In this document: positions 1 through 27,665 of the stretch, one piece after another
How positions within the stretch are numbered: the stretch's first letter is position 1
Layout: each line of letters begins with the position of its first letter
From: a virus
Length of the DNA stretch: 27,665 bases
Strand: one strand, 5' to 3'
Virus record (IMG/VR): IMGVR_UViG_3300032562_000145
Location: 1-27,665 of that record
The notes under the pieces: generated by a model
What the model saw: only the letters and a program-made list of their open reading frames with translations
Database searches by the model: none
What the model was told of the DNA's origin: nothing
Program-made: the position numbers and the translations under genes

Positions 1-119
1 ATAAAGACGTGTACACCATTACCGCCATTGGTAAGACCAAGGTTGTGTTGTTTGGCACTGACTGGCACGGTAGGGAAGTTGAGTTCATGCAAGACCCAGC
101 AGACTTGGAACTGGCGTGA
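1..119 (+). CDS. 3' end of a hypothetical phage protein (5' partial)
   Basis: An open frame enters from the left edge (first full codon at base 3) and ends at TGA 117-119. About 38 residues remain, ending in an acidic tail (DPADLELA). The visible part has a strand-like hydrophobic stretch (KVVLFGTDW) but no motif I recognise. It lies upstream of the overlapping small-gene run, in the same direction, with a 38-base gap holding the Shine-Dalgarno of the next gene. Coding status is likely because the frame is open to the edge and the composition resembles its neighbours; the function is unknown. Confidence 0.6.
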   Translation, partial: KDVYTITAIGKTKVVLFGTDWHGREVEFMQDPADLELA

Positions 120-157
120 ATCACCTGTAGAAGTATCCAAAATAGAAAAGAGAAAGA

Positions 158-235
158 ATGATTTACCGCATAATCATCATTTTCATTATTTGTGCCGTCG
201 ATGGGTTCTTGTTTGGTAGGTGGTTGGGCAAGTAA
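158..235 (+). CDS. 25-residue single-span membrane peptide
   Basis: ATG is preceded by a GAGAAAGA Shine-Dalgarno-like stretch. The product is almost entirely one hydrophobic segment rich in isoleucine and phenylalanine (residues 2-14), followed by a short tail with GRWLGK at the C-terminus, so a membrane peptide is likely. Its TAA shares one base with the ATG of the next small frame, which is the coupling pattern used throughout this operon. The gene is very short; the overlap and Shine-Dalgarno are the only support. Function unknown. Confidence 0.5.
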   Translation: MIYRIIIIFIICAVDGFLFGRWLGK

Positions 236-279
236 TGCCAAACGCCTACTCAATCACAGAAACGGTGACCAAAAAATGA
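235..279 (+). CDS. 14-residue possible leader peptide
   Basis: This tiny frame starts on a TAATG overlap with the membrane peptide before it and ends on an ATGA overlap with the gene after it. It has no separate Shine-Dalgarno. Its best rationale is as a coupling or leader peptide that carries ribosomes to the next start, which itself has a weak ribosome binding site. It could equally be chance, with the next gene starting on its own. Confidence 0.25.
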   Translation: MPNAYSITETVTKK

Positions 280-476
280 ACCAAGCCGAACGCCAAGCAC
301 TACGAGAGAAGCACCGTTGGACGACTAACAACGAGGGCGATGACCGCTGTATCGGCTGTTTTAGTTACGAGTATCCTTGCGACGCAATCAAGGTTTTAGA
401 AGACTACGAACTGCTTGAAAAGCAATACCAAATCATTTTTCAGTTGAACCAAGAACTGATAAGGAGCGAACTATGA
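276..476 (+). CDS. Small Cys-containing protein, first copy of a local three-member family
   Basis: The product is 66 residues. It begins with an ERQALREKHRW block, then has a CxxC pair (CIGC) and a YPCDAIKVLED block near residues 38-48, followed by a helical tail. The same plan occurs in the proteins at 1137 and 1556 of this window, so the three are paralogues. The three cysteines and nearby histidine suggest a small zinc site, although this is inferred. Small proteins with a PCDVIKVL-type ending are common in actinophage genomes, without known function. The start is chosen by the ATGA overlap and by alignment with the two paralogues. Confidence 0.75.
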   Translation: MNQAERQALREKHRWTTNNEGDDRCIGCFSYEYPCDAIKVLEDYELLEKQYQIIFQLNQELIRSEL

Positions 477-910
477 CCCACGAAGAACTAAAAGTAAGGG
501 CTGTGATTTGCGACATTGATGGAACCGTCGCAATCAACGACGGACACCGAGGCCACTTTGAATGGGACAAAGTTGGTTCTGATGCTTACAACACAAACGT
601 CATTAGCGTCATCAGCCTACTTATGTCTGCTGGTGTTTTTGTAATCTTTGTTTCGGGGCGTGAAGAGGTGTGTCGTGAACAAACTCTTGAATGGCTAACA
701 AACATCTGGCCAGGTGTTGAAAGCGAACACCTTCTTATGCGAGCAAAGGGAGATTTCCGAGATGACACGATTGTCAAGAGGGAAATTTACGAAGCAAACA
801 TTGCGGGCAAGTACGACATCATTGGTGTTTTTGACGACAGGAACAAGGTCGTAAAGATGTGGCGTGAGATTGGCCTTACCTGCTTTCAGGTAGCGGAAGG
901 GGAATTCTAA
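473..910 (+). CDS. Polynucleotide kinase-type 3'-phosphatase domain (HAD superfamily)
   Basis: This 145-residue protein matches the phosphatase half of phage polynucleotide kinases, which removes 3'-phosphates (and 2',3'-cyclic phosphates in T4 Pnk) from DNA or RNA ends. HAD motif I is CDIDGT, with Asp14 as expected nucleophile and Asp16 as general acid. Motif II is at SGR (61-63), the motif III lysine is near Lys102, and motif IV is VFDDR (119-123). The typical C-terminus FQVAEGEF is present. No P-loop kinase domain is attached or adjacent, so this is a standalone phosphatase. The start is an ATGA overlap with an AAGGAG Shine-Dalgarno upstream. A related role as a nucleotide phosphatase cannot be excluded. 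Confidence 0.88.
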   Translation: MTHEELKVRAVICDIDGTVAINDGHRGHFEWDKVGSDAYNTNVISVISLLMSAGVFVIFVSGREEVCREQTLEWLTNIWPGVESEHLLMRAKGDFRDDTIVKREIYEANIAGKYDIIGVFDDRNKVVKMWREIGLTCFQVAEGEF

Positions 911-1140
911 TGAACCCCGGCGAACGCAAAGCGTTGATGTTTGCACAGAACCGTGCGGAAGAACTTCTACTCACCCTTGTCGCTGAAAAGTTAATGGTGC
1001 ACAAACCACTACGTCCGAATGAAATGGAAGAGCAAGTGACAGACCACTACAAGGGTTATTACGACGGTTGGTGGGACGCAGTGCAACAACTTTCTGACAT
1101 CATTGACAATCACATAGAAGGGAACGAGAGCAGACTATGA
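910..1140 (+). CDS. Hypothetical 76-residue protein
   Basis: The ATG shares one base with the stop of the phosphatase gene and is preceded by a good GGAAGGGG Shine-Dalgarno. The protein is predicted to be helical, with a basic N-terminal helix (ERKALMFAQNRAEELL) and an aromatic patch in the middle (YKGYYDGWWDA). It contains no cysteine, unlike most neighbours. It ends on an ATGA overlap with the next gene, so it is translated as part of the coupled run. I do not recognise the family. Confidence 0.75.
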   Translation: MNPGERKALMFAQNRAEELLLTLVAEKLMVHKPLRPNEMEEQVTDHYKGYYDGWWDAVQQLSDIIDNHIEGNESRL

Positions 1141-1289
1141 CCCCCGAAGAACGCCAAGCCTTACGAGAGAAGCACCATGTCGGGAATAACGAAGCCGATG
1201 ACCAATGCCAATCCTGTTACAGTGCCGATGGATACCCCTGCGACGTAATCAAGGTACTGAACGAACTAGAGAGAGTGCTAGCCATATGA
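1137..1289 (+). CDS. Small Cys-containing protein, second family copy
   Basis: The product is 50 residues: TPEERQALREKHH at the N-terminus, a CQSC pair at residues 24-27, GYPCDVIKVL at 32-41 and a short helical end. It is a clear paralogue of the proteins starting at 276 and 1556. The DNA encoding the N-terminal block is nearly identical among the copies, which suggests recent duplication. A small zinc-binding fold is inferred from CxxC plus Cys35 and the histidines at 13-14. It starts and ends on ATGA overlaps. Confidence 0.75.
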   Translation: MTPEERQALREKHHVGNNEADDQCQSCYSADGYPCDVIKVLNELERVLAI

Positions 1290-1357
1290 GCGTACTCTTT
1301 GCAGTAACAATGACGTTGGTGGCAGTAACTGCCCTAAACAATATGAGGAAACGATGA
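1286..1357 (+). CDS. 23-residue membrane peptide
   Basis: This is a very short frame with one hydrophobic segment (residues 3-17, rich in valine, alanine and leucine) and a basic end (NMRKR), giving the profile of a single-span membrane peptide with the C-terminus in the cytoplasm. It overlaps both neighbours by four bases (ATGA at each end). Its ribosome binding site is weak, so expression probably depends on translational coupling. Function unknown. Confidence 0.45.
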   Translation: MSVLFAVTMTLVAVTALNNMRKR

Positions 1358-1422
1358 AAGCACGTTGCCAAAACTGCCACCCGGAGGTCTCCTACTGCCC
1401 CAAGTGCGGAGAAGAACTATGA
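1354..1422 (+). CDS. 22-residue zinc-ribbon nanoprotein
   Basis: The whole product is a four-cysteine knuckle pair: CQNC at residues 5-8 and CPKC at 15-18, ending GEEL. This is the layout of a minimal zinc ribbon with almost nothing added. It has an AGGAAACG Shine-Dalgarno before the ATG and overlaps both neighbours by four bases. The ribbon assignment follows from CxxC spacing alone. It may act as a small partner that binds another protein, but that is a guess. Confidence 0.5.
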   Translation: MKARCQNCHPEVSYCPKCGEEL

Positions 1423-1559
1423 ACGCCGAAGAACCCTTTGACGACTTTGATGAGTTTGTGAAGCATCACCAAATCAAGGATGAAGAGATGGGTGCAGCCC
1501 TCGCAGCATGGCTATCTCAGTTAGGGTGGGACGGAGACTTTGAAAAGGTGGAAGAATGA
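1419..1559 (+). CDS. Hypothetical 46-residue acidic protein
   Basis: A strongly acidic protein with a DDFDEF patch near the start and a helical part that includes AALAAWLSQLGWDGDFE. The start is chosen at the ATGA overlap, with a GGAGAAG Shine-Dalgarno, instead of farther upstream, because the upstream extension would read through the zinc-ribbon peptide in another frame. No family is recognised. Confidence 0.65.
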   Translation: MNAEEPFDDFDEFVKHHQIKDEEMGAALAAWLSQLGWDGDFEKVEE

Positions 1560-1711
1560 CTCCCGAAGAACGCCAAGGCTTACGAGAGAGGCACTCCAAC
1601 GAAGATGGCTACTGCAATGTTTGTCGAAGCCACTACAAAGAGATGCGCATCCCCTACCCCTGCGACGTAATCAAAATACTCAACACACTGGAAATGTGGG
1701 TAAAAGAATGA
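1556..1711 (+). CDS. Small Cys-containing protein, third family copy
   Basis: The product is 51 residues, with TPEERQGLRERH at the N-terminus, CNVC at residues 20-23 and YPCDVIKIL at 34-42. It shares its plan with the copies at 276 and 1137. The segment between the CxxC and the PCD block is longer here (RSHYKEMRIP), showing that the copies have diverged by small insertions. It has an AAGGTGGAAG Shine-Dalgarno and four-base overlaps at both ends. Confidence 0.75.
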   Translation: MTPEERQGLRERHSNEDGYCNVCRSHYKEMRIPYPCDVIKILNTLEMWVKE

Positions 1712-1908
1712 CCGGGGCGAACAAGAAATGGTGCGAGTGCAACCCTAGGTGCATGGTAAGAAACCCTAGACAACCAGTAACCCACGGCAAGAGATACACC
1801 TATGAAGGTAGACACAATTGTCGATGTGATAAATGCGTAGAAGCCTACAGAGAAGCACTTATCGAATCAGAGTTGCGGAACATTGACACTCTACTAGAGT
1901 TGGTCTAA
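1708..1908 (+). CDS. Small Cys-rich protein with a THGKxxTYxxxxxCRCDKC motif
   Basis: The product is 66 residues with six cysteines: CEC and a further Cys near the N-terminus, then CRCDKC near residues 43-48. The central THGKRYTYEGRHNCRCDKC resembles the HGT-Y-CRC-C pattern seen in many small actinophage proteins, thought to bind zinc. It ends with a helical tail (EAYREALIESELRN). It starts on an ATGA overlap and is the last gene of the coupled run; a promoter for the next gene lies just beyond it. DNA or protein binding is plausible but unproven. Confidence 0.72.
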   Translation: MTGANKKWCECNPRCMVRNPRQPVTHGKRYTYEGRHNCRCDKCVEAYREALIESELRNIDTLLELV

Positions 1909-1929
1909 GCAACTAAAGCACGGTAAAAT
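1900..1929 (+). promoter_or_regulatory. Putative promoter with ACTAAA element, possibly leaderless
   Basis: -35 TTGGTC (1900-1905), 18-base spacer, -10 TAAAAT (1924-1929). The spacer contains ACTAAA beginning exactly 12 bases before the -10, as in other promoters of this window. The downstream ATG begins 7 bases after the -10 and has no Shine-Dalgarno, so the transcript may start at or next to the start codon. Confidence 0.5.
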
Positions 1930-1935
1930 AACCCT

Positions 1936-2391
1936 ATGGACAGATACGCATACCTAAAACTGACACTCGATGAATTGGAAGAGTTGGACAACGCTATCCA
2001 CGAGTACTTCGGCGACATCCACCTAGACGGGTGGGCACGACGAATCTGCGACTTGTACGAGGAAAGAGTAACGCCCCGGGCGGGAACAAAAGCCCAAAGT
2101 GCTAAAAACCCCTACGAGTTACCAATCAGTTACTTCACAGACGGACAAATCGTCCTACAGTACAAAAACAACACCTCGGCGGGAGAAGGAATCAACCAAT
2201 GGGGAACAATCGTCTCTAAGGGTGTCAACAAAGCCAATAACATCTCAGCCGAAATCAGCACACCAAAATTCGGGCGGGAAGAAAAAGACCAAGAAGGCTC
2301 CAATACCTGTAAGTCTCACTACTGGAAACTCGTAGCCTACGCAGACGGAAGTTACCTAGAGTGCCTACAGTGCCAAACAAGGCTCAGTTAA
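1936..2391 (+). CDS. Hypothetical protein with C-terminal zinc-knuckle-like end
   Basis: The product is 151 residues. The N-terminal third is helical and acidic (LKLTLDELEELDNAIHEYFG), the middle is polar and low in structure, and the C-terminus carries CKSHYWK and a CLQC pair. These give three cysteines and a histidine that could bind one metal ion. It ends on a TAATG overlap with the small terminase gene, so the two are likely cotranslated. No Shine-Dalgarno precedes the ATG; see the promoter just upstream. A packaging-related role is suggested only by the coupling. Confidence 0.7.
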   Translation: MDRYAYLKLTLDELEELDNAIHEYFGDIHLDGWARRICDLYEERVTPRAGTKAQSAKNPYELPISYFTDGQIVLQYKNNTSAGEGINQWGTIVSKGVNKANNISAEISTPKFGREEKDQEGSNTCKSHYWKLVAYADGSYLECLQCQTRLS

Positions 2392-3152
2392 TGACAGACC
2401 CATTAAGCCCAGACATCTCTCTGTCGGAGATAACACCTAAGAGGAACGTACCAGTAGCCAAACCAAAGGCACCAGCACGTATGGGTAGGAAGACAACACT
2501 GACTCCAGAAATCATTAAGGAGATTAGTGACACCTTACGCATCTGTGCGACTATGAACGATACCGCTAGTTACCTGGGAGTCAGTTACGGAACCATGCAA
2601 TCGTGGATACGTAAGGGCACCGAATTGATGATGGAAGTAGACGCTACAGGCAGAGAATTGGATGAAGTCGAACAACTGTTCGTTAATCTTTCGGTGGAAG
2701 TAGAAAAAGCAAGAGCCGAAGCACGAATTAGGGCAGTTGGAAAGATACGTTCCGCTATGGACGGCAACTGGCAAGCAGCAGCCTGGTACCTAGAACGTAG
2801 TAACCCGAAGGAATGGTCAAGGGTATCTAGGACTGAACTTACAGGGCTTGACGGACAAGCAATCCAGGTCGACGTCGATGCAGTTAACCGGAAGTTGGAA
2901 GCGTTACTACAGGCGAACATTATCGATGTGGAAGCAATTGATGATGGCGACATCGTTGATGGGGTCGTGGTTGGACTTGGCCAAGACGACGCAAATATGT
3001 CCGATACAACCTCAAATGAGGCGAAAAAGGCGCCCCACTCACACGAGCCGGGAAAAAATTCTGAGACGCCAACCACTGAAATCGACACGTCAGTTGATGA
3101 TGACAGTGAGCGCACGAAGCAAGCAAACGTCCAAAGCGACGCTACTGAGTAG
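2391..3152 (+). CDS. Probable terminase small subunit (HTH DNA-binding)
   Basis: The product is 253 residues. A helix-turn-helix spans about residues 54-74 (MNDTASYLGVSYGTMQSWIR), followed by a coiled-coil-like helix and then WQAAAWYLERSNPKEW at 127-142, a pattern typical of phage small terminases and related DNA-binding proteins that recognise the genome end for packaging. The last 80 residues are acidic, polar and probably disordered. The start is set at the ATG sharing one base with the preceding stop; an upstream ATG in frame would lengthen it by ten residues. It is unusual that the large terminase lies about 10 kb away. A general HTH regulator is the alternative. Confidence 0.78.
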   Translation: MTDPLSPDISLSEITPKRNVPVAKPKAPARMGRKTTLTPEIIKEISDTLRICATMNDTASYLGVSYGTMQSWIRKGTELMMEVDATGRELDEVEQLFVNLSVEVEKARAEARIRAVGKIRSAMDGNWQAAAWYLERSNPKEWSRVSRTELTGLDGQAIQVDVDAVNRKLEALLQANIIDVEAIDDGDIVDGVVVGLGQDDANMSDTTSNEAKKAPHSHEPGKNSETPTTEIDTSVDDDSERTKQANVQSDATE

Positions 3153-3197
3153 TTCGTACACGCTCGACAAGCGCCAAACGTCATTGCCAAGCAAGTA

Positions 3198-3293
3198 ATT
3201 TCACTAGAATCGACGTCGATGCACGACAAAAGTGCAGTATTTCCACTCCATTACTCGGCGCTAGCCAGAGTTCATAGTGAGATTTCACTAGAA
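3198..3293. repeat. Direct repeat pair ATTTCACTAGAA (with inverted copy at 4691-4702)
   Basis: ATTTCACTAGAA occurs at 3198-3209 and 3282-3293. Its exact reverse complement occurs at 4691-4702. The wider AGTGAGATTTCACT at 3276-3289 reappears in reverse complement at 4810-4823. The copies flank the two-gene operon at 3841-4349 and may be protein-binding sites. Confidence 0.6.
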
Positions 3294-3357
3294 CACGGCG
3301 CAATCCAAGCACTTATCGCACGGTAAACACGCTTTACGACCCACTTACTCGTCAGTA

Positions 3358-3510
3358 ATGGTTGTTATACGAACGCAAGGCGTTCAAAGGTGGCACCACA
3401 GTGATACCACGGGCGATAACAAGGTGCCGGAGAATTGGAAAAGTGGCGTGCGCAACTGTAACAAGTGCAACCAGACGTTACAAGTGCTACATATGAGTCG
3501 AACCAAGTGA
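3358..3510 (+). CDS. Doubtful 50-residue frame with one CxxC
   Basis: This short frame lies in the otherwise non-coding stretch. It has a CNKC pair near its end but no Shine-Dalgarno. It lies in the same frame as the open frame at 3562 and is separated from it by two stop codons, so the pair could be the remains of one longer gene. Coding status is doubtful and no family is recognised. Confidence 0.2.
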   Translation: MVVIRTQGVQRWHHSDTTGDNKVPENWKSGVRNCNKCNQTLQVLHMSRTK

Positions 3511-3561
3511 GTGCAATATATGCAACTGGGGCTACAAGAACTTGACACATACGTCAAGTAG

Positions 3562-3777
3562 ATGTCTTCACGCCAAAACTGGGGGAAACAAAAACCCTTG
3601 CAAACAAAGGCAAGTGCTAAAAGCAAGTGCCAATTCCCTGTAGGGCGGAGACAACCACTGGCTGGTCTGGTACGACCCGAACGTACAACCACTCGATTAA
3701 CAGTCGAGCGCACTGCCATTGTGCTACAGACCAATGGGGATGACGCCACCACACTCGTTGTGGCCGGGGCGGAATGA
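3562..3777 (+). CDS. Doubtful 71-residue basic frame
   Basis: The frame would encode a basic, low-complexity N-terminal half (SRQNWGKQKPLQTKASAKSK) and a hydrophobic end. It lacks a Shine-Dalgarno; the ATG is preceded by an inverted repeat (ACTTGAC/GTCAAGT). It ends two bases before the promoter of the next operon. The composition differs from the confident genes around it, and I treat it as possible at best. Confidence 0.22.
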   Translation: MSSRQNWGKQKPLQTKASAKSKCQFPVGRRQPLAGLVRPERTTTRLTVERTAIVLQTNGDDATTLVVAGAE

Positions 3778-3778
3778 A

Positions 3779-3807
3779 TTGACTATGTTACTACACCCCT
3801 GTACACT
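3779..3807 (+). promoter_or_regulatory. Sigma70-like promoter with conserved spacer and leader
   Basis: -35 TTGACT (3779-3784), 17-base spacer ending ACTACACCCCTG, -10 TACACT (3802-3807). The leader ends GACTAGGGAGGTCAAG (3825-3840) directly before the ATG. Spacer and leader are nearly the same as those before the minus-strand genes at 12291 and 10933. Confidence 0.8.
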
Positions 3808-3840
3808 TGTTCTGTGGACTGTTTGACTAGGGAGGTCAAG

Positions 3841-4173
3841 ATGACAGTAGAAACCATGGAGCGCACCGACGTCAGTTGGTTCGACATCCTGCTAAACGCA
3901 GAGACGAAGGAATACGTCCCTGCACGACTCATCCGTACTCAGTACGGGCTCTGTTGGGCACTGGTCGACGGGGAAAACAAGTTCACGGGGAAGTTCATCA
4001 GTGCTTTCCCGGCTCGCAAGACAACGATGTTGAAGAAGGGATACATCGAAGCCGAGGGGCTGTACAAGTTCTACTGGAACAAAAAGAAGGCAACCGTAAA
4101 CCTCCCAATGGGCGAGCGAGAAAAAGGATGCGACGACAACACACCACCACTAAAGATTCGGGAGAACGACTAA
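3841..4173 (+). CDS. Hypothetical 110-residue protein
   Basis: This is the first gene of a two-gene operon with its own strong promoter and a GGGAGG Shine-Dalgarno that fixes the ATG. The middle looks like a small beta-rich fold (EYVPARLIRTQYGLCWALVDG, then a lysine-rich KKGYIEAEGLYKFYWNKKKA), and the tail is charged and polar. The basic patch could bind nucleic acid, but no known domain is recognised. It ends on a TAATG overlap with the next gene. It sits between two non-coding stretches that carry inverted repeats, which may control it. Confidence 0.75.
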   Translation: MTVETMERTDVSWFDILLNAETKEYVPARLIRTQYGLCWALVDGENKFTGKFISAFPARKTTMLKKGYIEAEGLYKFYWNKKKATVNLPMGEREKGCDDNTPPLKIREND

Positions 4174-4349
4174 TGACAGTGGACTTCAATGCCATCATCG
4201 CCTACGAGAACGGCGACCTCGACGAGGAAGAGACAATCAAACTCTTCCAGACACTCATAGACACTGGGTATGCGTGGCGCCTACAGGGACACTACGGTCG
4301 CAACGCTCGGTACCTCATCGAAGAAGGCTTCTGCACCGTGCCTGAGTGA
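4173..4349 (+). CDS. DUF7417-like small phage protein
   Basis: The 58-residue product has the pattern YENGDLDEEETIKLFQTLID followed by GYAWRLQGHYGRNARYLIEEGFC. This plan (an acidic helix, then LQGHYGR, then a second helix ending in a cysteine) is shared by a very common family of small phage proteins that I recall as DUF7417. The biochemical role is unknown. The ATG overlaps the stop of the previous gene by one base. It is the last gene before the long non-coding region. Confidence 0.8.
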   Translation: MTVDFNAIIAYENGDLDEEETIKLFQTLIDTGYAWRLQGHYGRNARYLIEEGFCTVPE

Positions 4350-4497
4350 CACACTCCAGGATGGCACCAGACGCTCTATACGCCGATTCTGGGCGAGATA
4401 CATCCCCACACGTCAGATAGCCCTAAAAGCGACCAAACCCGGGCGAAAACAACCCACCAAATCCACCAGGCGGAATTCCACCACATAGACGTCGACA

Positions 4498-4559
4498 CAG
4501 ACACTCACTCATAGACAGACACATACCCTACATACAGACACGTACTCGCACACAGACTC
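4498..4559 (+). repeat. Iteron-like array, CAGACAC every 18-19 bases
   Basis: CAGACAC at 4498-4504, 4516-4522 and 4535-4541, with a fourth diverged copy (CAGACTC) at 4553-4559. The spacing is 18, 19 and 18 bases, close to two DNA turns, as expected for sites bound on one face by a replication or partition protein. The array is followed at once by the hairpin and C/G tract. Confidence 0.5.
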
Positions 4560-4563
4560 AATG

Positions 4564-4600
4564 ACTACCGCAAGGTAGTTGCTATCCCCCCCCGGGGGGG
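4564..4600. repeat. GCAA-loop hairpin followed by C8G7 palindrome
   Basis: ACTACC-GCAA-GGTAGT (4564-4579) is a 6-base-pair stem closed by a GNRA tetraloop. Six bases later come eight C and seven G (4586-4600), a self-complementary homopolymer tract. Such a tract is rare and is a known trouble spot for sequencing and assembly, so its length should be checked. Confidence 0.6.
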
Positions 4601-5248
4601 CGTACATAAGTGTCTACAGATAACGTTATATGTCCACCACTTACGTCGACACGACATGTCGTCTCCCAGAACCACGCTACCTGAGCGGAATTCTAGTGAA
4701 ATCACGTATGCACATACTCAGGAGTAACCCATAGGAGTACTTACATCCTCACTAACGTCGCCCCCACGCTCGCTTGTGAACTCAAAACCCTTTATTTGCA
4801 AGGAATCCCAGTGAAATCTCACTTGTTTCACAAAGCGTACACACGTTCGCTTGCCATTTTGTGCCCTGTTTTCCAATTCTCATGCGCATTTTGAGGCTCT
4901 TTATGTGGTAGGACCCATAAGACCCCCCCGTCAATTATTTCAAGCGGGTTTGCGATTTCTGAAGGGGCTGGTCGCACCCTTAAACCTCTGGAAACAAAAT
5001 TAGGATACTATAGTCCGCTCTAGCCCGGAACAGGAAGATAGAGAATCCCCACACTCCACTTCGACAAACCCAAGGCAAGGGAGTGTCCATAAAGTGTCGG
5101 TTAAAGCCCTAAGCGATAGAACAAGGGCACTGACGTCGATGTCAGAAAAGAGTGACGTAAAACTGACAAAAAGACGTTTGAAGGGAACCCCGCTCTAGGG
5201 GCGCTCCGTATACAGAGACATCAACGCTTCGCTCCCTAGCGAAAAAAG

Positions 5249-5458
5249 TTACTTGCCAGGAACGTCTGTGGCGCTGGCTTCGATTTGGGCAAGCGTAGGC
5301 TCATCTCCACCATTAACGTCGCTCACAGGAGCGTTTGGAGTGGTTACGGAGCCATCTGAGCCATGCGTGTGCTTCGCATAGTCCATGTACAACATGACGA
5401 TGATAACGAGAGTACCGAAGAAGAGACACGCCAGAGCAATTGCGATGAAGTAAGCCAT
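5249..5458 (-). CDS. 69-residue single-span membrane protein
   Basis: The start is placed at the ATG directly before the hydrophobic segment; a TTG 18 codons upstream would be the alternative. Residues 2-24 form one membrane span (AYFIAIALACLFFGTLVIIV), followed by a polar, acidic, proline- and threonine-containing tail that probably sits in the cytoplasm or periplasm. It is a lone minus-strand gene facing the non-coding region. A holin or other membrane-active role is possible but unsupported by context. Confidence 0.6.
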   Translation of the reverse strand: MAYFIAIALACLFFGTLVIIVMLYMDYAKHTHGSDGSVTTPNAPVSDVNGGDEPTLAQIEASATDVPGK

Positions 5459-5641
5459 ACCCCAATAATAATCCCCCAGTTTGGAAAACGGGGTTCCTGA
5501 AAAATGATGCAATCGTCTTGACTAAATGGCAATTTTGAAAAAAGGGGGAAAATGAAAATATTTTTTTGGGGGTCTTGGGATAAATCAATGGGGAAGATTG
5601 AGTCAACATGGCTAAAAGTTTTTAAGTTCCGCCCCGGGTGC

Positions 5642-5671
5642 TTGACGGGGCTCTAGTCAAGGGAGTACACT
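5642..5671 (+). promoter_or_regulatory. Promoter with TTGAC-N9-GTCAA inverted repeat
   Basis: -35 TTGACG (5642-5647), 18-base spacer, -10 TACACT (5666-5671), driving the four-gene operon starting at 5744. TTGAC and GTCAA (5656-5660) form an inverted repeat that spans the -35 and the spacer, which could be an operator. This promoter lacks the ACTAAAC element. Confidence 0.6.
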
Positions 5672-5743
5672 TGATTCCGTGTTGCAAGAAAAATGGTTGG
5701 ACTACAAGCCATCACTTAGCGACACACCTATTAAGGAGGCTTA

Positions 5744-6301
5744 ATGTCAGAAGAAGTAAACGTTCTACCACTCGCACTAGAGCGAAAGATGAACGAGATT
5801 CTAGGCGGGTTCATCGGTTACTGGTTGAGCGAAAATCCCACAATGTCGCCAGTCGATGTCATTGAGCAAGTCGTCAACGGCGTCGTCAACGAAGGGTTGA
5901 ACGTCAACGAGGATAAGAGCGAGTTCATGCGATTCCACTCCGACCTAACGGAGTCGGGTCACACCATTTGGATTTCACGTCCCTACAGTCGCAACATTAT
6001 CTTCGGCGAAGACATCCCCCAGAAAGAAGTTGAGCGCATCCTAAGTGTGGGCGGATTCAATCTCGGTGGCGAGGGATGGACGCTAGGCATCGATTCAATG
6101 TACGAGGGCTCGCCTGTCACCTCCGTCATCTCTGAGAATCTGACCTTTGAGGTAGCGGTTCTTGCTTGCATGACCCTGTTCATGGAGAACTCAACGCCAG
6201 CGGAATTGGAAGCAAAGGCTGAGGCCATGTTTGAAGAACACGCCGAACTCCAGGACGAGATGGAGCGTATGAAGTCGTTCTTAGAGGATGAAAATGAATA
6301 G
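5744..6301 (+). CDS. Hypothetical 185-residue protein
   Basis: The first gene of a plus-strand operon, with a strong AAGGAGG Shine-Dalgarno. The product is acidic. The N-terminal half has alternating helical stretches (LALERKMNEILGGFIGYWLS) and the C-terminal 40 residues form a charged helix likely to coil (ELEAKAEAMFEEHAELQDEM). No catalytic motif is seen. Length and layout recall the protein at 6901 in the same operon (an N-terminal helical part, a central beta-rich region, a C-terminal VAVLACM or VLVAMIL helix), so they may be distant paralogues. Function unknown. Confidence 0.8.
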   Translation: MSEEVNVLPLALERKMNEILGGFIGYWLSENPTMSPVDVIEQVVNGVVNEGLNVNEDKSEFMRFHSDLTESGHTIWISRPYSRNIIFGEDIPQKEVERILSVGGFNLGGEGWTLGIDSMYEGSPVTSVISENLTFEVAVLACMTLFMENSTPAELEAKAEAMFEEHAELQDEMERMKSFLEDENE

Positions 6302-6470
6302 GCCAACCCACGTCTGTATCCACGATAAGTGCGCCAACGAGATTTACTACTCGCAGAGCCTTCTCACCTGGGTTCACTACCAGGACGAAGACCCAGCATG
6401 CCCGGAAGTGGGCGCCAACGGAAAGACAACGTATGCCAAGCCCGATTGGGCGGATGGGATTGATGACTAA
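6294..6470 (+). CDS. Small Cys/His protein, possibly zinc-binding
   Basis: The 58-residue product begins RPTHVCIHDKCANE, a Cys-His-Cys cluster, and has a third cysteine in DPACPE. The start is set at the second ATG because it lies six bases after an AGAGG Shine-Dalgarno; an ATG two codons earlier is the alternative. It overlaps the end of the previous gene by eight bases and shares one base with the ATG of the next. No family is recognised. Confidence 0.68.
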   Translation: MNRPTHVCIHDKCANEIYYSQSLLTWVHYQDEDPACPEVGANGKTTYAKPDWADGIDD

Positions 6471-6886
6471 TGGCGAACAGTTACGTATGGGTCTCGGACA
6501 TAATCGGCGAGAACCGATTCGACACGCTCGTCATTAACGACCAGGAAGAGTTTTACGTCCCCGAAGATTGGCACAGTTGGGGCGTTAGTGTTAAGGCTTG
6601 GTACCGTAAGGGCGAAGTTGAGATTGAACTACCCCATAACTTCGTCACCTTTGAAGAAGCCCGGGCGTATTGTGAGCAGATTGCCGAAGTTATGTACCGT
6701 GGACTTGATTGCCAGTCTCGTTTCGTGGCGCCCGAGGCGTTTTGCGCCCACACCAAGAACGGCTACGAGTGCCAACGTCCTATCAATCACGCTGGAGAGC
6801 ATTACCACGAGGACGGAAGAGGCATGCAAGTCTCTTGGCTGGGTAGGAAAATGAAGATGAAGAAGGTTGGAGCCAATGAATCCTAG
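6470..6886 (+). CDS. Hypothetical 138-residue protein with Cys/His C-terminus
   Basis: The N-terminal 80 residues look beta-rich with aromatic residues (SYVWVSDIIGENRFDTLVI, then WGVSVKAWYRKGEVEIELP), and a helix follows (TFEEARAYCEQIAEVMY). The C-terminal part has FCAHTKNGYECQRPINHAGEH, with cysteines and histidines spaced like a small metal site. Sequences of the type CxRPxxHxGxH occur in many actinophage hypothetical proteins. It starts on a TAATG overlap. The role is unknown. Confidence 0.76.
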   Translation: MANSYVWVSDIIGENRFDTLVINDQEEFYVPEDWHSWGVSVKAWYRKGEVEIELPHNFVTFEEARAYCEQIAEVMYRGLDCQSRFVAPEAFCAHTKNGYECQRPINHAGEHYHEDGRGMQVSWLGRKMKMKKVGANES

Positions 6887-6900
6887 TTTTTTCAATCTGA

Positions 6901-7443
6901 GTGAGCGTAAGTAACGTGGAACCCTTCTTCAGCGCCGACCGAAAACTTCCAAAGTACATCGAAGAGGAAATTCTTACGAGGATTAACGACTACGTCGATA
7001 GTCGTCGTAAGGAATACTTTGACAAAGACCCAGATTCAATTCCGTCCATCAACGAACTCGTCGAGCAGTTCATCGAGAAGTCGATAAGTGAAAACTTTAT
7101 TGATTCCAAAATGCCAATTAGCGACGAACTGGGCGATAGCAACGCCGTCTTCATGACCACATCACGAGATGCGGGTTGCGTCTACATGGTTGTCCAGAGA
7201 GATGTGAAGCCTGACGACATCATGGATGAGACGTTCTACGGTTTTGGAAGCAACTGGGGAGTCACGGTCTATCGAAAGTTCGAAATGGAACAACCCCTAG
7301 ACCCAGGCATGCTCCTTTACAGGAAAGATGATTCCTTCTTCGTCGAAGACGTTAAGATGCAAGAAGCAGTACTGGTCGCAATGATTCTTCGGGACGAGCG
7401 CAACGCCGTTTCCGAAATAGAGAACTACCTGCGGGAGCAGTGA
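6901..7443 (+). CDS. Hypothetical 180-residue protein
   Basis: The start is a GTG; another GTG five codons downstream is possible, and neither has a strong Shine-Dalgarno. The protein is acidic, with an N-terminal helical part (PKYIEEEILTRINDYVDSRRK), a central beta-rich region with FYGFGSNWGVTVYRK, and a C-terminal helix. The general plan resembles the first gene of this operon. It is the last gene before a long stem-loop shared with the convergent minus-strand operon. Confidence 0.75.
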   Translation: MSVSNVEPFFSADRKLPKYIEEEILTRINDYVDSRRKEYFDKDPDSIPSINELVEQFIEKSISENFIDSKMPISDELGDSNAVFMTTSRDAGCVYMVVQRDVKPDDIMDETFYGFGSNWGVTVYRKFEMEQPLDPGMLLYRKDDSFFVEDVKMQEAVLVAMILRDERNAVSEIENYLREQ

Positions 7444-7455
7444 GTACCGCTAGTT

Positions 7456-7501
7456 GCAGTGGGCGCCGTTAAAAAAATCTCCGCAGATTGGCGCTCACTG
7501 C
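7456..7501. terminator. Stem-loop between convergent operons, possible terminator
   Basis: GCAGTGGGCGCC (7456-7467) pairs with GGCGCTCACTGC (7490-7501), 12 base pairs with one mismatch that is a G-U pair on the plus-strand RNA. The loop holds A7 and a small inner hairpin ATCT-CCGC-AGAT. Read on the minus strand, the inner hairpin is followed by T7, as in a weak intrinsic terminator. It lies exactly between two convergent genes. Confidence 0.5.
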
Positions 7502-7511
7502 GATTGGTTGT

Positions 7512-7784
7512 TTAGTAAGAACCTTCGCAACAACCATCGCAACCGTGGACACCATCAATCTCGCCACTGAGTAGTCGATACTCATCTGGGTCTGGATGTC
7601 CAACACCATGAGGGCAGATTCGCTCCATCTTGCCTAGTCTCCACGCTTGCGCAAATGAACGCATCGGGTGGTCGGTCATATTGTGGATAGTGCAACGCTC
7701 GGGATTGACGCAATTGTCTGGAGAATGAACACCAATCAGAACCTGTTCAGAGTTTTCCAATTGGACACGAAGTTTTTCCGCCAT
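7512..7784 (-). CDS. Small Cys-rich hypothetical protein
   Basis: The 90-residue product has an NPERCTIHNM block, then ICPHGVGHPDPDE near residues 57-69 and CDGCCEG at the very end, giving at least six cysteines and several histidines. CPHGVGHPDPD-type sequences are frequent in small actinophage proteins and may bind zinc, though this is inference. It is the last gene of the minus-strand operon. Its ATG shares one base with the stop of the gene upstream. Confidence 0.74.
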   Translation of the reverse strand: MAEKLRVQLENSEQVLIGVHSPDNCVNPERCTIHNMTDHPMRSFAQAWRLGKMERICPHGVGHPDPDEYRLLSGEIDGVHGCDGCCEGSY

Positions 7785-7972
7785 TAGATTTCAAACTTGA
7801 ATCGATTGCATGCGGGCGTCCATGTACGGACATGCTTTCGAACGTAGTGTTGCCTCTCATTGCATCCGCACCGAGAGCAAAGTTTTGGATTGTTGTGCGA
7901 ATCCGCCAGTGCCTTACGACGAAGCCATTCTTTGTCCGCCCTGCTCTGCTTCCAATTCTCAATAAATCCCAT
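7784..7972 (-). CDS. Small zinc-knuckle-like protein
   Basis: The 62-residue product is basic, with a helical N-terminal half (FIENWKQSRADKEWLRRKAL) and then CSRCGCNERQHYVRKH near residues 38-53, a Cys-rich knuckle with histidines that could bind one zinc ion. The start is fixed at the ATG overlapping the stop of the dNMP kinase gene by one base; an ATG six codons upstream would overlap it by 19. Nucleic-acid binding is plausible from charge and knuckle, but unproven. Confidence 0.72.
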   Translation of the reverse strand: MGFIENWKQSRADKEWLRRKALADSHNNPKLCSRCGCNERQHYVRKHVRTWTPACNRFKFEI

Positions 7973-8523
7973 TAGCGATTTCTCTTCCATTGGGCGACCA
8001 GATAAACGTACTGCTCGTACAAATCTTCGATGGTTCCGTTGTTGTGCAGAATGATGTCCTGAACCTGGAGTGCGCTTTCTGATACATGCTGGTTTGTTGC
8101 TACGACGCCATCACGAACCACACGGACGAGCACGCCACCCTTTGAGCGGATAGCGTCGGCTTCGTTTGGAAAGCGGACATCGGGGATAACCAACTTGCCC
8201 GTCTTGGCTAGTTTGAAGAGCGTGTCGACCCAGATTGTGTCACCAAGTACGTCTCTTCCGCCCTCGGTTCCGAGTCGTTGAAGAAGTTGTCGAATCTCAG
8301 GGTGGGTTCGCTTGGCCTTTTCCCATCCATGCTCATCAATAAGTTCCCTGACACGAACGGAGCCCATGTACGAGTCGACGCCGACGATTGGGTTCATCGC
8401 ATAAAGGACTCGCCTCATCGGGTCAGCAAAGGAGCATCGCTCGTAGCCGTCGTTGGCAAGGAGTTGTGAAGCAAGAGCGTCTTTTCCTGCCCCGGCGTAT
8501 CCGCAAATACCGACAATGTTCAT
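7972..8523 (-). CDS. Phage-type deoxynucleoside monophosphate kinase
   Basis: The 183-residue product transfers phosphate from ATP to dNMPs, feeding dNDP and dNTP synthesis during phage replication. The Walker A loop is GYAGAGKD (residues 8-15). FADPMRR follows at the usual place for the substrate-binding helix, and LGTEGGRD and VIPDVRFPNEADAI match conserved blocks of phage dNMP kinases (T4 gp1-like P-loop family). Length is normal and no key motif is missing. The start overlaps the previous stop (ATGA). Confidence 0.9.
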   Translation of the reverse strand: MNIVGICGYAGAGKDALASQLLANDGYERCSFADPMRRVLYAMNPIVGVDSYMGSVRVRELIDEHGWEKAKRTHPEIRQLLQRLGTEGGRDVLGDTIWVDTLFKLAKTGKLVIPDVRFPNEADAIRSKGGVLVRVVRDGVVATNQHVSESALQVQDIILHNNGTIEDLYEQYVYLVAQWKRNR

Positions 8524-8660
8524 TCTTTAATCCCTAGTGTGCTTTCTGAAGGTATGTAATTTTTGCAAGTGCAATTCTCTGCGGTGCAATGTCCAAAAGG
8601 CTCCATTACAAAATGTTGCCCATAGGAATGTCCGCAGAAGCAGTTTTCATCGGCTTGCAT
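8520..8660 (-). CDS. 46-residue Cys/His-rich protein
   Basis: This short gene fills the space between the macro-domain and kinase genes. It has a strong GAGGAG Shine-Dalgarno and overlaps its neighbours by 14 and 4 bases. The product has CFCGHSYGQH at residues 7-16 and then CTAENCTC at 25-32, a pair of Cys-rich clusters that could form one zinc site. No family is recognised, but gene status is well supported by the ribosome binding site and packing. Confidence 0.65.
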   Translation of the reverse strand: MQADENCFCGHSYGQHFVMEPFGHCTAENCTCKNYIPSESTLGIKE

Positions 8661-9123
8661 ATTCGCTCCTCGGCTCTAGGTCGTAAATGTACGTTTCGAA
8701 GTTGCCGAGTTCTTCGTCGATGATTTTGGAAACTTCGTCCCATGAACCACCGCCGATTCCGCAACCAATTCGTGGAGCGTGGAAAGTAAAGTCCTCTGGC
8801 ATTTCCGCAAGGCTCTGCAAGCAATCACGAAGTACTTCGTAGTCGACTGCGACTGGCTTCTCTGAAGTGGGGAAACCATCCTGTGCGACCATGTTGGCCA
8901 CGTAGGTCTTTTCGTCTACCTTGACAATGTGTACGTCACCAAGTTCCGCACCGCCTTGTGCGTGGAACTGGCGATAGACATCTTCCGGTGCAGACCACTT
9001 GTCACTGACAGCGAGTACGAAGCCACCGCCCCAAGCGCCAAGGTTGTTACAGATGTGCATGATGAGACGGTTCCCATCTTCGACCTGTGGCTCTGTTGCG
9101 TCACCAATTACATAATTAATCAT
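8647..9123 (-). CDS. Macro-domain protein, ADP-ribose-1''-phosphatase-like
   Basis: The 158-residue product has the full macro-domain pattern: GDAT (7-10), HICNNLGAWGGGF (23-35), VANMVAQ (75-81) and PRIGCGIGGGSW (117-128). It is closest in pattern to Poa1-type enzymes that remove phosphate from ADP-ribose 1''-phosphate, or that hydrolyse ADP-ribosyl adducts. ADP-ribose 1''-phosphate arises when NAD-dependent enzymes take the 2'-phosphate from spliced or repaired RNA. A role against host NAD-based defences is an alternative. The Shine-Dalgarno is AAAGGA. Confidence 0.88.
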   Translation of the reverse strand: MINYVIGDATEPQVEDGNRLIMHICNNLGAWGGGFVLAVSDKWSAPEDVYRQFHAQGGAELGDVHIVKVDEKTYVANMVAQDGFPTSEKPVAVDYEVLRDCLQSLAEMPEDFTFHAPRIGCGIGGGSWDEVSKIIDEELGNFETYIYDLEPRSEYASR

Positions 9124-9133
9124 TAATTTTCCT

Positions 9134-9244
9134 TTAGTCCCTGTCTATGTAGAAAACTATTGATGACAGAAAAGCAATCGCCGTTAAAAAAATAAAAAGA
9201 ACAAAACCGATAAGTCCGCCGGACAGTTTGTAAAACCTTTTCAT
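9134..9244 (-). CDS. 36-residue membrane peptide
   Basis: The peptide begins with a basic KRFYK segment, then has one long hydrophobic span (residues 9-31, GGLIGFVLFIFLTAIAFLSS included) and a short polar end. A GAGG Shine-Dalgarno lies at a good distance before the ATG. It sits in a gap between two larger genes of the operon that would otherwise be empty. Function unknown. Confidence 0.58.
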   Translation of the reverse strand: MKRFYKLSGGLIGFVLFIFLTAIAFLSSIVFYIDRD

Positions 9245-9270
9245 AAGTAGCCTCGTTTCACTTTGGATAT

Positions 9271-9435
9271 TTACTCGGCCAAAACCGAACCAGCACCGGC
9301 GTAAACGTCGATAGCCACATCGGGTAAAGCCAAGTCCGCAAAATAAAGAGCATCGTCTTCATTGTCGGCCATTACCTGAACGTCGACCATGTATCGGACT
9401 GTCATCCAATTGGTTCCGTCAGCGTCCTTACCCAT
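9271..9435 (-). CDS. Hypothetical 54-residue protein
   Basis: The ATG overlaps the stop of the upstream gene by one base. The product looks like a small beta-alpha fold: a strand TVRYMVDVQVMA, an acidic helix NEDDALYFADLAL and a final strand. There is no cysteine. Proteins of this shape with a VRYxVDVQVxAxxxDDAL pattern occur in many phages as small hypotheticals. The role is unknown. Confidence 0.65.
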   Translation of the reverse strand: MGKDADGTNWMTVRYMVDVQVMADNEDDALYFADLALPDVAIDVYAGAGSVLAE

Positions 9436-9824
9436 TAGTCCTCTTTCAGGATTTGGTCTAGGGCGTAGTTCAATTCGTCCTGTTGGTTCTTCCCGGTTGT
9501 TATGCCGTCGGTAACGATTTGATTCAGTCGATTTATGTTTACGTCGAATGAAATCTTTAATTGGTCGTTAGCGTCGCTCGTCTCTTCGGCGAGAACTGCC
9601 TGAAGTTCCGATGCTTGCTCGTCATTTAGTTCACCGTCAATCCATCGGCGCTCAATGCGGATGCTTTCCAATCCATGTTGAATGAGAATCTGCTTGCGCT
9701 CGTGACGGACACGATTCTTGAACATCTCTTCGACTTGTGCAACGAGGTATCCCAACTTCTCTGCCTCGTGTTGGATTGAGGCGATGAGTGAGGGGTCTGG
9801 AGTTTCGTATGGGCGGTCGCTCAC
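9435..9824 (-). CDS. Hypothetical helical protein
   Basis: The protein is mostly alpha-helical and charged, with long segments likely to coil (LIASIQHEAEKLGYLVAQVE, then RHERKQILIQHGLESIRIER, then SELQAVLAEETSDANDQLKI). I chose the GTG that overlaps the upstream stop by four bases, because nearly every start in this operon does so; this gives 129 residues. An ATG 16 codons farther upstream gives 145 residues but overlaps the upstream gene by 52 bases. No family is recognised. Confidence 0.68.
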   Translation of the reverse strand: MSDRPYETPDPSLIASIQHEAEKLGYLVAQVEEMFKNRVRHERKQILIQHGLESIRIERRWIDGELNDEQASELQAVLAEETSDANDQLKISFDVNINRLNQIVTDGITTGKNQQDELNYALDQILKED

Positions 9825-10165
9825 GGACGAACGCCAGTCGCTCGCCAAATCATCTTTGGGTTCATGTGGCACTCTGGCCTGTTGCTACGTCGGTAGTTCC
9901 CGGTAGGGACAATCAACTTTAAAGACTTAGCGTTGCGGATAACGGCACCAAGGGCACGAGGCTCCCGTGTTGCATCGATGTTGCGATTGGTTAGAACTTC
10001 CCAAACGTCGTCGGTCGTAAACTCGCCAAGTGTAAGGGCGCAATGCTTAACAGCGTCAAGCGCCTCCTTGAACCAAGTCGGGTCAGCGTTGTCTCCTGCC
10101 TTCTTAATCGCACGAGTCGTAATAACATCATTCGATTCAGGGATAACGTCAAACAATGTATCCAT
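9821..10165 (-). CDS. Winged-helix-like DNA-binding protein
   Basis: The 114-residue product carries FTTDDVWEVLTN near residue 50, then REPRALGAVIRNAKSLKLIV and NYRRSNRPECHMNPKMIW. This sequence pattern (a helix, a recognition helix after a PRALGAV turn, a wing with an R-S-x-R-P-E-C-H element) matches a common phage winged-helix family of unknown target. It starts with a strong TAGGAGG Shine-Dalgarno. Its task may be gene control or replication; no nuclease or ATPase motif is present. Confidence 0.72.
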   Translation of the reverse strand: MDTLFDVIPESNDVITTRAIKKAGDNADPTWFKEALDAVKHCALTLGEFTTDDVWEVLTNRNIDATREPRALGAVIRNAKSLKLIVPTGNYRRSNRPECHMNPKMIWRATGVRP

Positions 10166-10182
10166 AATTCCTCCTAATTACT

Positions 10183-10437
10183 TCATGAAAACGAAAGACC
10201 CAGTGCCTGTTCGCCGTACTTCTTTGCGCTCTCTTCGGCTCCGGCCTTTGCTTCCTCAATCGAGTCAGCAGTTCCAACCTCGCCATAACGAGTTCCTTCA
10301 AATCCCGCTTCATAAGACCACTTGCCGTCATGCGGGTAAGCGTAAAGCGTTCCAAAATAAGAACCAGCATTGAAGTCCGCATAAAAACCACGCCCAACCT
10401 CCTCCCAGTCCTCAACAGTCCACTTGGTTTCTTGCAT
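10183..10437 (-). CDS. Hypothetical 84-residue acidic protein
   Basis: The start is set at the ATG after a GAGAGGA Shine-Dalgarno, nine codons inside the longest frame. The product has tryptophan- and tyrosine-rich strands (KWTVEDWEEVGRGFYADF, then FGTLYAYPHDGKWSYEAGF) and ends in an alanine- and glutamate-rich helix. It has its own promoter upstream, so it can be expressed apart from the gene before it. No family is recognised. Confidence 0.74.
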   Translation of the reverse strand: MQETKWTVEDWEEVGRGFYADFNAGSYFGTLYAYPHDGKWSYEAGFEGTRYGEVGTADSIEEAKAGAEESAKKYGEQALGLSFS

Positions 10438-10463
10438 TTGATTCCTCTCGATGTTTAATAACA

Positions 10464-10492
10464 AGAGTAATGCAAATTGGGCTTTTTAGCAA
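10464..10492 (-). promoter_or_regulatory. Sigma70-like promoter
   Basis: On the minus strand: -35 TTGCTA, 17-base spacer, -10 TACTCT, followed 26 bases later by the ATG at 10437. It lacks the ACTAAAC element found in most other promoters here. It sits in the only sizeable gap of this part of the operon. Confidence 0.55.
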
Positions 10493-10516
10493 GGATTTTT
10501 TAGGCTGGTTCATGCC

Positions 10517-10933
10517 TTAGTAGACACGAACCGAGCCGTAGTAGCGAACATCAAAATAGTCAGTCATTGGGTCTGAGTTGTTGTGGTTGTAAGAGTCGTA
10601 GAACTCCTGAAGGATTGCACGGACTCGCTCACCCATCGGGCTCATCTTCACGTCACCATCGCATCGTGGCGAGTGGAACCCAAGCGACGTGTTAATCATG
10701 TCGCAGAATTCGTGGCACTTGCTCAAATCCTCGGGGAGCCAAGCCTCGCCGTTGCTCTCTGCACTGATGTTGATTGACTGACCCATTGAGTAGTACTCGC
10801 TTCGCACTGAGTACTTCCAGTGCTTTGGAAGAAGACCCAATTCCTTGGCTTCTTTGATGTCGGCACGGATTGCCTTTGCAATCGTTACAGCCGAGTTGTC
10901 AGTCACTTCGTGATACTTCGTTCCTACAGTCAT
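10517..10933 (-). CDS. Hypothetical protein, LPD29-like domain
   Basis: The 138-residue product has AIRADIKEAKE near residue 22, then HWKYSVRSEYYSMGQSINIS, an LPEDLSKCHEFCDMINTSLG helix, and a C-terminus ending in VRYYGSVRVY. This layout (IRADLK-type helix, a KYSVR strand, SINIS strand) resembles the large polyvalent protein-associated domain LPD29 found in many phages and mobile elements. Its biochemical role is not established. It has its own promoter and a near-identical leader to the genes at 12291 and 3841, with an AGGGAGG Shine-Dalgarno that fixes the start. Confidence 0.75.
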   Translation of the reverse strand: MTVGTKYHEVTDNSAVTIAKAIRADIKEAKELGLLPKHWKYSVRSEYYSMGQSINISAESNGEAWLPEDLSKCHEFCDMINTSLGFHSPRCDGDVKMSPMGERVRAILQEFYDSYNHNNSDPMTDYFDVRYYGSVRVY

Positions 10934-10966
10934 TCTGACCTCCCTAGTCGTTTATTTTACCTACTA

Positions 10967-10995
10967 ACTATACCACAGTTTAGTCAACTATGTGG
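10967..10995 (-). promoter_or_regulatory. Promoter with ACTAAAC element
   Basis: On the minus strand: a weak -35 (CCACAT), 17-base spacer containing ACTAAAC that begins 12 bases before the -10, then -10 TATAGT (10967-10972). The leader ends GACTAGGGAGGTCAGA just before the ATG at 10933. The ACTAAAC position is the same as in the promoters at 12325 and 20252. Confidence 0.6.
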
Positions 10996-11327
10996 CCACC
11001 GAAATTTATATTCACGTACATTCCTGCTTCGTAAACGTGGTCTTTCAGGTCGTCGCAATAAATCCCCTTGACTTCGCCCTTCACCTTGTTGCGCCAGACT
11101 CGCTGGACTGTGTAGGTGTCTGTGGCATCCAACAGGACACGAACTCGGTATCCGTTGCTCACCGGAAGGTCGACGCCAACGAGGTCTCCATCGGCGTTGT
11201 AGACGCCTTCAGTGCGAAGACCCGAGACCTGGAGGTGCGTACCCATTCCAATCTGCTGGAGTGTCTGTCGGTAGTCGCAAGGACGGTATGCACCTTCAAC
11301 GACTGTTGGCATTTTGATTTTTCCCAT
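10980..11327 (-). CDS. Hypothetical 115-residue protein
   Basis: The start is the ATG after a GGGAGAA Shine-Dalgarno; the open frame runs much farther upstream but only as an antisense-free shadow of the next gene in another frame. The product is beta-rich (LQVSGLRTEGVYNADGDLVG, then NGYRVRVLLDATDTYTVQRV), with two cysteines far apart. It is the third gene of an operon starting at 12291 and shares its terminal bases with the promoter of the next unit. No family is recognised. Confidence 0.75.
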   Translation of the reverse strand: MGKIKMPTVVEGAYRPCDYRQTLQQIGMGTHLQVSGLRTEGVYNADGDLVGVDLPVSNGYRVRVLLDATDTYTVQRVWRNKVKGEVKGIYCDDLKDHVYEAGMYVNINFGGHIVD

Positions 11328-11338
11328 TTTTATTCTCC

Positions 11339-12103
11339 CTATTTCTTTGACTTTGGTGGCTTGTGAGCCTTGATTACTCCGGCTTTTGTGACTGGCGGGA
11401 ACTGCCCGCAATCGCACTTGATGTAACTGCGCCCACGGAATTCGTTTTCCAGGGGAGCCGTGCCCGAACGTGGGCAACGCTCTGCGAGACGCTCTTGCTC
11501 GTCCCTTGAAATTCCGTTTGTGTACTCGACTGGTGCCGTGGGGAAGCAGACCGTGCAAAGAATTGCACCCTGAGACTCGACAGCATCGCTCTCGCTGAGA
11601 CCGCTGAGGTTTGGAAGCCAGCAGAACTGCGTGTAGTTCTTTCCGTTGTTGCACGTTGAGCAGTCCATGGAGTTGTGGATGTGTCCACCGACTACCAAGT
11701 AAAACCGACTCCAACCCGTGTACTTCTTCTGCACTTCTTTTAGTTCGCCAAGAATCTTGCGGAACTCGTCAAGGCAAGTGTCGTACTCAACGAGGCGCTC
11801 TTCGACCTTGCTCTGCACACCTTCGTAGAGTCGCCCCTCGCTTAATACTTTGACGAACTTGCGCTCGCTTGTCCACTGGCGCACGAGGTCGATGCTGTAC
11901 TTGAATCGCTCGTCGCCACTAAAAAGGTAGTAGTCACGACGTGCGTAGAGACCGCCCTCCTCGGGGTTGACCTTTACTTCCCTGGCTCCCGAAGTGTAGC
12001 GAACCCGTCGCTCTTTTACCTCAACGTCGACCTGAGCCTCGTGCAACAATCCGTACAGGCGAACAATCTCGGTGTCGATGACAACCTCTGGGCGCTCACT
12101 CAT
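11339..12103 (-). CDS. Actinophage hypothetical protein with Cys-rich domain
   Basis: The 254-residue product has an N-terminal charged half with strands and a helical part (SKVEERLVEYDTCLDEFRKI), then a Cys/His region from about residue 140: GGHIHNSMDCSTCNN, FCWLPNLSGLSE, and ILCTVCFPTAPVEYTNG. The H-CxxC-WLP-LSG-LCTVCFP-APVE pattern is well known from many actinophage proteins without assigned function; it probably binds one or two zinc ions. The C-terminus is lysine-rich after a CDCGQ motif. It overlaps the upstream gene by four bases. Confidence 0.82.
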   Translation of the reverse strand: MSERPEVVIDTEIVRLYGLLHEAQVDVEVKERRVRYTSGAREVKVNPEEGGLYARRDYYLFSGDERFKYSIDLVRQWTSERKFVKVLSEGRLYEGVQSKVEERLVEYDTCLDEFRKILGELKEVQKKYTGWSRFYLVVGGHIHNSMDCSTCNNGKNYTQFCWLPNLSGLSESDAVESQGAILCTVCFPTAPVEYTNGISRDEQERLAERCPRSGTAPLENEFRGRSYIKCDCGQFPPVTKAGVIKAHKPPKSKK

Positions 12104-12291
12104 ACTCGAATACCCCCTCGGATTTCATCGATGAGTTCCAGGACAATTCGTCCGCTTTCCTCGTCGTGCATGACCAGGTTTTCAATCATTCCCCCGCAGT
12201 CGATGCACTTCAGGTTTTCCCAGTACTTGCATCCGCACTCGCAACGAACAAGACCTTGCAATCCCTCGTTCAGCATCTCAACATTCGTCAT
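12100..12291 (-). CDS. Small zinc-ribbon-like protein
   Basis: The 63-residue product has a CECGCKYWENLKCIDCGG segment at about residues 17-34, giving paired cysteine knuckles of a zinc ribbon, followed by an acidic helix. It is the first gene after a strong promoter and has the AAGGGAGGTCGAG leader seen at other loci. It ends on an ATGA overlap. The ribbon suggests binding to nucleic acid or protein, without further evidence. Confidence 0.75.
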   Translation of the reverse strand: MTNVEMLNEGLQGLVRCECGCKYWENLKCIDCGGMIENLVMHDEESGRIVLELIDEIRGGIRV

Positions 12292-12324
12292 CTCGACCTC
12301 CCTTGTCGATTTCCTTACTTAACC

Positions 12325-12353
12325 AGTGTACAGGGGTTTAGTGCATAAGTCAA
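12325..12353 (-). promoter_or_regulatory. Strong promoter with ACTAAACCCCTG spacer
   Basis: On the minus strand: -35 TTGACT (12348-12353), 17-base spacer ending ACTAAACCCCTG, -10 TACACT (12325-12330). The leader ends GACAAGGGAGGTCGAG before the ATG at 12291. It is back to back with the plus-strand promoter at 12407. Confidence 0.85.
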
Positions 12354-12406
12354 GAATTCATGAAAATCTCTGTGAGCATAAAAATAGAACCTTTTCAAAA
12401 GTGTAC

Positions 12407-12435
12407 TTGACAACGGTTTAGTAAATCTGTACAAT
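12407..12435 (+). promoter_or_regulatory. Strong promoter with inverted TTTAGT element
   Basis: -35 TTGACA (12407-12412), 17-base spacer, -10 TACAAT (12430-12435), followed by AAAGGAG before the ATG at 12460. The spacer holds ACGGTTTAGTA, which is the reverse complement of the TACTAAACCGT type of element seen in other promoters. The element can therefore sit in either orientation, as expected of a protein-binding site. Confidence 0.85.
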
Positions 12436-12459
12436 TTTTCCATACCAAAAGGAGAAAAA

Positions 12460-12663
12460 ATGGGAACACAAGTAATCGGGAGAATTACTGACACCCTCGC
12501 AATTGAAGCATGGGGGCGTGAAGACGGTAAGTGGGAAGTAGTTATCTGCACGGTTGACGCCGATGGGGAATTTACTGGCGACTGGTCTGTTCTTCGTGTT
12601 TTTGATGCGGAAGAAGATGCTTGTTCATGGGCAACTTCACGACGAGAAAGTCTTTTGACGTGA
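12460..12663 (+). CDS. Hypothetical 67-residue protein
   Basis: It has a strong AAAGGAG Shine-Dalgarno and near-consensus promoter, so it is probably well expressed early. The product is beta-rich and acidic (TLAIEAWGREDGKWEVVICT, then GDWSVLRVFDAEEDACSWAT). It resembles a small two-layer fold, but no family is recognised. It overlaps the next gene by four bases (GTGA). The promoter arrangement, back to back with another, hints at a switch region. Confidence 0.75.
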   Translation: MGTQVIGRITDTLAIEAWGREDGKWEVVICTVDADGEFTGDWSVLRVFDAEEDACSWATSRRESLLT

Positions 12664-12881
12664 GTAGGTTCGTAACAGCGGACGGCGAAGTCGTGATTGC
12701 GGTGAGCGAGGAGGAATTCTACCCAGGGGCGTATCAAGTCACCTTGACAGCCCTTGACAGCGATTCCCCAATTAACGAAATGAAAAACCTTGTGAAGAAT
12801 CTGGGGGTTTTTGAATTTGAAGTTGATGCCATCGAACACGCAAAACGTGTGGCATCGGTTTTGGAAGTGGATTGCTTCTAG
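12660..12881 (+). CDS. Hypothetical 73-residue protein
   Basis: The start is the GTG in the GTGA overlap; earlier ATGs in frame lie inside the previous gene. The product starts with a strand-turn-strand (RFVTADGEVVIAVSEEEFYPG), then YQVTLTALDSD, and ends in a helix (IEHAKRVASVLEVD). This is a plan like that of the preceding gene product and of the protein at 12996, which all combine DGEWVVxV-type strands with a terminal helix. They may be distant relatives. Confidence 0.7.
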   Translation: MSRFVTADGEVVIAVSEEEFYPGAYQVTLTALDSDSPINEMKNLVKNLGVFEFEVDAIEHAKRVASVLEVDCF

Positions 12882-12934
12882 TGGGCTGGTTCTTTGTTTT
12901 TGTGATGGGAATCTTCATGCGAGCGAAGAAGTAA
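12881..12934 (+). CDS. 17-residue membrane peptide
   Basis: A GTG that shares one base with the stop of the gene before it opens a frame for a short hydrophobic segment (GWFFVFVMGIFM) with a basic end (RAKK). The positive end suggests an in-membrane helix with a cytoplasmic C-terminus. It has no Shine-Dalgarno and depends on coupling if it is translated at all. Confidence 0.3.
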   Translation: MGWFFVFVMGIFMRAKK

Positions 12935-12937
12935 ACG

Positions 12938-12966
12938 TTGCGCCAAACCCTGTAGGGGGCTACAAT
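12938..12966 (+). promoter_or_regulatory. Sigma70-like promoter
   Basis: -35 TTGCGC (12938-12943), 17-base spacer with AAACCCTGTAGGG, -10 TACAAT (12961-12966), 29 bases before the ATG at 12996. The spacer contains CCCTGTAGGG, an inverted repeat related to the AAACCCCTGTAC part of the other spacers. Confidence 0.7.
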
Positions 12967-12995
12967 TTTCCTCGAACTCAAACGAGAGGAAAACA

Positions 12996-13250
12996 ATGCA
13001 AGTTTTTACCACCAACGAAATTGTCGCTACAACGTCAGCGGGCGCTCGAATTAGCCTGGGCGTTCGTCAGTTGGAAGATGGCTGGATTGTATTCAGTGGC
13101 GAAACAGTGCTTTCGAAGTTTGCAGACGCAGACTCAGCCGACGCATACGCTCAGGCAATCATCACGGCTTTCGAGGACAAGACAAACGCAGTAACTGACG
13201 CCCCAGAGGTTGTAGTTCCTGACGAAGTGACTCCACCAGAAAACAACTAA
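12996..13250 (+). CDS. Hypothetical 84-residue protein
   Basis: This single-gene unit has its own promoter, an AGAGGAAA Shine-Dalgarno and an intrinsic terminator right after its stop. The product has beta strands (ARISLGVRQLEDGWIVFSGE), an alanine- and aspartate-rich helix (FADADSADAYAQAIITAFED) and a flexible acidic, proline- and valine-rich end. No family is recognised. The self-contained promoter and terminator suggest an accessory gene controlled on its own. Confidence 0.78.
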   Translation: MQVFTTNEIVATTSAGARISLGVRQLEDGWIVFSGETVLSKFADADSADAYAQAIITAFEDKTNAVTDAPEVVVPDEVTPPENN

Positions 13251-13255
13251 TTAGA

Positions 13256-13291
13256 AAAACTGGCTATCGTGAATCTGCGATAGCCAGTTTT
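13256..13291 (+). terminator. Strong intrinsic terminator
   Basis: AAAACTGGCTATCG (13256-13269) pairs perfectly with CGATAGCCAGTTTT (13278-13291) across an 8-base loop. The 14-base-pair stem ends in A4/T4, so it can stop transcription in both directions. It separates the gene at 12996 from the terminase unit. Confidence 0.9.
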
Positions 13292-13323
13292 CCAATTTAG
13301 AAGTAATATTTGTTCAGGAGATA

Positions 13324-13434
13324 ATGATGACGAGCCCAATCCACCACATACTGTTCAATTCAGAACTTGTTGGCATCGGCCTCATCGCTGGCTTTTTTAT
13401 TGCCATGCTCATCTCCTTCTTCCGCAAGAACTAA
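13324..13434 (+). CDS. 36-residue membrane peptide before the terminase
   Basis: A short frame with two ATGs in a row and an AGGAG Shine-Dalgarno four bases before the first. Residues 15-33 form a hydrophobic span (LVGIGLIAGFFIAMLISFF), followed by a basic RKN end, so it is a single-span membrane peptide. Its TAA shares one base with the ATG of the large terminase, whose own ribosome binding site is weak. Translation of the terminase therefore probably depends on this small gene. Its separate function, if any, is unknown. Confidence 0.62.
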   Translation: MMTSPIHHILFNSELVGIGLIAGFFIAMLISFFRKN

Positions 13435-15470
13435 TGAACCCACTCATTAAAAAACTTGCCGCTGCTACGCCGGAGCAGAGAAACGCAATTCTTTCCAAAC
13501 TTTCGACGGAAGAATTAACATCCGTTTTCAAGCAACTCGAATCCATCGAGAACGCTCCGATGCGCCACTGGTATTGCACCCGTGCGACGTGCGATGGCAA
13601 CCCTCACGCAGGTTTCCATTGGTGCGAACACCCAGTCGACGGTAAGCACACCCCGTTCTGCAAACACGCAAGAACACCACAGCGACCTCCGCACAGCGAC
13701 CCAGATGACCCATGGCTTGTTTGGTTCTTCTCGGGCGGACGTGGCACGGGTAAGGCTCTTGCTCTTGATACGCCTATTCCCACGCCATTTGGTTGGGCAA
13801 AGATGGGTGAACTGAAAGAAGGGGACGTTGTATTTGACGAGCGGGGGCGTATGTGCAACGTCACTGCCATTTACGACGTAATGCCAGAGCGTGCGTACCG
13901 ATTGACCTTCTCTGACGGAAGCGAAATCGTGGCGTGCGACGAACACCAGTGGGCGACACTCACCGCCCAAGAACGAAAGCAACTAAATCGCAAGGGGCTT
14001 CCAATCCCCGACGACTGGGCTAACAAAGCGCCAATCACTACCGCCGACATTGTGGCGACGTTGAAGTATGGCAAGCGTGGCGACACCAACCACGCCATTC
14101 CCGTTTCCAAACCGTTGGAACTTCCCAACGCCAACCTTCCTATTGACCCGTACATTTTGGGGGTGTGGCTTGGCGACGGTTCATCTGGCGGTGCAGACAT
14201 AACTTGTCATGACGACGACATTGCGCACTATCGCCAGAAGTTTGACGGGGTTGGTGAAATCTTTGGAGAGGGTCGCTACCGAGACGCCGACAAGCCCACC
14301 GCAACGTATCGTTTTGGAAACAAGCCCGAACAACTTAATGCTTTGGGGCAAATGACAGCCAATGGCTCAATGCACTCAAAACTACGAGAACTTGGTTTGA
14401 TAAATAACAAGCACGTTCCCGTTGTGTACTTCCGTGGCTCCGTAAGCCAGCGCATTTCACTGCTTCATGGCTTGATGGACACGGACGGGTACATTGACGA
14501 GCGTGGTATGGCAGAGTTCACGTCTACAAAGCGTGTTCTTGCCGAAGCCGTAGTTGAACTTGCTCGCTCACTTGGTCAAAAGCCAGTCATGTCAGTTGGG
14601 CGCTCAACCTTGTATGGCAAGGACTGTGGCGAAAAGTATCGTGTGCACTGGCGACCCACCATTGAAGTGGTTTCTTTGCCTCGTAAGTTGGAGCGACAGA
14701 AGCCCTACGGCGCACAGTCAATGCGCAATCACCACCTCATGGTCGTATCCGCCACAGAGGAACTGCTCCAACCTATGCGCTGCATTACGGTGGACAGTCC
14801 TAACTCCATGTACCTTGCGGGCGAGGCAATGATACCGACCCACAACACCCGAGCCGGGGCTGAGTGGGTTTTGGACTTGGTTTGGAATCAAGGGTACAAG
14901 CGCATCGCCCTCGTTGGTCGAACACCAGCGGACGTTCGAGACGTAATGATTTACGGAGACTCGGGAATTATGTCCGTGTCCGACCCAAACCCAAGGCCGA
15001 TTCACGAGCCAACCAAGAGACGACTGATTTGGGAAAACGGCGCTCAGGCTTTCACGTACTCGGCTGCTGCGCCGAGTCAGTTGCGTGGTCCTCAGCACGA
15101 CGCTGCTTGGTGCGATGAGTTAGCGGCGTGGACAGACGCACCAAAGGGTGACTCCCTCGATACGAGTTGGAACAACTTGATGCTTGGTCTCCGTTTGGGA
15201 ACTGACCCGAAGTGCCTTGTCACCACGACACCAAAGCGTGTCAAATTGGTTCGACAAGTTATGGAGCGACGCACAACCGTAATCACTAACGGTACGACGT
15301 ATGAAAACCTCGACAACCTTGCTCCGTCGTTTAAAGACCAGGTTCTAACGTCCTACGCAGGAACAAGAATCGGACGACAGGAGTTGGATGGCGTCGTCCT
15401 CTCCGACGTCGAAGGCGCTCTATGGTCTCTGGAAATGATTGATTCTCTTCGTGGGGAGTTGGTCGAATGA
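13434..15470 (+). CDS. Large terminase ATPase part, interrupted by an intein
   Basis: The 678-residue precursor is the ATP-driven DNA packaging motor, minus its nuclease. Residues 1-107 hold a Cys/His-rich N-terminal region (WYCTRATCDGNPHAGFHWC) and the first part of Walker A, GGRGTGK (101-107). An intein fills 108-471. The ATPase resumes with TRAGAEW (472-478), giving GGRGTGK-TRAGAEW after splicing. The Walker B acid pair is Asp561-Glu562 (AAWCDELAAW), and the coupling motif is LVTTTPKR (595-602). The spliced product would have 314 residues. The nuclease domain is missing and is encoded by the overlapping next gene. Without splicing the ATP site is broken. Confidence 0.92.
   Translation: MNPLIKKLAAATPEQRNAILSKLSTEELTSVFKQLESIENAPMRHWYCTRATCDGNPHAGFHWCEHPVDGKHTPFCKHARTPQRPPHSDPDDPWLVWFFSGGRGTGKALALDTPIPTPFGWAKMGELKEGDVVFDERGRMCNVTAIYDVMPERAYRLTFSDGSEIVACDEHQWATLTAQERKQLNRKGLPIPDDWANKAPITTADIVATLKYGKRGDTNHAIPVSKPLELPNANLPIDPYILGVWLGDGSSGGADITCHDDDIAHYRQKFDGVGEIFGEGRYRDADKPTATYRFGNKPEQLNALGQMTANGSMHSKLRELGLINNKHVPVVYFRGSVSQRISLLHGLMDTDGYIDERGMAEFTSTKRVLAEAVVELARSLGQKPVMSVGRSTLYGKDCGEKYRVHWRPTIEVVSLPRKLERQKPYGAQSMRNHHLMVVSATEELLQPMRCITVDSPNSMYLAGEAMIPTHNTRAGAEWVLDLVWNQGYKRIALVGRTPADVRDVMIYGDSGIMSVSDPNPRPIHEPTKRRLIWENGAQAFTYSAAAPSQLRGPQHDAAWCDELAAWTDAPKGDSLDTSWNNLMLGLRLGTDPKCLVTTTPKRVKLVRQVMERRTTVITNGTTYENLDNLAPSFKDQVLTSYAGTRIGRQELDGVVLSDVEGALWSLEMIDSLRGELVE
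13755..14846 (+). other. Class 3 intein with LAGLIDADG homing endonuclease
   Basis: This 364-residue insertion begins with Ala108 instead of Cys or Ser, followed by LALDTPIPTPFGW. Its block B has DEHQW (Trp173), block F has MRCITVDSPN with Cys450, and block G has MIPTHN with Thr469, His470 and Asn471, followed by Thr472 as +1 residue. Trp, Cys and Thr at these places are the hallmark of class 3 inteins, in which the block F cysteine starts splicing. LGVWLGDGS (242-250) and LLHGLMDTDGY (343-353) are the two LAGLIDADG motifs of a homing endonuclease. All splice residues are present, so it is probably active. Confidence 0.9.
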
Positions 15471-16105
15471 TTACCGTAAAGGCAGAAGAATTTTTGAGAA
15501 TTGTTGTTGGCGTCGACCCCGCAATTACTTCGGGAGAAGATGCGGACGAAACGGGAATCGTTGTCGTCGCAAGCGGACCGCACCAGCCGGATACTTGCTC
15601 TATTGAACACTGCACTCTTCACGCCTATGTTTTGGAAGATGCGACACTGCCAAAGGGCTCAAAGGCAAGTCCCGAAAAATGGGGACGACGTGTAGTCGAT
15701 GCGTTCGACGAATGGAACGCTGGAATCGTTGTCGTTGAAGGTAACGCTGGGCGTGAACTTCTTCGAAGCGTTCTTCATAACATCAGGCCGACCATGCCCG
15801 TGGACATCCCAAATGCGAAGTACAACAAAGCGAGTCGAGCGGAGCCGGTCGTGTCTTTGTATGAGCAGGGTCGTGTTCACCACATTGGAGACCCGGCGAA
15901 GTTTGCTCTTTTGGAAGACCAAATGACAACGTGGGTTCCAACTGGTTCACGTGGCCGGGGCAAGTCCTCGCCAGACCGAATGGACGCCCTGGTTTGGGCA
16001 ATAAGCGAGTTGGACATTAACACCGGGGTGCGCCGTCGTCGGTGGGAAGTCGAAGACGGCATCGCCCCATTGGGGTTTGGCCAGTCAAACCACTGGCAAA
16101 TTTAA
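15467..16105 (+). CDS. Large terminase nuclease domain (separate gene)
   Basis: The 212-residue product matches the C-terminal RNase H-like nuclease of phage large terminases, which cuts the genome concatemer. IVVGVDPAITSGEDADETG at about residues 12-30 gives the first catalytic acid (Asp17). VVVEGNAGREL gives Glu91, and SPDRMDALVWAISEL gives the last pair, Asp170 and Asp173. It begins on an ATGA overlap with the ATPase gene, with a GGGGAG Shine-Dalgarno, so the two are coupled. In most phages these domains form one chain. Here the break falls in the linker, so both halves should fold and may reassemble. Confidence 0.88.
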   Translation: MITVKAEEFLRIVVGVDPAITSGEDADETGIVVVASGPHQPDTCSIEHCTLHAYVLEDATLPKGSKASPEKWGRRVVDAFDEWNAGIVVVEGNAGRELLRSVLHNIRPTMPVDIPNAKYNKASRAEPVVSLYEQGRVHHIGDPAKFALLEDQMTTWVPTGSRGRGKSSPDRMDALVWAISELDINTGVRRRRWEVEDGIAPLGFGQSNHWQI

Positions 16106-16347
16106 ACAGCAGGGTTTTCTAGCCAAACGTTCATGTTGAGGCGGATGAAAGAATCCTTCAAAACTTCCAACGCAAACAAAGCCTCGTCAAAACTTTCGTA
16201 GATAGCCATCGTCCTAGGGCTTCCGTATCCCTCAAAAACAACAGCCGTTCTTTCCATACCATCGATGGATTCCAAAACTACGTCAAACATGGTTCCATTG
16301 TCTCCGTTAACGTGAAGAACCGGAAGTTCAGTTTCGCTTGTAAACAT
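16102..16347 (-). CDS. Hypothetical 81-residue protein
   Basis: The product is a small beta-alpha protein (FDVVLESIDGMERTAVVFEG, then an IYESFDEALFALEVLKDSF helix). It has a GTAGAGGA Shine-Dalgarno. Its last four bases overlap the end of the terminase nuclease gene on the other strand, leaving no room for a terminator between the two convergent units. No family is recognised. Confidence 0.72.
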   Translation of the reverse strand: MFTSETELPVLHVNGDNGTMFDVVLESIDGMERTAVVFEGYGSPRTMAIYESFDEALFALEVLKDSFIRLNMNVWLENPAV

Positions 16348-16407
16348 TTATCCTCTACTTCTGTAAGTTTGGCTTAAAAACTTTTCCTGACCATTCCGCA
16401 TAATCTT

Positions 16408-16716
16408 CTAATGCAGAAAAGCAATGTTGGTTTCATCGTCAAGGTCTTCATCTTCGATAACAGCGTGAACGCATCCTTGGTCATGAAGGTAGTCAGACCA
16501 AACCTCTGGGTAGCGGTCGTACTCACCTGACTCACACCAATCGATATAGGAATCGCAACACATTTCGTATCCGTCCTGAAGGGACGCATAGACGTTGTAT
16601 CCACCAGTGGACAAAAGCGTTGAGTAATTCCACGAAACCGGGTTATTAATTCTTACGCCATCTTTGGTTTCCGTTGGGTCGCACCCGACCTCCAAAATAA
16701 TTTTGTATGTAGCCAT
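16408..16716 (-). CDS. Hypothetical 102-residue acidic protein
   Basis: It has a strong AAAGGAG Shine-Dalgarno. The product is acidic and rich in tyrosine and tryptophan, with cysteines at CCDSYIDWCESGEYDRYPEV in the middle and an acidic end (IEDEDLDDET). It begins with a strand-like TYKIILEVGCD. No family is recognised. It lies just downstream of a perfect 11-base-pair inverted repeat that could be in its leader. Confidence 0.75.
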   Translation of the reverse strand: MATYKIILEVGCDPTETKDGVRINNPVSWNYSTLLSTGGYNVYASLQDGYEMCCDSYIDWCESGEYDRYPEVWSDYLHDQGCVHAVIEDEDLDDETNIAFLH

Positions 16717-16745
16717 GATTTTCTCCTTTGACTAAAGAATAGGGA

Positions 16746-16785
16746 GTGGGTGTGACATCGGCAGGGAGTACCTAGTCACACCCAC
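16746..16785. repeat. Perfect inverted repeat GTGGGTGTGAC/GTCACACCCAC
   Basis: Eleven base pairs with an 18-base loop in the gap between the genes at 16841 and 16716 (minus strand). It has no T-run on either strand, so it is not a typical intrinsic terminator. It may be an RNA processing or attenuation structure, or an operator for a dimeric protein. Its distance to the downstream ATG is about 30 bases. Confidence 0.6.
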
Positions 16786-16840
16786 AGGGGTTGCTACCGA
16801 TTTGACTTTTCGGTCATGCGATTGATTGTGAACTGCTTCA

Positions 16841-17926
16841 TTAGATAATTTCCTCGCCAGAAGAGTCGACACGAACCAGACTTGGGAATGATGGAGGCAT
16901 CGAAAACATATCGGCAAGGTAGATGTCGCCAACTGCTTCAAAAGCAACCTCGACTTCTTCAGCATCATCCGTTCCAGTTGTGTATTCGCTCTGAGAGAGG
17001 TCAACGATGTCGGTGAGGTTCAGAACAACGTCGATTCCTCCAACTTCGCTAATCTGGGCAAGACGTGTCTTAATTGACTTTCGGACAAGCCAAAAAAGTG
17101 ACTCATAAGTCGAGAGCAGAATACTTTGGACTGCTCCATTCGCATCAGCAAAGTTCGTGTAGTGGGACGATGAGTAAAGGTTGTTCAGGAAGTTTGGAGA
17201 TGCGCTTCGTGCGAAGTGACGAATAACGTTGTTAAGCAAGTTCGCACCCTCGGTGCTTCCATTTCCGTAGCGCACCTTCTCAGAGTGCTTGACCTGGTAG
17301 ATGCTTCCAATCGAGCCATCAAACAAGATTCCAAACTTCTGGGAAATGAAAGCATAGGTATCGGAGTTGTGGTCCGAGCGGTTCGATGGGCCGTACTTAA
17401 CAAACTTCTCTGAGTCAGAGACGGTCGAAACAAGTTCCAGGTTGTTGATTCGCACAACCAGTTCGTTCCACAGATTTACAAGGAAAACCAATCCAAGTTC
17501 ATCAAGAGATTCGGTCTCTGGGTTGTATACCCAGTTTGGGCCGTACAGAAGAGAACGAACATCTCGTGAGACTTCGTTGACGAGTTCGTCGTGACCCTCA
17601 ATCTCACTGGTTGCAAGTTCACTCAAAAACTTAGAGAGTTTGCGACGAACACTCTGGTTTTCCAGATTGCGTCGAGCGGAATCAACTTCCGAACGAATTG
17701 ATTCAGGGTTTTCAACACGGAGGAAAACCGAAGAGCCGTTGTCTCCCCTTACGTCGAGGTCGAACATGTCTCCGACGAGGTACCCAATCGTTGGGGTTGT
17801 CTTGACCTTGACTGGGCGATTCTCAACGTCTACTGCGCTGAGGCGCTCTTGTGCCCGTGCATAAATAGATGCGTTGATTGCATCCATGTCGATTGACACC
17901 CTCTTGGTGCTTGATAACTTGCTCAT
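16841..17926 (-). CDS. Hypothetical 361-residue protein, own promoter
   Basis: This is one of the largest genes in the window and has a good promoter and AAGGGAG Shine-Dalgarno. The N-terminal 40 residues are basic and helical, then comes TIGYLVGDMFDLDVRG, a helical region (SARRNLENQSVRRKLSKFLS), and a central part with KFGILFDGSIGSIYQVKHSE and SPNFLNNLYSSSHYTNFADA. The C-terminus is acidic (TGTDDAEEVEVAFEAVGD). There is no catalytic motif I can name. It lies in the block with the amidoligase and glutamine amidotransferase, and could be a target or partner of that pathway, but this is only context. Confidence 0.78.
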   Translation of the reverse strand: MSKLSSTKRVSIDMDAINASIYARAQERLSAVDVENRPVKVKTTPTIGYLVGDMFDLDVRGDNGSSVFLRVENPESIRSEVDSARRNLENQSVRRKLSKFLSELATSEIEGHDELVNEVSRDVRSLLYGPNWVYNPETESLDELGLVFLVNLWNELVVRINNLELVSTVSDSEKFVKYGPSNRSDHNSDTYAFISQKFGILFDGSIGSIYQVKHSEKVRYGNGSTEGANLLNNVIRHFARSASPNFLNNLYSSSHYTNFADANGAVQSILLSTYESLFWLVRKSIKTRLAQISEVGGIDVVLNLTDIVDLSQSEYTTGTDDAEEVEVAFEAVGDIYLADMFSMPPSFPSLVRVDSSGEEII

Positions 17927-17953
17927 GTAAATCTCCCTTTTGTCTACATAACC

Positions 17954-17982
17954 ATTGTACAGATACTACGGTTTAGTTTCAA
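17954..17982 (-). promoter_or_regulatory. Promoter with ACTAAACC element and inverted repeat
   Basis: On the minus strand: -35 TTGAAA, 17-base spacer starting CTAAACCG, -10 TACAAT (17954-17959). An alternative reading is TTGACT-16-TATCTG, which would put ACTAAAC 12 bases before the -10 as elsewhere. GTTTCAA-N6-TTGAAAC (17976-17995) overlaps the -35 as an inverted repeat and also touches the stop of the upstream gene. Confidence 0.7.
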
Positions 17983-17994
17983 GTCAATTTGAAA

Positions 17995-18339
17995 CTATTT
18001 TTTGACCACTTCGCCATTGTTGTACCAGGACTCCGTGAAGTCGATTGCCATCTGAAGTTCATCCAACGGCGGAGTCCCAGATACCTTCAATTCAATAATC
18101 CCAAACTCGGCGAGCCGATTCAAAAACAACTCATCGCTAAGTTCGTCGTCTATGAGAATTCGATACTGAACAAAAACACGGTATGCAATTCCTCGCTTTG
18201 GGAACTTGTGGTCTAGTGGCGCCCAGGAACGTTCTCCAATTGTTTGAAGTACGTCAAATGCCGAAGGCGCAATGATGACTTCGTTGCCCCACTTGATTTC
18301 CCACTTTGCGTCGGTTGGTACAAGGTTTGGGATGTTCAT
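17995..18339 (-). CDS. Hypothetical 114-residue protein
   Basis: It has a GAGAGG Shine-Dalgarno a short way before the ATG. The product has a strand-rich N-terminus (AKWEIKWGNEVIIAPSAFDV), a basic GIAYRVFVQYRILID stretch, and a helical C-terminal half (ELQMAIDFTESWYNNGEVVKK). No cysteine and no known motif. It sits between the glutamine amidotransferase gene and the 361-residue gene, in the same direction. Function unknown. Confidence 0.72.
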   Translation of the reverse strand: MNIPNLVPTDAKWEIKWGNEVIIAPSAFDVLQTIGERSWAPLDHKFPKRGIAYRVFVQYRILIDDELSDELFLNRLAEFGIIELKVSGTPPLDELQMAIDFTESWYNNGEVVKK

Positions 18340-18404
18340 TTTTTTTACCTCTCGTTATCCGCTGTTGCCAGTATGACGGTTATCGTCTTCCAATTCAAAT
18401 CAAC

Positions 18405-19139
18405 TTACGCAATCTGCTTCAGGCTTTCGCCAATCTCTCGGGTCTCAACAATTTCGCCATTGCGAACTCGGATGTAGGTGTACGGTTCAAGGTCTTCGTA
18501 CCAAAGAATGTCAACACCAGCCTTGTCGCAAGCACGAAGAAGAAGGTCTTCCGTCGAAGCAAAGAACAAGGAGCCCTTCTCCGTCGAGCCGACCGTCAAA
18601 GGTGAGCCGTCGCATCGTGCAAGGTGCAAGTCACGCTTTTCACGAGCATCAAGCCAAGCCAGCGCAGCACGTCCCTGCAACGAACGCAATACGTCGGCTG
18701 GGTGATGACGAGTTAAGTTCAAAAGCGCAAAAGCAGCCTCACTATCAACCTGCGCCTGGCGCTCTTCGTTTAGGTACTCAAAGATGTTGTCGTCGTTGTT
18801 TAGAACGCCGTTGTGGACGCCGATAATCTTCCCTGAAACGATTGGGTGGTTGTTTAGATTGTCATCGGGTGAGCCCTTGGTTGCCCATCGGGTGTGAAGG
18901 ATTGCTCGCTTCGTGTTCGTGGACATCTTCGTTAGATACTGGTCGAAAAGAGACGCTGGCACTGGAGCCTTGCTAACAGCAATGGTTGAGCGCTTACTCT
19001 TTTCGGTTGGAGCCACGACCCATGATGCGCCAGTGGCGTCTTTGCCACGAGATGCAATCTCTTTTAGCAAGCAACTTGAAACCTTACGTGCATTAATCTT
19101 CTCGTTTGGGCTTAGGCAAAATCCTGCAATTCCACACAT
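18405..19139 (-). CDS. Class II glutamine amidotransferase
   Basis: The 244-residue protein frees ammonia from glutamine for transfer to another substrate. The start is the ATG that places cysteine second (MCGIAGF), as required for the N-terminal nucleophile once Met is removed; an AAGGAG Shine-Dalgarno supports it, and longer starts would block the enzyme. Other active-site elements are SRGKDATG (30-37), HTRWATKG (82-89), VHNG (108-111) and DSEA (132-135). It has no synthetase domain, so an ammonia-using partner is expected; the amidoligase gene 10 bases upstream is the obvious candidate. Confidence 0.92.
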   Translation of the reverse strand: MCGIAGFCLSPNEKINARKVSSCLLKEIASRGKDATGASWVVAPTEKSKRSTIAVSKAPVPASLFDQYLTKMSTNTKRAILHTRWATKGSPDDNLNNHPIVSGKIIGVHNGVLNNDDNIFEYLNEERQAQVDSEAAFALLNLTRHHPADVLRSLQGRAALAWLDAREKRDLHLARCDGSPLTVGSTEKGSLFFASTEDLLLRACDKAGVDILWYEDLEPYTYIRVRNGEIVETREIGESLKQIA

Positions 19140-19149
19140 GTGGTTCTCC

Positions 19150-20214
19150 TTAGTTTCGAGTGCTGGCAAGTCGCTCGGCACGGTTGGTTAGATACTGCTT
19201 GACGGTGGGCTTGATGTCGAGGCTGTCCAGGAGGCTGGACAGGTTTCCAAGTTCTGTTCGGGCGTCATCGAGGGTGACAGCCTTTTCGACCATCGCAAGA
19301 ATGAACTGAATCCAAGATGTCAACTTTTCGGGGCTGAGCGTTCCCTGGTGCTGGCGGAACTCCAAGGTTCCGTACTTGGAATAGGACTGGATATTGATGA
19401 CACGGTACCGTGAGCCAGTGTTGAAGACATTCTTCTGTTGCTTGGTCTGCTCCACGTCTGTCATGCGTCGGATTAAACCCCACGTGTGGTCTTCCGTACG
19501 AATGGCTTGCTGGGTGTACGGAGCGCAGTACTGGTTGCTGTGACGACTGCTGGCAACCAGAGTGTTGATGCTCTTCTGGTTAGCAATGTAGAAGTCAATC
19601 ACCTTCATGAGGTCGTAGCCAGTGAGGTTGTCCATGCCAACGTGAACGTGGATTCCGCAAGTGCGGTCAACTGAAGCGCCAGCGTCCATCAGAGCCTTGA
19701 TTGCAGTGGCCATCTTTTCCAATCCTTCGACGCCCTGAAGAACAGGGGAGACCAATTCAAGTCCGTTTCGAACACCAGTGCCACGCTTTGTAACGGAAGC
19801 ATCCGTCACAATCTTCCAAGCAGAGGTCACTTCGTGGGTGTACCCACGGAACTCAACGTCGATGCCGACGTTACGCAATGCGCCAACTGCGACGGTGGGC
19901 GAGATTCCAAAGAACTCAGCCTCGACGCCGAATGTGCGCTGTGAGGGAATTTCCGAAAACCCTTCGGGGCGGACGCCCTCGTTCTCGGGAACACCACCGT
20001 TGCTCTCCAGCCGACGCTTAGCAGCACGTACCGCCTCTGCTGCGGACTGAGGGCGTGGGACGCCGTTGGGCGTGAAGCCGAGTTGACGAGCGATGTCGAT
20101 GTATGACATGCCACCATTGCGCAGACGAAGTGCTTCGTCCTGGCGAGCGATGGTTGCGGAGCGGTCACGATTGATTGATGACCTGTTGTACTGCACTGGT
20201 CGGTTACTTGGCAT
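19150..20214 (-). CDS. Amidoligase with N-terminal HTH
   Basis: The 354-residue protein has a helix-turn-helix-like N-terminus (RLRNGGMSYIDIARQLGF, about 30-47) and an amidoligase domain of the glutamine-synthetase-like COOH-NH2 ligase group. Key parts are FGVEAEFFG (95-103), WKIVTDAS (133-140), GLELVSPVLQG (151-161), CGIHVHVG (186-193) and GTLEFRQHQGT near residue 300. The acids, histidines and arginine fit an ATP and metal site. Such enzymes join an amine or ammonia to a carboxylate of a peptide or metabolite. The substrate is unknown. It has its own promoter and is followed by the amidotransferase gene. Confidence 0.88.
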   Translation of the reverse strand: MPSNRPVQYNRSSINRDRSATIARQDEALRLRNGGMSYIDIARQLGFTPNGVPRPQSAAEAVRAAKRRLESNGGVPENEGVRPEGFSEIPSQRTFGVEAEFFGISPTVAVGALRNVGIDVEFRGYTHEVTSAWKIVTDASVTKRGTGVRNGLELVSPVLQGVEGLEKMATAIKALMDAGASVDRTCGIHVHVGMDNLTGYDLMKVIDFYIANQKSINTLVASSRHSNQYCAPYTQQAIRTEDHTWGLIRRMTDVEQTKQQKNVFNTGSRYRVINIQSYSKYGTLEFRQHQGTLSPEKLTSWIQFILAMVEKAVTLDDARTELGNLSSLLDSLDIKPTVKQYLTNRAERLASTRN

Positions 20215-20251
20215 ACTGTCTCCCTTGGTTGGCCAATTTTCCTACACACCA

Positions 20252-20280
20252 ATAGTACAGGGGTTTAGTACCGATTGCAA
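20252..20280 (-). promoter_or_regulatory. Promoter of the amidoligase operon
   Basis: On the minus strand: -35 TTGCAA (20275-20280), 17-base spacer ending GTACTAAACCCCTG, -10 TACTAT (20252-20257). The ACTAAACCCCTG part is identical to that of the promoter at 12325. The leader has CAAGGGAG before the ATG at 20214. Confidence 0.82.
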
Positions 20281-20355
20281 ATCCTACAGCCCATGAAAAT
20301 AAAGGCTTTCCAAAAGAACTTTTAAAAACATCCGTCAACCAGCAAAATAAAACTA

Positions 20356-20384
20356 TTGCTTTTACCACCCGATGACTGTACCAT
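20356..20384 (+). promoter_or_regulatory. Promoter, divergent from the amidoligase promoter
   Basis: -35 TTGCTT (20356-20361), 17-base spacer ending GATGACTG, -10 TACCAT (20379-20384). GGTTGAGTACC follows directly and resembles the GGTTTAGTACC form of the element on the other strand at 20262. AAGGGAG precedes the ATG at 20415. The two divergent promoters are about 75 bases apart. Confidence 0.68.
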
Positions 20385-20414
20385 GGTTGAGTACCTCAAA
20401 CAAGGGAGAAAATT

Positions 20415-20672
20415 ATGAGCAAGCCAAAGCGTCGTCGTCACGTCAAGCGTGGTCGACCCGAGACCGAGACGGTGCGTCTAGCAGGTCTGCTCCTTGGTGC
20501 TTTGACGTGGTTCTATGCAGGTGCTTTCATCACACCGCTGGGGAACGAAGAACAGAGCGGAACTCGATTCGGCGTCTTGTGCGCCTTCTGTTGGATGCCA
20601 CTTTTCATCTTTCTGTGGCAGTTGATAGTCGCAATTGGTTTCGTCATTCGGGAAGATTTTCGTAAGCGCTAA
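20415..20672 (+). CDS. 85-residue membrane protein, two spans
   Basis: A basic N-terminus (SKPKRRRHVKRGRPETE) precedes two hydrophobic segments (RLAGLLLGALTWFYAGAFIT at about 21-40 and GVLCAFCWMPLFIFLWQLIV at about 53-72) and a basic end (REDFRKR). By the positive-inside rule both ends lie in the cytoplasm. A strong AAGGGAG Shine-Dalgarno fixes the start. It is divergent from the amidoligase operon and may be expressed together with it. No family is recognised. Confidence 0.78.
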   Translation: MSKPKRRRHVKRGRPETETVRLAGLLLGALTWFYAGAFITPLGNEEQSGTRFGVLCAFCWMPLFIFLWQLIVAIGFVIREDFRKR

Positions 20673-20711
20673 ACACCACATGAGTTAGCCCCGTTTGGTA
20701 ATGTTGGGTTC

Positions 20712-21149
20712 ATGACTCATCTTGAAATAGAAATCAAAACAGGAACGGTTAACGTCTGCAAGCGAAATGCCATTAACGGCATTGTCACCCGTGAGGTTTG
20801 CATCGGCTCCGTTAGTTCGGATGAGTCATCAGAGGAACGTTGCAAGAGCGCCGAAGAAATCGCAAAAAACTTTGGTTGGATTGCCGTTGATGAATGGGTG
20901 AGCGGAGAGACCCACCAATGGGTCGAGTGCCAGGCGAAGCCGGTCTCTGTTTCGTTCGTAAGCGAGTCAGCCCCTGACAATGCGGTATCTCTTGCAAAAT
21001 CAGCGGGCGTTGACGCCGAAAAACTTCTTTACGAGGAGCCCTACGACGCCGAAAGCGGAAAAATCCGTGTTTGGTTTGAGGTCGCCGAGCCCAAGGGCTG
21101 GACGTGGGAAGAAAACTTGCCATGGGGAAACTGGTTTGACGAGGAGTAA
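20712..21149 (+). CDS. Hypothetical 145-residue protein
   Basis: The product is acidic with strand-rich parts (THLEIEIKTGTVNVCKR, then TREVCIGSVSSDESSEE), a helix (ERCKSAEEIAKNFGWIAV), and an acidic, tryptophan-rich C-terminus (PKGWTWEENLPWGNWFDEE). There is no Shine-Dalgarno; a possible -10 (TAATGT) ends seven bases before the ATG, so the transcript may be leaderless. No family is recognised. Confidence 0.72.
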   Translation: MTHLEIEIKTGTVNVCKRNAINGIVTREVCIGSVSSDESSEERCKSAEEIAKNFGWIAVDEWVSGETHQWVECQAKPVSVSFVSESAPDNAVSLAKSAGVDAEKLLYEEPYDAESGKIRVWFEVAEPKGWTWEENLPWGNWFDEE

Positions 21150-21152
21150 GAA

Positions 21153-21383
21153 GTGATTGACCACAAATGGATTGAAGATAGCGAATTTCTGTACATTTTG
21201 GATAGCGTTCTTTATCCCAAAGAGATGAAGAGTCGTTTCGTGGTTAATCACCACTGGCAAGAAGGTTGGCAGACCTGTATCCAAAACGAAAATGAAGAAA
21301 TCATTGTTTTGAAAAACAACGCCACCCGAGAAATGGCAAAGGTTTACGCCTACCGTCTTTTGCGTGAACTAGAACGCTCGTAA
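21153..21383 (+). CDS. Hypothetical 76-residue protein
   Basis: The GTG start follows a GAGGAG Shine-Dalgarno at a good distance. The product has aromatic and histidine residues (VVNHHWQEGWQTCIQNENEE) and a C-terminal helix (TREMAKVYAYRLLRELERS). It may be a small beta-alpha protein related in plan to the 81-residue protein at 16102. It is separated from the next gene by one base. Function unknown. Confidence 0.7.
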   Translation: MIDHKWIEDSEFLYILDSVLYPKEMKSRFVVNHHWQEGWQTCIQNENEEIIVLKNNATREMAKVYAYRLLRELERS

Positions 21384-21384
21384 A

Positions 21385-21726
21385 ATGGAGCGACTTCCCC
21401 TCTATCGCCGGATAATCATCCTCGCCACTGGCATCATTTCCAAAGATGATGCGAAGATGTTTGGTTTCAGCGCTTCATCTGCGTTGCCCGAGGAAGTTCA
21501 AATCCAAATTGCAACGCAAGAAGCCCTAGCAGCGGCCATCGAAATGATTGGACTCCAAAGCGAAGTCTGGGAAGATTTATCCGACACCATTCGTGACATG
21601 GGCATATACGTTGAACTAGAGTTTTCAACGGCACGTCGTTTGGATGAAGTCGCCAAAAGGCTGGAGGCTTCGTTGGACGTAGTTAAAGAGCCGATAGGTC
21701 TCGAAATGGATTGGAACATTGAATAA
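21385..21726 (+). CDS. Hypothetical 113-residue protein
   Basis: The ATG comes one base after the stop of the preceding gene, which suggests coupling. The product is mostly helical (PEEVQIQIATQEALAAAIEM, ARRLDEVAKRLEASLDVVKE), with a basic, hydrophobic N-terminus (ERLPLYRRIIILATGIIS). No cysteine and no known motif. Function unknown. Confidence 0.7.
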   Translation: MERLPLYRRIIILATGIISKDDAKMFGFSASSALPEEVQIQIATQEALAAAIEMIGLQSEVWEDLSDTIRDMGIYVELEFSTARRLDEVAKRLEASLDVVKEPIGLEMDWNIE

Positions 21727-21727
21727 C

Positions 21728-22021
21728 ATGACCGAAGAAAACACATCACCAGAGCCAACGGAGTCTGAACTCAAAGACATTGAGTTTGATGAGCGAATTC
21801 AAAGCCTGATGAAGGTTCACGAAATTGAGCGCAAGATGCTCAGCCGTGCAATTTACGTGCTTTGCGACATGAGTGGCAAGTCACCAGAAGAGACAGTAAA
21901 ACTTCTTTCGCAAGACCTCGATGAAGAGTACGTGGAAGCAGTTAAGCAAGCGGAGGAACAAGAGAAGGCCGAGAAAAACAAGCCAAAACTCTACATTCCA
22001 AACCGCAAACTCAACCTGTAA
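21728..22021 (+). CDS. Hypothetical 97-residue acidic protein
   Basis: The ATG lies one base after the stop of the previous gene; a TTG three codons upstream would overlap it. The product is strongly acidic, with a disordered start (TEENTSPEPTESELKDIEFD), two helices (IQSLMKVHEIERKMLSRAIY and SPEETVKLLSQDLDEEYVEA) and a charged end. It converges with the next minus-strand gene, only six bases away. Function unknown. Confidence 0.7.
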   Translation: MTEENTSPEPTESELKDIEFDERIQSLMKVHEIERKMLSRAIYVLCDMSGKSPEETVKLLSQDLDEEYVEAVKQAEEQEKAEKNKPKLYIPNRKLNL

Positions 22022-22027
22022 TTCGAA

Positions 22028-22405
22028 CTACTTGATTATTTGAAAGTAGTGCTTAATAACCCTCTTCTTTGTCTTCTTTGACATAGGCGAGGGAGTTTTG
22101 TACTCGTCCGAATGGAACAAACTACCTTGCGCTTGTTTTTTAGCAGAGGTTATTGGAACGACCGGCGCTTTACGAAGACCCTGAATGTATGAATCAGGAA
22201 CCGTTATTTCTGGTAGGTCGAACATGATTTCATCATCCGTCTCTTCAAAGAGATAGTACGGAAGGTCTTTCAGGGTGCAACCAATGAAGTGGCACCACTC
22301 GAAGTCGTCCATCCCACGAACGTGGTCTTCTCGCAGGTCATACCTCCTTGCAAGATAGAAGATGTCGTCCTCGTTAAGAGAGTTTGATACTTGTCTCACC
22401 ACCAC
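22028..22405 (-). CDS. Hypothetical 125-residue protein
   Basis: Three GTG codons in a row overlap the stop of the upstream gene; I use the first because AAAGG lies five bases before it. A TTG eight codons farther upstream would overlap the upstream gene by 34 bases. The product has an acidic helical middle (DLREDHVRGMDDFEWCHFIG, then LPYYLFEETDDEIMFDLPEI) and a basic, disordered C-terminus (SPMSKKTKKRVIKHYFQIIK). It is coupled to the cyclotransferase-like gene. No family is recognised. Confidence 0.68.
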   Translation of the reverse strand: MVVRQVSNSLNEDDIFYLARRYDLREDHVRGMDDFEWCHFIGCTLKDLPYYLFEETDDEIMFDLPEITVPDSYIQGLRKAPVVPITSAKKQAQGSLFHSDEYKTPSPMSKKTKKRVIKHYFQIIK

Positions 22406-22818
22406 ACCGACCTTTCTGCCGATAGCCAATTATTGTCAGGAACCGCTCCGCCGTGGGTTTCTTCCCAGGTGCAAATGAGTGCCATCTCTCGGCGCCCATC
22501 GGCCAACTCAACTTCGCCTTCGCTCATTCGGTACCCCGAATTTGTTTCCATGCGTAGAAGGTCTACAAACTCTGAACACACTCGAACTTCGTATAGTTCA
22601 CCGACTGCTTCGTCATCAAACTTTTTAGTCCAGACGCAATAGGGGTAGGACTTGTGATTGACTCCGTAAAAGAGTCGTGCGTATCGCAACTTCGCTTCAC
22701 CCACTTCGTTTACAATGATGTTCTTCAGCCACTGTTCGTGCAATGGCTCTCCCTTTCGGAGGGTTCCATACGCAAAAAACATAAGCGTCTCGGTCGGTGC
22801 TATTACTTCATTTTCCAT
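22396..22818 (-). CDS. Gamma-glutamylcyclotransferase-like protein (GGCT/AIG2 fold)
   Basis: The 140-residue product has the GGCT substrate loop FAYGTLRKGEPLH (15-27) and the acid Glu91 in LLRMETNSGYR, where these enzymes carry the catalytic glutamate after a GELYEV strand (73-78). GGCT-fold proteins release 5-oxoproline from gamma-glutamyl amides or amines. In this window it lies about 2 kb from an amidoligase and a glutamine amidotransferase, so it may trim or reverse the bonds they make. The start is the ATG eight bases after a TATAGT -10; no Shine-Dalgarno is present. Confidence 0.85.
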   Translation of the reverse strand: MENEVIAPTETLMFFAYGTLRKGEPLHEQWLKNIIVNEVGEAKLRYARLFYGVNHKSYPYCVWTKKFDDEAVGELYEVRVCSEFVDLLRMETNSGYRMSEGEVELADGRREMALICTWEETHGGAVPDNNWLSAERSVWW

Positions 22819-22825
22819 ATAGCCC

Positions 22826-22854
22826 ACTATAGCATTTTTTAGCACCCACCGCAA
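22826..22854 (-). promoter_or_regulatory. Promoter for the cyclotransferase-like gene, likely leaderless
   Basis: On the minus strand: -35 TTGCGG (22849-22854), 17-base spacer with GCTAAAAAATGC, -10 TATAGT (22826-22831). The CTAAA element is at the same distance from the -10 as in the other promoters. The ATG begins eight bases after the -10, so transcription would start at or within a base or two of the start codon. Confidence 0.65.
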
Positions 22855-22894
22855 ACACCCTCGACCCGTTCGTCTCTTTAACGAGTAGTGTTTC

Positions 22895-23188
22895 ATGTCA
22901 ATGAGCGACAGCCCCGTGCCAATCAAAAGACAGTTCTTTCTATCACAAAAAGAGAGCAGAAGGCATGCGGATAAAGTGAGCGCCTACATGGTTGAGCGAT
23001 TCCAAAACTCCAAGGTAATCGCACGAATCACCCCGGTCGGTTTATTGAAGACAACCATTTCCGAGCATCAAGTAACTGCTTTTGCAATAAGCCAGGGACT
23101 GAAGACAAGTGGCACCTGGGAAACAAAAAAGAGTCGACTACACAAATCTATTGACGCAGTTGAAAATGAGGGGTATCGCTTTGAATAA
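22895..23188 (+). CDS. Hypothetical 97-residue basic protein
   Basis: The gene begins with two in-frame ATGs two codons apart, neither with a clear Shine-Dalgarno. The product is basic (SQKESRRHADKVSAYMVERF) with a C-terminal half that looks like a small winged or helical domain (TISEHQVTAFAISQGLKTSG, then TKKSRLHKSIDAVENEGYRFE). DNA binding is possible. It overlaps the WhiB gene by eight bases, so the two may act together. Confidence 0.68.
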   Translation: MSMSDSPVPIKRQFFLSQKESRRHADKVSAYMVERFQNSKVIARITPVGLLKTTISEHQVTAFAISQGLKTSGTWETKKSRLHKSIDAVENEGYRFE

Positions 23189-23621
23189 GTACTGGACTGA
23201 CGAGGCAGAGTGCAAGGACATGCCGAAGAACGACTTCTTCCCCTTAAAGGGAGAGAAGCAGAATCAGAGCGCAATTGACGCTTGCGCAAGATGCACGGTC
23301 AGAGAAGAGTGCGCTAACTGGGCGGTACTTCATGAGGTGCATGGCTACTGGGGAGGACTGACTGCCAAGGAGCGAGCAAAGATTCGAGTTCAGATGAGCA
23401 TCTACCCAGACATCCCCGAAAGCAGGTACGGACGCTCATCGCTAATCGTGAAGCGACGCCCACGACCACCGTGTGGAACGCAAGCGGGATACAAGAGCCA
23501 TCGCCTCTACAACGAGATTGTCATCCCCCTCAGAGATGGCGGGTGCGGTTGCATGGAAGCAAACTCGGAAAAAGTAAAAATGTACCAAAAGAACTGGTTG
23601 GCCAAGAAAGCGCAGAAGTAA
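23181..23621 (+). CDS. WhiB-family iron-sulfur regulator with extra C-terminal Cys domain
   Basis: The 146-residue product carries the four WhiB cysteines (Cys11, Cys35, Cys38, Cys44), which hold a 4Fe-4S cluster, and GYWGGLTAKER (55-65), the turn and basic region of the family. WhiB proteins bind the primary sigma factor and DNA, and phage versions can alter host transcription. Beyond residue 95 it has an added part with PPCGTQAGYKSH (97-108) and CGC (123-125), a pattern seen in small actinophage proteins and likely to bind zinc. I chose a TTG start after GAGGGG; an ATG five codons upstream lacks a Shine-Dalgarno. Confidence 0.9.
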   Translation: MNKYWTDEAECKDMPKNDFFPLKGEKQNQSAIDACARCTVREECANWAVLHEVHGYWGGLTAKERAKIRVQMSIYPDIPESRYGRSSLIVKRRPRPPCGTQAGYKSHRLYNEIVIPLRDGGCGCMEANSEKVKMYQKNWLAKKAQK

Positions 23622-23636
23622 AAAAGGGAAAGGCTG

Positions 23637-24884
23637 TTGTACCCTTTTTGTATGGGTTCAACGACAAAAAACATCTTTTCTCGTGCATTTTTTGCGGTGG
23701 CAATCGCACTGGGTTCACTTATTTTTACCACCGGAGCAGGCGCTTCGCCCAGCGAAGGGGCATGTAGCACCTGGGTTCGGATGATTGACATTTCATCGAA
23801 CCAGCCACACCCAATCAATTGGACGAAGGTTGTAGAGTCTGGCGTCGCTGGTGTCTACATCAAGACAACGCAGAACACCAACTATGTAAACCCATTCTTC
23901 AGTGGAGACGCAAAGCAAGCCGTCGCAAACGGTATCCCCTACGGCGGATACGACTTCGCAGAGCCAAGCGACAACCCCATTTCTGACGCTAAATTCTTCG
24001 TCGCTAACGGAGGAGCGGATGGACAGTTGCCACCCGTCCTCGACCTTGAAACCGCAGGAACGTCGACCGTAGAGACTCTTCGATGGACGTTCGCATGGCT
24101 TAACGAAATCGGCGCACTCACCGGACGCTTCCCCGTTATCTACACGGGCGCATACTACGAATGGTCTTCGTTCTCCTCGCTGGGCTCGTGGAACCTCTGG
24201 CTCGCAGCCTACCCACACGGGTACCAACAAACAGAATCAGCATGCAAACTTCCATTGCCAGTTGTTTCTTCCCCATGGGCAGGAAAAGGCTGGTCGATTT
24301 GGCAGTTCTCTAGTCGTGGCTCGGTTCCTGGAATCGAGTTCAGCGTTGACCTTGACGTTGCGACGAGTGCATGGTTCCAATTCGTGACAAACGTAAAACT
24401 TTCAGCGCCAACAAGCAGTGGCATTACAACGCCAATCTACGCATACGGCTCGGAAGGAACAGCGGTTACGTACATTCAACGAGTTCTCTACAATGAGGGT
24501 CTACTCCCTTACGTCGAAATCACTGGAGTCTTTGACATCTACACAAAGATTGCTTTGGAAAAGTATCAGGCTCTTATGGGTGTGCCAGTAACGGGACAAT
24601 GGGACCCAACGTCTGTATCCGCAAACATTTGGTACCAGGCGAATCACCGCCCAGTTGAGAATGTCGCAAACTACCCAACGACCTACTACCGAAACCACGC
24701 AAACGTAAAGTCAAAGGTTCTTTGGATTCAAAAGCGTCTTAACTCTGCTGGCTTTTACTCGCCTGCAACCGGAACGTTCACAAAGCAAACTCGCAAAGAA
24801 GTTGAGGAGTTCCAAAAGAGGCACCACATCGCTGTATCTGGAGTAGTTAACCTTGCAACCTGGAGGGCTCTATGGTCCATCTAG
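23637..24884 (+). CDS. Secreted GH25 lysozyme (endolysin) with two peptidoglycan-binding repeats
   Basis: The enzyme cuts the glycan backbone of peptidoglycan. A signal sequence (AFFAVAIALGSLIF, about 17-30, followed by AGA-SP) suggests Sec export. The GH25 domain spans about 48-250, with Asp51 (MIDISSNQ), the catalytic Asp136 and Glu138 (VLDLET), WLAAYP (188-193), WSIWQFSS (219-226) and Asp238. Two PG-binding type-1 repeats follow at about 270-325 and 350-412. A TTG start with AAGGGAAAGG upstream gives 415 residues; the ATG five codons on has no Shine-Dalgarno. It overlaps the next gene by 13 bases. Confidence 0.92.
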   Translation: MYPFCMGSTTKNIFSRAFFAVAIALGSLIFTTGAGASPSEGACSTWVRMIDISSNQPHPINWTKVVESGVAGVYIKTTQNTNYVNPFFSGDAKQAVANGIPYGGYDFAEPSDNPISDAKFFVANGGADGQLPPVLDLETAGTSTVETLRWTFAWLNEIGALTGRFPVIYTGAYYEWSSFSSLGSWNLWLAAYPHGYQQTESACKLPLPVVSSPWAGKGWSIWQFSSRGSVPGIEFSVDLDVATSAWFQFVTNVKLSAPTSSGITTPIYAYGSEGTAVTYIQRVLYNEGLLPYVEITGVFDIYTKIALEKYQALMGVPVTGQWDPTSVSANIWYQANHRPVENVANYPTTYYRNHANVKSKVLWIQKRLNSAGFYSPATGTFTKQTRKEVEEFQKRHHIAVSGVVNLATWRALWSI

Positions 24885-25258
24885 TTCTCGCCCTGAACTC
24901 ACCGACCCCATCCGTCTCATCGTCGCAGGGTCTTCACCTAACTGTGTCGAGCAACACCTACTTGCTCGTGAGTTTTATTTCGATGATTCTGACAATGACA
25001 TCAACGGTCATCCTCATCTACAAAAACGCAAAGAGCGCAGACAAGAAGGGCATGTCGGATTTCGAGAAAAAAATCCTGTCGGCTATACGAGATGTCAAGG
25101 GAGACGTTGCGGATGTGAAGAAAGACGTTTGGGACACAACAATTCGACTCGAATCTCACATCGACAGGGACACAGACGAGGGCGCAGAAAAGCCGCCTAA
25201 GCCAGTACGCAAAACCACAAAGCGTGTTGCGAAGCGCAAGCCTTCCGTGGAGGAATAA
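24872..25258 (+). CDS. Holin candidate with one span and long charged tail
   Basis: A GGAGGG Shine-Dalgarno inside the end of the endolysin gene fixes this start. The 128-residue product has one membrane segment (about 27-49, NTYLLVSFISMILTMTSTVI), then a charged coiled coil (FEKKILSAIRDVKGDVADVK) and a lysine- and arginine-rich end (RKTTKRVAKRKPSVEE). Position and shape fit a holin or other lysis-timing protein. A single span with a long cytoplasmic tail is also compatible with a membrane-anchored regulator of lysis. Confidence 0.72.
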   Translation: MVHLVLALNSPTPSVSSSQGLHLTVSSNTYLLVSFISMILTMTSTVILIYKNAKSADKKGMSDFEKKILSAIRDVKGDVADVKKDVWDTTIRLESHIDRDTDEGAEKPPKPVRKTTKRVAKRKPSVEE

Positions 25259-25686
25259 TGACTGAAGCACACATTCAGAAAGTTACGCACTCATACGCAG
25301 TGCGATTCCCTGACCACGAGCCCCGTGAAAACGACCCGCACTACGTCGACTTCAATCACATTCACCGTGAATGGAAAAAAGACCCCGATAAGTGGCAATG
25401 CCACATTGGAAAGAAGCGCAACGACTTCTCAGAGTGCGACCTTGTTAATCCCCTTGAACTTCACCACGCTCACGTTGAGTTTGCGTTGATGAACGCCGTG
25501 GACTTGAAGTGGCTTGCTGCCGATTATCCGGGGATTGATGACCCTGAAAAGTTGGGCGCTTGGATTGAGGGCGCAGAAAACCTTTGGGTTCTTTGTCGGT
25601 TCCACCACCGTGGTCACGGAGGAGCGCACGTAGCATCGAGTAGCGACTTCGAGGGATTGAAGTACGTTAGAGGTCTAATTCAGTAA
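25258..25686 (+). CDS. HNH-like protein of the actinophage lysis region
   Basis: The 142-residue product has CHI (48-50) and a second cysteine (Cys60), then LELHHAHVEF (66-75), and ENLWVLCRFHHRGHGGAHV (107-125). The His-rich first motif and the N-x-x-x-L-C-x-x-H-H second motif are those of HNH nucleases. The same protein, with YPGI and VRGLI, is found in many Streptomyces and mycobacterial phages, often near lysis genes. Nuclease activity is inferred. It starts on a TAATG overlap and ends on one, so it belongs to the cassette. Confidence 0.8.
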   Translation: MTEAHIQKVTHSYAVRFPDHEPRENDPHYVDFNHIHREWKKDPDKWQCHIGKKRNDFSECDLVNPLELHHAHVEFALMNAVDLKWLAADYPGIDDPEKLGAWIEGAENLWVLCRFHHRGHGGAHVASSSDFEGLKYVRGLIQ

Positions 25687-26066
25687 TGGTTGAGACCGCC
25701 CTTGTAACGTTTGTTTGCTTCATCTTCGCAAACATCGCATCGACCCTTATGGTTCAGGCAGAAGCCCGAAACCGTGCATACGTCGCTGGAGTTTTCGAAG
25801 CACTGTACGCTCTGTTTTGGATTTTCGCAGCCAAGTATGCCCTTGATACGAAGCCAATTGAAATCATTGCACTCATCGCAGGAAACTTCCTTGGCGCTGT
25901 AATTGGAACCAAGTTCGGCGAACGATTTGTGACCGACCACGAAGACGTGGCAATGAAGGAACGCCTGGCAAAAACCGAAGCAGACCTAGATATGGCTCAC
26001 AAAACGCTCGAAGAACTTGAAGACGAAATAGAACTTCACCACGACCATGGTGAGAGTCACGATTAA
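25686..26066 (+). CDS. Multi-span membrane protein, second holin candidate
   Basis: The 126-residue product has hydrophobic segments at about 3-21, 34-51 and 60-77, then a coiled coil (KERLAKTEADLDMAHKTLEE) and a His/Asp-rich end. The segment with VAGVFEALYALFWIFAAKYA followed by GNFLGAVIGTKFGE resembles the DUF5698/UPF0316 membrane family. As last gene of the lysis cassette it may be the true holin, with the protein at 24872 as partner or antiholin, or the reverse. It overlaps the convergent oligoribonuclease gene by four bases. Confidence 0.72.
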   Translation: MVETALVTFVCFIFANIASTLMVQAEARNRAYVAGVFEALYALFWIFAAKYALDTKPIEIIALIAGNFLGAVIGTKFGERFVTDHEDVAMKERLAKTEADLDMAHKTLEELEDEIELHHDHGESHD

Positions 26067-26614
26067 CGTCGCTTGAAAAGGTTCTTTCGATAGAAACGTG
26101 CCTCTTCAATTGAGTAGTGGATGTCATCAAGCGCACGATGAGCGACACCATTGTTTGGCATCTTCTTCTTACGCTTTGCCTGGGTCCGCTTGTTCCATCG
26201 GTTGGCAAGTTCTTTAACTGAAGAAACATCAATAGTCCGGTACGAGACAAGTCCTTCAAAAATAGGCATCTGCTTCTTCAGGAAAGAACGGTCAAACCCA
26301 ACTGATGAACCAGCCAGTGGCGCTCGCTTCAATTCCTCGTACCCGAATGAAGCAACCAAGAAGTCTCTGAGGATGTCCTCAATCTGATTCGCAGTCAACT
26401 CGGCGCTTTTTAGGTCTTCGAGCAATCCTGACTCAGTGTGCATGTTCAGTACATAGGGGTCGAGAGAATCGGGGTCAAAGGAATCCTGCTTCAAGACGGA
26501 CTGAAGAGAAAACACCTCGTTCAGTTGGTCGTCCGTAACAACCACCGCAATCTCCAACAACTTGTCATTCTCTGGGTCAAGCCCAGTCGTTTCCGTGTCT
26601 ACCCAAACAATCAC
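26063..26614 (-). CDS. orn: Oligoribonuclease (DEDDh 3'-5' exoribonuclease)
   Basis: The 183-residue product degrades short RNA oligomers to mononucleotides, the last step of RNA decay, and also acts on linear di-nucleotides from cyclic signals. WVDTETTGLD carries Asp6 and Glu8 (Exo I), PLAGSSVGFDRSFL gives the Exo II aspartate, and HRALDDI gives His159 and Asp163 (Exo III). The length equals that of bacterial Orn. The GTG start lies in a GTGA overlap with the upstream gene. Confidence 0.92.
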   Translation of the reverse strand: MIVWVDTETTGLDPENDKLLEIAVVVTDDQLNEVFSLQSVLKQDSFDPDSLDPYVLNMHTESGLLEDLKSAELTANQIEDILRDFLVASFGYEELKRAPLAGSSVGFDRSFLKKQMPIFEGLVSYRTIDVSSVKELANRWNKRTQAKRKKKMPNNGVAHRALDDIHYSIEEARFYRKNLFKRR

Positions 26615-26922
26615 TGTGCAACCTCCTCTGGTTGATAAATAACGTAAAGCGTGAAATCTGTTGCACTACCATTTCTTACCACACGAGCCTTATAGGGTGA
26701 GTCGTAGATGGAAAACTTTTCATCCTGTCTCTTCCCGAGCAGTTGCCCAATTACCTTGCGAACATACGATGGGTTTTTAGCATTGGTCTGCCAAACAAAC
26801 CATGTATTTGGGTTCTCGATTAATTGATTGCGACGAACGATAACCTTCTCGTCAGGGCCAACAGACCTGCCCCTTTTAACAACTGGCGGTTCTTTGCTTT
26901 CCATTAAAAATTCATCTGACAT
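26611..26922 (-). CDS. Hypothetical 103-residue basic protein
   Basis: It has an AAAGGAGA Shine-Dalgarno. After an acidic start (SDEFLMESKEPP) the product is basic (VVKRGRSVGPDEKVIVRRNQ), with the middle WFVWQTNAKNPSYVRKVIGQ followed by strands. The basic character suggests nucleic-acid contact, but no domain is recognised. It is coupled to oligoribonuclease by a GTGA overlap. Confidence 0.74.
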   Translation of the reverse strand: MSDEFLMESKEPPVVKRGRSVGPDEKVIVRRNQLIENPNTWFVWQTNAKNPSYVRKVIGQLLGKRQDEKFSIYDSPYKARVVRNGSATDFTLYVIYQPEEVAQ

Positions 26923-26934
26923 TTTATTCTCCTT

Positions 26935-27291
26935 TTATACGTTAATTACTCGGCCAAGGTCAAGTATTTGATTCATTATGTTTTTCCAAGAGCAGTAGTA
27001 GTGTGCGCCCACAACTGTCTTCTTCTTTGGGTTGAAACTACAACGGTTGCTTCCCGGGCGGTCATTGTTTGGGGATGATTCGCTCAACTTGTTTCCGCAA
27101 ACCTGACAACGAATTTTCTTCAAGTCTGGTGAGCCATCAACAAGAATGAAGTCTTGAACGTTGCGACAACGCTTCAACCCCTCAACGGCACTCTTCAAAT
27201 TGTCGGCATAGGAATATGGATAGCGCCCATTCTCTCTAAAGAATCCATTACGCCCGGGTTCATAAACACTGTTGCGATTAATCTTCGGCAT
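26935..27291 (-). CDS. Hypothetical 118-residue protein with Cys knuckle
   Basis: The product is basic, with an N-terminal VYEPGRNGFFRENGRYPYSY stretch, then CQVCGNK near residue 62 and two later cysteines (NRCSF and YYCSW). The four cysteines could form one zinc-ribbon-like site around a flexible loop. It has a GAGGTGA Shine-Dalgarno and starts on a TAATG overlap. The segment GAHYYCSWKN recalls small recombination-endonuclease-like proteins, but a match is not strong enough to name. Confidence 0.72.
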   Translation of the reverse strand: MPKINRNSVYEPGRNGFFRENGRYPYSYADNLKSAVEGLKRCRNVQDFILVDGSPDLKKIRCQVCGNKLSESSPNNDRPGSNRCSFNPKKKTVVGAHYYCSWKNIMNQILDLGRVINV

Positions 27292-27461
27292 TACTTCACC
27301 TCATTTATAAATTGACGTGATTCTCTAAGCGTCTTGAAGTCAGCAATGTGTGTCCCAGGTACTTCGCCAACTGACCACCAGCCGTTGTCGTCCATGCGAA
27401 CCGCATAATATTTTCCGTCTGATGACAGGTAACTTCCAGCGCAGATTCTTTTTAGTTTCAT
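27291..27461 (-). CDS. Hypothetical 56-residue protein
   Basis: The start is the ATG that shares one base with the stop of the upstream gene; a TTG-type start six codons upstream would overlap more. The product is a small beta-alpha protein (GKYYAVRMDDNGWWSVGEVP, then FKTLRESRQFINEVK). It resembles in plan the protein before it (strands with a WYV or WWSV core, then a T-L-R-x-A/S helix), so the two may be tandem relatives. Function unknown. Confidence 0.68.
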   Translation of the reverse strand: MKLKRICAGSYLSSDGKYYAVRMDDNGWWSVGEVPGTHIADFKTLRESRQFINEVK

Positions 27462-27665
27462 TAGTTCAACTCCTTGCAATCAACGCACCCTGGAACAGAC
27501 CACTCACGCTCGTTGACATTCTGCAAGCAGAAAGACTTTGCGTCACGCAGGGTTGAGAAGTAAGCGTAGAAATCTTGGTGGTCTTCATTTTCGCAACGAA
27601 CGTACCAACCGCACTTTGGGTCAGTGTCTCGAACGTCCAATATCTGCAAACCATTAATTACTGTC
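27461..27665 (-). CDS. Hypothetical protein, 5' end beyond the window
   Basis: The frame stays open to the right edge, so the true start may lie outside; a TTG 16 bases from the edge is the only start codon seen inside. The visible part has a CGWYVRCENEDHQDFYAYFS core, then a TLRDAKSFCLQNVN helix and SVPGCVDCKEL, giving five cysteines. The strand-and-helix plan matches the following gene. It is probably a small metal-binding protein. Confidence 0.6.
   Translation of the reverse strand, partial: TVINGLQILDVRDTDPKCGWYVRCENEDHQDFYAYFSTLRDAKSFCLQNVNEREWSVPGCVDCKELN

Follow-up and report, generated by a model that had tools for sequence, protein, structure and literature searches.

An 18-bp inverted repeat built into promoters of a group of related, probably actinobacterial, viruses is a putative operator

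To our knowledge, little is known about gene control in the phages of the abundant, mostly uncultured freshwater Actinobacteria. Phage operators of the CI/Cro type are inverted repeats that lie over the -10 or -35 element and block polymerase, while the LexA boxes of Gram-positive bacteria share an AC-N4-GT geometry. Operators dispersed over a phage genome are already known from the Cluster A mycobacteriophages (e.g., L5), in which many copies of a short site occur genome-wide in promoters and intergenic gaps. These stoperators are 13-bp asymmetric sequences bound by a monomeric phage protein, a known repressor, and their orientation is tied to transcription (PMC9283540). In the Cluster K phages, a 13-bp element (SAS) with a Shine-Dalgarno core lies a few bases before the ATG of non-structural genes, and is sometimes accompanied by an upstream DNA element (ESAS) in which two 17-bp repeats are separated by a variable spacer (PMC3203893).

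The stretch analysed here (the window) is the virus record IMGVR_UViG_3300032562_000145, positions 1-27,665, taken as a whole (27,665 nt), with genes called by a simple home-made caller. The window includes genes for a terminase, an amidoligase, a glutamine amidotransferase and a WhiB-type regulator (23181-23621). The virus family is presumably of freshwater origin, judging by the sample numbers. WhiB is taken to mark actinobacterial phages (PMC10202952), which makes an actinobacterial host probable. Two other contigs overlap the right end of the window and continue its sequence identically (i.e., the same virus), and four syntenic relatives (G004, G005, G008 and G015) have ~30 genes in common with the window virus; all of these records are partial. 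A megablast search against phage isolates returned no match, and the closest annotated isolates found are the Arthrobacter Laroyevirus (Cluster AL, e.g., Shrooms and Laroye), with a portal 50-51% identical over 77% of the query, a glutamine amidotransferase ~41-43% identical and an amidoligase. Shrooms has a single match to the repeat described below (<=2 mismatches) in 59.7 kb, with no sign of an operator network. Several other features of the window virus and its relatives are noted. In the large terminase ORF (13434-15470, 678 aa), the Walker A motif (GRGTGK ... THNTRAGAEW) is interrupted by an intein-like stretch several hundred residues long, which is absent from G005; the ATPase and nuclease parts of the terminase are two overlapping ORFs, the second at 15467-16105. 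The region 3153-5743 is gene-poor; it holds few confident genes and includes the tRNA gene as well as a run of poly-C/poly-G near 4590. The peptide motif KGDxxGHxFHGNQ is shared by many proteins, most of them from the structural region (L128, the contig beyond the window end; L136 and L267).

The preliminary description of the window had noted ACTAAAC-like sequences within the spacers of several promoters. This 7-mer alone hardly exceeds chance (6 seen versus 3.1 expected in the window) and is only half of the element, which as a whole is an 18-bp inverted repeat, ACTANAC-N4-GTNTAGT, with half-site centres 11 bp apart, about one helical turn. What had been read as a spacer element was one half-site; its partner usually includes the -10 or the -35. 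The window holds 6 matches to the dyad with <=2 mismatches (0.64 expected) and 21 with <=3 mismatches (8.0 expected), counts that none of 100 shuffles reach. The half-sites ACTANAC and GTNTAGT were also scanned with spacers of 0-12 over 277 kb, comprising the window virus, its extension and four relatives. At a spacer of 4 and <=2 mismatches, 43 of 47 sites in the window virus and four relatives are intergenic and 4 are coding, although intergenic DNA makes up only 14.5% of the sequence scanned; <=1 mismatch gives 16 intergenic and 0 coding sites. Other spacers or orientations (inward-facing, direct) give 1-12 intergenic sites, which is background. The enrichment in intergenic over coding DNA by which the preliminary description proposed to judge a regulon is, thus, found.

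Because the window virus and four relatives had served to define the consensus, it was tested on other viruses. In three long relatives outside its definition, a spacer of 4 gives 17 sites in intergenic and 6 in coding DNA, compared to 0-6 intergenic sites at other spacers. Across 15 records, a partly overlapping set that includes these three held-out relatives, 59 dyad sites are found versus 11 for a reversed control pattern. Enrichment is modest in held-out loci around the portal gene (11 intergenic versus ~4; 0 coding), surroundings that hold few promoters of the operator type. Promoters of the same kind in relatives carry ACTATACCCCTGTATAGT or ACTACACCCCTGTATAGT, both inverted repeats, and the perfect palindrome ACTATACCCCTGTATAGT is present in G004 and G018. 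The window sites are less symmetric than those of the relatives, with one perfect and most at 2-3 mismatches. As one half-site also serves as a promoter hexamer, promoter constraint could account for part of the dyad symmetry.

Relative to the best sigma70-like promoter in the vicinity, many sites are centred at -15 or -28 (Table 1). When the centre is at -15, the downstream half-site contains the -10 hexamer (GTATAGT); when at -28, the upstream half-site covers most of the -35 hexamer (ACTTGAC). The CC-rich half points opposite ways in the two arrangements relative to transcription, which is allowed because the element is an inverted repeat. Of 60 sites, 35 lie 15-60 bases ahead of a start codon, as compared to 24% of random intergenic positions, and the sites are mostly outside the structural gene block (G004, G005 and G015). 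An alignment of eight promoter modules reveals a shared core and a variable remainder. Conservation at individual genes is also apparent: the amidoligase is preceded by an operator-like site (<=3 mismatches) in 6/6 viruses, including G008 with a site ~127 bases upstream; a sequence near-identical to ACTGTACCATGGTTGAGT precedes the amidoligase in G004 and G006; orthologs of the gamma-glutamyl-cyclotransferase-like gene are preceded by sites in G004, G005, G008 and G015; the G004 ortholog of gene 12291-12100 is likewise under a putative operator promoter; and the G004 counterpart (26% identity) of gene 17926-16841 is preceded by ACTAAACCGTAGTAAACT (G004 4886). In side observations, a tRNA-Asn gene (3659-3733, minus strand) lies 57 bases from the 3790 site, a tRNA-Gln of G004 is in a similar relation to its site at 12112, and in relatives (L129, L130 and L136) a second repeat, TGAC-N8-GTCA (AATGACTTGATTTTGTCACTAAACCCC), is found around the -35, adjoining the 18-bp repeat.

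Table 1. Putative operators, predicted promoters and leader repeats of the window (mismatches relative to the dyad; promoter assignments predicted from sequence)
Feature	Position	Strand	Sequence	Mismatches; centre	Promoter or leader elements	Gene downstream
Putative operator	3790..3807	+	ACTACACCCCTGTACACT	2; ~-15	-35 TTGACT 3779-3784; -10 TACACT 3802-3807, within right half	3841-4173 (predicted to be driven)
Perfect dyad	10967..10984	-	ACTAAACTGTGGTATAGT	0	-10 TATAGT 10972-10967; weak -35	10933-10517 (predicted to be driven)
Putative operator	12325..12342	-	ACTAAACCCCTGTACACT	~-15	-10 TACACT 12330-12325; -35 TTGACT 12353-12348	12291-12100 (predicted to be driven)
Putative operator	12405..12422	+	ACTTGACAACGGTTTAGT	1; ~-28	left half has most of -35 TTGACA 12407-12412; -10 TACAAT 12430-12435	12460-12663 (predicted to be driven)
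Degenerate putative operator	17960..17977	-	ACTAAACCGTAGTATCTG	3	TTGAAA-17-TACAAT	17926-16841
Putative operator	20252..20269	-	ACTAAACCCCTGTACTAT	3; ~-15	-10 TACTAT; -35 TTGCAA	amidoligase 20214-19150 (predicted to be driven)
Putative operator	20375..20392	+	ACTGTACCATGGTTGAGT	2	-10 TACCAT 20379-20384 (overlapped); -35 TTGCTT 20356-20361	ORF 20415-20672
Degenerate putative operator	22826..22843	-	GCTAAAAAATGCTATAGT	3	-10 TATAGT 7 bases ahead of ATG 22818; near-leaderless	gamma-glutamyl-cyclotransferase-like gene
Weak candidate operator	1912..1929	+	ACTAAAGCACGGTAAAAT	3	-10 TAAAAT directly upstream of ATG; near-leaderless	ATG 1936
Weak candidate operator	5640..5657	+	GCTTGACGGGGCTCTAGT	3	overlaps -35 TTGACG	5744-6301
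Leader repeat	3825..3837	+	GACTAGGGAGGTC		Shine-Dalgarno between GAC and GTC	ATG 3841
Leader repeat	10937..10949	-	GACTAGGGAGGTC			ATG 10933
Leader repeat	12295..12307	-	GACAAGGGAGGTC			ATG 12291

The individual sites of the preliminary description fared unequally. Its 12-base sequence ACTAAACCCCTG is exact at 12342-12331 and 20269-20258 (both minus strand) and has one mismatch at 3790-3801 (plus strand), as confirmed by re-reading and pattern search; the last of these sites is real but starts at 3790 instead of 3791. The perfect dyad at its 10978 site reads ACTATACCACAGTTTAGT, with a centre other than CCCC. Also real is the reversed copy at 12407, which has a 17-bp spacer between the hexamers and ACTAAAC on the minus strand (12422-12416) and represents the -28 type of placement. 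A fixed distance between the ACTAAAC-type sequence and the -10 holds for several promoters but not for that of gene 17926, where the proposed 16-base spacer is a forced reading because TTGAAA-17-TACAAT is the better promoter and places ACTAAAC beside the -35; the sites at 1912 and 22818 are weak, each off the full consensus at 3 of 12 positions. Of the promoter and leader module described as shared, the promoter element is indeed shared, whereas the leader repeat is separate and occurs at few of these promoters.

As a second element, separate from the putative operator, the leader repeat lies at the ribosome-binding site. The GAC(T/A)AGGGAGGTC leader noted ahead of the ATGs at 3841, 10933 and 12291 is borne out by re-reading and pattern search, with GACWAGGGAGGTC exact at all three of the leader positions in Table 1, once just beyond the window end and once in G004. 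The copy beyond the window end belongs to a further, very similar promoter and leader, which lies ~42 bases past that end on an overlapping contig from this virus, outside the stretch on which the preliminary description was based, and reads TTGACTTTTTGACTAAACCCCTGTACACT followed by GACTAGGGAGGTCAG-ATG. Similarly to the SAS of Cluster K, GACWAGGGAGGTC is a 13-bp sequence with a Shine-Dalgarno core a few bases before the ATG, and its outer three bases are self-complementary (GAC-N7-GTC here, GGG-N7-CCC in SAS; PMC3203893). By contrast, direct comparison reveals more than two differences from the SAS definition (GGGATAGGAGCCC, <=2 mismatches), the copies are few, and the fixed 7-4-7 repeat within the promoter core differs from the variably spaced ESAS. 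The leader repeat probably acts on translation. A hairpin that includes the Shine-Dalgarno sequence is only faintly suggested: the complementary ends have p=0.028 in the window and extension, where copies are not independent, and 0.064 in the relatives, and the predicted folds are unexceptional except one.

A clade-wide inverted repeat that is largely intergenic and tied to promoters supports the regulon under one DNA-binding protein that had been proposed, and ACTANAC-N4-GTNTAGT is probably an operator for one dimeric protein, which most likely co-represses host sigma-A type promoters. Least probable is the reading that the repeat is no operator at all and that the resemblance stems from constraint on the core promoter, from duplication of promoter modules or from divergent promoters whose -10 hexamers mirror each other. 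The half-sites do overlap hexamers, and 12289-12353 is 82% identical over 66 bp to the module beyond the window end; however, the hexamers do not include the second half-site, which invariably stands at a distance of 4 bp and persists in a place with no divergent gene (G004 22021), no other spacing is enriched, and other viruses agree. Fixed positions within promoters would also be expected of an element that marks promoters for activation by a phage activator or a phage-modified polymerase, the altered polymerase of the preliminary description. This reading is very unlikely, as the element is placed at either -15 or -28 and in both orientations, the hexamers are ordinary (TTGACA/TATAAT-like) with spacing mostly of 17 bp, and no sigma region 4 protein scores above threshold in the partial records. 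A centre at -15 is, moreover, an unusual position for an activator.

A host regulator exploited by the phages (e.g., a LexA-like repressor), such that phage genes follow the state of the host, is an unlikely but more serious alternative. The inner AC-N4-GT layout resembles LexA boxes, one such promoter is also found in a second, mostly different phage group, and searches for a phage repressor gave none: profile searches of the partial records detect no HTH_3/CI-type repressor above cut-off and no integrase, Pfam scans of two long relatives return only WhiB proteins and weak HTH matches, and PHROG scans of the long relatives give no convincing regulator candidate. On the other hand, the LexA box CGAAC-N4-GTTCG has only the inner AC-N4-GT in common with the dyad consensus, and a CCCCTG-type promoter, a pattern narrower than the dyad, has 4 hits among 84,980 species genomes, all in Bacillota (read as chance matches) and 0 in Actinobacteria. 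The other phage group (G011, G017 and G018) has little site excess beyond one strong promoter each; in L175 and L173, also of a mostly different group, a strong promoter of the operator type has no called gene start close downstream. A scan of viral contigs with ACTAAACCCCTGTA returned 110 stretches and is uninformative alone, because most are apparently unrelated.

Among phage-encoded proteins, the WhiB proteins (two in G004, G008 and G015 and three in G005; in the window virus, a second gene lies upstream of the portal gene, beyond the window end) are the only clear regulators seen. A candidate for the binding protein, an MNKN-type HTH family, was rejected, being present in four relatives but not found in the window virus and three others, as was an HTH-like stretch at the N-terminus of the amidoligase, which aligns also in Shrooms, a phage with no operator network.

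From a repeat of fixed spacing that is placed in intergenic DNA and promoters across related viruses, we infer binding by a dimer, repression and its timing. One dimeric DNA-binding protein would bind the 18-bp putative operator, which forms part of ordinary promoters of the host sigma-A type, most of them ahead of non-structural genes. A dimer that covers the -10 or the -35 would keep host RNA polymerase away and, therefore, the protein most likely represses; these promoters may be repressed together, e.g., for early-gene shut-off or expression timing. The cultured Cluster AL phages are not reported as temperate, and Galaxy is named as the only temperate phage of its set (PMC5513430). With this and no integrase or CI-type repressor found in the partial records, a role in the timing of lytic genes is at least as likely as one in lysogeny.

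The proposed system is unlike that of Cluster A in that an 18-bp inverted repeat with a fixed 4-bp spacer replaces the asymmetric 13-bp site, orientations are opposite at -15 and -28 promoters instead of following transcription, and no repressor or integrase is found by generic family searches of the incomplete record. It likewise differs from CI/Cro operators, which are clustered at one switch, in being dispersed over many promoters with no CI, Cro or integrase gene detected. The sequence, the symmetric 7-4-7 form, the placement at two positions and the group of phages all seem to be new, and a limited literature search found no description of such an operator. It is possible, though doubtful, that an apparently non-integrating clade of freshwater actinophages relies on one palindromic operator, with a half-site able to form part of either the -10 or the -35, as a genome-wide switch of non-structural genes, and that the phage protein binding it is outside the recognised repressor families. 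With an operator identifiable from sequence, co-regulated genes could be listed across many viruses and the regulator could be sought with the site as bait, and the two-way promoter design, in which the operator is fused to the -10 or the -35, would be testable in a laboratory strain.

Follow-up and report, generated by a model that had tools for sequence, protein, structure and literature searches.

The packaging ATPase gene of the virus record IMGVR_UViG_3300032562_000145 is interrupted within its Walker A codons, which raises the questions of what the inserted sequence is, whether it would splice, and whether it controls packaging or serves only itself. The whole 27.7 kb record (positions 1–27,665) was analyzed and is referred to here as the window. 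The ORF at 13434–15470 (+) encodes 678 aa with no interruption, and the insert occupies precursor residues 108–471, from A1 to N364. It splits Walker A exactly between Lys and Thr (GGRGTGK/TRAGAEW, where the slash marks the insertion point), leaving exteins of 107 and 207 aa, or 314 aa together; the Thr+1 of the C-extein doubles as the Walker A Thr. The initial annotation had placed an insertion in the Walker A loop at 13755–14846, and the ORF, the alignment and the empty sites in relatives agree with it in coordinates, residues and lengths. The features of the locus are the following.

13434–15470, + strand: packaging ATPase gene (Terminase_6N) with an in-frame intein, 678-aa precursor (PF03237, 2.9e-19; terminase PHROGs)
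13434–13754, + strand: N-extein, 107 aa, its last residues being Walker A GGRGTGK (gap-free alignment to positions 3680–4000 of relative L001, 80% identity)
13755–14846, + strand: class 3 intein with LAGLIDADG homing endonuclease, 364 aa, assigned from sequence, PDB matches and an AlphaFold model (absent in 80/80 fetched relatives of the gene)
13755–13757, + strand: intein position A:1, Ala, without an N-terminal nucleophile (alignment; Ala in 66/102 rows)
13935–13952, + strand: block B with C61 (B:7), H64 (B:10) and W66 (B:12, the W of WCT; DEHQW) (alignment, residue counts)
14148–14180, + strand: LAGLIDADG motif 1 (PYILGVWLGDG, D141) (alignment; D in 100/102)
14460–14498, + strand: LAGLIDADG motif 2 (LLHGLMDTDGYID, D244) (PF14528, 9.1e-5; D244 in 102/102)
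14781–14783, + strand: block F:4 Cys343 (C450 of the precursor), predicted class 3 initiating nucleophile (C in 102/102 rows)
14838–14849, + strand: block G with T362 (G:5), H363 and N364, plus the C-extein Thr+1 (alignment, residue counts)
14847–15467, + strand: C-extein, 207 aa, remainder of the ATPase domain (96% identity to L001; PF03237 match)
15467–16105, + strand: separate gene for the large-terminase RNase H nuclease (PF17289, 8.2e-10; PHROG for the terminase C-terminal part; alignment)

Searching viral contigs with the C-extein gave 198 relatives, and the top 80 of them were fetched for comparison. The intein was present in none of these 80, and all of them carried an empty GK/T(S) site with an uninterrupted Walker A; therefore, the ends of the insert are exact and the insertion is sporadic. 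The nearest relative, L001, reads GGRGTGK/TRAGAEW at the empty site, and its identity to the window is 96% for the C-extein, 80% for the N-extein and 87% for the nuclease. Comparison with L001 revealed no sharp rise in DNA identity near the insertion site that could indicate co-conversion or a donor; identity at third codon positions is only about 45–75% there, and the pair is too diverged at these positions to give a clear signature. A foreign composition of the intein was also considered and rejected, with G+C of 53.4% and GC3 of 57% against 54.5% and 57% in the exteins, and its codon usage is no outlier relative to the surroundings. A recent transfer from a source of different base composition is therefore not visible.

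The insert has the features of an intein: it is in frame, it contains blocks A, B, F and G, it ends with Asn before Thr+1, and empty alleles exist elsewhere; its sequence also matches terminase PHROGs that themselves contain inteins. In phmmer searches of the PDB, the best solved relative was the class 3 DnaB1 intein of M. smegmatis (6bs8, E = 5.5e-20), with an alignment that spans both splicing halves and matches W, C and THN, and the M. chimaera DnaB-1 class 3 intein also matched (E = 1.5e-19). Since the match at 5.5e-20 coincides with an empty site in 80/80 fetched relatives, the insert is not a chance resemblance. Class 3 inteins are defined by the WCT triplet at B:12, F:4 and G:5 (PMC5222942, PMC5050341). 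Among 102 homologous inteins, the window's own included, W is conserved in 100/102 and both C and T in 102/102; the terminal Asn is present in 102/102, and the +1 residue is T or S with a single exception. The window intein keeps W66, C343, T362, H363, N364 and Thr+1, and there is no Cys, Ser or Thr at position 1 (Ala1). The marks of class 3 that had been read from the letters, Ala1 together with Trp, Cys and Thr in blocks B, F and G, were confirmed in this alignment, and alongside known class 3 inteins the conserved splice residues are all retained. One departure is found in block B, which reads CxxH (C61) instead of the usual DxxH (D in 68/102 rows, C in 12/102). DxxH is common in class 3 but does not define it, and membership of the class stands; the Cys at B:7 could alter splicing efficiency. 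Sequence, profile, predicted structure and the empty-site comparison thus support the assignment to class 3.

Both LAGLIDADG motifs proposed in the initial annotation are present with their catalytic Asp kept (D141 and D244), as is typical of LAGLIDADG homing endonucleases, and DNA cleavage is predicted from them. With the intein alone as query, PF14528 scored above its cut-off, and PF05204 (3.9e-4) fell just below its own. An AlphaFold model of the intein, built from a 13-sequence alignment (pLDDT 84.3), matched PI-SceI along its length (Z 28.7 over 330 residues), the splicing domain of M. smegmatis DnaB1 6bs8 (Z 19.7, rmsd 1.4, 124 residues, 42% identity), and the folds of I-Tsp061I and I-DmoI. 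The predicted architecture is a HINT splicing fold with a LAGLIDADG endonuclease. This architecture is shared with PI-SceI, the yeast VMA intein, which is nevertheless class 1 (Cys1) and larger (454 aa). The DnaB-1 inteins of M. smegmatis, M. leprae and M. chimaera (6bs8, 6own, 6rix) likewise have WCT, Ala1, a THN end, a P-loop insertion and the same HINT fold; however, they are mini-inteins without an endonuclease and reside in the replicative helicase, whereas the window intein carries an endonuclease and resides in a terminase.

Homologous inteins were found in 751 records of a public phage collection, in terminases, DnaB-like helicases and RecB/Cas4-like nucleases, so that the earlier picture of class 3 inteins, as a small group seen chiefly in the terminases and helicases of phages, is out of date. 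Of 101 relatives of the intein, drawn from IMG/VR and genome contigs, 82 are inserted immediately C-terminal to the Walker A Gly-Lys, with Thr, Ser or Cys as the next extein residue, and their hosts include ATPases of several unrelated kinds. Among annotated phage terminases, the insertion is found at GK/T in, for example, Clavibacter phage CMP1 (GVGK/T) and Acidovorax phage ACF1, and at GK/S in Stenotrophomonas phage SOVA965 and Gordonia phage YungMoney; the inteins of Gaia and JonJames lie elsewhere in TerL. The insertion between the P-loop Lys and Thr of TerL corresponds to the published TerL1-a site (PMC5050341), and the same paper gives the C-motif (site f) as the only insertion site for mycobacteriophage TerL6. 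The TerL1-a inteins of CMP1 and ACF1 are full-length relatives of the window intein with 35–38% identity, and differ from it in that the window intein sits in a Terminase_6-type ATPase whose nuclease has a gene to itself. The inteins of the Microcystis phage Mic1 TerL (PMC7156551) also interrupt a phage terminase ATPase domain; in contrast to the window, they have Cys boundaries, by which mark they are not class 3, a second one lies in the nuclease domain, and ATPase and nuclease form one protein. No close relative of the window intein was found, the best identity being about 42–43% over the full length, and a search of bacterial genomes with the intein returned one relative only (L184). In one relative (L086, 4001–5234), the frame of a related terminase Walker A intein (GK/T) is broken by a frameshift located after the N-terminal splicing half and before the endonuclease, through either decay or sequencing error.

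We conclude that the insert is almost certainly a phage class 3 intein, equipped with a LAGLIDADG endonuclease of its own, that entered the gene of a packaging ATPase at the Walker A codons; the steps that follow are those predicted from its residues and model. Cys343 (F:4), and not residue 1, would attack the K107–A108 bond to give the branched intermediate at block F that characterizes class 3 chemistry. The N-extein would then be transferred to Thr+1, and cyclization of Asn364 would release the intein, leaving a 314-aa ATPase in which the GGRGTGKT P-loop is whole again. The endonuclease, freed or still fused, would cleave the P-loop codons of alleles that lack the intein, and the insert could spread in this way by homing during co-infection. 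Because of the insertion site and of what is known from P-loop inteins studied elsewhere (precedent RadA, cited in PMC6195587), it is sound to expect that ATP binding, and with it ATPase activity, would depend on splicing.

Other readings of the insert were weighed against this one. That it belongs to class 1 or class 2 and merely resembles class 3 could be argued from the fact that class 2 inteins likewise lack a nucleophile at residue 1. This is very improbable given the complete WCT triplet and the top matches, which are biochemically proven class 3 inteins, and class 1 in particular is opposed by the absence of Cys, Ser or Thr at position 1. It is similarly hard to credit that the insert is a degenerate intein that no longer splices and has inactivated the gene. 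B:7 does depart from the commonest residue, and the frameshift in L086 means that decay or sequencing error happens in the family, but the 1092-base frame is fully open, the catalytic residues are all intact, the predicted fold is confident, and both the exteins and the nuclease gene are undamaged.

A different possibility concerns the role of the intein: splicing could be conditional, holding back the mature packaging ATPase until the cell provides a redox, metal or DNA signal, and thereby acting as the packaging checkpoint that had been suggested for this locus. Control of packaging by an intein has already been proposed for phage Mic1 (PMC7156551), the insertion site of the window intein would make ATPase activity depend on splicing, and in a split terminase, such as the one described below, late splicing would idle the motor and not the nuclease. 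In addition, the closest characterized relative, DnaBi1 of M. smegmatis, is reported to be inhibited by H2O2 through a Cys48–Cys118 disulfide (PMC6195587), and the window intein has a block B Cys (C61) near the active center. However, DnaBi1 combines Cys48 with DxxH, whereas the window intein has Ala at the position of this redox-switch partner and CxxH in block B. An alternative switch in which C61 replaces Cys48 was considered, since a Cys at B:7 and the Cys48 equivalent never occurred together in 94 representatives (0/54 versus 12/40, raw p about 1e-5), but this exclusivity is not significant when the tree is considered, there being too few independent changes and no backing from independent pairs. 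Moreover, the intein is kept in none of the 80 fetched relatives of the gene and so gives no sign of long-term retention. The checkpoint found no specific support here, and we regard conditional splicing as unlikely. Most likely, the intein is not a regulator but a selfish element, tolerated by virtue of its splicing.

The host of the intein had been annotated as the large terminase. It is indeed a terminase packaging ATPase, with a Terminase_6 ATPase domain (PF03237, 2.9e-19) that includes Walker A, but only the ATPase half is present: the RNase H-like nuclease is not in the same polypeptide and has its own gene (15467–16105; PF17289, 8.2e-10), whose start overlaps the ATPase stop as ATGA and whose residues D17, E91 and D170 are invariant in the alignment. 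Judged from these sequences, the extein protein is the ATPase half of a split large terminase. Its 25 nearest relatives (L001–L023, L025 and L073) are split in the same way; in the tree, they group with the window as one clade of environmental phages, set apart from the fused forms by a supported branch (SH-aLRT 96), and in more distant relatives, ATPase and nuclease are fused. The spacing between the two genes in the split clade takes values of −8, −4, −1 and +85 to about +1005 bases, with entire ORFs intervening in L019 (4612–5217, 201 aa) and L018 (3335–3793, 152 aa). This variable offset and the intervening ORFs argue against sequencing error and against a programmed frameshift joining ATPase and nuclease, a reading that we reject.

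Separately encoded terminase domains are familiar to annotators in some phages. According to a review of jumbo phages, the RNase H domain that accompanies the large subunit is universal in tailed phages (PMC7824862). Our literature search on split large terminases and on this lineage, with most subscription journals outside its range, found no matching paper. The split is a less expected feature than the intein, and we report it as a lead rather than as the finding itself. We consider it unlikely that this is an environmental phage lineage with a permanently divided terminase in which the intein ties the motor, and not the cutter, to splicing, so that the speed of splicing could govern when the motor acts during packaging or how much of it there is relative to the nuclease.

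Other genes of the window encode a small terminase subunit, a WhiB-like regulator (23109–23621), an endolysin, an amidoligase and a glutamine amidotransferase. From this gene content, including the WhiB-like regulator, we infer that this tailed phage probably has an actinobacterial host. The glutamine amidotransferase and amidoligase genes adjoin each other (18405–19181 and 19150–20214, −) as an auxiliary pair, and in L001, L002 and L023 the terminase is followed downstream by DNA resembling this region.

The window intein is a fairly ordinary further example of a kind known from hundreds of phages, and what it adds is a full-length class 3 intein with an endonuclease in a Terminase_6-type ATPase. 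The frequency of P-loop insertion among its relatives, in unrelated ATPases, underlines the strong tie of class 3 inteins to P-loops. The more useful lead comes from the separation of ATPase and nuclease into two genes, as a natural two-part large terminase would allow the two activities to be studied separately.

Follow-up and report, generated by a model that had tools for sequence, protein, structure and literature searches.

A glutamine amidotransferase (GAT), an amidoligase (AML) and a small protein of an unnamed family, here termed S, may together form one glutamine-fed amide-forming unit, with a GGCT-fold protein as its accessory. Such a unit would be of a type that is widespread in phages and bacteria. 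We put the chance that this reading is right at about one in two (0.5), because AML has the fold and catalytic residues of glutamine synthetase, GAT carries a GlmS-type site, the order AML-(GAT)-S is conserved, a natural AML-GAT fusion exists and GGCT is linked to the set. All four genes lie on the minus strand of a viral DNA stretch of 27,665 nucleotides, the whole of which is referred to as the window. GAT would cleave glutamine via Cys2 and pass the ammonia to AML, which would use ATP to phosphorylate a carboxylate and turn it into an amide in the manner of glutamine synthetase. S could serve as an AML subunit or targeting factor, needed with or without GAT, while GGCT might open gamma-glutamyl bonds formed en route or undo the modification. 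The target may be the cell wall, a gamma-glutamyl metabolite or something DNA-associated.

The original prediction of an amidoligase, a class II GAT and a GGCT-fold protein was borne out by profile matches for all three, and active-site residues are retained among relatives in each. AML (19150-20214, 354 aa) consists of an N-terminal HTH-like domain and a ligase domain that matches Amidoligase_2 (PF12224) with an E-value of 1e-40 and 140.6 bits (curated cut-off, 22). Its AlphaFold2 model (pLDDT 88.7) adopts the fold of glutamine synthetase, with a Z-score of 14.4 and an rmsd of 3.5 across 209 residues, and the ExE, HxH and ExR active-site residues of the glutamine synthetase type are all present: E98, E100, E153, H189, H191, R224, N274, E285 and R287 are invariant among 60 relatives. 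However, AML is only 12-15% identical to glutamine synthetase, lacks the N-terminal domain of the latter and has the HTH in addition.

The GAT gene (18405-19139; 244 aa from the ATG, with an N-terminal Cys2) starts 10 bases past the AML stop codon, as originally noted. Its product matches GATase_6 (E 1.2e-19), the glutaminase domain of GlmS is its nearest solved relative, and the class II glutaminase site is complete, with C2, R84, T87, N110, G111 and D132 invariant among relatives. Co-occurrence in other phages, the check proposed for the set, turned out to be strict for this pair: AML lies directly 5′ of GAT at each of the 69 GAT-bearing loci whose upstream DNA extends for 1.3 kb or more, a count that takes in L127, whose apparent miss is a matter of ORF coordinates only, and that, like the other co-occurrence counts given here, includes related phages and hence loci that are not independent. 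In L381, the two are naturally fused into one protein. In known ammonia-channelling enzymes, a class II GAT domain is usually fused to its synthase, whereas the stand-alone class II GATs EgtC and Dug3 act as gamma-glutamyl hydrolases, which counts against GAT as the ammonia source of the proposed unit.

A further companion of AML is S (17995-18339, 114 aa; AlphaFold2 pLDDT 86.7), whose gene stands downstream of AML, with or without an intervening GAT, at 45 of 52 viral loci after dereplication. Bacterial AML loci, all outside the set used to build the profile and therefore out of sample, have S in this place in 50 of 80 cases, and a search of random viral DNA (10,572 ORFs on 120 stretches, 0.95 Mb) returned 0 matches. 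From this linkage, S looks like a conserved, obligate partner of AML across phages and bacteria. Iyer 2009 might mention it already. GAT is missing from 26 of the 45 viral clusters with S and from all 50 bacterial loci with S; such pairs speak against a unit that always includes GAT and imply that AML does not generally need GAT-derived ammonia.

The S protein of the window and most members have no significant match in Pfam, NCBIfam or PHROG, and the actinophage forms match only PHROG 16392, to which no function is assigned; Foldseek gave no match under an E-value of 0.17, the best VIA-align Z-score was 2.7 and the best PDB sequence match had an E-value of 0.13. A role as covalent acceptor was rejected: no Lys, Asp or Glu is invariant, and only an Arg and a Phe approach 85% conservation. 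The lack of an invariant acidic or lysine residue makes a subunit the likelier role for S than a substrate. Small and soluble-looking, it may be needed for activity and offers the missing handle on Amidoligase_2, one that testing the ligase alone would leave out.

The GGCT/GGACT-fold protein (PF06094; 22396-22818; E 2.1e-12, 48.1 bits against a cut-off of 22.8) has a conserved YGTLR loop and a catalytic Glu91 that is invariant among relatives. As a correction, GGCT does not share the block of AML and GAT but lies 2.2 kb upstream of them, past five opposite-strand ORFs (20415-22021). GGCT is present on 16 of 42 AML-GAT contigs versus 0 of 44 random viral contigs (Fisher p 2e-6). It also occurs beside AML-S pairs that lack GAT, and it is missing at many AML loci.

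The N-terminus of AML contains a three-helix HTH-like domain (20002-20163; residues 18-71), with helices at residues 18-33, 38-45 and 55-71 in the AlphaFold2 model. Its matches to HTH_7 and Sigma70_r4_2 are weak and under the curated Pfam cut-offs; likewise, a search with 62 AML N-termini matched several HTH families with scores below these cut-offs. Most AMLs with an N-terminal extension are HTH-like there, in two types that occur in phages and Bacteroidota, while a Zn-ribbon-like N-terminus takes the place of the HTH in L064, L066, L081, L086 and L219, and many short AMLs are devoid of any HTH-like domain. A strict link between HTH and GAT was rejected, as Hymenobacter-type AMLs combine the HTH with S and have no GAT.

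Among the alternatives to a glutamine-fed unit of this kind, the one that survives best is a modification of the stem peptides in the host's peptidoglycan, by new amide links or by D-Glu/DAP amidation, for instance for phage exclusion or the tuning of lysis. Phages and mobile elements often carry Amidoligase_2 genes, which have been termed cell-wall modifiers for more than 15 years, a proposal that reportedly originates with Iyer 2009; Hardies 2013 is said to treat the module as well. In line with the original prediction, modification of peptides or of the wall, as peptidoglycan modification, has been proposed for the amidoligase/GAT/GGCT modules of phages phiEco32, LUZ24/PaP3 and RIO-1 in papers that each trace the idea to Iyer 2009 (PMC5498523, PMC11945000, PMC10580990), yet these contain no demonstrated change of host peptidoglycan, and no assayed Amidoligase_2 product turned up in the literature found. 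MurT-GatD is an established case of a ligase and a glutamine amidotransferase that together amidate the wall (PMC3267633). There, too, a glutaminase supplies the amide for a carboxylate, but MurT belongs to the Mur ligases and GatD to the class I GATs, and neither is homologous to the window proteins. The L381 fusion protein adds two hydrophobic stretches that, judged by eye, appear membrane-spanning.

The modules of phiEco32, LUZ24 and RIO-1 resemble the window in having Amidoligase_2, a class II GAT and GGCT in one region. They differ, however, in two further enzymes, a COOH-NH2 ligase (PF14395) and an ATP-grasp (RimK-like) ligase, both of which are absent from the window (a fragment), from 12 relatives of up to 121 kb and from two complete Arthrobacter phages; the same PF14395 search finds the COOH-NH2 ligase in PaP3 and phiEco32, and the ATP-grasp query, a PaP3 protein, recovers the copies of PaP3, RIO-1 and phiEco32. 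Conversely, their amidoligase is devoid of the HTH, and S, present in the window, was looked for and not found in the modules of PaP3, RIO-1 and phiEco32. The basic AML-GAT-GGCT set has been described before; this version differs in the HTH on AML, the two missing ligases and the S partner. An HTH is odd for a wall enzyme and the conserved S falls outside the described module, so that peptidoglycan modification is possible but on the unlikely side. Given the HTH and the absent ligases, this widespread version needs a test before it is assigned to the published peptidoglycan module. The amide-bond pathway originally proposed fares well as regards co-occurrence and intact sites, whereas it does not amount to the full published peptidoglycan module, and the HTH leaves a non-wall target open.

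Closer counterparts are found in the Arthrobacter phages Kovu, Edmundo, Salgado, Laroye and Ottawa, which encode the same three enzymes in the order GGCT-AML-GAT, with the HTH on AML, and have so far been annotated gene by gene only. The three genes are consecutive in Kovu and Edmundo, and S lies downstream in Ottawa and Kovu, as in the window, spanning the cohesive ends in Kovu. AML identity to the window is 36-40%, and GGCT adjoins AML rather than lying 2.2 kb off.

We regard as unlikely a gamma-glutamyl cycle on a small amine, in which AML would join glutamate via its gamma-carboxylate and GAT and GGCT would cleave gamma-glutamyl bonds. EgtA/EgtC, PuuA/PuuD and BtrJ/BtrG are the model systems for such a cycle, and the first two pairs resemble the window in coupling a ligase of the glutamine synthetase superfamily to a stand-alone glutaminase-like hydrolase, even though they belong to different families and have neither S nor HTH. 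That all three enzyme classes work on gamma-glutamyl bonds, that stand-alone EgtC and Dug3 set a precedent, that YbdK, a gamma-glutamyl ligase of the same superfamily, is a structural neighbour of AML (Z 13.3) and that GGCT accompanies AML-S pairs without GAT are all consistent with this scheme. Yet GAT fits GATase_6 and the GlmS glutaminase, not EgtC, many AML loci have no GGCT, and both HTH and S are left unexplained.

BirA and NadR, ligase or transferase enzymes with N-terminal HTH repressor domains, illustrate that the HTH could be purely regulatory, making AML a repressor of its own operon and the HTH uninformative on the substrate. The variation of the HTH among AML lineages would agree with this, but no operator was identified (inverted repeats 5′ of AML were not the subject of a dedicated search), and we find the idea rather doubtful. 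It is a longer shot that AML, through its DNA-binding-like domain, is recruited to DNA or to a protein bound there, which it would amidate or glutamylate. The recurrent HTH-like or Zn-ribbon-like N-termini point in this direction, as does the fact that DNA methyltransferases are the commonest neighbours at bacterial loci after GGCT; against it stand the sub-threshold Pfam scores, the many short AMLs, the lack of a base-modification enzyme within the window and neighbours that are those of any prophage. Just as speculative is an extension in which the ligase and S constitute an undescribed Amidoligase_2 core, GAT-fed in some lineages and directed by these N-termini to nucleic acid or a bound protein, for a new amide modification instead of wall chemistry. 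That the genes are independent auxiliaries lying close by chance hardly deserves credence: the separate block of GGCT in the window would fit, but the co-occurrence counts and the natural fusion refute it for AML, GAT and S.

Of the genes at 16841, 17995 and 22028, originally suggested as parts or substrates, only 17995 (S) emerged as a conserved partner, and the membership of the other two, both on the minus strand, is uncertain. The fast-evolving gene downstream of S (16841-17926) has homologues after S in L013 (4e-49), L003, L004, L019 and L055 and, weakly, in L016; confined to the vicinity of the window's own clade, it was rejected as a general part. The gene downstream of GGCT (22028-22429) has a homologue adjoining GGCT in a single relative, L004.

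The amidoligase (AML), the class II glutamine amidotransferase (GAT) and the GGCT-fold protein (GGCT) of the window lie where the original prediction had placed them, with AML (19150-20214, minus strand) matching the PF12224 profile (1e-40), GAT (18405-19139, minus strand) GATase_6 (1e-19) and GGCT (22396-22818, minus strand) PF06094 (2e-12). The predicted spacing of 10 bases between AML and GAT was also measured, and GGCT forms its own block 2.2 kb upstream of the pair, with five opposite-strand ORFs in between. Loss of active-site residues, named in advance as evidence against the set, was not seen: GAT keeps its glutaminase residues (N-terminal Cys, Arg, Asn-Gly and Asp), GGCT keeps YGTLR and Glu91, and AML has the full set of glutamine synthetase-type residues, invariant across 60 relatives, in a model with the glutamine synthetase fold (Z 14.4, rmsd 3.5 over 209 residues). 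The gene set is real, functional-looking and partly known.

As the original prediction stated, such sets have been proposed before. A ‘peptidoglycan modification’ module, in which an amidoligase, a COOH-NH2 ligase and an ATP-grasp ligase accompany GAT and GGCT, has been described for phiEco32, LUZ24, PaP3, PA11, tf and RIO-1 in papers that cite Iyer 2009 and Hardies 2013 (PMC5498523, PMC11945000, PMC3890496), and AML plus GAT were also noted in OM43 phages (PMC10580990). In these papers the wall target is a hypothesis, and no assay was found in them. Since the module is already published, the basic enzyme set is not new and, taken alone, would be unsurprising to specialists.

The variant in the window is, however, distinct and widespread, and it comes with a partner family that had been overlooked. 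It lacks both the COOH-NH2 ligase and the ATP-grasp ligase of the published module: searches that recovered the former in PaP3 and phiEco32 and the latter in PaP3, RIO-1 and phiEco32 found neither in the window, in 12 relatives (up to 121 kb) or in the complete Arthrobacter phages Ottawa and Edmundo. Co-occurrence in other phages, the check originally proposed, was positive. Among 80 viral loci collected by GAT alone, AML lies upstream in all 69 that have at least 1.3 kb of upstream DNA, counting one locus (L127) whose stop-to-stop ORF coordinates had held the scripted score at 68. GGCT is present in 16/42 AML-GAT contigs (15/18 among the closest) vs 0/44 random viral contigs in the identical search (p = 2e-6, which overstates independence because the contigs are mutually related). 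The linkage extends to Arthrobacter phages, a Bacillus phage, prophage-like bacterial loci and podoviruses, and one random viral contig (L381) encodes a natural AML-GAT fusion of 915 aa (7919-10666, plus strand). This fusion has two hydrophobic, possibly membrane-spanning stretches, and its GAT Cys is internal, implying either processing or a different mode of action.

The partner, S, is the 114-aa product of a conserved gene following GAT (17995-18339, minus strand). Among nearest relatives the order GAT-then-S is constant and S is about as conserved as GAT (56-70% identity). A profile grown from S found homologues directly after GAT, or after AML where GAT is missing, in 45/52 dereplicated viral AML loci with sufficient downstream sequence, a partly circular count given that the profile was trained on these loci; in a few, up to ~1 kb of other sequence precedes S. 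Out of sample, 50 of 80 bacterial AML loci (a few overlapping IMG/VR prophages) carry S in the same slot. Of the others, 19, all of Bacteroidales type, lack S but encode a short GAT whose catalytic residues are intact, and 11 lack both. Only two matches fell off the slot, both second copies just upstream of AML; these S-AML-S arrangements belong to Bacteroidales/Prevotella loci (L260, 3624-5182; L262, 5441-6998). No S was found in 0.95 Mb of random viral DNA (10,572 ORFs). In Arthrobacter phage Kovu, S spans the cohesive ends and the annotation covers only a fragment.

Pfam and NCBIfam gave no significant match for S, and neither its sequence nor its fold found one in the PDB; the actinophage forms of S match a single PHROG, which carries no assigned function. 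The confident model (pLDDT 86.7) consists of a beta hairpin, three helices and a third strand. The gene at 17995 had been suggested as a possible part or substrate of the pathway; the lack of any invariant acidic or lysine residue speaks against S as the modified substrate.

Most economically, the observed folds, residues and linkage are read as a glutamine-fed, amide-forming unit, whose chemistry we infer as follows: GAT would release ammonia from glutamine, AML would activate a carboxylate with ATP and then amidate it, S would support or target AML, and GGCT would trim gamma-glutamyl products. Frequent AML-S pairs without GAT suggest a core of AML plus S, with GAT as an add-on. A real rival is that the set acts on gamma-glutamyl bonds, which are cleaved by stand-alone class II GATs and by GGCTs. 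S makes the long-open question of phage amidoligase function more testable.

The AML model also shows a three-helix, helix-turn-helix (HTH)-type domain at the N-terminus, whereas the amidoligases of phiEco32, PaP3 and RIO-1 show no extension of this kind. Weak HTH-family matches, individually under curated cut-offs, recur across 62 AML N-termini (HTH_7 in 14, HTH_23 in 12, HTH_18 in 10); Cys-rich, Zn-ribbon-like N-termini replace the HTH in some AMLs (L064, L066, L081, L086 and L219), and neither type is present in many short AMLs. A DNA-associated target is one possible meaning of the HTH. By analogy with BirA, whose HTH acts in autoregulation, it may instead serve autoregulation only.

Elsewhere, the window encodes a macro-domain/ADP-ribose phosphatase-like protein (8647-9123, minus strand; PHROG 335), a PNKP-phosphatase-like protein (473-910) and, by eye, a WhiB-like protein (23109-23621, plus strand; four-Cys pattern, GYWGG) that suggests an actinobacterial host. 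The large terminase gene (13434-15470, plus strand) carries an intein within its Walker A motif (junctions GGRGTGK / ALALDTPIPT ... IPTHN / TRAGAEW), with Ala as first residue and a class 3 (WCT) fit by eye; the homologues in the viral contigs L003, L004 and L005 are without it. Terminase ATPase and nuclease domains occupy two overlapping ORFs (13434-16105, plus strand; overlap at 15467), a split also present in these three contigs and so probably genuine rather than a sequencing error. Of the related phage contigs, L003 has a cytochrome P450-like ORF (7098-8279, minus strand; FGSGLHPCTG), and L005 a NodU/CmcH-type carbamoyltransferase-like ORF (9671-11395, minus strand) close to glycosyltransferase-like ORFs, which could serve DNA or glycan modification.
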